This document shows positions 1 to 47,311 of a stretch of DNA of 47,311 nt, piece after piece; position 1 is the stretch's first letter, and every line of letters begins with the position of its first letter. Source of the stretch: Acidithiobacillus montserratensis (GTDB lineage: Bacteria; Pseudomonadota; Gammaproteobacteria; Acidithiobacillales; Acidithiobacillaceae). The stretch spans positions 1 to 47,311 of the forward strand of contig NZ_JABBOU010000093.1 in the NCBI RefSeq assembly GCF_018853465.1, read 5' to 3'. The notes under the pieces were generated by a model that did no database searches, was not told where the DNA came from, and saw only the letters and a program-made list of their open reading frames with translations. A program made the translations under genes and the position numbers.

Positions 1-367
1 ACCCAAAATCGCCTGAAAATGCCGCATTTCCACCAACTATAGTCCCTTCAAACCACCATTAAAATCAGTGGCGAAAACCTCTGCTACTATATCCGGCGAG
101 CTTGACGGAGCCCTGGCCAGGGGATGTAGTTGGGAATTATTTTTGCTTCGCTGCTCGTAAATATGAAATGTGCCAGGCTACCAATAAAAAACCATATAAA
201 TACGAAGCTCAAGATTATCTTTTTCACCAATACTCCCTGTTTTGGTAGTTTCTTTCAGGCCAGCTAGTCATATTTCTGTCATGGCAATGAATACGGAGGA
301 TATGCTGACCTGGATGCAAAAAATTCTGCTGCATCCGTCTGCGCAAAAAAACCGTATTCATCTAGGT

Positions 368-383
368 GGAGGCGGTTGCCTCC
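368..383. other. Hairpin upstream of the hemoglobin gene
   Basis: A perfect 6-bp inverted repeat (GGAGGC, loop GGTT, GCCTCC) lies about 35 bases before the hemoglobin start. No T-run follows, so it is not a typical terminator. It could shape the 5' leader. I see no other feature in bases 1-367. Confidence 0.4.
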
Positions 384-418
384 TTGGTGAAACTGAAAAC
401 GATGTTAAGGAGAAGCTG

Positions 419-913
419 ATGAATTACATGAGATCAGGAATTGCAGTGGTGATGGCGGGATTGGCTGTGAGCCTCGTGGCTCCTTTGGCTGAAGCCGCTC
501 CGAGTGCTGCATCAGTGCAGCGGGCTGATATCAAAATGCCGATTCAAAATCATATTGATGCTTTTGGCGGCAAGTCCGGAGTTAAAGCGCTCATTAATAC
601 CTTTGTTGGTTATGTGGCGGCAGATCCCCATATCAATTATTATTTTGCCCATACCAACATCAAGGCCCTTAAATATAATCTGACACAACAGGTTTGCGAA
701 GTGGTTGGTGGACCCTGTTCCTACACTGGCCCGACCATGACTGCGGCACACAAGGGTTTGCATGTAACCACAGCAGCATTCAATTATTTGGCACAGGATA
801 TGATCAAGGCGATGGATCAGCGGGATATTGCCAAACCAGCGCAGAACTATCTTTTGGCGCAACTGGCAGCCATGGAACCACAAATTGTTACGGCCAATGG
901 CCCATTGGGTTAA
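419..913 (+). CDS. Secreted group 1 truncated hemoglobin
   Basis: Predicted 164-residue protein. Residues 1-28 look like a Sec signal peptide (MNYMRSG, a hydrophobic stretch, then AEAAPSA as a likely cleavage region), which would place the globin in the periplasm. The remainder reads as a bacterial truncated (2-on-2) globin, from the DAFGGKSGVKALI segment through FVGYVAADPHINYYFAHTN to the AHKGLHVTTAAFNYLAQDM helix. Such globins bind heme and handle O2 or NO. The ATG at 419 was chosen over upstream in-frame ATGs because AAGGAG (407-412) sits at good spacing and the signal peptide begins there. It is followed 83 bp later by a lipoprotein hydrolase. An exported truncated hemoglobin is less common than a cytoplasmic one. 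The ligand function is inferred from family only. Confidence 0.8.
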   Translation: MNYMRSGIAVVMAGLAVSLVAPLAEAAPSAASVQRADIKMPIQNHIDAFGGKSGVKALINTFVGYVAADPHINYYFAHTNIKALKYNLTQQVCEVVGGPCSYTGPTMTAAHKGLHVTTAAFNYLAQDMIKAMDQRDIAKPAQNYLLAQLAAMEPQIVTANGPLG

Positions 914-996
914 TCTACGCGAGATTGGTTATTCGTTCAGGTTCTAATGACCGGGTTTACGTTTAATTTTTCGGTATTTTCTGTGGATGACCAATC

Positions 997-1899
997 ATGT
1001 CCTTAGCTGTGAGAATGAGCAAATTATTCATTGCCGGGGTGACGGGCGTTCTTTCCGCCTGTTCTCCGCTGCAAATGATCAATCGTCTTACCCCAACCAA
1101 TACCTATAAGGTCACTCAGGATATTCGTTATCAGCATCAGGCACGCGGGCATCTGGATGTATATGCACCTGTACCCAAGGATGGTTATCCTGAACCGGCG
1201 GGAGGTTACCCTGTGGTGCTGTTTATTTACGGTGGTGCCTGGGATAGTGGCAGCAGGCAAGAATATAAGTTTGTCGGGGAAGCCTTGGCCGCCCGTGGTT
1301 TGGTGGTGGTCATACCCAATTATCGCCTTTATCCACAGGTACGTTATCCTGCCTTTTTAAGGGATAATGCTCGTGCGGTAGCCTGGACTTATCGGCACAT
1401 TGCCGCTTTTGGCGGCAATATCCGGGATTTTTATATCATGGGCCATAGTGCGGGGGGCTATAATGCCGCCATGTTGGTGATGGATCCGCGCTGGCTGCAG
1501 GCTGTAGGACTCAAGCCGGATATTTTTAGTGGCTGGATAGGATTGGCGGGCCCCTACAATTTTTATCCAATTACTTACAAGCCAGTTCGCCCCATTTTTT
1601 TCTATCCGGATTATCCCCCCAATAGTATGCCTGTTGATTTTGCCAATAATGCGGATATCCCCAGAACTTTTCTAGGGGCTGCAGTTCATGACAATTTGGT
1701 GAACCCAAAAGTGAACACCGAAGTATTGGCGGCCATGTTAAAAAAAGCGGGGGTCACTGTCGAGTTGAAAATGTATCGCGGAGTAAACCACGAAACCTTG
1801 ATTGGTGCTTTTGCCAAGCCGTTACGCTGGATGGCCCCGGTGCTGGATGATGTGGTGGCTTTCATCAAGGAGGGTCATGATCAGCGCATTCATCAATAA
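997..1899 (+). CDS. Lipoprotein alpha/beta hydrolase (esterase/lipase-like)
   Basis: Predicted 300-residue protein of the alpha/beta hydrolase fold, close to the BD-FAE/carboxylesterase group. The N-terminus (basic MSLAVRMSK, hydrophobic stretch, then LSAC) is a lipobox, with the Cys near residue 22 as acylation site, so it is likely membrane-anchored. Visible motifs are the oxyanion segment IYGGAWDSGS, the nucleophile elbow GHSAGG, and a late Asp (AAVHDN) and His (GVNHE) fitting the Ser-Asp-His triad. The substrate is unknown; such enzymes hydrolyse small esters. An alternative ATG at 1015 would also keep the lipobox. The gene ends just before a bidirectional terminator and converges with the next gene. 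Confidence 0.8.
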   Translation: MSLAVRMSKLFIAGVTGVLSACSPLQMINRLTPTNTYKVTQDIRYQHQARGHLDVYAPVPKDGYPEPAGGYPVVLFIYGGAWDSGSRQEYKFVGEALAARGLVVVIPNYRLYPQVRYPAFLRDNARAVAWTYRHIAAFGGNIRDFYIMGHSAGGYNAAMLVMDPRWLQAVGLKPDIFSGWIGLAGPYNFYPITYKPVRPIFFYPDYPPNSMPVDFANNADIPRTFLGAAVHDNLVNPKVNTEVLAAMLKKAGVTVELKMYRGVNHETLIGAFAKPLRWMAPVLDDVVAFIKEGHDQRIHQ

Positions 1900-1904
1900 C
1901 TATT

Positions 1905-1939
1905 AAAAAGCCCCGGTCCTCAAGGAGGCCGGGGCTTTT
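1905..1939. terminator. Bidirectional rho-independent terminator
   Basis: A strong GC stem (GCCCCGG ... CCGGGGC) flanked by an A-run on the left and a T-run on the right lies between two convergent genes. It can end transcription of the hydrolase (+) and of the repeat protein (-). Confidence 0.85.
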
Positions 1940-1962
1940 ATGCAGCCAGAATAAGAGAATGC

Positions 1963-3666
1963 TTAGCTGGCTTTCAGGGACTTCATGAAAATTGTCGCAA
2001 AACGGATGAAGAACTTGAGCAGGTACTGGGTGTCCTTGGCGAAGACAATTTTCATCAGGCCAAAAATACCGCCGCCCTTGTTGGCTTCGTTCTGCATTTC
2101 GGTTTTGGTCAGCTCCAGGGCCCTGACGGCCTTGTCCACGCCACCGGCAAATACGGCGTCTGAAGGGATCATGGGGACAACTTTGCTCATGACCATATTG
2201 ATCTTGCCCACCAGGCCGGCCTTCTGCAGATTGCCCACCAGAGCAAAAACCTCAGGTAGCATATCCACCAGATGGGCATCGTGCAGACCCTGGACAATGC
2301 CCTTGATACGGTGATTGATGCTTTCAGCATCCCCCTTGAGGGCTTTGGTGCCAATCTGGGCAATTTCCATCCAGACCAGGGCGCCCTGACTGATGGTGCT
2401 GCCAATATGCTGAATGGTGCCGTCATGCCACAATTCGGCGATGAAGTCGGCGCCGGTGCCAAAGGCGATATTGAGATCCCCGCGCGGGGTGAGGATATCT
2501 TCGAGGCGGATGCCCTTGGCTTCCAGAGCCTTGGCGGCAGACTGCAAAGAGCCGCCGACGGTTTCAGCCATTTTCAGGAGACCACCCACACGATCGGCCA
2601 GACTGTCAGCATCTCCCTGAGCCAGATTTTTGGCGCGCATGGCAATTTTCAGCCATTTTTCGGCTTCTTCGGCCAGATCATCCAGTTTGTCGGGCAGATC
2701 CATATCGTTGATGATGCCCTTTACCGCGCCGATGCCATCCTTGCCCGCCTGCACAAAGAAGCCGGCGCTGGCGGCGTAACCGGCCAGATGCTCGACCTGA
2801 TCCAAAAGCCCTTCAACGCGAGTGACCATATCTACGGAGCCATCCCCCTGGGTAAGCTTCTTGACCCGCATGGCGACCTGCATCCAGCGATTACCGCCGG
2901 AACCGATGCTGGCCAGAGCGTTGCCCATATTGGCGCTTTCCAAAACTTCCGGCATGGTGTCGCGCAGGGTGCCGATAGCAATATTCATCTGCCCACCGAG
3001 AATCTCGGCCATGTCGAGCATGCCGCTCAGGCGGGTTTGCAGATCGGGGGCATCGCCCTGAATGAGACGCTGGGCGCGTTTGGCCATCTGGATCCACTGA
3101 TCGGCCATTTCCTGGATTTCGTCGAGGCGATCAGGCAAATCCAGTTGCCCCACCATGTTGCCGACTACGCCCACGCCCTGCTTGGCGCTTTCCATCCAGT
3201 ACTGAATGGTGGTCGTGCTGCTGTGGATTTTCTGCACCATTTCTTCGGGATTTTCGCCGATGATTGGACATTTCAGCTCGGCACTGAGGGCGGCCATGGA
3301 TGCGAAAAAACCCGAGCGCTGCAGATTGCCAAGCAGTTGCAGGACTTCTTTCAGGGTTTTGTCGAGTTCAGCTTTCTGGGCATCGTTGATGAGGGCACGG
3401 AGGCGATCCAGAGGTTCTTCATCAGAGTTACCCTTGACGAAAGACTGCAGGGATTCGGAGATGCCCTGGAGTTTTTCCATGTAGGGCTGCATGGTTTCCA
3501 TCAGCTTGTCGGTGTCGATAGCCTGGGGGAGTTCATTGAGAACATCGCGGAGCATCTGCAGCATATCCTGGACCTGCAGGGCGGCATCGCCGACTTTTCC
3601 GAGCCCTTCCCACTGGCGTTCATTGAGACTTACTACTGCTGCTGGTACTGTATTCGCGTTGGCCAT
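1963..3666 (-). CDS. Helical-repeat protein with DUF1641-like C-terminus
   Basis: Predicted 567-residue, mostly helical soluble protein without signal peptide or obvious membrane segments. It contains four internal repeats, at about residues 191-222, 261-292, 338-369 and 432-462. Each has the pattern W-hydrophobic-x-x-A followed by a GDA/GDG turn, then an Arg and an amphipathic helix (for example RAQRLIQGD, RVKKLTQGD, RAKNLAQGD, GTKALKGD). The C-terminal end (GGGIFGLMKIVFAKDTQYLLKFF) resembles the conserved end of DUF1641 proteins, which in sulfur oxidisers often sit near sulfide:quinone reductase genes; none is visible here. A GGGAG-type ribosome site precedes the ATG. Function is unknown. 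A scaffold or partner of a redox enzyme is inference only. Confidence 0.7.
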   Translation of the reverse strand: MANANTVPAAVVSLNERQWEGLGKVGDAALQVQDMLQMLRDVLNELPQAIDTDKLMETMQPYMEKLQGISESLQSFVKGNSDEEPLDRLRALINDAQKAELDKTLKEVLQLLGNLQRSGFFASMAALSAELKCPIIGENPEEMVQKIHSSTTTIQYWMESAKQGVGVVGNMVGQLDLPDRLDEIQEMADQWIQMAKRAQRLIQGDAPDLQTRLSGMLDMAEILGGQMNIAIGTLRDTMPEVLESANMGNALASIGSGGNRWMQVAMRVKKLTQGDGSVDMVTRVEGLLDQVEHLAGYAASAGFFVQAGKDGIGAVKGIINDMDLPDKLDDLAEEAEKWLKIAMRAKNLAQGDADSLADRVGGLLKMAETVGGSLQSAAKALEAKGIRLEDILTPRGDLNIAFGTGADFIAELWHDGTIQHIGSTISQGALVWMEIAQIGTKALKGDAESINHRIKGIVQGLHDAHLVDMLPEVFALVGNLQKAGLVGKINMVMSKVVPMIPSDAVFAGGVDKAVRALELTKTEMQNEANKGGGIFGLMKIVFAKDTQYLLKFFIRFATIFMKSLKAS

Positions 3667-3715
3667 GATGCGCTGATCTCCCGCTGAAATAATGCTGCGA
3701 TAAGTGCTTTTAATG

Positions 3716-3737
3716 TAAACAAAGCAGGCTTTGTTTA
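3716..3737. promoter_or_regulatory. 22-bp inverted repeat between divergent genes
   Basis: TAAACAAAG and CTTTGTTTA form a perfect 9-bp inverted repeat with a 4-base loop (CAGG), about 50 bp upstream of the leftward repeat-protein gene. It could be an operator or a leader hairpin. No partner regulator is visible. Confidence 0.45.
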
Positions 3738-3829
3738 AGACTTGCCTTATTTACCACAAAAAAAGGTTCTTTCCTACCCACGACAATGGGTCCTATGATC
3801 GTCAACCAGACATTGGCAGGCTAATTATT

Positions 3830-4276
3830 ATGCTTTATGGCAGTAAACGAGAAACATATCGGCAAGTATTTCTCGACAGTTGGCGGGCTTTTCGCGCCGG
3901 CCGACCCCTGGAGGGCGTCCAGACCCGCATTGTCGGGATCATCCTCGAACATCCGGAATATCAGTCCTTGCTCGAAGATGCCGAGCGCGGACTGGAGCTG
4001 GATTTTCCCCCGGAGCAGGGCCAGAGTAATCCCTTCCTGCACATGTCCCTGCATCTGGGCCTGGAGGAAATGTTGGCAATGCAGCAACCACAGGGTATCG
4101 TGCCCCTTTACGCCCTGGCCTGTGAAAAACGCGGTAAAGTCGATGCCGAGCATTTGTTTGTCGATTGCCTCGGTGAAATGATGTGGCAGGCGCAGCGGCA
4201 GGGAGCATCACCAGATATGGCTGCCATGCTCGCCTGTGTACGGCGCGGGCTTGGCTTGCCTGATCTGGCAGAGTGA
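3830..4276 (+). CDS. DUF1841 family protein
   Basis: Predicted 148-residue soluble protein. It matches the conserved DUF1841 pattern: an N-terminal R-x-x-x-x-F-x-x-x-W-x-x-x-R-x-G-x-P block (RQVFLDSWRAFRAGRPLEG), then ILEHPEYQSLLED, GQSNPFLHMSLHLGLEE and a C-terminal CLGEMMWQAQR. Function of this proteobacterial family is not established. The ATG at 3830 gives the usual family length; a longer in-frame start at 3731 would add 33 residues without family similarity. It is the first of a rightward set with oligoendopeptidase F and fumarase. Confidence 0.8.
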   Translation: MLYGSKRETYRQVFLDSWRAFRAGRPLEGVQTRIVGIILEHPEYQSLLEDAERGLELDFPPEQGQSNPFLHMSLHLGLEEMLAMQQPQGIVPLYALACEKRGKVDAEHLFVDCLGEMMWQAQRQGASPDMAAMLACVRRGLGLPDLAE

Positions 4277-4320
4277 TCATTAACTGAGCGTGCTCTAATG
4301 GGCATGGTGGAGAAAAATTC

Positions 4321-6108
4321 ATGGTAAAACAGGTGATGACAGGTGCGGAAAACATTCACTGGCACTTACAGGATCTGTACACAGGAATGGACGATCCTCA
4401 GATCGAAGCAGACATGCGCTGGGCCAACACTGAAGCCGAAAATTTTGCCCGCCGGTATCGTCCGGGTCTGGACGATCTGGATGCTGCTGAATTGGCCGTT
4501 GCCATGCAGAAACTGGAGGCCATTCGCCAGCGGCTTGGTCGGGTAGGGGCTTTTCGTTATTTGAGTTACGTGACCCATGCCGATCAGCCCGGCTATGGTG
4601 CCGCCTTGCAGGCTTATGAAGAAGCCGCCACAAGCATCAACAATCAATTGATATTTTTTGATATTGCCTGGAATGCAGTGGATGATGCCCGAGCGGAAGC
4701 ATGGTTACAGGACCCGGCGTTGGCGACCTGGGCGCATTTGCTGCGTAACTGGCGCAAATACCGGAATCATCTGCGCAGTGAGAGTGAAGAGCAGATTCTT
4801 TCGGAAAAACGGGTTACCGGTCGGGCGCTCTGGGAACGTCTCTTTGATGAAACCTTGACGGAAATGCGCTTCCAGTTGCGGGGCAAGGCCATGACCGAAC
4901 AAGAAGTCCTGACCTTGCTTTCCAATCCCGACCGGTCACTGCGCCATGACGCGGCGGAGTCCTTGAGTACCGGGCTGGAAAGCCGTCTGCATACCCTGAC
5001 CACCTGCTTCAATGCGATTCTGGCGGACAAAGCTCTGGATGACCGGCTGCGGGCTTATCCCCACTGGCTGAGCGAGCGGAATCTCAGCAATGAGATTTCC
5101 GACAACATGGTGGAGGCCCTGGAGGCGGCGGTAGTCTCCCGCTATTCCCTGGTAGCCCGTTATTATCGGCTCAAGGCCAAATTGCTGCGAGTGTCGCCCC
5201 TCATGGACTATGACCGCTACGCACCGATTTCCAGCGAAGCCCGGCGCTATGACTGGGCGGAATGTCAGCGCATTGTGCTGGCGGCAGTGCATGATTTTTC
5301 TCCCGAGTTGGGCGCCATCGGTCAACGCTTCTTTGCTGAGCACTGGATTGATGCAGCACTGGCTCCCGGCAAGCGCGGCGGGGCTTTCGCCCATCCGGTT
5401 ACCCCCGACGTGCATCCTTATCTGATGGTGAACTATACCGGTACGGTGCGCGATGTGATGACCGTCGCCCACGAGCTAGGGCATGGTATCCACCAGTATC
5501 TGGCCCGGGAGCAGGGCTATCTGAATGCCGATACCCCCCTGACCACGGCGGAAACGGCTTCGGTGTTCGGGGAAATGCTGACTTTTGAGCGGCTGATGCG
5601 CGAGGAGCAGGACCCGCAGCAACGCCTGACCCTGCTCTGTGGCAAAATCGAAGATACTTTCGCCACCGTATTCCGGCAGATGGCCATGCACCGCTTCGAA
5701 GTGGTGATGCATCAGGCCCGGCGTACGGAAGGGGAATTGAGCAAGGAACGTCTGGCCGAATTGTGGATGCAAACCCAGACCGAGCAGTTTGCCGATAGTA
5801 TCCAGTTCAGTCCCGGATACCGCTGGTGGTGGAGTTATATTCCCCATTTCATCGGTTCGCCGGGTTATGTGTATGCCTATGCTTTCGGGGAGTTGCTGAC
5901 CCTGGCGCTGATTCAGCGTTATCGGGATAATCCCGCCGGTTTCGTGCCCGGTTATATCGCTATGCTCAAGCTGGGCGGCAGCAAGGCGCCCGCCGAGGTG
6001 GTCGCGGAAACCGGGGTCGATCTGGACAGTCCTCAGCTATGGTCACAGGCCCTGGATTATCTGGCCAGTCTGGTGGATGAGGCGGAAGCCCTGGCTGGAG
6101 CACGCTGA
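4321..6108 (+). CDS. pepF: Oligoendopeptidase F, M3 family zinc metallopeptidase
   Basis: Predicted 595-residue cytosolic peptidase that cleaves short peptides. The zinc site is clear: HELGH at about residues 384-388 gives two His ligands and the catalytic Glu, and the third ligand is Glu411 in AETASVFGE. The long helical N-terminal half is typical of the PepF branch. The length fits the family (about 600). A GGAG ribosome site (about 4309) supports the ATG at 4321; the ATG at 4336 is an alternative. Only 3 bases separate it from fumC, so the two are probably cotranscribed. Confidence 0.92.
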   Translation: MVKQVMTGAENIHWHLQDLYTGMDDPQIEADMRWANTEAENFARRYRPGLDDLDAAELAVAMQKLEAIRQRLGRVGAFRYLSYVTHADQPGYGAALQAYEEAATSINNQLIFFDIAWNAVDDARAEAWLQDPALATWAHLLRNWRKYRNHLRSESEEQILSEKRVTGRALWERLFDETLTEMRFQLRGKAMTEQEVLTLLSNPDRSLRHDAAESLSTGLESRLHTLTTCFNAILADKALDDRLRAYPHWLSERNLSNEISDNMVEALEAAVVSRYSLVARYYRLKAKLLRVSPLMDYDRYAPISSEARRYDWAECQRIVLAAVHDFSPELGAIGQRFFAEHWIDAALAPGKRGGAFAHPVTPDVHPYLMVNYTGTVRDVMTVAHELGHGIHQYLAREQGYLNADTPLTTAETASVFGEMLTFERLMREEQDPQQRLTLLCGKIEDTFATVFRQMAMHRFEVVMHQARRTEGELSKERLAELWMQTQTEQFADSIQFSPGYRWWWSYIPHFIGSPGYVYAYAFGELLTLALIQRYRDNPAGFVPGYIAMLKLGGSKAPAEVVAETGVDLDSPQLWSQALDYLASLVDEAEALAGAR

Positions 6109-6111
6109 ATC

Positions 6112-7485
6112 ATGCGTCAGGAAAAAGACAGCATGGGTCTGGTGGAGGTGGCGGATACGGCGCTGTGGGGCGCGCAAACCCAGCGCTCCCTGCAGTATTT
6201 TGCCATTGGTAGTGAACAGATGCCGCTGGCGCTGATGCATGCCCTGGTCCGCATCAAGCGCGCTGCCGCCCGGGTCAACAGTGAACTGGGTCTTTTGTCC
6301 GATGATCTCGCCCGGCACATCGAGGCCGCCGCCAGCGAAATGCTCGATGGCCGCTGGGATGATCAATTCCCCTTGCATGTCTGGCAGACTGGCAGCGGTA
6401 CCCAGAGCAACATGAACGTGAATGAAGTCATCGCCAATCGTGCCAATGAATTGGTCGGTCAGCCCCGGGGCAGCAAATCACCGGTGCATCCCAATGACCA
6501 TGTGAATCTCGGGCAGTCATCCAATGACACTTTCCCGGCGGCCATGCATATGGCGGCGGCCCTGGCGGTGCATCAGCAGTTGTTGCCGGCACTGGTAGAT
6601 ATGGAAGAGCGGCTGGCCGAAAAAAGTCGGGCTTTCGCCGCCATCATCAAGGTGGGGCGCACCCATCTCATGGATGCCGTTCCCCTCACCCTGGGGCAGG
6701 AGTTTTCCGGCTATCAGGCCCAGGTGCAGATGGGTATTCAGGCGCTGGAGCAGGCATTGCCGGCGCTCTATGGCCTGGCTCTGGGGGCTACCGCCGTAGG
6801 TACCGGGCTGAACTGTCATCCTGACTTTGCGCAACGGGTTTGCGCCCGACTGCACGCTGAGCTGGGCTTGCCCTTTCATCCGGCGGGCAATTTTTTTGCG
6901 GCCCTGGCTGGTCATGAAGCCCTCCAGCAGCTGAGCAGCAGTCTGCGCCTGACAGCCATGTCCTTGCTGAAAATAGCCAATGATATTCGCTGGATGGCTT
7001 CTGGTCCCCGGGCTGGTCTGGGGGAGTTGCGACTTCCTGAAAATGAGCCGGGCTCTTCTATCATGCCCGGCAAGGTCAACCCGACCCAGGCCGAGGCGCT
7101 GACCATGGTTTGCGTCCAGGTTTTTGGCAATGATGCGGCCATCGCCTTTGCCGCATCCCAGGGCAATTTTGAGCTGAATGTTTACAAGCCACTGATTATT
7201 TATAATGTGTTGCAATCTGTTCAGTTATTGGCAGATGCGGCCCGCTCATTCACTGAACATTGCCTACAAGGCTTGGAGCCAGTGGCAGAGCGTCTGCAGG
7301 AAAACATGGAAAAATCCCTGATGCTGGTGACTTCCCTGACCCCGGTGATCGGTTACGAGCGGGCGGCGGCGGTCGCCCAGCACGCCCATCGGGCCCGCTG
7401 TACCCTGCGCGAGGCGGCCATCCATCTGGGCTATCTGAGTGGCGAGGCTTTCGATGCTCAGATGCGCCCCGAGGATATGCTCTAG
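6112..7485 (+). CDS. fumC: Fumarate hydratase, class II
   Basis: Predicted 457-residue enzyme for reversible hydration of fumarate to malate in the TCA cycle, iron-independent. The superfamily signature [10 protein letters not shown] lies at residues 314-323. [19 protein letters not shown] and [14 protein letters not shown] carry the substrate-site residues typical of fumarases rather than aspartases. The length is normal. It starts 3 bases after pepF. The 238-base gap after it shows no gene or convincing terminator. Confidence 0.95.
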
Positions 7486-7723
7486 GCTCTAAGCTCAGGG
7501 CCTTAGGTTCGGGCCGGGCTTGCTGCGCCTTGATCCCGGCCGCTGCCGTTGTGAAATGGGGAGCAGCCATTTGTCCCATGGCTATGAGTGTAGCGTTCTG
7601 GAGGCTGATCCTCGGATCATGTTATCCTTTGGTCCGGCTCATCCTTCCGGGACACTGTCTTGGACTCTGCCCCCGCCCCTTGGGGCCAATACAACTTTCA
7701 TGCCATGCAAGAGGATGTAGAAC

Positions 7724-8845
7724 ATGATCCTGATTCTAGAAGCAGATCTGGCGGAACAGTCCCCGGTTTTTCAACAGTTGCTGACCCGCCTCAAGGCCCT
7801 CCCTGATATCCAGTTCCGGATTCACCAGGAGCAGGGGGCGGAACAGTTGTTGAGCGAAATTTATCTGATTGGTCATACCAAGCAGTTGCGGGTGGAAGAC
7901 ATGGAGGCCCTGCCGGGGGTGAAGCAGGCCATTCGGGTTTCCCGCGAGTATCGCATGCTCGGCCGGCATTCCGGCGACCAGAGAGCGCAGGGTTTTGATT
8001 ATAATGGCGTGCATTTTGGTCAGGATAATCTCAATGTTTTTGCGGGACTTTGCGCGGTGGACACTCGCGAGCATGTCGAGCAGATGATGAAGGCTCTCCA
8101 GGACAATGGCCAGGTCTGCACGCGGATGGGCGCCTACAAGCCGCGCACCAGTCCCTATGCCTTCCAGGGCCACGGCAAAGCCTGTCTGCCTTATGTGTTT
8201 GAGCTGGCGGGCAAGTATGGAATACGCGTGATCGCCATGGAAATTCTCCATGAATCCCACATGGATGAAATTCGTGAAGCCCTGGAAAAAACCGGACACC
8301 CGACTGGGGTGATGCTGCAGATAGGCACCCGTAACACCCAGAATTTTGAGCTGCTCAAGGCGGTGGGTCGGCAGACCGAGTTCCCGGTGCTGCTCAAACG
8401 CGGTTTTGGTATCACTCTTGAGGAATCCCTCAATGCCGCCGAATATCTGGCCTCCGAAGGGAATACCAAGGTGGTGTTCGGGCTGCGTGGCATGAAAAGC
8501 AATCTGGGCGACCCGCACCGCAATTTCGTGGATTTTGCCCAGGTGCCGACGGTCAAGCGTCTCACCCGGATGCCGGTCTGCATTGATCCTTCCCACTCGG
8601 TGGGCAGTCGCGATGCCGGGCCTGACGGGATTCCGGAAGTTTTCCAGGTGACGGCGGAAGGTGTTGTGGCCGGTGCCAACATGATTCTGGTGGATTTCCA
8701 TCCTGATCCAGCCACCGCCCTGGTGGATGGTCCCCAGGCCTTGCTGCTCAAGGAACTCCCCTGGTTTCTGGAAGATGTCCGCCTGGCCCGGGAAACCTAC
8801 GAAGAACGGGTGCTGCTGGCCGCCGCCCAGGGGGTTGGGGAGTGA
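7724..8845 (+). CDS. 3-deoxy-7-phosphoheptulonate (DAHP) synthase, type I-beta
   Basis: Predicted 373-residue enzyme that condenses phosphoenolpyruvate and erythrose 4-phosphate, the first step of the shikimate pathway. An N-terminal ferredoxin-like regulatory domain (residues about 1-90) precedes the barrel. Recognisable barrel motifs are the KPRTSPYAFQG loop, the QIGTRNTQNFELLKAVG block, LLKRGFG and PVCIDPSHSVGSRD. This layout is the Thermotoga/Bacillus-like I-beta type rather than the E. coli AroFGH type, so no single gene letter is assigned. AGAGGATG precedes the ATG. Confidence 0.92.
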   Translation: MILILEADLAEQSPVFQQLLTRLKALPDIQFRIHQEQGAEQLLSEIYLIGHTKQLRVEDMEALPGVKQAIRVSREYRMLGRHSGDQRAQGFDYNGVHFGQDNLNVFAGLCAVDTREHVEQMMKALQDNGQVCTRMGAYKPRTSPYAFQGHGKACLPYVFELAGKYGIRVIAMEILHESHMDEIREALEKTGHPTGVMLQIGTRNTQNFELLKAVGRQTEFPVLLKRGFGITLEESLNAAEYLASEGNTKVVFGLRGMKSNLGDPHRNFVDFAQVPTVKRLTRMPVCIDPSHSVGSRDAGPDGIPEVFQVTAEGVVAGANMILVDFHPDPATALVDGPQALLLKELPWFLEDVRLARETYEERVLLAAAQGVGE

Positions 8846-8851
8846 GGGTAG

Positions 8852-8992
8852 GATACTGCCAAACTGTTCATCACCGGTCGCAGTCAAGCTGTTCGACTCC
8901 CGAAGGAATTCCGCCTTTACCTTAATGCTGGTCCTACGCCCGCCATCCCATGGGAACAGGTTCGAAGCAAATTATTCCCGAGTAAATCCTGA
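8852..8992 (+). pseudogene. Fused antitoxin relic: VapB N-terminus joined to addiction-module antitoxin C-terminus
   Basis: The frame reads DTAKLFITGRSQAVRLPKEF, the hallmark start of VapB antitoxins of the AbrB fold, but its initiation codon is missing: a TAG stop lies directly before. After about 28 residues it becomes AIPWEQVRSKLFPSK and stops, which looks like the C-terminal tail of a small addiction-module antitoxin usually paired with ParE. The stop TGA overlaps the ATG of the ParE relic (8990-8994), keeping the original antitoxin-toxin coupling. The read-out is two decayed modules joined end to end. Confidence 0.65.
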
Positions 8993-9117
8993 TGTTGGTC
9001 GTGCTCCGTCCAGAGGCGGAACAGGAGTTTCTGGAAGCGCAGGCTTGGTATGAATCAAAAGCGCTGTCGGGGGATGGGATGGTGATAAAGGCGGTGAGCT
9101 GCCCTATAATGGTATGA
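8992..9117 (+). pseudogene. Truncated ParE/RelE toxin relic
   Basis: A 41-codon frame begins MLVVLRPEAEQEFLEAQAWY, the standard first helix of ParE/RelE-type toxins, then runs into unrelated sequence and stops. Normal length is about 95-100 residues, so most of the toxin including its active surface is gone. It overlaps the preceding antitoxin tail by 3 bases. Its 3' end merges into the promoter region of the mazEF-type pair. Confidence 0.65.
9105..9110 (+). promoter_or_regulatory. Candidate -10 box of the mazEF-type operon
   Basis: A perfect TATAAT lies 32 bases before the antitoxin start. No good -35 box is seen. It is followed by GTATGATGTATGACGTATT, whose near-repeats could be an operator for autoregulation by the antitoxin. 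Confidence 0.4.
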
Positions 9118-9142
9118 TGTATGACGTATTAAAGAGGGTGCC

Positions 9143-9373
9143 ATGCACAAGAAGATGACCATTTCCCTGGATGAAGCCGTGTACGACGGGTTGTACCGGA
9201 CCGTTGGCAGGCGGCACATGAGCCAGTACATCGAGGACTTGCTCCGGCCGCATGTGCTGGATACGGCCCTGGATGAGGGGTATCAGGCGATGGCAGCGGA
9301 CCCGGAACGGGAAGCCGAGGCGCAGGCCTGGTGCAATGCTCTGCTGGCGGACATGGCTGATGAAGCGCGGTGA
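9143..9373 (+). CDS. MazE-like / ribbon-helix-helix antitoxin
   Basis: Predicted 76-residue protein beginning MHKKMTISLDEAVYDGLYRTVG, typical of ribbon-helix-helix DNA-binding antitoxins (beta strand, then two helices, with MSQYIEDLLRPHV as second helix). The acidic C-terminus would wrap the toxin. The toxin ATG at 9360 overlaps the last codons, a coupled arrangement. It should neutralise the adjacent MazF and repress the operon. GAGGGTG-type ribosome site upstream. Confidence 0.85.
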   Translation: MHKKMTISLDEAVYDGLYRTVGRRHMSQYIEDLLRPHVLDTALDEGYQAMAADPEREAEAQAWCNALLADMADEAR

Positions 9374-9686
9374 AGTCTGGTGGGTGGAATTTGATCCGTC
9401 GGTAGGGAGCGAGATCCGCAAGACCCGGCCTGCCGTCATCGTCAGCAATGACGCGGCCAACCGGCACCTGGCGCGGGTGGTTGTGGTGCCGCTGACCAGC
9501 AATACCGGTCGCCAGTACCCGGGAGAGGCGCTGATCACGCTTTCCGGCAAGCCCGGCAAGGCGATGGCCGATCAGATCATGGCGGCCGACAAGAGCCGTC
9601 TGAAGAATCCTCTGGGGAGTTTGAGCAAGGCAGATATGAAGGCCATAGAAACGGCCATTCTGATCCATCTGGGAATGCCCCGGTAA
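9360..9686 (+). CDS. MazF/PemK-family endoribonuclease toxin
   Basis: Predicted 108-residue toxin. It starts MKRGEVWWVEFDPSVGSEIRKTRPAVIVSND, with the conserved RGEVWWV strand, the G-x-E-x-x-K-x-RPAVIVSN core containing the catalytic Arg, and VVVVPLTSN. The C-terminal DQIMAADKSRL is also family-typical. It likely cleaves mRNA at short sequences. Length and motifs are intact, and it overlaps the antitoxin gene by 14 bases, so this is probably a working type II module. Confidence 0.9.
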   Translation: MKRGEVWWVEFDPSVGSEIRKTRPAVIVSNDAANRHLARVVVVPLTSNTGRQYPGEALITLSGKPGKAMADQIMAADKSRLKNPLGSLSKADMKAIETAILIHLGMPR

Positions 9687-9700
9687 GGGCGCTCCGCTAC

Positions 9701-9834
9701 TATTTTCCGCGTCTGTGGACAGTGGTGAGCCGGGAAGTAGTCTATGCTGAATTTGTGGCGCGTCTTGACCGTACCCCCGCTCCCAATGTGCGTCTGCAAA
9801 AAACCTGCAAACGCCAGCGCCGTGGGATCAGTAA
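9701..9834 (+). pseudogene. DUF1778 (TacA-type) antitoxin C-terminal relic
   Basis: Reads VVSREVVYAEFVARLDRTPA, then PNVRLQK up to an A6 run (9798-9803). One base appears missing just after it. In the shifted frame the protein continues LQTPAPWDQ and stops at 9832-9834. The pattern FxxxLDxxPxPNxxLxxxLxxxAPW is the C-terminus of DUF1778 antitoxins, which neutralise GNAT acetyltransferase toxins. The N-terminal DNA-binding part is missing. A GNAT toxin tail on the same strand lies at 11152-11275, so both may come from one module. Confidence 0.6.
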
Positions 9835-9874
9835 CCATCACTGCGCCGGGCCTTTATGTGACATTACGATGTGG

Positions 9875-10130
9875 CTACTCATTTTGGCTTGAAACCGGGA
9901 ACTCACGGCGAGCATGCACCACGTTCACAGTCTCAATGCTGGCGGTTGCAACGCGATAGAAAACGACATAGTTCGGATGGGCAACAATCTCGCGCAGACC
10001 TGGAGCCCGCTCGCTCTGACGATACAGATAGGGTGTTCGGCAGCAGGCAAGACAGATTCCTCCAGCAGCCGCCTCATACGTCGTGCTGCTGGCGGATTCT
10101 CATTACGGGCCGAGACCCGCCAGATAATGG
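9875..10130 (-). pseudogene. Frameshifted ParE/RelE toxin relic
   Basis: On the minus strand the 5' part reads NPPAARRMRRLLEESVLPAA then EHP. A one-base deletion near 10031-10035 shifts the frame, and the continuation is YLYRQSERAPGLREI, then VAHPNYVVFYRVA, and VHARREFP close to the stop at 9875-9877. Joined, these are the classic ParE segments (helix pair, HPYLYR, PGLREIVVHPNYVVFYRV, HARQxYP). The toxin is inactivated. It is head-to-head with a HigA-like relic, so it probably was not its partner. Confidence 0.65.
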
Positions 10131-10192
10131 GTAACAACTCAGCATTTCCTTTGAGCAGAAGTTTCCGCTTCCGCGAAGCCCGGCACTGTCCC

Positions 10193-10426
10193 ATGTCCGA
10201 GGCCATGACAGCGACGGAAGCCTTGGCGTTCCGGATGGCGCAGCATGGCTTACGCCAATGCGACGTGCCGGAAATCGGCAATCAAGCCAAGGTATCGGAA
10301 GTACTTTCAGGGAAAAGGACCATCAATTTGCGCCAGGCGGTGGCGCTGTCCAAACGGTTCGGTGTGGGAGTGGAACATATCGCCCGTGAGTCGCTGCGGC
10401 TCCCTCCGGCGCAGGGCGCCGATTGA
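10193..10426 (+). pseudogene. HigA-like HTH antitoxin, N-terminally truncated
   Basis: From the ATG at 10193 a 77-residue protein carries a Cro/C1-type HTH: LAFRMAQHGLRQCDVPEIGN, QAKVSEVLSGKRTINLRQAV and ALSKRFGVGVEHI, as in HigA antitoxins. The N-terminal part found in longer HigA proteins is absent, and the frame continues upstream through non-homologous sequence. No HigB toxin lies beside it; the only toxin-like sequence upstream is the ParE relic on the other strand. It could still be made as an orphan DNA-binding protein. Confidence 0.5.
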
Positions 10427-10468
10427 CCAATCGGTAATGCGCTACGAGTTCTATCGAATAACGATGAT

Positions 10469-10849
10469 TTACATTCCTGGGACTTCCGCCCATATTCTGT
10501 CTGCGGTCAAAACGGGGTGTCGCAAGCGCTTACCGAGCGCTAGACAAGCTCGATCACCCAGCGAAAGTGCCAACGATCTGGTCAATAGTCGAAGATGCGC
10601 GATCTCTGTACTGTCCTCAATGGTCAGAGGCAGAACTTCCAGGGTACTTTCAAGTATCCCACGGATTTTTAGTTCTTCTGCGAGTTTTTCTGGTGCAATA
10701 CCGATTTCTATGACTTTTGATAACACTTCCGCCCAGTTTACTGTACTGATGATACCCCCGGCGACGAGGGCTTTTTCCACAAAATCAGCACCTGGCTCGT
10801 CATTGAGATAAGCGAGCATTGCCGAAGCATCAAGTACAGACTTACTCAT
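10469..10849 (-). CDS. vapC: VapC-family PIN-domain ribonuclease toxin
   Basis: Predicted 126-residue PIN-domain toxin. The acidic metal-binding residues are present: Asp in SVLDASAMLAYLNDEPG, Glu in NWAEVLSKV, Asp in SLGDRACLALG and Asp in LTADRIWAEV. VapC enzymes cut tRNA or rRNA. The ATG at 10849 was chosen because it overlaps the antitoxin stop region by 8 bases, normal translational coupling. A longer in-frame start would add nine unrelated residues. The module looks intact. Confidence 0.9.
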   Translation of the reverse strand: MSKSVLDASAMLAYLNDEPGADFVEKALVAGGIISTVNWAEVLSKVIEIGIAPEKLAEELKIRGILESTLEVLPLTIEDSTEIAHLRLLTRSLALSLGDRACLALGKRLRHPVLTADRIWAEVPGM

Positions 10850-11111
10850 GTTTCGCTGCAACGCGCCGTTCGGCAATCAGTTCTTCAGCTAGTAACCTTT
10901 TATGTGTGGAGTCATCAGTTGATAACGTGTGTAATAATCCCCGGCTTCTGCGTACTGCTTCTTCCGGACGGGTTAAACGCAGCATCCCATCATCTTGTAG
11001 TGTTAAAATCAAAGTCCCGCCCTGCTGGATGCCCACCCGCTGACGTACAACTGCAGGTAGCACCAATCTTCCGCGTTGGTCCACATAAACATTATATGGG
11101 TGGTTATCCAT
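10842..11111 (-). CDS. vapB: AbrB/SpoVT-type antitoxin of VapBC
   Basis: Predicted 89-residue protein. The N-terminal half (YNVYVDQRGRLVLPAVVRQR then VGIQQGGTLIL) is a swapped-hairpin AbrB DNA-binding domain. The basic and acidic C-terminal helices would embrace the PIN toxin. It precedes vapC and overlaps it by 8 bases. It should autorepress the operon. Confidence 0.85.
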   Translation of the reverse strand: MDNHPYNVYVDQRGRLVLPAVVRQRVGIQQGGTLILTLQDDGMLRLTRPEEAVRRSRGLLHTLSTDDSTHKRLLAEELIAERRVAAKHE

Positions 11112-11151
11112 AGGGCATCTCCTTCAAAATTTGGTAGATCATTATATCTTT

Positions 11152-11275
11152 GTCGCCCATCAAAGGGAAAAGTGCGCAGGCCTTTTACGAGCGCGTTGGA
11201 TTTGACCCATCGCCCCTCGATCCCATGACGTTGATGGTCACTATTGCCGATCTGCGCAAGGGGCTGGAATCGTAA
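11152..11275 (+). pseudogene. C-terminal relic of a GNAT acetyltransferase toxin
   Basis: The frame reads KGKSAQAFYERVGFDPSPLD, then PMTLMVTIADLRKGLES and stop. AxAFYERxGFxPSPxDPMTLMxTxxDLR is the end of TacT/AtaT-like GNAT toxins that acetylate aminoacyl-tRNA. The acetyl-CoA binding core is lost. A DUF1778 antitoxin tail on the same strand 1.3 kb upstream may be the other half of the same module. Confidence 0.65.
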
Positions 11276-11392
11276 AAGTCGAAAGATCGGGGTCAAGTGG
11301 GTGCCCCATCCTGGATTTGCTGGGCTTCCTGATTTCTTGTAATGTCAAAAGAATTTTAGTATCTCAACGCAATGGGTTTTCAGGGGTGTTCC

Positions 11393-11858
11393 ATGGCGAC
11401 AGCAAGGCAGCTTGAGCAATCGGCCGCGAATCTCTACAGCGAGGACTTTCTGGCATGGATAGACGCCCAGGCACAGTCTTCGCATGCTCGACAAGCGAGT
11501 GGCCTGGATTGGGATAATCTGCTGAAGGAACTGGAAAGCATGGGCAGAAGTGAAAAAAATGCCCTCAGAAGTCATTTGCGCGTTTTGCTCATGCATCTGA
11601 TGAAATGGCAATGGCAACCGCAAAAAACAGAGCAAGAGCTGGGCAAGCACCATCAGAAAGCAACGGCTTGAACTCAAATACCTCATCAAAGACTCGCCCA
11701 GCCTCAAAAGGCTGATTCCGGAAATGTTGCCAGATGTTTGGGGAGATGCCATTGATGAAGCCACCTTTGAAACGGGGCTTGCGGCCTCGGTATTTCCAGA
11801 TGCGCGCCCTTGGGATATAGACACGCAAATCCTGGCCAACTGGTGGCCGAGTAGCTAG
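11393..11858 (+). pseudogene. DUF29 family protein, frameshifted
   Basis: Starts MATARQLEQSAANLYSEDFL and continues through WDNLLKELESMGRSEKNALR and LMHLMKWQWQPQK, the DUF29 core. At an A6 run (11622-11627) the frame is off by one base; removing one A gives SKSWASTIRKQRLELKYLIK, then DSPSLKRLIPEML, and a normal DUF29 end near 11858. In the current frame it stops at 11671. It is a decayed gene, a sequencing error or a slippage site. DUF29 function is unknown; members are small, multi-copy and often near mobile DNA. Its 3' end overlaps a RelE relic on the other strand. Confidence 0.7.
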
Positions 11859-12037
11859 AGAGTTTCGCCATTCAATGGCGATATGCTGCCTTTGAAACTT
11901 CCAGTAAGCGGTTTTCCCAAAGTACGGGGATCTTCAGAGCCAGTTACTTTTATTTCCATAAAATCTCTGATGCGCTTGCGGTCTTGTGCATCTATTTTTC
12001 GTATATCTTTTTGAACGGATTCGGCATAATAATTTCC
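11855..12037 (-). pseudogene. Truncated RelE toxin relic
   Basis: The minus-strand frame reads SVQKDIRKIDAQDRKRIRDF, then EDPRTLGKPLTGSFKG, before unrelated residues and a stop at 11855-11857. This is the RelE helix pair plus the DPRxLGKxLxGxxKG turn. The following WRYRVGDYRV strands with the catalytic residues are missing. No antitoxin is visible upstream. Confidence 0.6.
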
Positions 12038-12135
12038 TTCTTGTAGAACACGCGGATTGCTTTCATGTATTGCATGACAGGCAATACAATATGATGGATC
12101 AACAAGTCTGCAACTGGTGTCTTACCCCTAAAAAA

Positions 12136-15100
12136 TCATCCTGAATGACTGCGTATATATCGTATGGTTTTACCGATCGCTGTTTTCAAGCCATAGCGCT
12201 TGACTGTGATGCGAAATTTGGCATAAAGATCTGACCTCCTGGTCAAGGACAAGGCGGTACGCCATGAAGACTTTACATCCAATGCCGGACTAGATATCCC
12301 CGCTGCAGTAGAAAAGCGTGCCCATGCCGCATGGGCCGCCAGCATCCCCAGCCCATGGGGATCATGTTGAAGGTAGGGTCTAGCATTCCTGGCCAGATAA
12401 GCCGCCATATCACCCGCCGTCTGTACGCCACCTACCGTAGCGCGGTACCAAAACAAGGGTTCTGGCACCAACTCCAGATGCAATCCCATCAACGTCGCTT
12501 TGGCAAAAATTTCCCAGTCCTCATGCCCGATCCCATAATCTTCTGTAAAACCGCCTACTTTATAGAAAGCGGATTTTTTCCAGAAACTGTTCATATCGCC
12601 AAAAACATTGCGATACACTCCGGCCCCCGTCGCTGGCCCCAATGGTAGCCAGAGATGCCGGGGCTCTTCTGGTGGGCTTTTGCCGGTAAAGACTGCCGAT
12701 ACTGTCGTGAGGATGTCGGCATCAGTCCGCAGCGCCACCGCCACAAAAGTTTCCAGCTCCTGGGACATGGCGAGGTTATCATCGTCCATGAAAAACAGAT
12801 AATCGCCTCTGGCATGAGCTACCGCCTGATTGCGCGCCGCCCCTGGGTAGGCATTCTCCTGACGGATCAGGCGCCCCCCTTTTTCGGCAAGCTCTCTCTC
12901 CAGGCTATCGAGCATCTGCAGCGCTTCTTCAGTGCTGCTACCATCATCCACTACAATGATCTCATAGTGCTCGTATGTTTGGCGGTAAAGGGAATCCAAC
13001 GCCATGCGCAGGGTATCGGGGCTATCATGATGAGGCATACAGACGCTGACCAAAGGTTGGGTATCGGCAGCGTATGGCAAAGACAATAATTCATGGCGCG
13101 GCTGTGCTGTGATTTGCGCGAAGAAAGCCGACCATTGAGTTTCTACTTGCTCTGCGGTCAACGCACGCCGCGCCGGGGCTAGGCCTTCTGTCACTGCATT
13201 TTCGAGTAAACGTGCCAAGGCTGCAGGCCGGGGTGGAAAGAGGACGCGAGAATGGTCTTCTGAGTCGATCAATTCTGGAATCCCACCAATGTTGGTAGCC
13301 AGAAAACGAATTTGGTGATGCAGACACTCCAATACGGTATATGGAGAATTTTCCACCAAAGAAGCAATGACCGCCAGGCGAAACGGGCTTTCCGTTAGAA
13401 ATTCCAGTGCTTGCTCCCGATCATATTCTGTTTGGATGACGACCGGAGTTTTCCATGCAGCAGCCCGACGCTGAATATATCCGAAGGAGTCGAAGACATC
13501 CACAGGTAGAGCCTTACCGAGAAATGTGATCCGCCTAATCATTGCCTGAAGCTCGGGAGCTAAACGATCCATTGCATCACAAAAGATGAACAAACCTTTC
13601 CGCGCTTCCAGTCGACCAAAAAAAACCAACTCATCGATCTGGTCCAGAGCAGTCGCCGCACTTGCATGGGTAACAAGCTCATCGACCATGAGATTCTGGA
13701 TGACCAGAGCCTGCTTGGGAATCTGCCATTGGTGCTCTCGCATCCAGTCTAAAAGATAGGCAGAAGGGCTCACTACGCCATCGGCAAGCCGTACTGTTTC
13801 GCGCTCCATGAAATCCAGCTCCACCAGCTCAGCTTCTCTAGGTAATTGGTAATTGCCTTCCATACTCCAGGCACTGGGTCCATGAGTATTCACCCAGATC
13901 TGCGCATGTTGCAGCATCAAACCTTGATGGCGGGCCAGCAGCGTGTAATAAGCCTCGGCATGCCACTCCGGGAAGATAATGAGATCGTAGTTGTCCCCAT
14001 GCTCCCTGAGCCAGCCATAAACCTCGTAGGAGTTTCGGCGTGGCCACGGCGCGTCACTGCGGGGAGTATGGGGATCTGGCAGTAAAGGGATGAACTCCAC
14101 TCTACCCTGAGCATAATAGTTGACGCAGTTCGCTATAGACCAATGCTCACTGTGCTTACCCAGAGTGTACAAGACACTGACACGCATCCCAGACTGAGCG
14201 GCAAACAGAGCCAGCGCAGAAAATGCCGTACCAATACCCCCATTGCGGATGGGGCCGACAATGTCTGGAGTGACAATCAAGGTTCTCAAGTCGCTATAGC
14301 CCGCCGACATAGACGAATTTTCACATTGTGGCTTTTTCTCCGCTTTCATTTGGCTTATCAAAGCTCGAGCTAATGACAGCCCGGAAGGATACGGCATCAG
14401 ATTGGGCAACGGTAGTTGTCTTACCTCATGCATACTGGCAAATGCCGATTCCTCAAGTTTAAACTCCAGCGCAAGACCGTCTGCCTTGGAAAGCTGTAAC
14501 GAAGAAAGCGGCAACTCCAGAAAAGGATCATCACTCAGCAAGTGAAGTCTGACGCCATGATCCTCATTCTCCAATTCACTCAGAGCAATATCGTTTTTTG
14601 ACCACTTACGAATGGTTTTCAAATCTCCATTCCAAGACCAAAGGATTTCGCTTCCGGCAAGTAATCGGACGGCATACAAAATCATTGATCCCGGCCTGTC
14701 TGCCGGATCAAAGCGGAGCGCTTGTGCAGCCCCTTTGGGAAACGGCACAATGACTTCCCGACGCTCATTGTCAGCATACAGAATATGACAGTGGCTATTG
14801 GTTTCCACATAGAATCCCTCGTTTCCCTGCCAAAATACCTGGCAAACGGTCCTCTCCAGCAAGGGAATAGCAAGTCGGCCCGCACATTCTTGCAAGTATT
14901 GCCAGTTGGTCTCCCACAACTCTTTTGTTTCCGCTCTTTGTGAAAGCTGCCCGGTATGTATTCGGAACCTGACCACCGGTTCGGCCACGTAGGCAAGGTC
15001 ACCCAGAGAGAGCATTTGTATGGCTATGCAAACATCTCCCATATTGGGGCATGGTCTTCCAAAAATTGTCATCAAGTCGGGTTCCGTAATGGATAACGCG

Positions 15101-15681
15101 TCCTGCCTACGGAACATCATACAACTTGGTTCGCCAAGATTATTGATTCGGCTGCCGAGAATTTTCCCCAGAACATTTTTACCATTCAGACAGCTATCTA
15201 CCGCAGAAACTGGCTCAGTAAATCCTACCCACAAGTGCTTCGTGCCAAGAGGCTTGCCTGACTCATCAATGGGTATTCGGCGGCCAGCCGCCAGGCGAAC
15301 ATTGGGATATAAATGCCATATATTAACCAACCGCTCAACAGCATTGGGCTCCAGTAAATCGTCATCGTAGAGCGGTTTGATGAATTCCCCGTGAGCCATG
15401 CGTATGCCCTGCATGAGATTACCAGCTTCGCCCAGCGGTACTTTATTACGCTTATAGAAGATTCGAGAATCCTTAGCCTGATAAGACCGCATAATCTTTT
15501 CTACGGCATCTGTCGGACAATCATCCGAAACCATGATCTCGATGTTTAAGTGAGTCTGAGATATAGCACTCTCGAGACATGCGACAAGGAAATCGGGCCG
15601 ATAAGTCGGTACGATAATAGATACCAATGAGTTTCCGACAACGGAGTCGAGGTTTTCTGCAGTACTGATATTCACTTTCAA
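12136..15681 (-). CDS. Three-domain glycosyltransferase (GT2-GT4-GT2)
   Basis: Predicted 1181-residue protein with three transferase units. The N-terminal GT2 domain (SLVSIIVPTYRPDFLVACLE, SDDCPTD, YDDD) lies at about residues 15-250. The middle unit has a glycogen-synthase-like N-lobe (LIVTPDIVGPIRNGGIGTAF) and a GT4 C-lobe (ELVFFGRLEARKGLFIFCDA, VIASLVENSPYTVLECLHH) at about 480-860. A second GT2 domain (VSVCMPHHDSPDTLRMALDS, VVDDGSS, FMDDDN) lies at about 890-1110. It probably builds a repeating surface polysaccharide from nucleotide sugars at the cytoplasmic face. The start is probably TTG at 15681 with AAGGTGA just upstream; GTG at 15675 is an alternative. All genes here to 24771 point the same way. 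The 277 bases downstream hold only the RelE relic. Confidence 0.88.
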   Translation of the reverse strand: MKVNISTAENLDSVVGNSLVSIIVPTYRPDFLVACLESAISQTHLNIEIMVSDDCPTDAVEKIMRSYQAKDSRIFYKRNKVPLGEAGNLMQGIRMAHGEFIKPLYDDDLLEPNAVERLVNIWHLYPNVRLAAGRRIPIDESGKPLGTKHLWVGFTEPVSAVDSCLNGKNVLGKILGSRINNLGEPSCMMFRRQDALSITEPDLMTIFGRPCPNMGDVCIAIQMLSLGDLAYVAEPVVRFRIHTGQLSQRAETKELWETNWQYLQECAGRLAIPLLERTVCQVFWQGNEGFYVETNSHCHILYADNERREVIVPFPKGAAQALRFDPADRPGSMILYAVRLLAGSEILWSWNGDLKTIRKWSKNDIALSELENEDHGVRLHLLSDDPFLELPLSSLQLSKADGLALEFKLEESAFASMHEVRQLPLPNLMPYPSGLSLARALISQMKAEKKPQCENSSMSAGYSDLRTLIVTPDIVGPIRNGGIGTAFSALALFAAQSGMRVSVLYTLGKHSEHWSIANCVNYYAQGRVEFIPLLPDPHTPRSDAPWPRRNSYEVYGWLREHGDNYDLIIFPEWHAEAYYTLLARHQGLMLQHAQIWVNTHGPSAWSMEGNYQLPREAELVELDFMERETVRLADGVVSPSAYLLDWMREHQWQIPKQALVIQNLMVDELVTHASAATALDQIDELVFFGRLEARKGLFIFCDAMDRLAPELQAMIRRITFLGKALPVDVFDSFGYIQRRAAAWKTPVVIQTEYDREQALEFLTESPFRLAVIASLVENSPYTVLECLHHQIRFLATNIGGIPELIDSEDHSRVLFPPRPAALARLLENAVTEGLAPARRALTAEQVETQWSAFFAQITAQPRHELLSLPYAADTQPLVSVCMPHHDSPDTLRMALDSLYRQTYEHYEIIVVDDGSSTEEALQMLDSLERELAEKGGRLIRQENAYPGAARNQAVAHARGDYLFFMDDDNLAMSQELETFVAVALRTDADILTTVSAVFTGKSPPEEPRHLWLPLGPATGAGVYRNVFGDMNSFWKKSAFYKVGGFTEDYGIGHEDWEIFAKATLMGLHLELVPEPLFWYRATVGGVQTAGDMAAYLARNARPYLQHDPHGLGMLAAHAAWARFSTAAGISSPALDVKSSWRTALSLTRRSDLYAKFRITVKRYGLKTAIGKTIRYIRSHSG

Positions 15682-15809
15682 ATCATCACCTTAGTTTAAT
15701 TTCATAAAAAATGGGGGCGTTCTCACAATGTCAAAGATTTTCTGCGTATGTAGAAATTATCCAGATCCGTGAGACATGATAATTATAAATAATATTCAGA
15801 ACAATCAAC

Positions 15810-17510
15810 CTATGCTGAAAAATAACTGTTCAATCGACTACGGATTTTACGTATTAGCCATGCAATATTGCGTAATGGGAGAGTCATGCGCCATGACCTA
15901 GAGCTAATAATCATATTTATACGCGCCAAGTCTGCTTCATGTTGCGCCTTAATGTGTGCAACATCAGCCTCAGAATATTTGTTGTGAATTGCACCTAACG
16001 GAAGTGAAAGCATCTGAGATAGTGTAGAATTATTGACTATGGATGAAACAAGTTCACTCATAGAACTATTCCATTTGGTTCTATCTTGTTCTGTGATTGT
16101 ATTGCCAGTCTCACGCACCGATATGCCAACTAGTAGCTTGTTTATAACGACTGGAATGCTTTCACAGGCAAGCAATGTATGTAACGTCGTATAAAAATCC
16201 TCTAAATATGTAACAGCTTCAACGGCCTTATCCGGCAATGAGAGCAATGCATTTCTACTATAAATCACCCCACAAAAAGGTGAATTATTATAACCAGACA
16301 ACGAATATAAAAATTTTTCTGATGAAAAATAAATCTCTGCTTTAGATTTGAATAATTCCACCTTGGTGGTATTCCCAGACGATATTTGAGTTTCTTTGTA
16401 TCGCTCGCAGTCTACAAAAAATACACTATTTAATGGCGAAGAGTTTATAGTTAATGAAAGTCTCTCAGCTTCGTTGGGGAAAACCCAATCATCATCATCT
16501 ATGAACCAGAAATGGTCAGCGTCAATATGATCTGCTGCGAACCTGACGAGCAGGAATCTTGAATCAACATCAGTACTATATGGCGCCATTAGAATTTCAA
16601 CTGATGAGGGTACTTCAATGTTATTAGGTTTATCGTAGTTGGTAACAATATAGCTTTTAAATTCTATTAAACTGCCAGATTGGGCTATTAATGAAGATAT
16701 GCTTCTGAGGCATCTATCAAGTAGTTCTGGTCGGTTAAATGTAGTGCGCGTAACTATTGCGACTTTTTTTTCGCGACGGTTATTGCAGGCCGTTCTTAAT
16801 CCTTCGATTTCCAAGTCGATACCAATATGGGGTTTATATATACTGCCGGTTAAATGTATTTGTATATTTCCGTTTATTGTTTTTAGATATCGATTTTTGA
16901 TGCGTTTGGAAATGTATACCTGAAAAGCAGATGATGTACTGGCTAAATCAAATTCTTTTTGATTGCCGGCGCTTCCATGCCAACATGCTAACTGTGGGGC
17001 GACAAGAACTCCAAGTCCGGCGCAGATAGCCTCTATACTAAGAATAATATTATATAGATGAAAACCTTCAAAAGCAGGCAAATTAACAGACCGCTCACGA
17101 AGCTCTTTGATATTCAATAGCATGACATTACCGTCAATATGCATTGCAGGCAGTATATGCCCTACCAAGTTTGGACCACCTTGTGGATCGGATAAGTATC
17201 GTACAGTTTGTGATGCGCTGTAACCAAATTTGCAGGTTGCAACACCTGCATTGCCTGCAACACCCCAGTTCGGCCAATCGCGATTTAATATTTCTAACAA
17301 GCTATCAATTTTATGATTAAAATCGTGGCATAAAAGAACGTCATCATGGACGATACATGCGTATTCATCAGGACTATCGTTGATAATTTTGTTTAATAAT
17401 GAAAAATATGATTTTTGTCCATGCTCAAAAATTAATCTTGCTCTAAGTGAAAAGTGATTCTCTAAAAATAGACTACCAGTTTCTTGTGTTCTAGCTACTA
17501 CGTGGATCAT
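15810..17510 (-). CDS. Glycosyltransferase with two GT2-like domains
   Basis: Predicted 566-residue protein. Residues about 1-235 resemble the GT-A fold of glycan-modifying GT2 enzymes (ACIVHDDVLLCHDF, then MHIDGNVMLLN). Residues about 240-480 form a second GT2 domain (KVAIVTRTTFNRPELLDRCL, FWFIDDDDWVFP as DxD region). The C-terminal tail has a Glu/Ala/His helix (YSEADVAHIKAQHEADLARI) and the motif SSRSWRMTLPLR, a short conserved tail seen on many cluster transferases and also, as NSRSWRATYPMR, on the nearby methyltransferase. The sequence is AT-richer than its neighbours, as is common for horizontally exchanged O-antigen-type genes. GAGG precedes the ATG. Confidence 0.8.
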   Translation of the reverse strand: MIHVVARTQETGSLFLENHFSLRARLIFEHGQKSYFSLLNKIINDSPDEYACIVHDDVLLCHDFNHKIDSLLEILNRDWPNWGVAGNAGVATCKFGYSASQTVRYLSDPQGGPNLVGHILPAMHIDGNVMLLNIKELRERSVNLPAFEGFHLYNIILSIEAICAGLGVLVAPQLACWHGSAGNQKEFDLASTSSAFQVYISKRIKNRYLKTINGNIQIHLTGSIYKPHIGIDLEIEGLRTACNNRREKKVAIVTRTTFNRPELLDRCLRSISSLIAQSGSLIEFKSYIVTNYDKPNNIEVPSSVEILMAPYSTDVDSRFLLVRFAADHIDADHFWFIDDDDWVFPNEAERLSLTINSSPLNSVFFVDCERYKETQISSGNTTKVELFKSKAEIYFSSEKFLYSLSGYNNSPFCGVIYSRNALLSLPDKAVEAVTYLEDFYTTLHTLLACESIPVVINKLLVGISVRETGNTITEQDRTKWNSSMSELVSSIVNNSTLSQMLSLPLGAIHNKYSEADVAHIKAQHEADLARINMIISSRSWRMTLPLRNIAWLIRKIRSRLNSYFSA

Positions 17511-17789
17511 GCATTATACCTCGCAATTTCAGATAGGTAATTGGTTGCCCATCTCGTCTAAAATGAAGTAGGCCATATTAATGAAAAAAACAAATAATAA
17601 AAAAACTGCCTTTTGAAGCGGATAGATTTCCCAATCTTCGCTATTTTTCAGTGAGTTCGAATGATTGTATGGTTCATTGCAGTTGCTTTCTACAATTCTT
17701 TTCGCTGTTTCTGCGACTTGTGGCGCAGAAACCCCTGCCAAGCCATTTCTTGCTTCTGTAAACAGACCAAGCGCCACAGGTGATATACT

Positions 17790-18580
17790 AAATTCAATAA
17801 CTCTGTTCATACCCGTGTGCGCGTTGCCAATGGTGGTTCGTACCCGTTTTCCTCCTTGCTGAACCAGTGTCACAAAAACACACTCCGTCCGGCCTCGATG
17901 ATGGGATTTCCGGGTGTTGGCCAGATCCTGTGCTTTGCTGAGTGGCCCGTTGTGGTTATTTTGCGCCTGGGCCAACAGCTCCGATATATCGGAACGATAG
18001 GCAATTTCCGCAACGACTTGAGCGCTGGTATCTTGGTGGTGAACCTTGACAGGTTGATCCTGCCAGTCCGTGGGGGGGTGACCTGCTCCTGCTCTTTTCG
18101 GTGCATCTGGTGCATGGGAACTGTGACGAAACTTGCGTCAATGATTTGTCCAGCCCGTGCCGCGTAGCTCGTTTCGCGCAAAAAGCCGTGAAAGGTGGTG
18201 AACAGTTGCTCCGTCAACTGGGCCTGCGCCAGAAATTTCCGAAACAGCCACAGGGTCGTGTGAGCCGGTACCGCTTCTTCCAGACTTATTCCCAGAAACC
18301 GCTGAAAACTGAGGCGATCCCAAATCTGGTATTCGGTTTGTTCGTCGCCGAGATTATGCAGTTGTTGCAGGATCATCATCTTGAAGAGCGGTATCCTGCC
18401 GTAGAGCTTTTCCCCTCCGGCCTCTTGGGCTTGGCCTTGGGCACGCTCTTTAAGAATGGGGCGGAAACGTTCCCTGGGAATGACCAGATCAAACAGCGAT
18501 AGTCCATCCCCCAGCAAGCCCAGATCCCGTAACCGACGATCTCTGGGGAATAACCCGCTTTGCCCTACTAAAACTTTCAT
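17790..18580 (-). pseudogene. IS5-family transposase relic, internally deleted and frameshifted
   Basis: The 5' part (MKVLVGQSGLFPRDRRLRDL ... LFKMMILQQLHNLGDEQTEY ... ISLEEAVPAHTTLWLFRKF ... GQIIDASFVTVP) is an IS5-group transposase N-terminus with the first catalytic Asp in IIDASF. After about 18060 the frame breaks. In another frame IAYRSDISELL, PLSKAQDLANTRKSHHRGRT and GGKRVRTTIG match the C-terminal end of such transposases. The segment with the second catalytic Asp is missing. I could not find clean terminal inverted repeats. It splits the glycan cluster, separating two glycosyltransferase genes. The 279 bases at 17511-17789 hold no recognisable gene. Confidence 0.75.
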
Positions 18581-18639
18581 AACCACTCACTCTGACTGAA
18601 CAACCCCGAATATTTTACTGGATATGGGGGGGAACATCT

Positions 18640-19518
18640 TCAATTTTCCCTCAGAATATGAAAAATACCAAGCCCCAGTATCTTGACGTTGTCATGCCTT
18701 TTGGATTCATATTTTTTTGTAACTCGTTGCTTAAAAAATATTTCATATTCATGTATTGCCATTTTAGCAAGTTCATTATCTTGCAAATTCATAAGGCGCC
18801 TTATCGCTTCTTTTTCACCGCATTCTCCAAAAAATTTTTTTGAAATTATTATGAAGTTTCTAAGACTAAAATATTGTTCTGGATATAAGATGTCATCCCT
18901 GTAGAACCGCCATCCAGTAAAATGGGTTATAGAAGCCTCTGGTTCATAAATTACTGAATAACCGTTCAACCATGCCTGCCATGATAGATCAACATCTTCC
19001 ATATATAAGAAATAGATGTCATCCATACCCCCGATTGATCGATAAAACTCGGCATCTATAAGGGAAAACGCACCGCTTGCCCAAGGCGTATGCAGAGTTA
19101 ATGGGTCATATTCTTTTGGATGCTCAAATGGCCACTGCCTACCTTCAACTATAGCTACACGACCATCTGTTTTTTCCATCCGCTTAATTAAAACATCAAT
19201 GGAATTAATATGTGGTATACAATCTGGATTAATTATCACAAAGTTATCCAGCGGGTTACCATATTTAAACATTAAGTTATGGTTGTGCGCAAACCCTGTA
19301 ACACTTGGTGATTCATTTTTAAGATCTACGATTTCCAATCCGAATCTTAACCCGGATTTAACTCTATCAGGGCTTGACGGATTATAATTAATAGTAATAA
19401 ATCTGATAGGCCTTTTTGTAGAACGTGAAAGCGCAGGAATTAAACATTCTTCTATATGACGAATGTGTGAGCTTCCATATACGCACTGTATTGTGACCGG
19501 ATCTGTAGCTGAACTCAT
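18640..19518 (-). CDS. GT2 family glycosyltransferase
   Basis: Predicted 292-residue transferase from the ATG at 19518; an in-frame GTG at 19533 would add five residues. It shows the rhamnosyltransferase/WbbL-like layout: FAHNHNLMFKYGNPLDNFVI, then INPDCIPH as the metal-binding segment, WASGAFSLIDAEFYRSIGGM, then FLYMEDVDLSWQAWLNGYSV with the ED catalytic region, and a late H-x-x-x-W. It would add one sugar to a lipid-linked glycan. The sequence is AT-rich relative to the flanking ABC transporter genes. Confidence 0.85.
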   Translation of the reverse strand: MSSATDPVTIQCVYGSSHIRHIEECLIPALSRSTKRPIRFITINYNPSSPDRVKSGLRFGLEIVDLKNESPSVTGFAHNHNLMFKYGNPLDNFVIINPDCIPHINSIDVLIKRMEKTDGRVAIVEGRQWPFEHPKEYDPLTLHTPWASGAFSLIDAEFYRSIGGMDDIYFLYMEDVDLSWQAWLNGYSVIYEPEASITHFTGWRFYRDDILYPEQYFSLRNFIIISKKFFGECGEKEAIRRLMNLQDNELAKMAIHEYEIFFKQRVTKKYESKRHDNVKILGLGIFHILREN

Positions 19519-19666
19519 ATCGTTTAGTTCCACATATTAAATGTGTAAGCTGGACCTGTCACACGGCCTTAATATACACCATGATTTTATTGAACAAGAA
19601 TCAGCCAAGGCAATAAAATATTTGTTAATCTCTTCTTTCTCACTATTTTCCTTCAAAATTCGGACG

Positions 19667-20554
19667 TTATCCTTTCGAATTATGTCGAAATACATTCATC
19701 CCCATATATGCAAGCTGTCGGTATCTTCTTATTTTCGTCAGTGCCAAGCGCATCGGATAGGTAGCTCGCCAGGATCGAGAATTGAACAAATCTAGAATTT
19801 CATTGCGTAGCGCTTCATTAGCAGTTTCTACTGAATTGAGTTCAGCTCGTAGCGCCTCATTGGCGGTTTCTACCGAATTGAGTTCAGCTCGTAGCGCCTC
19901 ATTGGCGGTTTCTACCTTATGCAAATTCGTATGCAAATTTTGAGAAGTCACCCGTCTAGAAGAAGTATCTAGCATCCAAGAGTAATCTAAGCGCTTTAAA
20001 TATTTTCCACACTTAATCCCATAAAAATATAGATCATGAGTCTCTTCACAAATAGAAAAAACATATTCTGAAAATATTTTATCAACATCAATTGCGGAAC
20101 GTATATCTGATTCCGTTATGTTCTTGTAATGATTACCCCATTCGTTATCAACCAATTGAAGTAACGGTGCGTCACTTGGTGTTGTACGAAGCGTTCCATG
20201 CTCCGGTCTTCCGGTTGTGGCGCATGTCAAAATAAAAAGACCGCCCGGCTTCAAAAGCTTCTCAATATTTTGCAGGGTGTTTATGTAAAACTTATCATGC
20301 TCAAGACACTCTGTTGAAACAATCACATCAAAAGTGGAAGGCGGGAGATTTAACAAATGCCCAGGGGTAATTATATCTACATTTCTACCGGCCGCGACAT
20401 CAACTCCAAGATAAAGAGAATCCTCAGAAAATAAAAATTGATTATTACCGTTTATGTCTAGAGATCCAATATCTAGGACCAATACCCCATTGAAATATTG
20501 TGGGAAATAATTTTTTACTGAGTGGCAAAAATTTGCTTGTTGGGTATGAGCCAT
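19667..20554 (-). CDS. Class I SAM methyltransferase with coiled-coil tail
   Basis: Predicted 295-residue protein. Residues about 20-150 form a SAM-binding Rossmann domain (GVLVLDIGSLDINGNNQFLF, FDVIVSTECLEH, LLKPGGLFILTCATTGRP). After about residue 210 come three 14-residue repeats with core VETANEALRAELNS, predicted coiled coil, then FNSRSWRATYPMR, a tail shared with the glycosyltransferase at 15810. A sugar or glycan-chain methylase is the likely role; terminal methylation with a coiled-coil ruler is a known way to set O-antigen chain length, but that use here is inference. Confidence 0.8.
   Translation of the reverse strand: MAHTQQANFCHSVKNYFPQYFNGVLVLDIGSLDINGNNQFLFSEDSLYLGVDVAAGRNVDIITPGHLLNLPPSTFDVIVSTECLEHDKFYINTLQNIEKLLKPGGLFILTCATTGRPEHGTLRTTPSDAPLLQLVDNEWGNHYKNITESDIRSAIDVDKIFSEYVFSICEETHDLYFYGIKCGKYLKRLDYSWMLDTSSRRVTSQNLHTNLHKVETANEALRAELNSVETANEALRAELNSVETANEALRNEILDLFNSRSWRATYPMRLALTKIRRYRQLAYMGMNVFRHNSKG
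19806..19916 (-). repeat. 42-bp tandem repeat inside the methyltransferase
   Basis: Two full copies and one partial copy with a 42-bp period start at 19806, 19848 and 19890. The second and third are identical over the shared length; the first has four differences. They encode the coiled-coil 14-mers, so a change in copy number would keep the frame and lengthen or shorten the coil. Confidence 0.9.
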
Positions 20555-20718
20555 ATTTCACTAAACTCCACTGATAGCCAAGCCTTAGATGGCAAGAAAT
20601 TTATTAACAATTTCGTTCTTGAAACTCATAAGTAACCTTTGGGATTATATTTCTGCCAGCGCCAGTAATCTTGACACACCGCAATCAACCTTTTTTTAGG
20701 CACAATGTGTTGCGCATC

Positions 20719-21438
20719 TTATTCCCAGGCTTCCCCAATACTTCCATTTTCTAACATAACTCCACGCTCTAGACGAATGAAATGGTCGCAAAATTTACTT
20801 ACCTGCTCCTGACTATGCGAAACCAGAATCAAAGACATCCCATTCTTCCGCATCTCGGCGATTTTATCCAGACACTTATCCTGAAACGCCTGATCGCCCA
20901 CCGCCAATATCTCATCAGCTAGCAGTATATCGGGTTGCAGGTTCACCGCAACCGCGAAGCCCAGACGCATCTGCATGCCGGAGGAGTAGTTTTTCAGGGG
21001 CGTATCAATAAAATGCTCCAGCTCCGAAAATTCGATGATGCTCTTGACGCGCTTCTTGACCTCTTTGTTGAGGAAGCCGTAAAGGCTGGCATTGAGGAAA
21101 ATATTCTCGTAGCCCGTCAGTTCGGGGTTGAAGCCTACGCCCAACTGAATCAATGGCGCTACTCGTCCGTTGGCAATGACTCGGCCTTTGCTGGGTTGCA
21201 AAATCCCGGCAATGATTTGTAGCAGGGTACTTTTGCCGGAACCGTTGTGCCCCAGCAAACCCAAGGCTTCCCCTTGTTCCAGGGTGAAGCTGACGTCATC
21301 CAGTGCCAGAAAATGCTCGCGTTTTTCCCGTTTGTTTTTATGAAACAGGCCCAGAAAGCGGGTTTTCAGACCCATGGCGCGGTTGTGGCGCAGGATGAAT
21401 TCCTTGCTGACGTGTTCGACAATAATGGCGGGGGGCAT
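20719..21438 (-). CDS. ABC transporter ATPase for polysaccharide export (Wzt/KpsT type)
   Basis: Predicted 239-residue ATPase. Walker A GHNGSGKST at residues 63-71, signature YSSGMQMRLGF, Walker B ILLADEILAVGD and switch His in LVSHS are all present. The ALDDVSFTLEQGEALGLLG start and GFNPELTGYENIFLN segment are typical for ATPases exporting lipid-linked glycans or teichoic acids. The C-terminal carbohydrate-binding domain of chain-length-sensing Wzt proteins is absent. Its ATG overlaps TGA of a 15-codon duplicate of the permease end, the trace of former direct coupling to the permease. Confidence 0.92.
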   Translation of the reverse strand: MPPAIIVEHVSKEFILRHNRAMGLKTRFLGLFHKNKREKREHFLALDDVSFTLEQGEALGLLGHNGSGKSTLLQIIAGILQPSKGRVIANGRVAPLIQLGVGFNPELTGYENIFLNASLYGFLNKEVKKRVKSIIEFSELEHFIDTPLKNYSSGMQMRLGFAVAVNLQPDILLADEILAVGDQAFQDKCLDKIAEMRKNGMSLILVSHSQEQVSKFCDHFIRLERGVMLENGSIGEAWE

Positions 21439-21479
21439 CAGAGGTCTTCCACCAGATGCCGGGCTTTGCGGCGGAACAG
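21434..21479. repeat. 46-bp direct repeat, copy 1 (duplicate of permease 3' end)
   Basis: Identical over 46 bp to 21853-21898. On the minus strand it encodes LFRRKARHLVEDL-stop, the last residues of the permease, with its TGA overlapping the ATPase ATG. The two copies bracket the DUF2442/DUF4160 cassette. Confidence 0.95.
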
Positions 21480-21507
21480 GGGCATGAGATTTACTGGATG
21501 GCTCATC

Positions 21508-21762
21508 TTAACGGAGAACCCATTCCCCATGGGCTTTGATGGCGTCATACATGGCATCAGGAGCTAAATCAACATCACCAGGCCATGTCAAGGCACCATG
21601 GTCTATTCGCACCCGGGCAAACATGTCGGGATCTTTTAATGGCGCAAAAACACCTGTCAGATGGCTTTGTTCAAACCGTACCTGTCCCTTGGTGCCATCC
21701 GCAAAGCGAACGCTGAGGGTTAATGGTGACTCTGTATGGACTTCTACGACATCCCATTCCAT
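21508..21762 (-). CDS. DUF2442 family protein
   Basis: Predicted 84-residue protein starting MEWDVVEVHTESPLTLSVRF then ADGTKGQVRFEQ, ending APDAMYDAIKAHGEWVL. This is the DUF2442 pattern, small proteins often encoded next to DUF4160 and suspected to form toxin-antitoxin-like pairs; activity is unproven. It sits inside an export operon, between permease and ATPase, on the same strand, bounded by a direct repeat, so it is a late insertion. A start of the matching DUF4160 gene lies directly upstream. Confidence 0.8.
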   Translation of the reverse strand: MEWDVVEVHTESPLTLSVRFADGTKGQVRFEQSHLTGVFAPLKDPDMFARVRIDHGALTWPGDVDLAPDAMYDAIKAHGEWVLR

Positions 21763-21771
21763 AGCTGTCTC

Positions 21772-21840
21772 CTACTGTAAAGATTCTATGGGCTTGTTGA
21801 TCAGTAGCCCGTAAAATGTGCTTATGGTTGGCATCTGCAT
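21772..21840 (-). pseudogene. DUF4160 N-terminal relic
   Basis: A 22-codon frame reads MQMPTISTFYGLLINKPIES and then stops. MPTISxFYGxxI is the invariant start of DUF4160 proteins (about 80-90 residues), which normally precede DUF2442. The rest is deleted, leaving DUF2442 without a full partner. Confidence 0.7.
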
Positions 21841-21852
21841 TCCTTGGACTGC

Positions 21853-21898
21853 GGCATCAGAGGTCTTCCACCAGATGCCGGGCTTTGCGGCGGAACAG
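21853..21898. repeat. 46-bp direct repeat, copy 2 (true permease 3' end)
   Basis: Identical to 21434-21479. It contains the C-terminal codons and stop of the intact permease gene. Confidence 0.95.
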
Positions 21899-22648
21899 AA
21901 TCATGCCCACTGTCACCGTGCCAATGGTCCAGGCACTGGCGATGAGCACATGATTCAGCGCGGGGAGGGTGCCCGCATATAGCAGGGCATGGAAGAGGTC
22001 CATGAACTGGGTCAGCGGATTCAAGGAGATGATCTCCCGGGTCGTGGGTTTGAGCACATGGATGTCATAGCCGATAGGCGTGAACCAGAATCCGAACATC
22101 AGGGCAATATCCACCAGATGCTTAAGGTCGCGCAATTCCACCTGCAGCACCGAAAAAGTCAGTACAATTCCCCAAATAAAGGCGATATACAGCCCCAAAG
22201 CCAGCGGGTAGAGCAGTAAACCCCAGTGGTAAATCCCACCCAGAAAGGGGTAGAGAATAACCAAAATGAAAATGGCAATGACCCATAAGGCGAGAGTGAA
22301 GAGCAGACTGGAGGTAGGCACCAGAATGCGCGGAAAGTAGATTTTCTGGATGAGTCCTGAGGCGCTGGTCAGGCTTTCACAACTCTGACTGACCGCCTGG
22401 GAAAACAGATTGTAGTGCAGGACGCCAATGACAAGATACAAGATGTAGTTGGGCAGGTCGCTGCGGAAGATGTGGGTAAAGACAAAATCATAAAGCAGGA
22501 TCAGGGCCAGCGGGTTGCCCAGGGACCAGAAAAATCCCAGCACCGCACCCTGGTAACGTACCTTGAGATCTTTGATGACCAGATTGCGCACCAGGTCGCG
22601 GTATTGCCAATAGGGGCGAAAAGTAGCGGCAATCGGGTTAGGCACCAA
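21857..22648 (-). CDS. ABC-2 type polysaccharide export permease (Wzm/KpsM type)
   Basis: Predicted 263-residue inner-membrane protein with about six membrane segments (for example YILYLVIGVLHYNLFSQAV, LLFTLALWVIAIFILVILYP, LYIAFIWGIVLTFSVLQVEL, HVLIASAWTIGTVTVGMILF). Motifs LVIKDLKVRYQGAVLGFFWS and FGFWFTPIGYDI are typical of O-antigen/teichoic acid exporters. It pairs with the ATPase at 20719 to move a lipid-linked glycan across the inner membrane. The start may be TTG at 22648 or GTG at 22645; there is no well-placed ATG. The operon is now interrupted by the DUF2442 cassette. Confidence 0.9.
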   Translation of the reverse strand: MVPNPIAATFRPYWQYRDLVRNLVIKDLKVRYQGAVLGFFWSLGNPLALILLYDFVFTHIFRSDLPNYILYLVIGVLHYNLFSQAVSQSCESLTSASGLIQKIYFPRILVPTSSLLFTLALWVIAIFILVILYPFLGGIYHWGLLLYPLALGLYIAFIWGIVLTFSVLQVELRDLKHLVDIALMFGFWFTPIGYDIHVLKPTTREIISLNPLTQFMDLFHALLYAGTLPALNHVLIASAWTIGTVTVGMILFRRKARHLVEDL

Positions 22649-22701
22649 GCATTCTCATATAAAAAAACGATGCGGAAACTTAGCGTTTATGGCCGGACAG
22701 G

Positions 22702-24771
22702 TCAAGAACCGGCCCGCACCGCAGCGTTGAGCATTGCGGCGATTTTGCCTCCCTGCCAGGTGAATTGGGCAGCGTGGGCGCGGCCTTGCTCGGCCAGTTT
22801 TCTGCATAAGGCGTCATCCTGCAACTGCAGTATCCCTTGGCGGATGGAGGCTTCATCCAGGGGGTCGCAATAAATGGCCGCATCGCCGCAAACTTCGGGC
22901 ATGGCGGTAACCTGGCTGACCAGTACGGGGCAGCCGCAGGCCATGGCTTCGATGGGGGGTAGGCCAAAGCCTTCGTAGAGGGAAGGGTAGAGCAGAGCCT
23001 GGGCGCCCTGGTAGAGGGCCGGGAGGAGCTCGTCGCGCAGGTAACCGGGCATCAGCACTTCGCCGCGCTGCATGAGGGTGTGGAGGATGGGGGCGAAGCG
23101 GCACTCCTGCCAGCCCATTTGCCCGACCATCACTAAAGGGTGTTGTCTTTTGATGTGGCTGGGTAGTCGGTCATAGGCGTGGAGCAGGCGTTCCACGTTT
23201 TTGCGCGGTTCCAGGGTGGAAAGAAACAGAAAGTAACGGCGGGTTTCTCCACCCAGTGCGGCCTGCAGGGCGCGTTGCTGTTCAGCGGTGCAGGGCTGGC
23301 GAAAGCGCTCGGCGATGCCGGGATAAATGACGCGGATACGCCCTGCCAGTTCAGGAAAATAGTGGAGCAATTCTTCTTTGCTGAATCGGGAGATGGTAAG
23401 GATGACGTTGCTTCTGGCCAGGGCCGGGCGCAGGTGTTTTTGCAGAAAGCGCACTCGTCCGGGGGGGTGCATTTCCGGGTGCCGTAGATGAGACAGGTCA
23501 TGCACGACCAGCACTGTGGGTCTTGCGGTTTTAGGGAGGATGTAATTGATGCCGAGGACCACGTCGGGGTGCCACTGCTGCGAAAGTTTTCGCAACTGCC
23601 ATTGTTGCAGGATTAACTGCAGGCTGCGGCCCATGGGTATCTTCTTTTTCCAGGTGCTGGCAAAGCGTTTGGGAATATGCAGGCCGGCCGGGGCGGGCAT
23701 GCTTGTGGACCAGCCGTGGGCGGTGAAATAGCTCAGACGGATTCTGGGGTTTTCAGCAAGGGCTGCGCAAAGCTGTTCAGCATAATGCCCGATCCCGGCG
23801 CGTTTGCCTTGCAAGGTATTCGCCTCGACGGCAATGCGTAATTGCTGGCGGCGCTCCTGGCGGGCTTCGGCTTCGGCGTAGTCGGTGCGTTCTCCACTAT
23901 AGTCCAGTCCCAGCCATGCCTGATGAATGGCCTGCCAGTTGGCGGGCTGGAAGCTGCAGAGGCGGCGGAATAGGCGTACGCTGGTCCCCAGTCCCCAGGC
24001 CAGGCCGGGATAACGTGCATAACGCTGCAGAAATGCTCCGGTGGAGCGGGTGACGTAGTAATCCTTGAGGGGGCTGGCGCGCCCCAGGCTGGATGAATGT
24101 TCGTGCCAGATCCGGGAATGGGCGGCTACGGCCAGTTTCCAGCCTCTTTGCCGCAGACGCAGGCAGAGGTCGGTGTCTTCCCAGTACATGAAAAACTGGT
24201 CTTCATCAAAAAGGCCCGCATCCTGCAGTGCCTGCCGACGGAGCAGCAGGCTGGCGCCGGTGATGTAGTCGAGCCTGGCGGGGTTTGGATGATGGAGATG
24301 GGTGGCCAGACCCGCCCAGAGCAGCACCCGGCCTCCGCCCCAGACCTCGACACTTTCCGGTTTGTGCAGGTCATAAATGACCGAACCGACCGCGCCGATC
24401 TGGAGGTCGCTATGTATTGTTTCCTGCAGGGTGTGCAGGGCGTGACGGTCGGCTATGGCGTCGTTATTGAGCAGCCAGAAGCTGTCCGCACCTGCTTCCA
24501 TGGCCCGCTGGATGCCGATATTGCAGCCCCCGCCGAAGCCGAAATTCTGACCACTACGCACCAGTGTGACGGGCAGCGGGGAGGTTTTGAGCATGTTTTC
24601 CAGCGCGGCGGCGCTGTTGTCCGTGGAACCGTTATCTATGACCCAGACATGCTCGGGGGGCTGGACCAGCTCTTCCAGGGATCTGAGGCAGCGACGGGTC
24701 TTGTCAAAGCTGTTCCAGTTGATGAGGATGATGTGGGTATGTATTGCTGGGTCCAAAGGGTTGCCGACCAT
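22702..24771 (-). CDS. Bifunctional glycosyltransferase (GT2 + GT4)
   Basis: Predicted 689-residue protein. Residues about 1-290 form a WbbL-like GT2 (HIILINWNSFDKTRRCLRSL, VWVIDNGSTDNS, FWLLNNDA, FDEDQFFMYWEDTDLCLRLR). Residues about 315-689 form a GT4 transferase (RIAVEANTLQGKRAGIGHYA, VLVVHDLSHLRHPEMHPPGR, YFLFLSTLEPRKNVERLLHA, LLYPSLYEGFGLPPIEAMAC with the E-x7-E donor-binding motif). It probably adds two successive sugars, rhamnose and mannose being common guesses for these subfamilies. It is the first gene of the leftward cluster. Confidence 0.9.
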   Translation of the reverse strand: MVGNPLDPAIHTHIILINWNSFDKTRRCLRSLEELVQPPEHVWVIDNGSTDNSAAALENMLKTSPLPVTLVRSGQNFGFGGGCNIGIQRAMEAGADSFWLLNNDAIADRHALHTLQETIHSDLQIGAVGSVIYDLHKPESVEVWGGGRVLLWAGLATHLHHPNPARLDYITGASLLLRRQALQDAGLFDEDQFFMYWEDTDLCLRLRQRGWKLAVAAHSRIWHEHSSSLGRASPLKDYYVTRSTGAFLQRYARYPGLAWGLGTSVRLFRRLCSFQPANWQAIHQAWLGLDYSGERTDYAEAEARQERRQQLRIAVEANTLQGKRAGIGHYAEQLCAALAENPRIRLSYFTAHGWSTSMPAPAGLHIPKRFASTWKKKIPMGRSLQLILQQWQLRKLSQQWHPDVVLGINYILPKTARPTVLVVHDLSHLRHPEMHPPGRVRFLQKHLRPALARSNVILTISRFSKEELLHYFPELAGRIRVIYPGIAERFRQPCTAEQQRALQAALGGETRRYFLFLSTLEPRKNVERLLHAYDRLPSHIKRQHPLVMVGQMGWQECRFAPILHTLMQRGEVLMPGYLRDELLPALYQGAQALLYPSLYEGFGLPPIEAMACGCPVLVSQVTAMPEVCGDAAIYCDPLDEASIRQGILQLQDDALCRKLAEQGRAHAAQFTWQGGKIAAMLNAAVRAGS

Positions 24772-24852
24772 CGAAAATGAATGGTCGGGATGATAACGGA
24801 ATTGCCAGGTACAGTCATTGTCGTCGGGAAAGTGACGCCGACAATTTCCTGC

Positions 24853-25105
24853 TCAAGATAGTTCCAGGCGGCGCTCGATGAGTCCTATGCGCGTAATGAT
24901 CTCATCAATACGCGTTTGTTACCGATAGGTGTCTTCTTGGGCACCGAACAACATCGCGACGCAAACCGACGATTTGTTCTTCCACGCGCCCTAAACGATG
25001 TTTGATATCGCTCAGTTCCGAGCGTGTTTCGCTACGAAATGCGGTGAGATCATTGCGTATGGCCCGCAGATGTTCTAGCACCAGGTTTTCGACGGTTTCT
25101 GTCAT
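24853..25105 (-). pseudogene. Small coiled-coil protein, frameshifted with in-frame stop
   Basis: Starts MTETVENLVLEHLRAIRNDL then TAFRSETRSELSDIKHRLGR, a heptad-rich helix. Near 24955 the frame shifts; the alternative frame reads GAQEDTYR, TAA, QTRIDEIITRIGLIERRLEL and stop. The end IxxRIxxIERRLEL fits small proteins of this type often found beside toxin or phage genes. Function is unknown. Two lesions suggest real decay. Its current frame ends at 24905 after 66 residues. Confidence 0.6.
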
Positions 25106-25244
25106 GTTACGGCTCCAAAAGTTACTTTATGAGCATAAATCAGTTTTGGAACAGAGAGGTCAAATATGCTTAAAGGCGAGTGCATCACATCCGGAAGGTT
25201 TAATCAAGCTAACCATGCGAAAACTGTTGGCTTGTACTGTGATT

Positions 25245-25291
25245 TGGCGTCCCCAGGGGGGTTCGAACCCCCGTTACCGCCGTGAAAGGGC
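25245..25291 (-). other. 3' fragment of tRNA-Glu(UUC), candidate attachment site
   Basis: On the minus strand the 47 bases run from the anticodon arm (CCCTTTCACGG with anticodon UUC) through the T arm (GGGGGTTCGAACCCCC) to an encoded CCA end, matching bacterial tRNA-Glu. Similarity stops exactly at GCCC, so the 5' half is missing. Integrating elements commonly use tRNA 3' halves as att sites. The orientation predicts the element lies to the right and the intact tRNA gene beyond its far end, outside the window. Confidence 0.8.
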
Positions 25292-25369
25292 AAGCTAGGG
25301 CATACCTCTAACATTATGAGTAAACATAGATTTATATATATCAATAAAAACAATATATTATGAGTCAGA

Positions 25370-25398
25370 GTTTACCTAGATTTAACCACGTTTACCTA
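25370..25398. repeat. Paired GTTTACCTA direct repeats near the att fragment
   Basis: GTTTACCTA occurs at 25370-25378 and 25390-25398, about two helical turns apart, in an AT-rich stretch 80-110 bp from the tRNA fragment. Integrase arm-type sites look like this, but no integrase is in the window to test it. Bases 25106-25652 contain no protein gene. Confidence 0.35.
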
Positions 25399-25444
25399 TC
25401 TGTCCTTTTCGCGCTGTCCCTAATTTGTCCCTCGATTCTCGTGT

Positions 25445-25460
25445 GTATGGTATACCATAC
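25445..25460. promoter_or_regulatory. 16-bp perfect palindrome, candidate operator
   Basis: GTATGGTATACCATAC is perfectly self-complementary and lies about 190 bp upstream of the replication-type operon. A repressor operator is the likeliest role. Confidence 0.45.
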
Positions 25461-25530
25461 CTCATGTATTTCAGTAGGATAGAATTGCTAAAAGCTTGCA
25501 TCTTTAGATGAATTAGCTAAGATATGTGCT

Positions 25531-25608
25531 GGGTGGCGACCAAGTCTTTGCAAGGACATGGTCCTCGCGGTCCAGTCTCTCTTACCGGCCACCCCGCCTA
25601 AGACAGGC
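25531..25608 (+). ncRNA. Structured leader RNA candidate
   Basis: Nested stems can form: GGGTGGC (25531-25537) with GCCACCC (25588-25594); directly stacked GACC (25538-25541) with GGTC (25569-25572); then 25550-25557 with 25561-25568 (one mismatch, loop ATG). A separate hairpin GCCT-AAGAC-AGGC follows at 25596-25608. It ends 45 bases before the first gene of the operon. It fits no RNA family I recognise; a leader controlling replication-gene expression or an antisense target are options. Confidence 0.4.
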
Positions 25609-25652
25609 GATAAAAGAGAGATAGGCGCCACAAAAAATGGAGAGACGCAGCC

Positions 25653-26360
25653 ATGAGCACAAACAGAAGTATCGAGATTGGCCAGCGAACCGCCCGGGCC
25701 GTGATTCTGATTCTGATATCAATTCCATTTCTGCTTCACAGGTTTCCGGCACCCACTTATCTTTTGCTTGCTGCCATGGTACTGTGCTTTTCATCAATTG
25801 GATGGCTGATGTCCAGTATACTTCGTGACCATCAGGCGGATCCTATTGTCCGTGAGGCCGCCAAAAATGAATGGTCTTACCTCGCTCATCGGGGCAGTTC
25901 CATTTTTAAATCGCGTCTGAATTCTGCATTCAAGGAGAATGGTGCGCTTGGCAACCAGGATTCAGCCCTGGCGAAATCCACCGCCATCCCTCAGCGCTCA
26001 GCCGGCCGGCAGCATGGGCGACATCGTGCCGGCAGCAAGAAGTCCGGGTCTAAATCATCTGACGACGATGGCGGTGATGGGGAGCCGCCCCAATCTGACC
26101 CCGACGCCCCCTCTCTCCAACCACTAAAACTATATACCTACGAGTCCTTCGCCGATCTCGTCGGCACGGCCCGCCAGACTGTCTACAATCTTGTTTCTCT
26201 TGGGAAACTATCAAAGCCAATCAGGACTCTGGGTGGACCGCGGTTCACCATACAACACTATTTAGAGTTTGTCGGGCAAGCCCTCAAGCCTGAGCCAGCA
26301 CCCCCGCGCCGCCGTGGCCGCCCCCGCATTGTTGACATTATCGATGGTGGCCGCCCATGA
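25653..26360 (+). CDS. Membrane-anchored HTH protein of a replication operon
   Basis: Predicted 235-residue protein, not a family I recognise. Residues about 13-32 and 35-56 are two hydrophobic segments (RAVILILISIPFLLHRF; TYLLLAAMVLCFSSIGWLM), so it should sit in the inner membrane. A low-complexity basic/acidic linker follows (about 105-155, GRHRAGSKKSGSKSSDDDGG). The C-terminal part contains a helix-turn-helix (YESFADLVGTARQTVYNLVS then LGKLSKPIRTLGGPRFTI), like excisionase or plasmid-control HTHs, and ends with PPRRRGRPRIV, an AT-hook-like basic motif. Its TGA overlaps the primase-helicase ATG by 4 bases (ATGA). It could tether the element's DNA to the membrane. Confidence 0.7.
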   Translation: MSTNRSIEIGQRTARAVILILISIPFLLHRFPAPTYLLLAAMVLCFSSIGWLMSSILRDHQADPIVREAAKNEWSYLAHRGSSIFKSRLNSAFKENGALGNQDSALAKSTAIPQRSAGRQHGRHRAGSKKSGSKSSDDDGGDGEPPQSDPDAPSLQPLKLYTYESFADLVGTARQTVYNLVSLGKLSKPIRTLGGPRFTIQHYLEFVGQALKPEPAPPRRRGRPRIVDIIDGGRP

Positions 26361-28405
26361 CCGCCCCCGCCGAATTACTCGAGGCCATGCGAGCGCGTGG
26401 CCTTACCCCGCCCGACGGGTTGGTGCCCGGCAAATATGCCCGATTCCCGAGCAATGGCCGCCGCAGCGATAGGGCGGGCTGGTGCTGGTTATATCCTGAC
26501 CTTCAAGGGGCCGTCTTTGGCGATAACCGGGCAGGCTGGCGCGAGGTATGGCAGGCCAAGCGCGTCGCTCCACTATCTGAAGCCGAGAGGGAGCAAACGC
26601 GCCGCCTGTTTGAAGCAGCAAAAGCCAAGGCCGAGCAAGAGCGGCAGGCCGAGCAGCAACGAGCCGCAGAGCGTGCCCGCGAGCTTTGGAACTCGGCCAA
26701 ACCAGCCGACCCAAGGCACCCGTACCTAGTCGCCAAGGGGATGCAACCAGGCAACCTGCGCCAGCACGGAAAAGCCTTGCTGGTGCCCGTCCTGTCCGAA
26801 TCTGGCGACCTTCAGAGCTTGCAATTTATTCAGCCGGGGCGGGAAAAGCGATTCTTGACGGGTGGTAAGGTGCAGGGTGGCCGCTTCTGGCTTCGGAAGC
26901 CTTCCGATGGTGGCCGCATCCTGTTATGCGAGGGTGTAGCGACGGGTGCAGCACTGGCGCGGGCACTCCCTGGCGTGGGGGTGTGTGTATGTTTCAGTGC
27001 TGGCAATTTGGCCCCTGTAGCGCGAACCCTGCCCCGTGGCCGGGTGACGATATGCGGAGACGACGACCGAAGCACCGTGGACAACCCCGGACGCACCAAG
27101 GCCGAAGCCGCTGCCAAAGAAACCGGGGCAAAGGTAGCCTTTCCACCGTTTGCCCTCGAAGAACCTGGCGGCAGCGATTGGGACGACTACACCCGGTTGC
27201 ATGGCATCGAGGCAGCGCGCCAGGCATTACAGGAGCGGGCCAAGCAAAAGCCGCCCTTATTCTCGCCAATAGGTGAACTACTGGCGCACCCCAAGCCTAT
27301 AGATTGGGTTGTCAGGGGATGGCTGGAACGCAACACCACCGCTGCCCTGATTGCCGAGCCAGGGAGGGGTAAATCTTTCCTTGCCCTTGATTTGGCCTGC
27401 TGCGTGGCCCGTGGGATACCGTGGCATGGGTGCAAAACCAAACAATCCTCTGTTCTCTATCTTTGCGGCGAGGGGCGGGCCGCGATGATTCGCCGGGCCT
27501 GCGCTTGGGGCATCGTTTATGGCGACCTGAGCAGCGCGTCTCTATACCTGAGCGCGGGGGCCGTGACCATCAACGACGCCGACGCCCTGACCACCCTGCA
27601 AAACGAAATTGACGTCTTACTCTCACCGCCCGGCTTGATAATCATAGACACCCTGCAACGCTCCCTTGTGGGGGATGAAAACAGCGCCGAGGCGATGGGC
27701 GGGTTTGTCCGTGCACTCGATACCCTGCGCGAGCGGTACGGGTGCACTTGCCTAGTGGTGCATCACCCTAGCAAAACGGTTCCCGGAGAGCCGCGCGGAC
27801 ATGGCAGCCTAAAAGGTGCGATCGATTCTATGGCGATACTGGAACCGCGCGAGGAGGGGGTTATCGTTGCTATCAATCCGAAGCAGCGCACCGGGGACAA
27901 TGCCCGCCCGCTGGCCCTGAAGTTCCGCACCGTCGAACTTCCGCCAGCATGGAATGACGAGGATGGGGAGCCGACGACCAGCGCCATTCTGGAAACCTGC
28001 GATCTGCCCGCAAGCACGCCAAAGGCGGAAAAGGGACTAGGGGACAAGCAACGCCTGGCGTTGGCAGTTTTGAAGCGCCTGATAGCAGAGCATCAGCGCA
28101 ACCTAGCCGAAGCCGGGCGGGATACATCAGCCGCCAAAGTGGAACTGAGCCAGTGGCGCAAGGTGGCTTGCAACGAATCAGACATAAACCCGCGCAACTT
28201 CTCAAGGCTGGCGCGTGCCCTTGAGGATAGGGGGACCATCGCCATAGAAGGAGGCTTTGTCTGTCTGGCGGCATCATCGGCATCATCGGCATCAAATGAT
28301 GCAAATGAAGCGGGGGCATCCAGCGCATCATATGCATCAAATGCTTTTAAGCATGATGCAGATGATGCGTGCCCTGAGGATGAGGCAAATTATGAGGACT
28401 TCTGA
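26357..28405 (+). CDS. Toprim primase fused to RepA-type helicase
   Basis: Predicted 682-residue replication protein. The N-terminal part (GKYARFPSNGRRSDRAGWCW, ADPRHPYLVAKGMQPGNLRQ) resembles phage/plasmid primases. A Toprim domain follows (GRILLCEGVATGAALARALP with the acidic Glu, then VTICGDDD). The C-terminal AAA_25/RepA-like ATPase has Walker A AEPGRGKS at residues 333-340 and Walker B GLIIIDTLQ. It ends in a Ser/Ala/Asp/Asn-rich tail encoded by GCATCA repeats. It would prime and unwind DNA for autonomous replication of an integrated element or plasmid. It overlaps both neighbouring genes. Confidence 0.85.
   Translation: MTAPAELLEAMRARGLTPPDGLVPGKYARFPSNGRRSDRAGWCWLYPDLQGAVFGDNRAGWREVWQAKRVAPLSEAEREQTRRLFEAAKAKAEQERQAEQQRAAERARELWNSAKPADPRHPYLVAKGMQPGNLRQHGKALLVPVLSESGDLQSLQFIQPGREKRFLTGGKVQGGRFWLRKPSDGGRILLCEGVATGAALARALPGVGVCVCFSAGNLAPVARTLPRGRVTICGDDDRSTVDNPGRTKAEAAAKETGAKVAFPPFALEEPGGSDWDDYTRLHGIEAARQALQERAKQKPPLFSPIGELLAHPKPIDWVVRGWLERNTTAALIAEPGRGKSFLALDLACCVARGIPWHGCKTKQSSVLYLCGEGRAAMIRRACAWGIVYGDLSSASLYLSAGAVTINDADALTTLQNEIDVLLSPPGLIIIDTLQRSLVGDENSAEAMGGFVRALDTLRERYGCTCLVVHHPSKTVPGEPRGHGSLKGAIDSMAILEPREEGVIVAINPKQRTGDNARPLALKFRTVELPPAWNDEDGEPTTSAILETCDLPASTPKAEKGLGDKQRLALAVLKRLIAEHQRNLAEAGRDTSAAKVELSQWRKVACNESDINPRNFSRLARALEDRGTIAIEGGFVCLAASSASSASNDANEAGASSASYASNAFKHDADDACPEDEANYEDF
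28271..28367. repeat. GCATCA / TGATGC repeat cluster
   Basis: Within about 100 bp there are at least five GCATCA hexamers and three inverted copies (TGATGC), all inside the 3' end of the primase-helicase gene. They encode a low-complexity acidic tail. Iteron-like binding sites or simple repeat expansion are both possible. Confidence 0.6.
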
Positions 28406-28964
28406 CCCTCTCACCTTATGGCGGAATCTTGAGGCCGAGGGGTTCACCCTCACCACCAAGGGTGGCCGCCTACGGGTGGCACCTGCTGACCGCCTCACCG
28501 ATGAGCACCGGGCAGCGATTCGGCAGCATCGTGAAGGGCTTCTCGCCTTGGCGGAAAATAACCCCCTAGGAGCCGCGCAACAGGTGGAGATCTACCAACT
28601 CACCCCGCTCGCCCGTGACGATTCTACTGGCCTCAGCGTGGCAGCAATGGCCGCTTGCCGGGTATGCCGTGGAGTGCGTTTCTGGACAGTGCCCGGCGGT
28701 CGGTGGGTGTGTGCCACCTGCCACCCGCCCGCGCCTTCCCTTAGCGGCATCCAATGGACCGAAGCCGCGCCGCCTGAGCCTGTGACGTGCTGCGCCAGGT
28801 GCGCCAACTTCCAACACGGCGAGCCGAACCCAGCCGAGAGCCTGGGCCGCTGCGGTGTGACGCTCTCAGGACTGCCACCGCCAGGCGGCACTGGATACCG
28901 GGCACCATCACCAGGAGCACGCAGAACCTGTCCAAAATTCACCGAAAGGGGAGACAAGGCATGA
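28392..28964 (+). CDS. Zinc-ribbon protein with TubC-like N-terminal segment
   Basis: Predicted 190-residue protein from the ATG at 28392, overlapping the end of the primase-helicase gene by 14 bases. Residues about 4-50 (LTLWRNLEAEGFTLTTKGGR then LRVAPADRLTDEHRAAIRQH) match the short TubC N-terminal docking-like motif found on many plasmid and phage proteins. Two Cys-rich modules follow: CRVCRG...CATCH (zinc ribbon) and CCARC...GRCG...TCPKF. It probably binds DNA or a partner replication protein. A frame open from 28257 would add a His/Met-rich stretch that is only the repeat read out of frame. Confidence 0.75.
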   Translation: MRTSDPLTLWRNLEAEGFTLTTKGGRLRVAPADRLTDEHRAAIRQHREGLLALAENNPLGAAQQVEIYQLTPLARDDSTGLSVAAMAACRVCRGVRFWTVPGGRWVCATCHPPAPSLSGIQWTEAAPPEPVTCCARCANFQHGEPNPAESLGRCGVTLSGLPPPGGTGYRAPSPGARRTCPKFTERGDKA

Positions 28965-29023
28965 CGCCCGTTGCACAGGCTGCGGAGCGAGGAGGTTGGG
29001 GAGAATCGGGATTTGATTGTCAT

Positions 29024-29044
29024 TTTATCTGCCCGGTAGATAAA
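29024..29044. repeat. Divergent outer palindrome of the array
   Basis: TTTATCTGCCCGGTAGATAAA is a variant of the array palindrome with longer arms and one central mismatch. It lies 147 bp before the regular set, off the 64-bp phase. Confidence 0.6.
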
Positions 29045-29173
29045 CCAGTGAGAGCCGCACGGCGACCGGACACTTCTCGATAGAAACCAGCGAGGCCCGG
29101 AGCGCTTCCCGGGGAAAAGCAAAGCGTACTCCCTCTTTATCTTGCATTCACCGTTAAACAGATCGGCAGTTTT

Positions 29174-29379
29174 GTCTACCCGGTAGACGAAGATGCCTAT
29201 CTCGAAATCGTATCGTGGAATTTCGCGAATAAATTTGTCTACCCGGTAGACGAATTCAAAAAGAGCGCATGCCGGATTGGTGCTTTCGCATTATTGGCGC
29301 GTCTACCCGGTAGACGAAGATACCTGTCTCGAACTCGAATCGTTGATTTTATCGAACAAATTTTGTCTACCCGGTAGAT
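29174..29379. repeat. Phased palindrome array, left part
   Basis: Four copies of the 15-bp palindrome GTCTACCCGGTAGAC (7-bp arms around a central C; the last copy ends GAT) are centred at 29181, 29244, 29308 and 29372, spacing 63, 64 and 64 bp. Spacer sequences alternate between two types, giving an approximately 127-bp compound unit. The array continues at 47187 on the other side of the transposon. Sequence from 28965 to 29384 has no gene. Confidence 0.92.
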
Positions 29380-29384
29380 AAATC
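29377..29384. repeat. 8-bp target site duplication, left copy
   Basis: GATAAATC directly outside the left transposon end equals 47135-47142 directly outside the right end. ISL3-family elements typically make 8-bp duplications. Confidence 0.9.
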
Positions 29385-29410
29385 GGGTATTCGTAATTTG
29401 TTGTGTATGG
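29385..29410 (+). repeat. Left terminal inverted repeat (site A)
   Basis: GGGTATTCGTAATTTG followed by TTGTGTATGG. The first 16 bases are the exact complement of 47119-47134. The same 26 bases recur at 35664-35689. Confidence 0.92.
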
Positions 29411-29437
29411 CGCATCAATTTTGGTTGTGCGTTCAGT

Positions 29438-29509
29438 TTCCAAAATCGTAATATCTTGTGTATGACGTGGGACGTGTTTGGTTTCCAAAATCGTAATTAC
29501 CTGTGTACG
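29438..29509 (+). repeat. Left-end subterminal sites B and C
   Basis: Two more copies of the core TCGTAATnnCTGTGTA-like motif follow the end: site B (core at 29446, TTCCAAAATCGTAATATC then TTGTGTATGACG) and site C (core at 29491, CCAAAATCGTAATTAC then CTGTGTACG). Core spacing A-B-C is 55 and 45 bp. They look like repeated transposase binding sites. Confidence 0.8.
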
Positions 29510-29593
29510 CTGCACAGGTGCTATCCCGCATCCGTTGAAACAGCCCGGCCATAGCCTGGATGTCAGTCATCCAGACTGTCACAAAAAGTTCAC

Positions 29594-29621
29594 TTGCATT
29601 TTCTCTATCTTCGACTATCTT
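29594..29621 (+). promoter_or_regulatory. Promoter of the first Rhs gene
   Basis: TTGCAT (29594-29599) and TATCTT (29616-29621) are separated by 16 bases. The two other Rhs starts in the element (35873, 38064) have the same boxes with the same spacing, behind the same CTGTCACAAAAAGTTCA block, while the spacer and leader differ between this copy and the others. Confidence 0.75.
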
Positions 29622-29666
29622 AATCGGCAAATCTTAAACATCACTGTAAACTCAGGAGGATACCCG

Positions 29667-32600
29667 ATGTCCACTCGAACACAGGCCGCACTGTTGATTG
29701 ATACACACCATCCTTTCCCGGAACCGCTGATACCGGACGGAACCCCCAAAGAAACGGATACCACCGCCCTTCAGGCCGCCATCACTGCATGGGAACGCAG
29801 TGGGCGGCCTGATTCATTGGGGGATATGGAAGCTTTCCTCGATCAACATCCGCAGTCGGCCTGGTCTCTGGCATTGCAGGCAAACCTGGGTATCCTGTGC
29901 GCCTCCCAGGCGCAGTTCGGAAAAGCGCTCGACTGGCTGGAGCGTACTTTTGTAGCGGGAGAAGCCGCTACAGCGGTCAACCTGCGGCGACTCATGGATC
30001 GGGTGCTGGGCGAGTTATTGCATTTGCACGCCCGATTGGGGAGTGTGGAATCTCTGGACCGCTGGCTGCAGGAAGCGGATCGACGCGCCTTGCAGGGGTC
30101 CGCATTTCAATATCGTAGCGAGGCCCGGATGGCCTTGTGGAGCTTACGAAATCAGACGGGGGTGGCCCATCGCTGTGGAGCAGCAGCCGTCAAAGAGGTG
30201 CTGTTAGCCCAAGACGGCAAGCCTGCCCAAGCCCTGCTCAAAACCCTGGAGAGCGCACGTTCCGGTCCAGAAGGGATGACCTTGGCCGATCTGGAACGTC
30301 TCGCCGGAGAAGCGGGCCTGACCTTGCAGGCATTCCGCCGGGTAGACCCCCAAGCCGAAATCCCGGTACCGTCCGTCGTACACTGGCAGGTTGGTCATTT
30401 CGGGACACTGCTGGCTTTCCAGAATGGAAAATATCTCTTGCGGGACAGTGTTTATCCGCAGGAGCGATGGATTCATGGAGATATCCTGCGCCAGGAAGGC
30501 AGTGGGTATTTTCTGTTGCCTGAAGCCGTTCCGGGTTTTGAAGGTCTGGACACGGCACAAAAGGCACTTTGTACTGGACGCGGTTATGTCAGCGGCAAGC
30601 GGGCACTCACACCCAAAAGTCAGAAAATCAAAAACCCAACCTGTAAACATAAAGATGGTATGGCCACATACAATGCTTTTGCCTCAACGGTGGCTCTGAC
30701 GATCGATGACCAGCCATGGAGTTACACGCCACCCAAAGGACCTGCAGTCGCGTTCCGTTTAGCTTATAATCAAAGGGATACGCAGCAACCAGCGAATTTT
30801 TCATTTTCCAATGTGGGACATCAGTGGGGCCATGGCTGGATGAACTGGATTCAGGACATTCCCGGAGAACCCGGCAACAGTGTTATCGGCTATGAACCAT
30901 CTGGAGCCGTCCTTTATTATTCGGGTTATGACGCCAGTACGGGCGCATTCGCACCGCAAAGTAGTGACGGTTCCATTCTGACCATGGTGTCGCAGGACCC
31001 CGTGCGCTATGTCTTGCAACGACCGGATGGCAGCCAGGAAATTTATGCCCAAAATACAGGGGCTATCAATGGTACACGCACCATCCTGCTCTCCCAGCTG
31101 CAGGATGCTTCCGGGAACGTCCTGAGTCTCAGCTATGACGCACAAAACCGACTGATCACCGTCACCGATGCGCTGGGGCAAAAGAGCACGCTCCAGTATG
31201 GAGACACGCAGGATGACCTGCTCATCACCCAGGTCACCGACCCCTTCGGGCGTACGGCAACGCTGGCCTACGATGACACGGGACGATTGATCTCCATCAC
31301 CGATGTGTTAGGCATGGTTTCGGCCTTCACTTATGACGATGGCAGCTTTATCAACACGCTGACTACTCCATACGGCAAAAGTCAATTCAGTTATGGCGAA
31401 GACGGTACGCAGAACTGGCTGAATCTGACGGACGCATTGGGTCAGACCGAGCGGGTTGAGTTCAACCAGAATGCGCCGGATATTCCCTTTAGTGATCCCG
31501 TTGCTCCAGAAGGCATGAACCTGTTCAATGCCTATCAGATGGACCGTAACAGTTTTTATTGGGACGCCCATGCTTGGGCAGCGGGCGGGGAGGATTATGC
31601 CAACGCGCATTTGTATCATTGGCTCCACTGGGAACCCAATACCAGCCTGGCCTCTGGCGTCCTGGAAAGCCAGAAAGACCCATTGACCCGTAGGGTCTGG
31701 TACAACTACCCAGGACAGGTCTGGAGTGGTGGAACGGGGACGCTCAATCTCCCATCCTTGATCGGATTGGTTTTAGAGGACGGTACCACCCAACTGACAC
31801 AAATGGGCTATGGAGATTACGGACACATCAACAGTTTCATTGACCCCGCCGGGCGAGAAACCCTCTTTACCTATGCCGCCAACGGTATTGACCTGATTGA
31901 TGTGGCCCAGAAAACACAAAGTGGTCAGGACCTGCTGTTCCAGGCCACCTATGACCACCGTCACCTGCCCCTGACCATTACCGACGCCGCAGGCCAGAAA
32001 ACCACCTTCACCTACAACGAGGCGGGCCAGCCGCTGACCGTCAACAACGCCCTGGGGCAGATCACCACCTACATCTATGACGCCCAAGGCTATTTGACGG
32101 AGATCCGCAATGCCAACGACGTCACCGCGTCGCGCTTCACCTACGATGCCGCTGGTCGGGTGGCCACCGTCACTGACGCTGAGGGATATACCCTGAGCTT
32201 ACTGTACGACGCCCTGAACCGTCTTACCGAAGTGCATTATCCCGATGGAACTCATCGCACCTACACTTACGACAAACTGGATCTGTCCAGCCAGACTAAT
32301 CGTCTGGGAGTCACCACTAAATATACCTATGATGCCGTGCGTCGTCTTGTGTCGGTCACGAATCCATTAGGGCAGGTCACAGCCTATGGCTACAACAAGG
32401 CAGGCTACCTCACCAGCTTGACGGACCCGGCGGGCAACATCACCACCTGGGAACGGGATATTCAGAATCGGATCACGGCCAAGGTCTACGCCAACGGGAC
32501 GAAAGAAACGTATACCTACGATCCCGCCACGGGCCAGTTGGCTACCGTCACGGACGCCATGGGGCAGGTCAAGACCTACGGCTATACCATCGACGAGCAG

Positions 32601-34334
32601 ATCAGCACCGTGGCTTATACGGATACACGGGTAGACACGCCCAATGTCTCCTTTACCTACGGACAGGACTACCCGCGCCTGCTCAGTCGCAGTGATGGCA
32701 TCGGCAATACCCTCTATGCCTATAATCCCGTGGGAGAACCGGGTGCCGGTCAGGTGGGTCAGAAAACCACCCCGCACGGGACCATTGATTTCGGCTATGA
32801 CGCTCTGGGTCGGCGGATCAGCCGTCGGGTGGGCGACACGGAAGAAACTTTCGCCTATGACGCCATTGGCCGGGTCATTGAACAGACTAATCCCCTGGCG
32901 ATGTTCACGATGGAGTATCTGGGTCAAAGCGACCGCCCCACGGCGATTTTGCCCGAAAACGGTTTGCTCGACACCTACTTCCGCTATGGGGCGCAACAGG
33001 AAGACCGCCGTTTACGGGCAATCACCCACAATGCCGCGTTTCCCCTGCAGGCGATGGACTTTCTGTACCAGAGCAATGCAGAGGACCAGCTGACCAGCGC
33101 CACGGACATCGGCGGCAGCATCATTCCCAAGTGGAAGCATTATCAGTACGACTCGGCCGGGCGGCTGACCCTGGAGAATGCGCTGTTGGGCGGACTGAGC
33201 ACCTTCCAGTATGATCCCGCCGACAACATGACCTCCATGCAGGCCCCGGAAGGCTCCTGGACGGCCACCTACAACGATGTGAATGAGCTGGTCTCTCGTG
33301 ATGACCATACCTACAGCTATGACGTCAACGGCAATATGACCGGCGACGGTATCCGCACCTACACCTGGGATGCGGAGAACCGTCTGGTCGGAATCGGTTA
33401 TGTGGATCATCCCGAGAAAAAGAGCAGCTTTCAGTATGACGGTCTCAACCGCCGGGCGGTGATGGTGGAGACCCATGGCAGCGCATCCACGACCAGCACA
33501 TTCCTGTGGGACGGTACGGACCTGCTGATGGAGCAGACTGAAAAGGAAACGAAGTGGTACTACCCGCAGGGTGAAATCCACGGAAAGGAAAGTCTTTTTT
33601 ATGTCAGCGACCGACTGGGTTCCGTGCGGGAGACGGTGAATCAGGATCACCTGATTACCGCCCGCATGAGCTACACGGCGTATGGGGAAACTCAGACCGC
33701 GTTGACGCCGTTCGTCGGCAAGGCTCCCGACTATCGCTATGCGGGGCTGTTCTTTCATGAGCAGAGTGGGCTCTATCTGGCGGTGTTCCGGGCTTATGAT
33801 CCCAAGGCAGGACGGTGGATCAACAGAGACCCGATTGGTGAAGATGGTGGAGTGAATTTATATGCATATTCTGAAACAGATCCAGTAAGCAATCTGGACG
33901 ACTTAGGTTTAAAAACTTTCATTGTTTATAAACCACTGCCTCATTCTGAAATTTTTCCTGGTGGAGTCGAAGCCCCACCAGGAACCAGCTTTATCGCAGA
34001 GGAAAACTACGCAAGGTCCCATTGGAGCATTTCAGGAATAAGAACTGCATTAGGGCATGGGGGTCTCTTTGACCTTCAGCGAAAAAAATTATGTGACGGT
34101 AATTATGATGTTTTCCCGGCGTATAGAAATGCTACAAATTACGGTGTTGGTGTTTATGAAGGCTCGGTTGGTTGGATGTCATGGCCAGTGGCTTTTATAT
34201 TAAATATGGGATATGCGTTGGAGTACGATAGGAATCCTTGGTCCGTCATTTGGCATGATGCACCATATTGGCGTGCTGGATATCTGGAAGCAAAAAACGG
34301 ACGAGTAGCTACACCTATCGGAACGCTGAAATAA
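29667..34334 (+). CDS. Rhs/YD-repeat polymorphic toxin with N-terminal C39-like peptidase domain
   Basis: Predicted 1555-residue protein. Residues about 35-150 are helical, TPR-like. Residues about 160-290 resemble a C39 cysteine peptidase: Cys170 in AHRCGAAAVKEVL, His244 in WQVGHFGTLL and Asp260 in YLLRDSVYP fit the Cys-His-Asp triad. From about 340 to 1380 run YD repeats (such as FTYDAAGRVATVTDAEG), closed by the Rhs core end GLYLAVFRAYDPKAGRWINR. The last 140 residues are an AT-richer, exchangeable tip; GGLFDLQRK and NYGVGVYEGSVG resemble polymorphic toxin type 44. AGGAGG (29654-29659) fixes the start at 29667. There is no signal peptide. The shell likely encloses the tip, and the peptidase could process the chain. 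The next gene is the candidate immunity protein. Confidence 0.88.
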   Translation: MSTRTQAALLIDTHHPFPEPLIPDGTPKETDTTALQAAITAWERSGRPDSLGDMEAFLDQHPQSAWSLALQANLGILCASQAQFGKALDWLERTFVAGEAATAVNLRRLMDRVLGELLHLHARLGSVESLDRWLQEADRRALQGSAFQYRSEARMALWSLRNQTGVAHRCGAAAVKEVLLAQDGKPAQALLKTLESARSGPEGMTLADLERLAGEAGLTLQAFRRVDPQAEIPVPSVVHWQVGHFGTLLAFQNGKYLLRDSVYPQERWIHGDILRQEGSGYFLLPEAVPGFEGLDTAQKALCTGRGYVSGKRALTPKSQKIKNPTCKHKDGMATYNAFASTVALTIDDQPWSYTPPKGPAVAFRLAYNQRDTQQPANFSFSNVGHQWGHGWMNWIQDIPGEPGNSVIGYEPSGAVLYYSGYDASTGAFAPQSSDGSILTMVSQDPVRYVLQRPDGSQEIYAQNTGAINGTRTILLSQLQDASGNVLSLSYDAQNRLITVTDALGQKSTLQYGDTQDDLLITQVTDPFGRTATLAYDDTGRLISITDVLGMVSAFTYDDGSFINTLTTPYGKSQFSYGEDGTQNWLNLTDALGQTERVEFNQNAPDIPFSDPVAPEGMNLFNAYQMDRNSFYWDAHAWAAGGEDYANAHLYHWLHWEPNTSLASGVLESQKDPLTRRVWYNYPGQVWSGGTGTLNLPSLIGLVLEDGTTQLTQMGYGDYGHINSFIDPAGRETLFTYAANGIDLIDVAQKTQSGQDLLFQATYDHRHLPLTITDAAGQKTTFTYNEAGQPLTVNNALGQITTYIYDAQGYLTEIRNANDVTASRFTYDAAGRVATVTDAEGYTLSLLYDALNRLTEVHYPDGTHRTYTYDKLDLSSQTNRLGVTTKYTYDAVRRLVSVTNPLGQVTAYGYNKAGYLTSLTDPAGNITTWERDIQNRITAKVYANGTKETYTYDPATGQLATVTDAMGQVKTYGYTIDEQISTVAYTDTRVDTPNVSFTYGQDYPRLLSRSDGIGNTLYAYNPVGEPGAGQVGQKTTPHGTIDFGYDALGRRISRRVGDTEETFAYDAIGRVIEQTNPLAMFTMEYLGQSDRPTAILPENGLLDTYFRYGAQQEDRRLRAITHNAAFPLQAMDFLYQSNAEDQLTSATDIGGSIIPKWKHYQYDSAGRLTLENALLGGLSTFQYDPADNMTSMQAPEGSWTATYNDVNELVSRDDHTYSYDVNGNMTGDGIRTYTWDAENRLVGIGYVDHPEKKSSFQYDGLNRRAVMVETHGSASTTSTFLWDGTDLLMEQTEKETKWYYPQGEIHGKESLFYVSDRLGSVRETVNQDHLITARMSYTAYGETQTALTPFVGKAPDYRYAGLFFHEQSGLYLAVFRAYDPKAGRWINRDPIGEDGGVNLYAYSETDPVSNLDDLGLKTFIVYKPLPHSEIFPGGVEAPPGTSFIAEENYARSHWSISGIRTALGHGGLFDLQRKKLCDGNYDVFPAYRNATNYGVGVYEGSVGWMSWPVAFILNMGYALEYDRNPWSVIWHDAPYWRAGYLEAKNGRVATPIGTLK

Positions 34335-34352
34335 AAAGCGGGTTTATGCGCC

Positions 34353-34772
34353 ATGATAGGGCTAAGTGCTTTTCGTATTTTGGGACCTGTTTTCCCTGCA
34401 GTATTTGGTGGTGGCTCTCTTTATTTGGGATATGTAAGTATAGTGTTTATCTCTGGAGCAGATAAACACTACAAGACTTTTGGCGCTATTTGGTCATCCG
34501 TGTCAACAGTGTGGGGATATATTGTAATAGACAATAAGCTGAGCCATTTTATGGATTTCAGATATTCGGTGAGTCAGGATATAATTTCTTTTGAGCTTTG
34601 GTATATCCTTGCGCCAACCATCCTATTTATTTTATTTCGTTTAATGCAAAAACCAGTATTAAAGCATCTCGCTGGTGAAACTTTAGCCATCATCTTGGTA
34701 TTAAATTTTGCCTTTTGGATGGGGATTTTCAGCATAGCAATTGCAATGGCAGCTGCTTTTATAATATCCTGA
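34353..34772 (+). CDS. Small membrane protein, candidate immunity to the first Rhs toxin
   Basis: Predicted 139-residue protein with about four membrane segments (residues about 8-30, 43-58, 82-100, 113-137). It starts 18 bases after the Rhs stop and is AT-rich like the toxin tip. In Rhs loci the immunity gene normally follows the tip and is exchanged with it. A membrane location suggests protection at the envelope. I recognise no family. The gap to the patatin (34773-34834) has a weak ATTGAAT/ATTCAAT hairpin. Confidence 0.65.
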   Translation: MIGLSAFRILGPVFPAVFGGGSLYLGYVSIVFISGADKHYKTFGAIWSSVSTVWGYIVIDNKLSHFMDFRYSVSQDIISFELWYILAPTILFILFRLMQKPVLKHLAGETLAIILVLNFAFWMGIFSIAIAMAAAFIIS

Positions 34773-34834
34773 ACAGATTGAATATTATCAATTCAATTAG
34801 TGGAGTTGTGTCAATCGCGATCTAGGGATTTACT

Positions 34835-35656
34835 GTGATTTCACGTCCCATACAGGTTGCCCTCAGCGGTTCGGGTTTTCTACTGCCGGTACACGTCGGC
34901 GCTTTGCAGGCCATCGAAGACGCCGGATATGCGATCTCGGCCCTGAGTGGCACTTCGGGCGGCGCGATTGTGGCCGCCATATACGCGGTACAGCAGGATG
35001 CCCAGAAGCTGGCTGATTTGGTTCTAGCGACGGACTGGAGACCGTTCATGGATTTTGAATCCTGGACCAACGGCTGGCGACTGCTGACCCGACGGGGTAT
35101 CTGCGCAACAACCGCCCTGGACACCTTTCTGATCCAACAGACGGAAGGCCAGTCCTTCGCAGATCTGTCGATGGAGCTATTCATTTGCGCGACCAACCTG
35201 CTGCGAGGAGAGCGTCGGGTATTTTCTCGTGCCACCACACCGGATCTCCCTATTGCCACGGCAGCCAGGGCATCTTCATCGCTGCCCTTTGTCTATCCAC
35301 CCAAACGCATTCAGAATCGTTATTACGTTGATGGTGGTCTGACGGATAACATCCCCGGCAACATTTTACCCGATCATCCGCAGATCCCCTCCGTGGGTGT
35401 TTACCTGGTCGGCACGCCACCACGCCTGCATGAGAATGAACCGACCCTTTTCGCACTGACATCCCTGAGCGTGCGAGATCTTTTGCGTGGTCAGGAATAT
35501 CTGGACCGTCATGCCGCCTCCTGGGTCCGCTTCGTGGCGGTGAATACGGGAAATCTGAATATGCTCGACGCCGGCATGTCTCGTGAGACACGTACACGCC
35601 TGATGCGCATGGGTTATGAGCATATGAAAACCCTGCTCGCAGAAATTCCCCACTAA
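34835..35656 (+). CDS. Patatin-like phospholipase, copy 1
   Basis: Predicted 273-residue lipid acyl hydrolase from GTG at 34835, with AGGGA just upstream. The catalytic Ser41 lies in SGTSGGA (GxSxG) and Asp166 in YVDGGLTDN (DGG), forming the patatin Ser-Asp dyad. The oxyanion loop is LSGSGFLLPVHVGAL, a variant of the usual GGGxRG. SSSLPFVYPPKR is also conserved. It likely cleaves phospholipids or lipids in the cytosol or after export. A close paralog (44167-45006) stands in the same relative place after the second Rhs module, so the pairing looks functional. Patatins are known effectors in interbacterial conflict; that role here is inference. Confidence 0.9.
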   Translation: MISRPIQVALSGSGFLLPVHVGALQAIEDAGYAISALSGTSGGAIVAAIYAVQQDAQKLADLVLATDWRPFMDFESWTNGWRLLTRRGICATTALDTFLIQQTEGQSFADLSMELFICATNLLRGERRVFSRATTPDLPIATAARASSSLPFVYPPKRIQNRYYVDGGLTDNIPGNILPDHPQIPSVGVYLVGTPPRLHENEPTLFALTSLSVRDLLRGQEYLDRHAASWVRFVAVNTGNLNMLDAGMSRETRTRLMRMGYEHMKTLLAEIPH

Positions 35657-35663
35657 AAGAAAG

Positions 35664-35788
35664 GGGTATTCGTAATTTGTTGTGTATGGCCCCAGATTTT
35701 CCGGGAGATGTCCACGTTCCAAAGTCGCAATAACTTGTGTATGGGCGAGCGCGTGTCCAATGTTCAAAATCGTAAAATCCTGTGTATT
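35664..35788 (+). repeat. Internal second copy of the transposon left end
   Basis: Starts with the same 26 bases as the outer left end (35664-35689), followed by sites B (core 35725) and C (core 35770) at the same 55 and 45 bp spacing. Linker sequences differ. It begins 8 bases after the patatin stop. Paired with the right end it would define a shorter element of 11,471 bp. Confidence 0.88.
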
Positions 35789-35851
35789 GTCTGAGCGTTT
35801 TTCTGAGTGCAGTGGATGGTCCATGTCGAACAGGACGTGAACTGCAGCCCC

Positions 35852-36044
35852 TGACTGTCACAAAAAGTTCATTTGCATTTTTCTGAGGATCGTCTATCTT
35901 TCACTCAAGTCATTGACAAGGTTAACGTAAGGAGAAGCTTATATGCCCAGCCATCCGAATGCCGCACTGCTCAACGAGGCTCACCATCCCTTTCCGGAAC
36001 TCCTGATCCCTCAAGGAGGACCGGGGGATGCTGAAATCTCCGAT
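35852..36044 (+). repeat. Duplicated Rhs promoter and 5' end, copy 1
   Basis: About 193 bp match 38043-38235 at a constant offset of 2191 bp. The match is identical for about the first 125 bp (promoter, leader, ribosome site and first 12 codons) and then diverged. Confidence 0.9.
35873..35900 (+). promoter_or_regulatory. Promoter of the truncated Rhs gene
   Basis: TTGCAT (35873-35878), 16 bases, TATCTT (35895-35900), identical to the promoter of the second full Rhs gene. It could still drive the orphan genes downstream. Confidence 0.72.
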
Positions 36045-36089
36045 GGAACAGTGGATAAGCGGGGCGGCCGCGAGGCGCAGACGATCTGA
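35943..36089 (+). pseudogene. Truncated Rhs gene, N-terminal 48 codons
   Basis: Begins MPSHPNAALLNEAHHPFPEL as in the second full Rhs protein, with AAGGAG upstream. After about 34 residues similarity ends and a TGA follows at 36087. The peptidase, YD-repeat and toxin parts are absent. The 155 bases to the next gene hold nothing recognised. Confidence 0.85.
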
Positions 36090-36244
36090 TGCGAGGTAAC
36101 TCTGATCAGAAACTTGCATGGTCTTGTGGAGCCCGTGTAGCTAGATAGTGATGCATCAGGAGTTTATCCAGAAGTATTGCGACAACTGAGCGTTGTGCGG
36201 AAAACGTGTAAAATGCTGAATGTATTTTAAAAGGAGAATGTTTC

Positions 36245-36604
36245 ATGAGTGTCACAACAGAAGAGCAAACAGTTTACAACGAGATTTTGACCAGTTTGTA
36301 CGGAAACAGGCTCGGCCAAACACCAAGCCAGATTAACAGTCAGGTAATCGTTGATGTGAATACGGTTCTGCAATCCATTGTTAAATGTTCAGAGGCATTG
36401 GGGGCCACCAAGCCGTTGCTGGATTTGCTCACACCAGAAGCAACATCATCAGCCTTCATCAAGGCGGTTTTGAAGATAGGTTACGAAGAAGTTAGCAACT
36501 GGCTTGGTGTTGTGAATGGCAACGAGGAATATCAGACCTGCATCACAGTAGCTACTGCAGATTGGGAGGACGCTATCGAGATAGCACTTCTTGGGGTAGG
36601 GTAA
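36245..36604 (+). CDS. Hypothetical protein downstream of the truncated Rhs
   Basis: Predicted 119-residue soluble, largely helical protein (MSVTTEEQTVYNEILTSLYG start). I recognise no family. AAAGGAGAATG just upstream is a strong ribosome site. Base composition is AT-rich, like Rhs tips and their immunity genes. Its place after a broken Rhs gene suggests an orphan immunity gene or a remnant effector partner, which is inference. There is no signal peptide or membrane segment. Confidence 0.7.
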   Translation: MSVTTEEQTVYNEILTSLYGNRLGQTPSQINSQVIVDVNTVLQSIVKCSEALGATKPLLDLLTPEATSSAFIKAVLKIGYEEVSNWLGVVNGNEEYQTCITVATADWEDAIEIALLGVG

Positions 36605-36610
36605 AAGAAC

Positions 36611-36835
36611 TTGGACAACCCGCTCATTTTGGTATTTCAAGCTATCGGAAGGTTGCTTACGCAACTGTGCTTCTATACAAACAGTTGCAGCTTTCGGACA
36701 TTCCTTGTAATTGCCGGATTCACATCTCTACTCGTCGGAATATCAACTGGGGTGTCAATATTATCCCTGTTTGGTGGGTTGTCTTGTATTTTTGGACTAA
36801 TTGGTCATTTCATTCATATCAGAAATGGCCGGTAA
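36611..36835 (+). CDS. Small two-span membrane protein
   Basis: Predicted 74 residues from a TTG at 36611, six bases after the preceding stop, with GGGTAAAAG upstream. Two hydrophobic stretches (FRTFLVIAGFTSLLVGI and SILSLFGGLSCIFGLIGHFI) suggest a small membrane protein. It overlaps the next gene by 11 bases, which supports real translation. Function is unknown; immunity-type membrane proteins are often this small. Confidence 0.5.
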   Translation: MDNPLILVFQAIGRLLTQLCFYTNSCSFRTFLVIAGFTSLLVGISTGVSILSLFGGLSCIFGLIGHFIHIRNGR

Positions 36836-37910
36836 GAATCACCGAATCGCCGCGACCATTGGTATTCTATTGGCGGCTAGCATTCTCTCTAGCGCAGTTG
36901 CGAGCCAAAATCAAGAAAGTCTAAGTTATTTTACCTGCTTATTTGGCAACGGGTTGGGTCAATATCAGGTGCAATCTTTTGAAATCCATCGTTCTGGAAC
37001 AGTGACGTTAAATGCTATTTCCAGATGGGTGCGTGGTAACCCGCAAAATGTCGCAGTAGCAGGAAACCAGGTTTTTGTAAGTAATGCGGCAGCACGGACT
37101 GTTGCGCAATTTTTAGTATCGAACTCTTCTATTGCGTCTTTGGTGTCAGAGAATGTTCCTTACTCTCCATGGTTCTTGGTTCCATTTCGTCGCTACATTT
37201 TCTCGTCATCACTTTTGGGATCTACAATCTATCGTATCGAGTTCAGGCTGGGCAAGCCTTGCGCTGTTAAAAAATTCGATATCCATAATATGGCAATTTC
37301 AGGAATGCGACTTGTTTATCTAAAGAGTGGCCCACAATTGTTTTTAACCTCTGCCATCGGTGATGACCATATTCTTTTGCCATTGCGAAGCTTAGCAAGA
37401 AAAGCCTATCGTTCGAGTTATAGTCGTCCCGTTAATAAAGGCCGAATGCTCTGGTTGGTGTCATCCATTACGAACCGCAAAGTATTACTTTCAGGAATTT
37501 CTTTACAGACGGGCAACCAAATACAGTCTAGATCACTAAGAGCGGCAAATGTAAAGGGTGCTAAAATCATTTGCGGCGGAAGAATTGTCTACACTATAAG
37601 CACCAACGGGGCATTGAATGTTTATCATGTGACAAATGACGGTGGATACCGTTTGGTTCAGAGTCTTCCTTCCAAGATTTTGCGTGGCTGTGATACCATG
37701 ACGATATCAGGTAATTATATGATGGTGGCCCAAGGTGGTTTTCATCAAATTGAGATATATGCAATTGCTCCCCACGGAAAGCTTGTGTTCATCGGCAAAA
37801 AGTCAACAGGGGCAAATCGGTATTTGATCGCTATTACTAGCCCATTACATCTATTTGGGAATTCATGTACCAAGCATGGCAAGCGTATTCGACGTATTCA
37901 TAATTTTTGA
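36825..37910 (+). CDS. Exported beta-propeller-like protein
   Basis: Predicted 361 residues from the ATG at 36825. Residues about 1-28 are a signal peptide (MAGKNHRIAATIGILLAASI then LSSAVASQ). The mature part shows repeating strands with NVAVAGNQVFVSNAAARTVA, LVYLKSGPQLFLTS, RIVYTISTNGALNVYHVTND and NYMMVAQGGFHQIEIYAI, the pattern of lactonase/YVTN-like propellers. Enzyme activity cannot be assigned. It is AT-rich and ends 223 bp before the second Rhs gene; that gap holds the duplicated promoter. Exported binding or decoy function is a guess. Confidence 0.65.
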   Translation: MAGKNHRIAATIGILLAASILSSAVASQNQESLSYFTCLFGNGLGQYQVQSFEIHRSGTVTLNAISRWVRGNPQNVAVAGNQVFVSNAAARTVAQFLVSNSSIASLVSENVPYSPWFLVPFRRYIFSSSLLGSTIYRIEFRLGKPCAVKKFDIHNMAISGMRLVYLKSGPQLFLTSAIGDDHILLPLRSLARKAYRSSYSRPVNKGRMLWLVSSITNRKVLLSGISLQTGNQIQSRSLRAANVKGAKIICGGRIVYTISTNGALNVYHVTNDGGYRLVQSLPSKILRGCDTMTISGNYMMVAQGGFHQIEIYAIAPHGKLVFIGKKSTGANRYLIAITSPLHLFGNSCTKHGKRIRRIHNF

Positions 37911-38042
37911 TTTTTGGCTAAAGCTTGTTCGTTGGTCATCTCCGCTTTGGAATGACTGTGCAATATCTTGTTTTTGACGATTCTTATGTTTCCCCAATGC
38001 TCGGCAAGTCCATCCATGATCGCCGGTTAACGATGTCTTGGT

Positions 38043-38235
38043 TGACTGTCACAAAAAGTTCATTTGCATTTTTCTGAGGATCGTCTATCTTTCACTCAAG
38101 TCATTGACAAGGTTAACGTAAGGAGAAGCTTATATGCCCAGCCATCCGAATGCCGCACTGCTCAACGAGGGTCATCACCCCTTTCCGGAACCCCTGATCC
38201 CTCAAGGAGAACCGGGGGAAGCGGAAGCCTCCGAA
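38043..38235 (+). repeat. Duplicated Rhs promoter and 5' end, copy 2
   Basis: Partner of 35852-36044. Here it leads into an intact Rhs gene. The duplication probably arose by recombination between two Rhs loci and offers homology for further exchange. Confidence 0.9.
38064..38091 (+). promoter_or_regulatory. Promoter of the second Rhs gene
   Basis: TTGCAT (38064-38069), 16-base spacer, TATCTT (38086-38091); same arrangement as at 29594 and 35873. Confidence 0.75.
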
Positions 38236-41200
38236 CTTCAGGCCGCCATCACTGCATGGGAACGCAGCGGGCGGCCTGATTCGTTTGCGGCGCTGGAAAC
38301 GTTTGTTGGGCAGCACCCGGATTCCGCATGGGCAATAGCCGTGCAAGCGAACCTGGGCATCCTTGCGGTGGAACAGGCGTGTTTTTCCGTTGCGCTCCGT
38401 TGGCTCGAACAAGCGTTTCTCGCCGGTCAGGATGTGCAGGAGACGCAGATGAGGTCCTTGGTGGACCGGACGTTAGGCGAATTGCTCAGGCTGTCCGCCA
38501 GACTGGGGGATGTGACGGCGCTCGACCGCTGGCTGCGGATTGCGGATACCCGTTCGATGCGGGGAGCCGCTACCGAGGCCCGCACGGCGGCACGAATCGC
38601 GTTGTGGAGTCTGCGTAATCAGACGGGTGTGGCGCACCGTTGCGGTGCAGCCGCCCTCAAGGGAGTGTTGCTGGCGAAAGAACCATCACCGGCCCTGCCG
38701 ATCCTGAAAACCTTGGAAAGTGCCCGCTCCGGTATCGATGGGCTGAACCTTCTGGATCTGGAGCAATTGGCGACAGAGGTTGGCATCGTCTTGCAGGCGG
38801 TGCATCGGGAGGATGCGAAAACGCCGGTTACCACGCCCGCTGTTGTGCATTGGAAGGTGGGCCACTTTGCCACGCTCCTGGATTATCGGGACGGTCGCTA
38901 TCTTCTTCGGGACAGCGTGTTCCCCAATGACCGCTGGATTGCGGAGGATACGCTAGATAGCGAAGGCAGTGGGTTCTTTTTGGCATCAACCGTCGCGCCG
39001 GGATTCCGTGCGGCCACCCCTGAGGAGAAGACTGCCACTTTCGGGCGCGGGTATGTGTCGGGGCAGCAGCCCGGGGCGAACAAGAAAGAGTCCACAAAGG
39101 TACCCACCAAGCCCCAGAAGTGTACCGGTATGGCGACCTACACTGCTTACGCCGCCACGGTGTCCCTGGTGATGGAAGACATCCCTTTGGGGTACACCCC
39201 GCCCAAGGGACCGGCTATTGCTCTGGAGATGACCTACGCGCAGCGGGAAGACAGTCAGCCGGCCAATTTCCCCTTTTTCAATTTTGGTCCCAAGTGGAAC
39301 AGCAACTGGCTGGCGTGGATTCAGGACATCCCCGGCGATCCTGGCAACAATGTGAGCCGCGCGATTCCCGGCGGTGGCACCCAATATTACAGTGGCTACG
39401 ACAGCGCGACCGGCCAGTTCACGCCCCAAACCGACAATGGCGCGGTCCTGCAATTGGTGAGCGAGACCCCGGTACGTTACGTGCTCACCAAGGCCGACGG
39501 GAGTCAACAGATCTACGCCCAGAGTAACGGGGCAACGAGCGGTACCCGGTATGTGTTGCTGTCAGAGTTGCGCGACGCCTCTGGCAACACCGTAAGTCTC
39601 AGTTACGATGGCGAACTCCGTTTGACGGAGATCACAGATGCCCTGGGTCAGAAGACCGCCTTCACCTATGGTGACCCCAAAAACCCTCTCCTCGTTACGG
39701 CAGTTACCGATCCTTTCGGGCGCTCGGCGCGGATCGCCTACGACGATACCGGGCGGCTCGTATCCATAACCGATGTCATGGGTATGGTGTCAGGTTTCGC
39801 CTACGACAGTGGCGATTTCATCGAGGCCCTGACGACGCCTTATGGTAAGAGCACGTTCCAGTACGGAGAAGATGGCACCACCCTCTGGCTGGAGATGACT
39901 GATCCCCTGGGAGAGACGTCTTATCTCAAATTCACCCAGAACGCGCCCATCGAGTTCAGCGATCCTATCGCCCCGTCGGGGATGAACCTGTTCAATGCCT
40001 ATCTCATGGACCGCAATTCGTTCTTTTGGGACGCCCACGCCTACGCCCACGGCGGGGTGGATTACGCCAATGCGCACCTCTACCACTGGCTGCATTGGGA
40101 ACCCAACACCAGCCTTTCTTCGGATGTGATAGAAAGCCAGAAAGATCCGCTCACCCGCCGGGTGTGGTACAACTACCCCGGCCAGGTTTGGGGCGGGGCG
40201 ACGGGTACCCTGAATCTTCCCTCGATCATCGGGCGGGTACTGGAGGACGGAACCACCCAGCTCACCCAGATTGGTTACGGAGCTTATGGGCACATCACGA
40301 GCTTCACCGATCCTGCCGGACGCGAAACCTTTTTTACCTACGCGCCGAATGGCGTCGATCTCATCGAGGTGGCCCAGAAAACCGCTAGTGGCCAGGACGT
40401 GCTTTTTCAGGCGACCTACGACCATCGCCACTTGCCCCTGACCATCACCGATGCCGCCGGCCAGCAGACCACCTTTACCTACAACGATGCCGGCCAGCCC
40501 CTGACGGTTACCAATGCCCTGGGACAAGTCACGACCTACCGCTACGATACCCAGGGCTACCTGACGGAAGTCGTCAACGCCAACGCCGTGACCGCCCTCC
40601 GCTTTGCCTATGATGCCTATGGCCGTGTCGCCAGCGTCACCGATGCCGAGGGCTACACCTTGGGATTCCAGTACGATGCGCTCAATCGGCTGACCGAGGT
40701 GCGTTATCCCGATGGCACGACGCGGACCTACGGCTACGACAAGCTGGATCTCGTGAGCCAGACCAACCGTCTGGGCGAGACCACTCGGTACGCCTACGAT
40801 GCGGTGCGTCGCCTCATCGCCGTCACCGATCCCGTGGGTCGCGTCACCCGTTACGGTTATAACGAAGCGGGTTATCTCACCACGCTGACTGATCCGGCCG
40901 GTAACGTCACCACCTGGGAGCGCGACATCCAAAATCGTGTGACGGCGAAAATTTACGCCAATGGCACCAAGGAAACCTATACCTATGATCCGGCCACGGG
41001 GCAATTGGCCACCGTGACCGACGCCATGGGCCAAGTCAAAACCCTCACCTACACCATCGATGAGCGGGTGAGCGAGATCGCCTATACCGATACTCTGGTG
41101 GACACCCCCAACGTGTCATTCACTTACGGTGAGGATTACCCCCGCATCAAGAGCCGTACCGATGGGATCGGCACGACCTTTTACGCCTACAATTCCGTCG

Positions 41201-42780
41201 GCGAGTTTGGGGCAGGGCAGGTGGGGCAGGAAACGACCCCCCACGGTGCTATCGACTGGGAGTACGACTCCCTGGGCCGCAAGGTCAGTCGCCGTGTCGG
41301 CGACGTGGTGGAGAGCACGGAATACGACTTGATTGGCCGGCTTCTCTCGATCACTAACCCCTTAGGCAGTTTCCAGTACGAGTACGCCGGGCAGAGTGAC
41401 CTGCCCACGGCGCTGCTTTCCATTGGCGGAGTCCTGGACACCTATTTCCGCTATGGGCCGCTCAACGAATCCCGGCAACTGCGGGCGATTCACCACAACG
41501 CGCTCTTTCCCTTGCAGGTCATGGATTTTCTGTACCAGAGCGATCCGGAGGACCGGGTGGTGCAGGCGACGGACATCGGGGGGCAACTCATTCCGCAATA
41601 CAAGTCCTACCAATATGACGCGGCTGGACGCCTGACCAATGAAGCCGCGTACCCTGGTGGAGTAACGAATTATCGCTACGACCCAGCGGACAATATCACT
41701 TCGATGCAGGCCCCCGAAGGCTCTTGGACAGCCAGCTACAACGACGTGAACGAGATCGTGGAGCGAAACGACCGATCGTATTCCTACGATGCCAATGGGA
41801 ATCTGACCAGCGATGGGGTTCGCACCTATACCTGGGACGCTGAGAACCGCCTTGTGGCTATCGCTTATATGGATCAGCCCGAGAAGCATAGTCAATTCCA
41901 ATACGATGGCCTGAATCGCCGGGCGATCATGACGGAGACAAACGGTACGGTCAGCGAGACCACGACTTTCCTGTGGGATGGAACCGAGTTGTTGCGCGGG
42001 CAGACCGGGGCGGAGGCCACCTGGTATTACAAGCAAGGTGAGATCCACGGCAGCCGCAAGCTGTACTATGTGCGGGATCGCTTGGGTTCCGTGCGGGAGA
42101 CGGTTGGGGAGGATCACGTCGTTAAGGCGCGGATGAGTTACACGCCCTATGGGGTGACCGAGACGAGGCTGCCGCCATTCATCGGCAAGGCCTCGGATTA
42201 CCGGTATGCCGGCTTGTTCTTCCACGAGCAGAGTGGGCTGTATCTGGCGGTGTTCCGGGTTTACGATCCGGAGGCGGGGCGGTGGATTAGTAGGGACCCA
42301 GTAAATCTAACCATATTGGACAATAAATACACCTACTCCGATAACAATCCATCAAATTATTCCGATTATGCCGGACTACTTGTTACGAACAGATTGCTTC
42401 CTGGTTCACAACTATATTATGACCCGGTCCTACATCAAGCATTCTATGCTCCTCCTTATGCCAGCTTCAGATTGGAGTCGTGGTATGCATCTCACGCACC
42501 TTGGTGGGCTATATTTCCAGCGTTGTGGCACGGTGGAACTTTCGATTATCAGCGGCCAATACCGAACAAGCCAAACATAAATTATACGCAGTATGTGTGC
42601 GCCGCAAATTATGGAGTTGGAGTCTATGAGCGTTCAGAAGGGATACCTGAGTTGATAGCGATTATTGGAAATGCCGCTGTGCTTGCGTTGCATCCGGGAA
42701 CATTCTTGCAAAGATTCAAGGCAGACGAACCGCTTTGGAGTGCCGGATACAAAGGTGGTGCGTTTGTTATAGGAAAATAA
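38134..42780 (+). CDS. Second Rhs/YD-repeat polymorphic toxin with C39-like domain
   Basis: Predicted 1548-residue paralog of the protein at 29667, collinear with it: the core end GRWISRD sits at the same residue number (about 1382) in both. The C39-like triad is kept at Cys170, His244 and Asp260. YD repeats fill about 340-1380. After the core the sequence becomes AT-rich and the tip differs from the first toxin, but keeps HGGTFDYQRP and CAANYGVGVYERSEG, again like polymorphic toxin type 44. AAGGAG precedes the ATG. There is no signal peptide and no PAAR or VgrG-type sequence. A candidate immunity gene follows 60 bases later. Confidence 0.88.
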   Translation: MPSHPNAALLNEGHHPFPEPLIPQGEPGEAEASELQAAITAWERSGRPDSFAALETFVGQHPDSAWAIAVQANLGILAVEQACFSVALRWLEQAFLAGQDVQETQMRSLVDRTLGELLRLSARLGDVTALDRWLRIADTRSMRGAATEARTAARIALWSLRNQTGVAHRCGAAALKGVLLAKEPSPALPILKTLESARSGIDGLNLLDLEQLATEVGIVLQAVHREDAKTPVTTPAVVHWKVGHFATLLDYRDGRYLLRDSVFPNDRWIAEDTLDSEGSGFFLASTVAPGFRAATPEEKTATFGRGYVSGQQPGANKKESTKVPTKPQKCTGMATYTAYAATVSLVMEDIPLGYTPPKGPAIALEMTYAQREDSQPANFPFFNFGPKWNSNWLAWIQDIPGDPGNNVSRAIPGGGTQYYSGYDSATGQFTPQTDNGAVLQLVSETPVRYVLTKADGSQQIYAQSNGATSGTRYVLLSELRDASGNTVSLSYDGELRLTEITDALGQKTAFTYGDPKNPLLVTAVTDPFGRSARIAYDDTGRLVSITDVMGMVSGFAYDSGDFIEALTTPYGKSTFQYGEDGTTLWLEMTDPLGETSYLKFTQNAPIEFSDPIAPSGMNLFNAYLMDRNSFFWDAHAYAHGGVDYANAHLYHWLHWEPNTSLSSDVIESQKDPLTRRVWYNYPGQVWGGATGTLNLPSIIGRVLEDGTTQLTQIGYGAYGHITSFTDPAGRETFFTYAPNGVDLIEVAQKTASGQDVLFQATYDHRHLPLTITDAAGQQTTFTYNDAGQPLTVTNALGQVTTYRYDTQGYLTEVVNANAVTALRFAYDAYGRVASVTDAEGYTLGFQYDALNRLTEVRYPDGTTRTYGYDKLDLVSQTNRLGETTRYAYDAVRRLIAVTDPVGRVTRYGYNEAGYLTTLTDPAGNVTTWERDIQNRVTAKIYANGTKETYTYDPATGQLATVTDAMGQVKTLTYTIDERVSEIAYTDTLVDTPNVSFTYGEDYPRIKSRTDGIGTTFYAYNSVGEFGAGQVGQETTPHGAIDWEYDSLGRKVSRRVGDVVESTEYDLIGRLLSITNPLGSFQYEYAGQSDLPTALLSIGGVLDTYFRYGPLNESRQLRAIHHNALFPLQVMDFLYQSDPEDRVVQATDIGGQLIPQYKSYQYDAAGRLTNEAAYPGGVTNYRYDPADNITSMQAPEGSWTASYNDVNEIVERNDRSYSYDANGNLTSDGVRTYTWDAENRLVAIAYMDQPEKHSQFQYDGLNRRAIMTETNGTVSETTTFLWDGTELLRGQTGAEATWYYKQGEIHGSRKLYYVRDRLGSVRETVGEDHVVKARMSYTPYGVTETRLPPFIGKASDYRYAGLFFHEQSGLYLAVFRVYDPEAGRWISRDPVNLTILDNKYTYSDNNPSNYSDYAGLLVTNRLLPGSQLYYDPVLHQAFYAPPYASFRLESWYASHAPWWAIFPALWHGGTFDYQRPIPNKPNINYTQYVCAANYGVGVYERSEGIPELIAIIGNAAVLALHPGTFLQRFKADEPLWSAGYKGGAFVIGK

Positions 42781-42840
42781 TTCAGTATTCACGTTGTAGC
42801 TTCTGATGCATCAAAATAAACTACGAGGTGATACGGCATT

Positions 42841-43368
42841 GTGACTTGGTACGCAATCTACAAAAGGGTAGAAAACCGTGGTCAAAGCGATATCGAAGTT
42901 AAATACGGCTTTTCATATCCTGCATTTTTCTTTACATGGGTATGGGCGCTATCAAAACGGCTCTACGCTGTAGCATTTGTGTCTTTTCTTTTTGGTCCGT
43001 TAACACCGTTATCCATCGTTTTTTGTATCCTCTCAGTGATGCCGCCAATGTTATGGGTACCAACCGGAAGCAAAAATCTTGAATCTTTTGTGGTGAATGC
43101 GGTGCCATTGTTGTCTGCATGGACTGTGCAGGTGACTATGGGTTTCTGTGGGAACGTTATGTACCGGAAAAAGCTGGAAAAAAGCAGCTTTATTTGCACA
43201 ACGGCCGTTTGCCGTAACCGCAGTATCTCTCAGTGTTACAAACCTCATATTTTCAGACAAATAGTCATCTTTGCAAAAAGCATGAACTATTCCGGCCTTG
43301 TTCCCGGTGTGTTGTTGTCTGTCGTTGTGTTGTGGCTGGCTGTTCATGATCTGTTCCCGGTTGGATAG
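42841..43368 (+). CDS. Membrane protein (DUF2628-like), candidate immunity to the second Rhs toxin
   Basis: Predicted 175 residues from GTG at 42841. VKYGFSYPAFFFTWVWALSK followed by hydrophobic stretches resembles DUF2628 membrane proteins, and GNVMYRKKLEKSSFICTTAV fits their C-terminal soluble part. About three to four membrane segments are expected, the last near the C-terminus (SGLVPGVLLSVVVLWLAV). It is placed exactly where an Rhs immunity gene belongs and is unlike the first immunity candidate, matching the different toxin tip. Confidence 0.65.
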   Translation: MTWYAIYKRVENRGQSDIEVKYGFSYPAFFFTWVWALSKRLYAVAFVSFLFGPLTPLSIVFCILSVMPPMLWVPTGSKNLESFVVNAVPLLSAWTVQVTMGFCGNVMYRKKLEKSSFICTTAVCRNRSISQCYKPHIFRQIVIFAKSMNYSGLVPGVLLSVVVLWLAVHDLFPVG

Positions 43369-43374
43369 ACGCTC

Positions 43375-43697
43375 ATGACTGAAATTCTGCAGCTTCCTAA
43401 ACTCCCTATCCGCCACGTCCAGGATCTCGGTGATCATTACCAGGTCGCGGCGAAAGGCGACAAATTTCTACTGCTTGCCCCACCCGCTATAGTGCGCTTA
43501 ATCGCCGTGGCTGCCCACTTCAGACATGCGCAGATACATCCATGCACGGCATGCGTGTCCTCATCCAGATCGATCGTAAACGCTATCGCCGCAAAGTCTG
43601 CGGCAAAACTGGGTTCAAGCTAATAAGGGCCATGGACACCAAATGGTTGGCGATTACTCGATACGCCCCTGTTGCCGACAGTTCTGGTGGTCAATAG
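43375..43697 (+). pseudogene. ISL3-type transposase N-terminal relic
   Basis: Starts MTEILQLPKLPIRHVQDLGD then HYQVAAKGDKFLLLAPPA, the usual opening of ISL3-like transposases. After a frameshift it continues DTSMHGMRVLIQIDRKRYRR, KVCGKTGFK and AMDTKWLAITR, the second zinc-binding part and its end. Several Cys ligands are lost and everything with the catalytic core is missing. It is a fossil of another insertion sequence between immunity and lysozyme genes. It ends where the lysozyme frame starts. Confidence 0.7.
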
Positions 43698-44170
43698 TGA
43701 TTAGGCTACTTTCTCAACTCCAATCTCAAGAATCCTATCGCCGCTTCGTCTACGACGATGCAACAGGGCATGAGATCGTCCCCGGCTATACGGTTCAGGG
43801 TAACCCCACCATTGGCTATGGCCGCAATCTGATCGCCCAAGGGATATCCGAAGAGGAAGCGCGCGTTCTTTTGGAACGGGACGTCGCGCGAGCTTGGCAC
43901 GAAGTGCGCGAGCATTTGCCCTGGGCGGAGAGCCAACTGTCCGTGGTGCGCTTTGCGGTGCTGGTGAACATGACGTTCAATTTGGGGATTCAGGGATTGC
44001 TGGGTTTTCACGAGATGCTCCAGGCCTTGCAGCAGGGTGACTACGCCGGCGCTGCGGATGCCATGGTTCAGAGTCTTTGGTACCAGCAGACCGGGGAACG
44101 GGCGCGCACCTTGGTGGAACAGATGCGTAGCAATCGATGGCCGGCATTGCCAAGGACCACGGCGTTGTGA
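43697..44170 (+). CDS. Phage-type lysozyme (GH24, endolysin-like)
   Basis: Predicted 157 residues from GTG at 43697. Glu12 and Asp21 in QESYRRFVYDDATG, and Thr38 in NPTIGYGRNL, align with the catalytic Glu11, Asp20 and Thr26 of T4 lysozyme, with a 12-residue insertion between them. FAVLVNMTFNLGIQGLLGF is the conserved second-lobe helix. It cleaves peptidoglycan. There is no signal peptide, so it would need a holin, lysis or a secretion route. Its TGA overlaps the GTG of patatin 2, indicating cotranslation. A role in toxin release or as a companion effector is inference. Confidence 0.85.
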   Translation: MIRLLSQLQSQESYRRFVYDDATGHEIVPGYTVQGNPTIGYGRNLIAQGISEEEARVLLERDVARAWHEVREHLPWAESQLSVVRFAVLVNMTFNLGIQGLLGFHEMLQALQQGDYAGAADAMVQSLWYQQTGERARTLVEQMRSNRWPALPRTTAL

Positions 44171-45006
44171 ACCATCCGGTTGCGGGGTCCAAAAAGCCGA
44201 TCCAGGTAGCGCTGAGCGGCTCCGGTTTTCTGCTGCCCGTGCATTTGGGGGCATTGCAGGCCATCGAAGCCGCCGGGTACCGTGTCTCTGCTTTGAGTGG
44301 TACGTCGGGTGGCGCTATCGTGGCCGTCCTTTACGCGGTGCATCGAGACATTCCGTCTTTGGTGAACCTCGTCCTGGATACCGACTGGCAACCGTTCATG
44401 AATTTCGACTCCTGGACCAACGGCTGGCGTCTCCTGACCCGGCGGGGTATCTGCGCGACCGCAGCCCTCGATGCTTTTCTGACCCGGCACACACAAGGAC
44501 AATCCTTTGCCGACCTTGACCTGGAGCTTTTCGTCTGCGCTACGGACTTGCTGCGTGGGCAACGCACCGTTTTCTGTCGAGCGGAAACGCCGGAACTGCC
44601 TGTCGCAAAGGCAGCCAGAGCGTCGTCCTCGTTGCCTTTTGTCTATCCACCCAAGCGGGTCGATGGGAGGCTCTATGTGGATGGCGGTCTGACCGACGAC
44701 ATACCGGGCGACGTGCTTCCCAAAGATAGCGAGGTTCCTTCTGTCGGCGTCTACTTGACGGGAGAACCACCCAGGCTTCACGGGAACGAACCGACGCTTT
44801 TCGCCCTGGCATCGCTGAGCGTGCGCGATCTGCTGCGTGGGCAGGAATACCTGGACCGGCATGCCGCGCCGTGGGTGCGCTTTCTTCCGGTGGACACCGG
44901 AAACCTGAACATGCTGGACGCCCGGATGCCCAGGACGGACCGGGAACAACTCATGGAGCTTGGACGGGTCGGCATGGAAAAGCTCTTGCAAAATCTCGCC
45001 GCGTAG
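44167..45006 (+). CDS. Patatin-like phospholipase, copy 2
   Basis: Predicted 279 residues from GTG at 44167, whose GTGA overlaps the lysozyme stop and has AAGGA upstream; an in-frame ATG at 44137 would add ten residues. The active Ser47 is in SGTSGGA, the Asp in YVDGGLTDD. It is closely similar over its whole length to the patatin at 34835, including the variant oxyanion loop LSGSGFLLPVHLGAL. It follows the second Rhs/immunity pair, as copy 1 follows the first. Substrate is unknown; phospholipid hydrolysis is the family activity. Confidence 0.9.
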   Translation: MNHPVAGSKKPIQVALSGSGFLLPVHLGALQAIEAAGYRVSALSGTSGGAIVAVLYAVHRDIPSLVNLVLDTDWQPFMNFDSWTNGWRLLTRRGICATAALDAFLTRHTQGQSFADLDLELFVCATDLLRGQRTVFCRAETPELPVAKAARASSSLPFVYPPKRVDGRLYVDGGLTDDIPGDVLPKDSEVPSVGVYLTGEPPRLHGNEPTLFALASLSVRDLLRGQEYLDRHAAPWVRFLPVDTGNLNMLDARMPRTDREQLMELGRVGMEKLLQNLAA

Positions 45007-45040
45007 AAAAATAGACGGCCACCCCATAAACATCTATCAT

Positions 45041-45065
45041 TGACCTCGTAATCTCCTGTGTACGA
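45041..45065 (+). repeat. Solitary subterminal site C of the transposon left end
   Basis: CTCGTAATCTCCTGTGTACG (core at 45046) matches site C of the left ends (TCGTAATTACCTGTGTACG). It lies just before the ORF6N and transposase genes, as if a smaller ISL3 element had its left end overwritten by the patatin cargo. Confidence 0.65.
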
Positions 45066-45072
45066 GAACGAA

Positions 45073-45615
45073 ATGACCGTAGCCGAACCCATGCAGGTAG
45101 AAGCCCTTGCACAGCGGATTTACCGCATACGTGGGCTGCGCGTCATGCTCGATGCTGACCTGGCGGAACTCTACGGGGTCACCACCAAACGGCTCAATGA
45201 GCAGGTCAAGCGCAATTCGGACCGTTTCCCGTCGGACTTCATGTTCCAACTGGACGATGAGGAGTATGCGGCTTTGAGGTCGCAATTCGCGACCTCAAAC
45301 ACCGGGCGTGGTGGCCGCCGGTATCTGCCCTACGCCTTTACCGAACATGGGGCTATCATGGCGGCCACAGTGCTCAACTCCGCCAAGGCCATCGAGATGA
45401 GCGTTTTCGTGGTGCGGGCCTTTGTCCAGTTGCGCGAAATACTGGCAACCCACCAGGAACTGGCCGAGAAACTAGACGCGCTGGAGCGCACCGTATCCAC
45501 CCACGATCAGGCCATCGCCGGGTTGATCAACGCCATCCGGGAGTTGACCCACACTCCTCCGTCCAGGTCTCGCCCTATCGGGTTCACGGCTGACATCCAT
45601 GGTGACGGGCAGTAG
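45073..45615 (+). CDS. ORF6N domain protein
   Basis: Predicted 180 residues from the ATG at 45073; GTG at 45058 is an alternative inside the site C repeat. The N-terminal half has the ORF6N pattern: IYRIRGLRVMLDADLAELYG, TTKRLNEQVKRNSDRFPSDF, MFQLDDEEYAAL and YAFTEHGAIMAATVLNS. Phage antirepressors and many mobile-element regulators use it to bind DNA. A coiled-coil tail follows. It lies 19 bases before the transposase gene, so it may regulate transposition or the cargo. Confidence 0.88.
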   Translation: MTVAEPMQVEALAQRIYRIRGLRVMLDADLAELYGVTTKRLNEQVKRNSDRFPSDFMFQLDDEEYAALRSQFATSNTGRGGRRYLPYAFTEHGAIMAATVLNSAKAIEMSVFVVRAFVQLREILATHQELAEKLDALERTVSTHDQAIAGLINAIRELTHTPPSRSRPIGFTADIHGDGQ

Positions 45616-45634
45616 TTCACGGCGAGGGCACCCC

Positions 45635-47050
45635 ATGGGCGAGAACCCAGCCTCATTAGAATCACCCCCCGATGCCTCGGCCAATATCATTCGGCTACCT
45701 GGTTACGCGATACGCACCCTACGGGAAACAGGACACGATTATCATATACAGATCGAAACTCTGGCACCGACGGCGGTCTGCCCAGCATGTCAGGGTGTCC
45801 AGTGCGTAGGTTATGGCCGTTCAGAACTACTGGTCCATGACCTGCCCATGCACGGGAAACGGGTGGGTCTCTATATTGACGCCCGGCGCTTCAAATGCCG
45901 GGGCTGCGGCAAAACCTTTATGGAATCGCTGCCTGCAGTGGACGGAAAGCGCCGCATGACGGAGCGACTGGCCCATTGGATCGGCCCTCGTTCGCTCAAC
46001 TATACGTTTACCAGTGTCGCCGAAGAAATCGGCGTTACGGAAGGCACCATTCGCAACATCGCCCACGATTATATTGAGGCGCTGGAGCAGACTCACCACT
46101 TCGAGACGCCGGAATGGATGGGTATCGACGAAATCCATCTGCTGCGTCGCCCCCGCGCCGTGATTACCAATCTGCGGGAAAATACCGCCATTGATCTACT
46201 ACCAGATCGCGGCAAGCGGAGCATTCTGCGGTATCTCGCTGCCCTGAAGCAAAGGGATCGCATCCGCACAGTCGCCATGGATATGTGGCGGCCCTACCGA
46301 GATGCAGTTCATGAAGTGCTGCCTGATGCGTCTGTCGTGGTGGACAAGTTCCATGTTCTACGCATGGCCAACCAGTCTATGGATGAACTTCGCCGCTCGT
46401 TGTCTCGCTCCAAAGATGCTGATCGTTTACGTCGGAGGGCCGCAGGGGTCAAGAAAGATGCCTATCTCTTCCGCAAGCGCGAAAAAGATCTGGACGACAG
46501 TGAGCGCCTGATACTCGATGGCTGGCTGCGGAGCATACCGGAGTTGGGCGAGGCATGGCGACTCAAAGAGGGTTTTTACGGTGTCTACGATGCTGACAAC
46601 AAAAAGGACGCCCACCAACGATACATCGTCTGGGCGGCATCCGTCCCACCCGAGTGCCAGAGCGCCTTTCAACCCATTCTCACGGCTTGGCAGAACTGGG
46701 AGCCTTACATCCTGGCCTACTTCGACCAGCAGGTCACCAACGCCTTTACTGAGAGCCTGAACAGCCTGATCCGCGTCACCAACCGCATGGGCCGGGGCTA
46801 CAGCTTTGAGGTACTGCGGGCGAAGATTCTGTTCACCCGGGGCACCCACAAGAAAACCCTGCAGCGACCGAAATTTCGACGAGAGTCGCTGGGCACCACC
46901 GCTTTCTACCACATGGGGATGGCTCTGCCCTTGGAGTCTGATGAAGACCAAACAGAAATCAACTATGGGGTGGATCTTCGGCTGCTCGCAGAGGCGCTGG
47001 ATACCGGCGGGAATGATACCATACACAAATCGCCTCGCGATCTGGGCTAG
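45635..47050 (+). CDS. ISL3-family transposase
   Basis: Predicted 471 residues from the ATG at 45635 (GAGGG ribosome site); an ATG at 45599 would add 12 residues. Domains in order: zinc ribbon (CPACQGVQCVGYG...FKCRGCGKTF), HTH (SVAEEIGVTEGTIRNIAHDY), DDE core with Asp in MGIDEIH, Asp in VAMDMWRPYRDAV and Glu in NAFTESLNSLIR, and VVVDKFHVLRMAN. It is full-length. It lies at the right end of the 17.75-kb element and is the only intact transposase present, so it most likely moved it. Family members make 8-bp duplications, as seen here. Confidence 0.93.
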   Translation: MGENPASLESPPDASANIIRLPGYAIRTLRETGHDYHIQIETLAPTAVCPACQGVQCVGYGRSELLVHDLPMHGKRVGLYIDARRFKCRGCGKTFMESLPAVDGKRRMTERLAHWIGPRSLNYTFTSVAEEIGVTEGTIRNIAHDYIEALEQTHHFETPEWMGIDEIHLLRRPRAVITNLRENTAIDLLPDRGKRSILRYLAALKQRDRIRTVAMDMWRPYRDAVHEVLPDASVVVDKFHVLRMANQSMDELRRSLSRSKDADRLRRRAAGVKKDAYLFRKREKDLDDSERLILDGWLRSIPELGEAWRLKEGFYGVYDADNKKDAHQRYIVWAASVPPECQSAFQPILTAWQNWEPYILAYFDQQVTNAFTESLNSLIRVTNRMGRGYSFEVLRAKILFTRGTHKKTLQRPKFRRESLGTTAFYHMGMALPLESDEDQTEINYGVDLRLLAEALDTGGNDTIHKSPRDLG

Positions 47051-47108
47051 TCCGGTTTTGGACAAATACACAAACGTGGTCAGAGAAGCCTGTGGCCAGG
47101 TTGATGCC

Positions 47109-47134
47109 TCGTAAACACCAAATTACGAATACCC
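47109..47134 (-). repeat. Right terminal inverted repeat
   Basis: CAAATTACGAATACCC (47119-47134) is the complement of the left end; over 26 bases 22 match. Two further ATACACAA motifs inward (47066-47073 and 47031-47038) resemble the TTGTGTAT of the left-end sites in inverted orientation. Confidence 0.9.
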
Positions 47135-47142
47135 GATAAATC
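47135..47142. repeat. 8-bp target site duplication, right copy
   Basis: GATAAATC, identical to 29377-29384. Confidence 0.9.
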
Positions 47143-47186
47143 AAAAAAGAGCGCATTCCGGATTTATGCTTTCGCATTATTTGCGC

Positions 47187-47311
47187 GTCTATCCGGTGGG
47201 CGAAGATACCTGTCTCGAACTCGAATCGTTGATTTTATCGAACAAATTTTGTCTACCCGGTAGATAAATCAAAAAAGAGCGCATTCCGGATTTATGCTTT
47301 CGCATTATTTG
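47187..47311. repeat. Phased palindrome array, right part
   Basis: A degenerate copy (GTCTATCCGGTGGGC, 47187-47201, centre 47194) and a near-perfect copy (GTCTACCCGGTAGAT, 47251-47265, centre 47258) continue the array 64 bp apart; the spacer sequence at 47136-47184 repeats at 47263-47311 (127 bp later). The array runs past the window end. Confidence 0.9.

Follow-up and report, generated by a model that had tools for sequence, protein, structure and literature searches.

The 47,311-bp stretch of Acidithiobacillus montserratensis DNA analysed here (the window) harbours a 17,750-bp element at positions 29385-47134, whose inverted ends are enclosed by an exact 8-bp duplication, GATAAATC (Table 1). 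With a probability of roughly 85%, we regard it as a unit transposon of the ISL3 family which carries an Rhs toxin island as cargo and became composite via a second left end. Its genes comprise those for a single ISL3 transposase, an ORF6N protein, two Rhs proteins, two patatins and a phage-type lysozyme, along with candidate immunity genes. It consists of an inner transposon plus a related Rhs-immunity-patatin module (module A) that has a left end of its own. The inner unit of 11,471 bp (35664-47134), comprising Rhs, candidate immunity, lysozyme, patatin, ORF6N and transposase genes, occurs also at a different site in Acidithiobacillus marinus SH and, judged from its sequence, constitutes an independent transposon.

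The end sequences GGGTATTCGTAATTTGTTGTGTATGG (from 29385) and GGGTATTCGTAATTTGGTGTTTACGA (reverse-complemented from 47134) agree at 22 of 26 positions and at 19 of the first 20; both are imperfect inverted repeats with an initial GG, the form known from ISL3 elements. The direct repeat is exactly 8 bp long and does not match in a 7- or 9-bp frame. When an exact 8-bp direct repeat and an inverted repeat just inside it were sought jointly, in pairs at least 1 kb apart, the element's own pair was the best in the window (19/20; runner-up 15/20), compared with 16/20 for the best pair in 200 block-shuffled windows. Inverted repeats alone (at least 17/20) are common, with 53 overlapping pairs in the window vs. 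4 to 29 in 20 shuffles. The joint result supports the inverted ends and the 8-bp duplication which a sequence-only reading had described, and its assignment to ISL3 is confirmed by three Pfam domains and an NCBIfam match above cut-off. The same reading had claimed that excision restores both the repeat unit and its 64-bp phase, which the joined flanks and the array copies bear out: with the element and one copy of the duplication removed, the array sites 29365 and 47187 lie 64 bp apart, as in the undisturbed array next door (47187 to 47251, with an uninterrupted unit at 47251), and a paralogous array on contig C92 of the same genome is continuous through the insertion point.

Table 1. Features of the ISL3 element and its borders, in window positions.
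Feature	Position	Strand	Remark
Target-site duplication, left copy (GATAAATC)	29377..29384		
Outer left terminal inverted repeat (IRL-A)	29385..29410	+	22/26 identical to right end
Three copies of CGTAATNNNNTGTGTAYG, +8, +63, +108 from outer end	29392..29509	+	Candidate transposase-binding sites
Rhs protein A, 1555 aa	29667..34334	+	N-terminal C39-peptidase-like domain (residues 169-285), RHS repeats, Rhs core
Candidate immunity gene A, 139 aa	34353..34772	+	By position only
Patatin-like phospholipase A	34835..35656	+	Pfam PF01734, E 3e-32
Inner left terminal inverted repeat (IRL-B)	35664..35689	+	Left end of A. marinus 11.47-kb element
Three copies of 18-bp motif CGTAATNNNNTGTGTAYG, +8, +63, +108 of inner left end	35671..35788	+	0, 1 and 2 mismatches
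Rhs gene-start relic, 34 codons	35943..36044	+	Within 192-bp stretch 95% identical to Rhs B start
ORF, 119 aa	36245..36604	+	No family; low-G+C stretch; possible orphan immunity gene
ORF, 369 aa	36801..37910	+	No family; same low-G+C stretch as 119-aa ORF
Rhs protein B, 1548 aa	38134..42780	+	C39-like domain, RHS repeats
Candidate immunity gene B, 175 aa	42841..43368	+	By position; DUF2628 18.9 bits, under Pfam cut-off 23
Phage-type lysozyme	43643..44170	+	PF00959, E 2e-13
Patatin-like phospholipase B	44137..45006	+	PF01734, E 3e-30
Further copy of 18-bp motif CGTAATNNNNTGTGTAYG	45047..45064	+	Just ahead of ORF6N-transposase genes; candidate autoregulation site
ORF6N-domain gene	45058..45615	+	Paired with transposase; PF10543, E 8e-36
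ISL3-family transposase, 483 aa	45599..47050	+	Zinc ribbon, HTH, DDE; NF033550 295 bits, cut-off 180
Right terminal inverted repeat (IRR)	47109..47134	-	Common to inner and outer element
Target-site duplication, right copy (GATAAATC)	47135..47142		

A third copy of the end, in left-end orientation at 35664, had been missed by the sequence-only reading. Matches to the 18-bp motif with at most two mismatches number 8 in the window vs. a mean of 0.4 in 30 shuffles, a descriptive figure, as the motif was derived from these very sites. Folding of the left-end DNA gave a z of -2.9. With its single ISL3 transposase and no two IS copies as ends, the element is not a composite transposon of the two-IS type; the only other ISL3 transposase match in the genome is 29% identical over 79 residues and lies on a different contig. 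A Pfam scan of the 13 element ORFs revealed no genes for an integrase, a relaxase, replication or structural proteins, the single lysozyme and ORF6N genes being the sole exceptions, and the element is built neither as a prophage nor as an integrative element or plasmid.

The A. marinus copy differs from window positions 35664-47134 by three substitutions and an IS30-family insertion, and its outer flanks have a common exact 8-bp sequence, AATTTTCG, unlike GATAAATC. Its halves are located on two contigs: C56 departs from the element at window position 43934 into unrelated sequence, and C63 begins inside the same IS30-family element, about 46 bp of which precede window position 43932; the halves are tied by the common 8-bp flank and the match to the window, without continuous sequence. 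A 16-kb alignment around rpoB is 90.7% identical between the two genomes (about 9% difference), and the near-identity of the element despite this divergence argues for a recent arrival in at least one of them. Thus, the same cargo at an unrelated site, which had been named as the thing to look for, is present in A. marinus with the same ends and its own 8-bp duplication. The idea that the element mobilises its cargo consequently stands for the inner 11.47 kb, found at two sites. The 17.75-kb composite was found at one site only, and the position of the duplication at its outer end suggests that the whole of it probably moved as one unit.

This recurrence also speaks against the view that an ordinary Rhs island merely grew by homologous recombination beside an ISL3 element, with the ends as relics and no mobilisation of cargo. 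The relic Rhs start and the orphan ORFs are signs of ordinary Rhs gene displacement, and partnerless end-like sequences are present in the genus, but the same cargo lies in A. marinus at a second site, again between these ends and within a different exact 8-bp duplication, which leaves accretion alone very improbable.

Regarding the cargo, Pfam and NCBIfam matches comprise RHS_repeat (twice), patatin (twice), phage lysozyme, ORF6N and DDE_Tnp_ISL3. The Rhs, patatin and lysozyme genes of the sequence-only reading are upheld by these family matches; its immunity genes are candidates by position only. Both Rhs proteins show the YD/RHS repeats, Rhs core and variable C-terminal tip of Rhs polymorphic toxins, the tips starting at 33912 (Rhs A) and 42379 (Rhs B). 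The C39-like match reaches 24 bits in Rhs B (Pfam cut-off 22) and stays just below the cut-off in Rhs A (21.3 bits). The tips are related yet different (37% identical over 121 columns); neither gave a Pfam match at E up to 10, tip B had no relative among solved structures at E up to 1, and its matches in a protein search were confined to its own cluster. An AlphaFold2 model of tip B was set aside (mean pLDDT 36), and a resemblance to the toxin-44 family was not confirmed. The small ORFs directly downstream of both Rhs genes have no family match above any cut-off; family profile searches with immunity gene A gave none at all, and a homologue (62% identical) resides in the Rhs locus of genome G013. 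The ORF6N protein also matches the PADLOC candidate family PDC-S05, and the ORF6N-transposase pair recurs in genomes G003, G008 and G016 (A. marinus). Homologues of patatin A (at least 48% identity) were found in 3 of 29 family genomes, all in or beside such an element. As for export, the earlier suggestion of spread "without a secretion locus" was checked against a single marker, type VI VipB, which was found in none of the three carrier genomes. As a guess, the Rhs proteins could be delivered when the lysozyme lyses the cell or when the C39-like domain processes them.

How could the composite have formed? Rhs A and Rhs B are 67% identical in DNA, and module A is 67-76% identical to module B and to that of G013, a distance which places it in a different lineage. 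The transposase, perhaps together with the ORF6N protein, would bind both ends carrying the 18-bp motif and insert the element at an A+T-rich target of 8 bp, with duplication of that target. An older relative of the element may have left behind, immediately upstream of the 11.47-kb unit, its left end together with its Rhs, immunity and patatin genes; the transposase would then have paired the farther left end with the sole right end, and the 17.75-kb composite would have jumped into the 64-bp array. Within the element, Rhs genes were probably displaced at least once, as the relic Rhs start and orphan ORFs suggest.

An alternative history could be nested insertion plus deletion: an element A with its own right half, at the GATAAATC site, would have received element B behind patatin A, recombination between the two right halves would have removed A's transposase, and the 17.75 kb would never have transposed as a whole. 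This course equally yields the matching outer duplication and the inner left end without one, which is preceded by the 8 bp AAAGAAAG. The right-hand 3203 bp including the terminal repeat, however, are one substitution off A. marinus, whereas the Rhs and patatin genes of A and B differ by 28-33% in DNA; nested insertion requires a crossover within the last few bases, or a right end of A almost identical to that of B, and we consider it rather unlikely. That the assembly joined separate pieces at the 27 identical bases common to IRL-A and IRL-B, the site truly holding the 11.47-kb element alone, is conceivable for a draft genome of 178 contigs, but highly improbable, as module A, in which patatin A leads into a left end, would need another home and no other contig of this genome has an element end free of mismatch.

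The unit transposon with two left ends, our preferred reading, might also exemplify a more general process. Left ends, each with a toxin-immunity-lipase module, could stack head to tail before one transposase and right end, the choice of left end mobilising one, two or more modules. We put this growth by end capture forward tentatively, as possible but at less than even odds. If true, toxin arsenals could be assembled and shed in a cassette-like manner without an integrase.

Further relatives of the ends and cargo were found within the genus and beyond. Genome G008 has the right end at a further site (transposase, 90%), along with ORF6N and a patatin gene carrying a stop codon, and on G013:C202 a left end with one mismatch is followed by a frame-broken Rhs gene, a homologue of immunity gene A and a partial lysozyme. 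Mini-elements with exact 8-bp duplications reside in G002 (1193 bp, ends 14/18) and G012 (957 bp, ends 13/18), the duplications being GAAATCAT and TGAAAATA; as is typical of ISL3, the duplications of the window, A. marinus and both mini-elements are A+T-rich and 8 bp long. Among 11 candidate ends followed, two have a partner with an exact duplication, one (L071, G037) is matched perfectly by a partner but shows a duplication of only 4/8, and eight have no partner in the 0.4 to 9.6 kb of sequence available (largely masked in L082); chance similarity to 15 bases may account for some of these. A megablast of the whole element against plasmids gave no match, and at 12 viral-contig loci with ISL3 relatives no cargo was detected at E 1e-6. 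Elsewhere, RHS-like matches (24-28%) lie 3 to 7.5 kb from an ISL3 transposase on the opposite strand in Alicyclobacillaceae (L179), where a partner end was looked for and not found, and a patatin (34%) lies 6 kb from one in Roseateles (L139), likewise on the opposite strand. Rhs-C39 matches occur in 8 of 369 class genomes, the source genome included (full-length relatives in G120 and G290), and in 30 plasmid records, eight of which cover 80% of the query; for G120, G290 and five of these eight records, the stretch read contains no ISL3 transposase.

Moreover, the element is large for its family. ISL3 relatives with both ends resolved (30 of 91 loci) have a median of 3.0 kb and a maximum of 10.6 kb, compared with 11.5-17.75 kb here, in a survey that reached at most 10 kb upstream, thereby favouring short elements, and required ends beginning with GG. 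The loci were the best 80 of 568 relatives and those from viral contigs, 91 of 92 being used (L201, with a partial transposase, was left out); in at least one case (L172, L194), two loci agree in size and duplication and may represent a single element. Two weak end pairs from an earlier version of the scan (L122, L141) were discarded.

To our knowledge, little has been established about how Rhs toxin genes move from one lineage to another. The present case, in which a small transposase and its defined ends delimit a complete toxin island at two sites, in two species with rpoB regions 9% apart, makes this route of transfer directly testable. In Acidithiobacillus, a simple jumping gene appears to have grown into a large mobile package of toxin-like genes, presumed antidotes and genes for cutting cell walls and membranes; judging from the second left end, an island of this kind could acquire an entire toxin module in a single step, and the near-identical inner package in another species points to one way in which such weapons can spread. 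Passenger genes on ISL3 elements and polymorphic toxins on transposons are already known; searches of open PubMed Central papers found no ISL3 element that carries Rhs cargo and has grown through a second left end.

Passenger-carrying ISL3 elements, e.g., the 2,985-bp ISPst2 with an ArsR regulator and a permease, are described as having the same GGGTAT-CG end start, 8-bp A+T-rich duplications and ISL3 transposase (PMC6305408). Unlike these, the present element features Rhs toxin cargo, two left ends and a paired ORF6N gene. A polymorphic-toxin locus on a transposable element is likewise described for Burkholderia thailandensis (PMC6350997), where a CDI/CDS transposon of about 210 kb with IS2-like elements at both ends is composite, belongs to another IS family, forms a megacircle intermediate and carries CDI genes (bcpAIOB), in contrast to the Rhs cargo and single transposase of our unit transposon. 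The prior art with the greatest bearing on novelty here is most likely found in myxobacteria, whose sitAI toxin-immunity loci were reported on prophages, plasmids or transposons (PMC10047993, PMC10433427); the passages concerned name neither the loci on the insertion element nor its family, and a table of the review assigns Rhs to prophages and CDI to transposons (PMC10047993). Rhs proteins with the same C39-like N-terminus (39-42% identical) are also on mobile DNA in small plasmids of Nitrosospira and Methylosinus, in loci with no homologue of the ISL3 transposase, patatin or lysozyme at E 1e-3. Finally, an IS1182-type element was described to use a distant degenerate end and take along a neighbouring gene (PMC12056078, citing Furi et al.). 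There, as proposed here, one transposase uses an alternative end and carries the intervening DNA; unlike in that other family, the alternative end of the present element is a complete ISL3 left end that brings a toxin module of its own.

The element is delimited by an exact 8-bp duplication (GATAAATC) immediately outside 29385 and 47134, its two ends. When duplications and inverted repeats were sought jointly across the window, this end pair scored 19/20, whereas 200 shuffled windows reached at most 16/20 and 108 of them held no pair of 14/20 or more. Both flanks are part of an array of GTCTACCCGGTAGAC-type sites, whose 64-bp spacing was regained in the computed sequence on removal of the element together with one of the two duplication copies; uninterrupted array units exist at 47251 and on contig C92 of the same genome. 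The proposal of the sequence-only reading, a bounded ISL3-type transposon with an 8-bp duplication and a readable empty site, was upheld. Arrays of this kind are dispersed in the genome (also contigs C92, C140, C100 and C119), and the array itself was unmatched in 16 other genomes of the genus, with matches in three genomes solely to parts of the query outside the array.

Coordinates of the element, its parts and related features (window positions unless a locus is named)
Feature	Position	Remarks
Composite element	29385-47134	17.75 kb
Module A	29385-35663	Rhs A, candidate immunity gene A, patatin A
Inner unit	35664-47134	11.47 kb; Rhs B, patatin B, lysozyme, ORF6N gene, transposase
192-bp direct repeat (95%) of Rhs gene start	35852-38234	encloses low-G+C stretch and two ORFs of no family
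A. marinus piece, contig C56	left end to 43934	outer flank ends AATTTTCG
A. marinus piece, contig C63	43932 to right end	outer flank begins AATTTTCG
PemK/MazF-type toxin gene	9252-9686	outside element
Toprim/AAA_25 gene	26357-28405	GTCTACCCGGTAGAC arrays sit behind it
Stretch adjoining GTCTACCCGGTAGAC array	28200-29096	repeated at 94% in C92
Near-palindrome GTCTACCCGGTAGAC arrays	29174-29380, 47187-47265	mostly ~64-bp spacing
ISL3 transposon, Tepidibacillus decaturensis	L188 9848-20454	10.6 kb; transposase at left end; exact 8-bp duplication
ORF6N gene ahead of ISL3 transposase, Thiomicrospira microaerophila	L169 5961-8198	42% and 47% identical
ORF6N gene near Rhs gene	L217 (G120:C37) 4458-5012	51% identical; ~1.1 kb from Rhs gene with same kind of N-terminus

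That this is a genuine ISL3 transposon, with clear boundaries and an island of Rhs toxin genes inside, was confirmed by an independent copy of the inner unit in a second species. Among 96 genomes searched, our own included, 27 had some ISL3 match, and outside our own genome the window transposase had one 100% match, in Acidithiobacillus marinus SH, and one of 90% (G008), the remainder being at most 59% identical except for a 73% fragment in G003. In A. marinus the whole inner unit is present in two pieces, the second on a contig of 66,186 bases (C63, NZ_MXAV01000007.1), with three substitutions (42664, 43177 and 44205) and a 1.08-kb IS30-family insertion at 36535 (NCBIfam transpos_IS30, 343 bits, cut-off 80). 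Past the break, C56 holds unrelated genes; the first 46 bp or so of C63 match the end of this IS30-family element. Since the 16-kb region around rpoB is only 90.7% identical between the two species (85.6% to G003, 80.6% to G008), the three substitutions point to a recent arrival of the inner element in at least one of these lineages. The 11.47-kb unit occupies two sites with two duplications. The expectation of the same ends and Rhs cargo at an unrelated site was borne out for this unit, lying between AATTTTCG copies, and not for module A, which was not found in the A. marinus stretches read beyond cross-similarity to B; a second match to its Rhs or patatin was likewise absent from A. marinus.

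What is most original about the element is its pair of left ends. A third exact copy of GGGTATTCGTAATTT, oriented as a left end, starts at 35664, 7 bp past the patatin A stop codon; both left ends have their first 27 bases in common, and the 18-bp motif CGTAATNNNNTGTGTAYG occurs in each at +8, +63 and +108. Six other left ends were compared, allowing up to four mismatches in the motif: two have all three motif positions (G002, G001), three have +8 and +63 (G013, G008:C80, G003:C193) and one only +8 (G012). In the window, one more copy lies at 45047, before the ORF6N and transposase genes, and one at the right end. When two mismatches are tolerated, the window holds 8 matches vs. a mean of 0.4 in 30 shuffles, a descriptive figure as the motif was derived from these sites. 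These copies could be binding sites for the transposase or ORF6N.

We infer that the outer 17.75-kb unit moved as a whole. A history in which B inserted into an older A whose right half was then lost is less likely: it requires a right end of A nearly identical to that of B, since only one base distinguishes the right 3203 bp from A. marinus, against a divergence of 28-33% between the Rhs and patatin genes of A and B.

The element encodes a single ISL3 transposase of 483 aa, recognised by Pfam as DDE_Tnp_ISL3 with a zinc ribbon and an HTH domain and by NCBIfam as transpos_ISL3 at 295 bits (cut-off 180). Directly before its gene and overlapping it lies the ORF6N gene, with a further match to PDC-S05, a PADLOC candidate family. 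Judging from the T. microaerophila locus, the ORF6N-ISL3 pair may also occur outside Acidithiobacillus; the stretch read around the ORF6N and Rhs genes of L217 had no ISL3 transposase match.

The cargo includes two Rhs proteins of 1555 (A) and 1548 aa (B), with a C39-peptidase-like domain within their N-terminal 422 residues (24 bits in Rhs B, 21.3 and thus just under the Pfam cut-off of 22 in Rhs A). In an alignment of both window proteins with seven of 44 proteins found by search, C170, H244 and D260, which we take to be the catalytic triad, are invariant. By eye, five distant relatives in this alignment have a signal-peptide-like extension, which both window proteins, P0004 and P0005 lack. 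Moreover, the element encodes two patatins (73% identical in protein, both weakly matching CBASS phospholipase models), one lysozyme and small ORFs, which by position are candidate immunity genes. The distant Rhs-C39 relative P0018 is listed with a phage-lysozyme domain inside the Rhs protein itself, and the element's lysozyme might accordingly have arisen from the tip of an Rhs toxin. The relic of an Rhs start matches the start of Rhs B at 95% identity across 192 bp; together with the low-G+C stretch (44%) between the two, it suggests that Rhs genes within the element have been displaced, which is common in Rhs loci. A. marinus has the same arrangement.

Further members occur in other genomes. 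At G008:C17, the transposase and ORF6N genes are present with the right end and a patatin gene that contains a stop codon, next to unrelated genes. In G013:C202, whose genome is 7% contaminated, a left end with a single mismatch is followed by an Rhs gene with a broken frame, a homologue (62%) of candidate immunity gene A and 50 lysozyme residues (76%). When 11 candidate ends were followed, two led to a partner with an exact 8-bp duplication, i.e., mini-elements in G002 (1193 bp) and G012 (957 bp), one (G037) to a perfect partner without duplication, and eight to no partner within the stretch available. Within the 29 family genomes, the Rhs N-terminus occurs in three (our own, A. marinus and G013), each time behind this kind of left end, and patatin A homologues of at least 48% identity in three (our own, A. 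marinus and G008), each within or beside such an element; six others have weaker patatins (29-35%).

Both units exceed all ISL3 elements with resolved ends (30 of 91 relatives, transposases 38-100% identical; lengths between 1.85 and 10.6 kb, with a median of 3.0 kb) in a scan reaching at most 10 kb upstream, which would miss larger ones. By eye, the passengers of a 6.3-kb and a 4.9-kb element are seemingly metabolic or of no recognised kind, and the T. decaturensis transposon holds a second transposase-like ORF. Among open PubMed Central papers, our searches brought up none on an ISL3 element with Rhs genes as its cargo. ISL3 elements with two passengers have been described, e.g., ISPst2 (PMC6305408), and one survey recorded ISL3 in 36/36 Acidithiobacillus genomes, the words "passenger" and "cargo" being absent from its main text (PMC10214660). 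Toxin loci on transposable elements are already known, since CDI genes are carried by a 210-kb composite transposon (PMC6350997).
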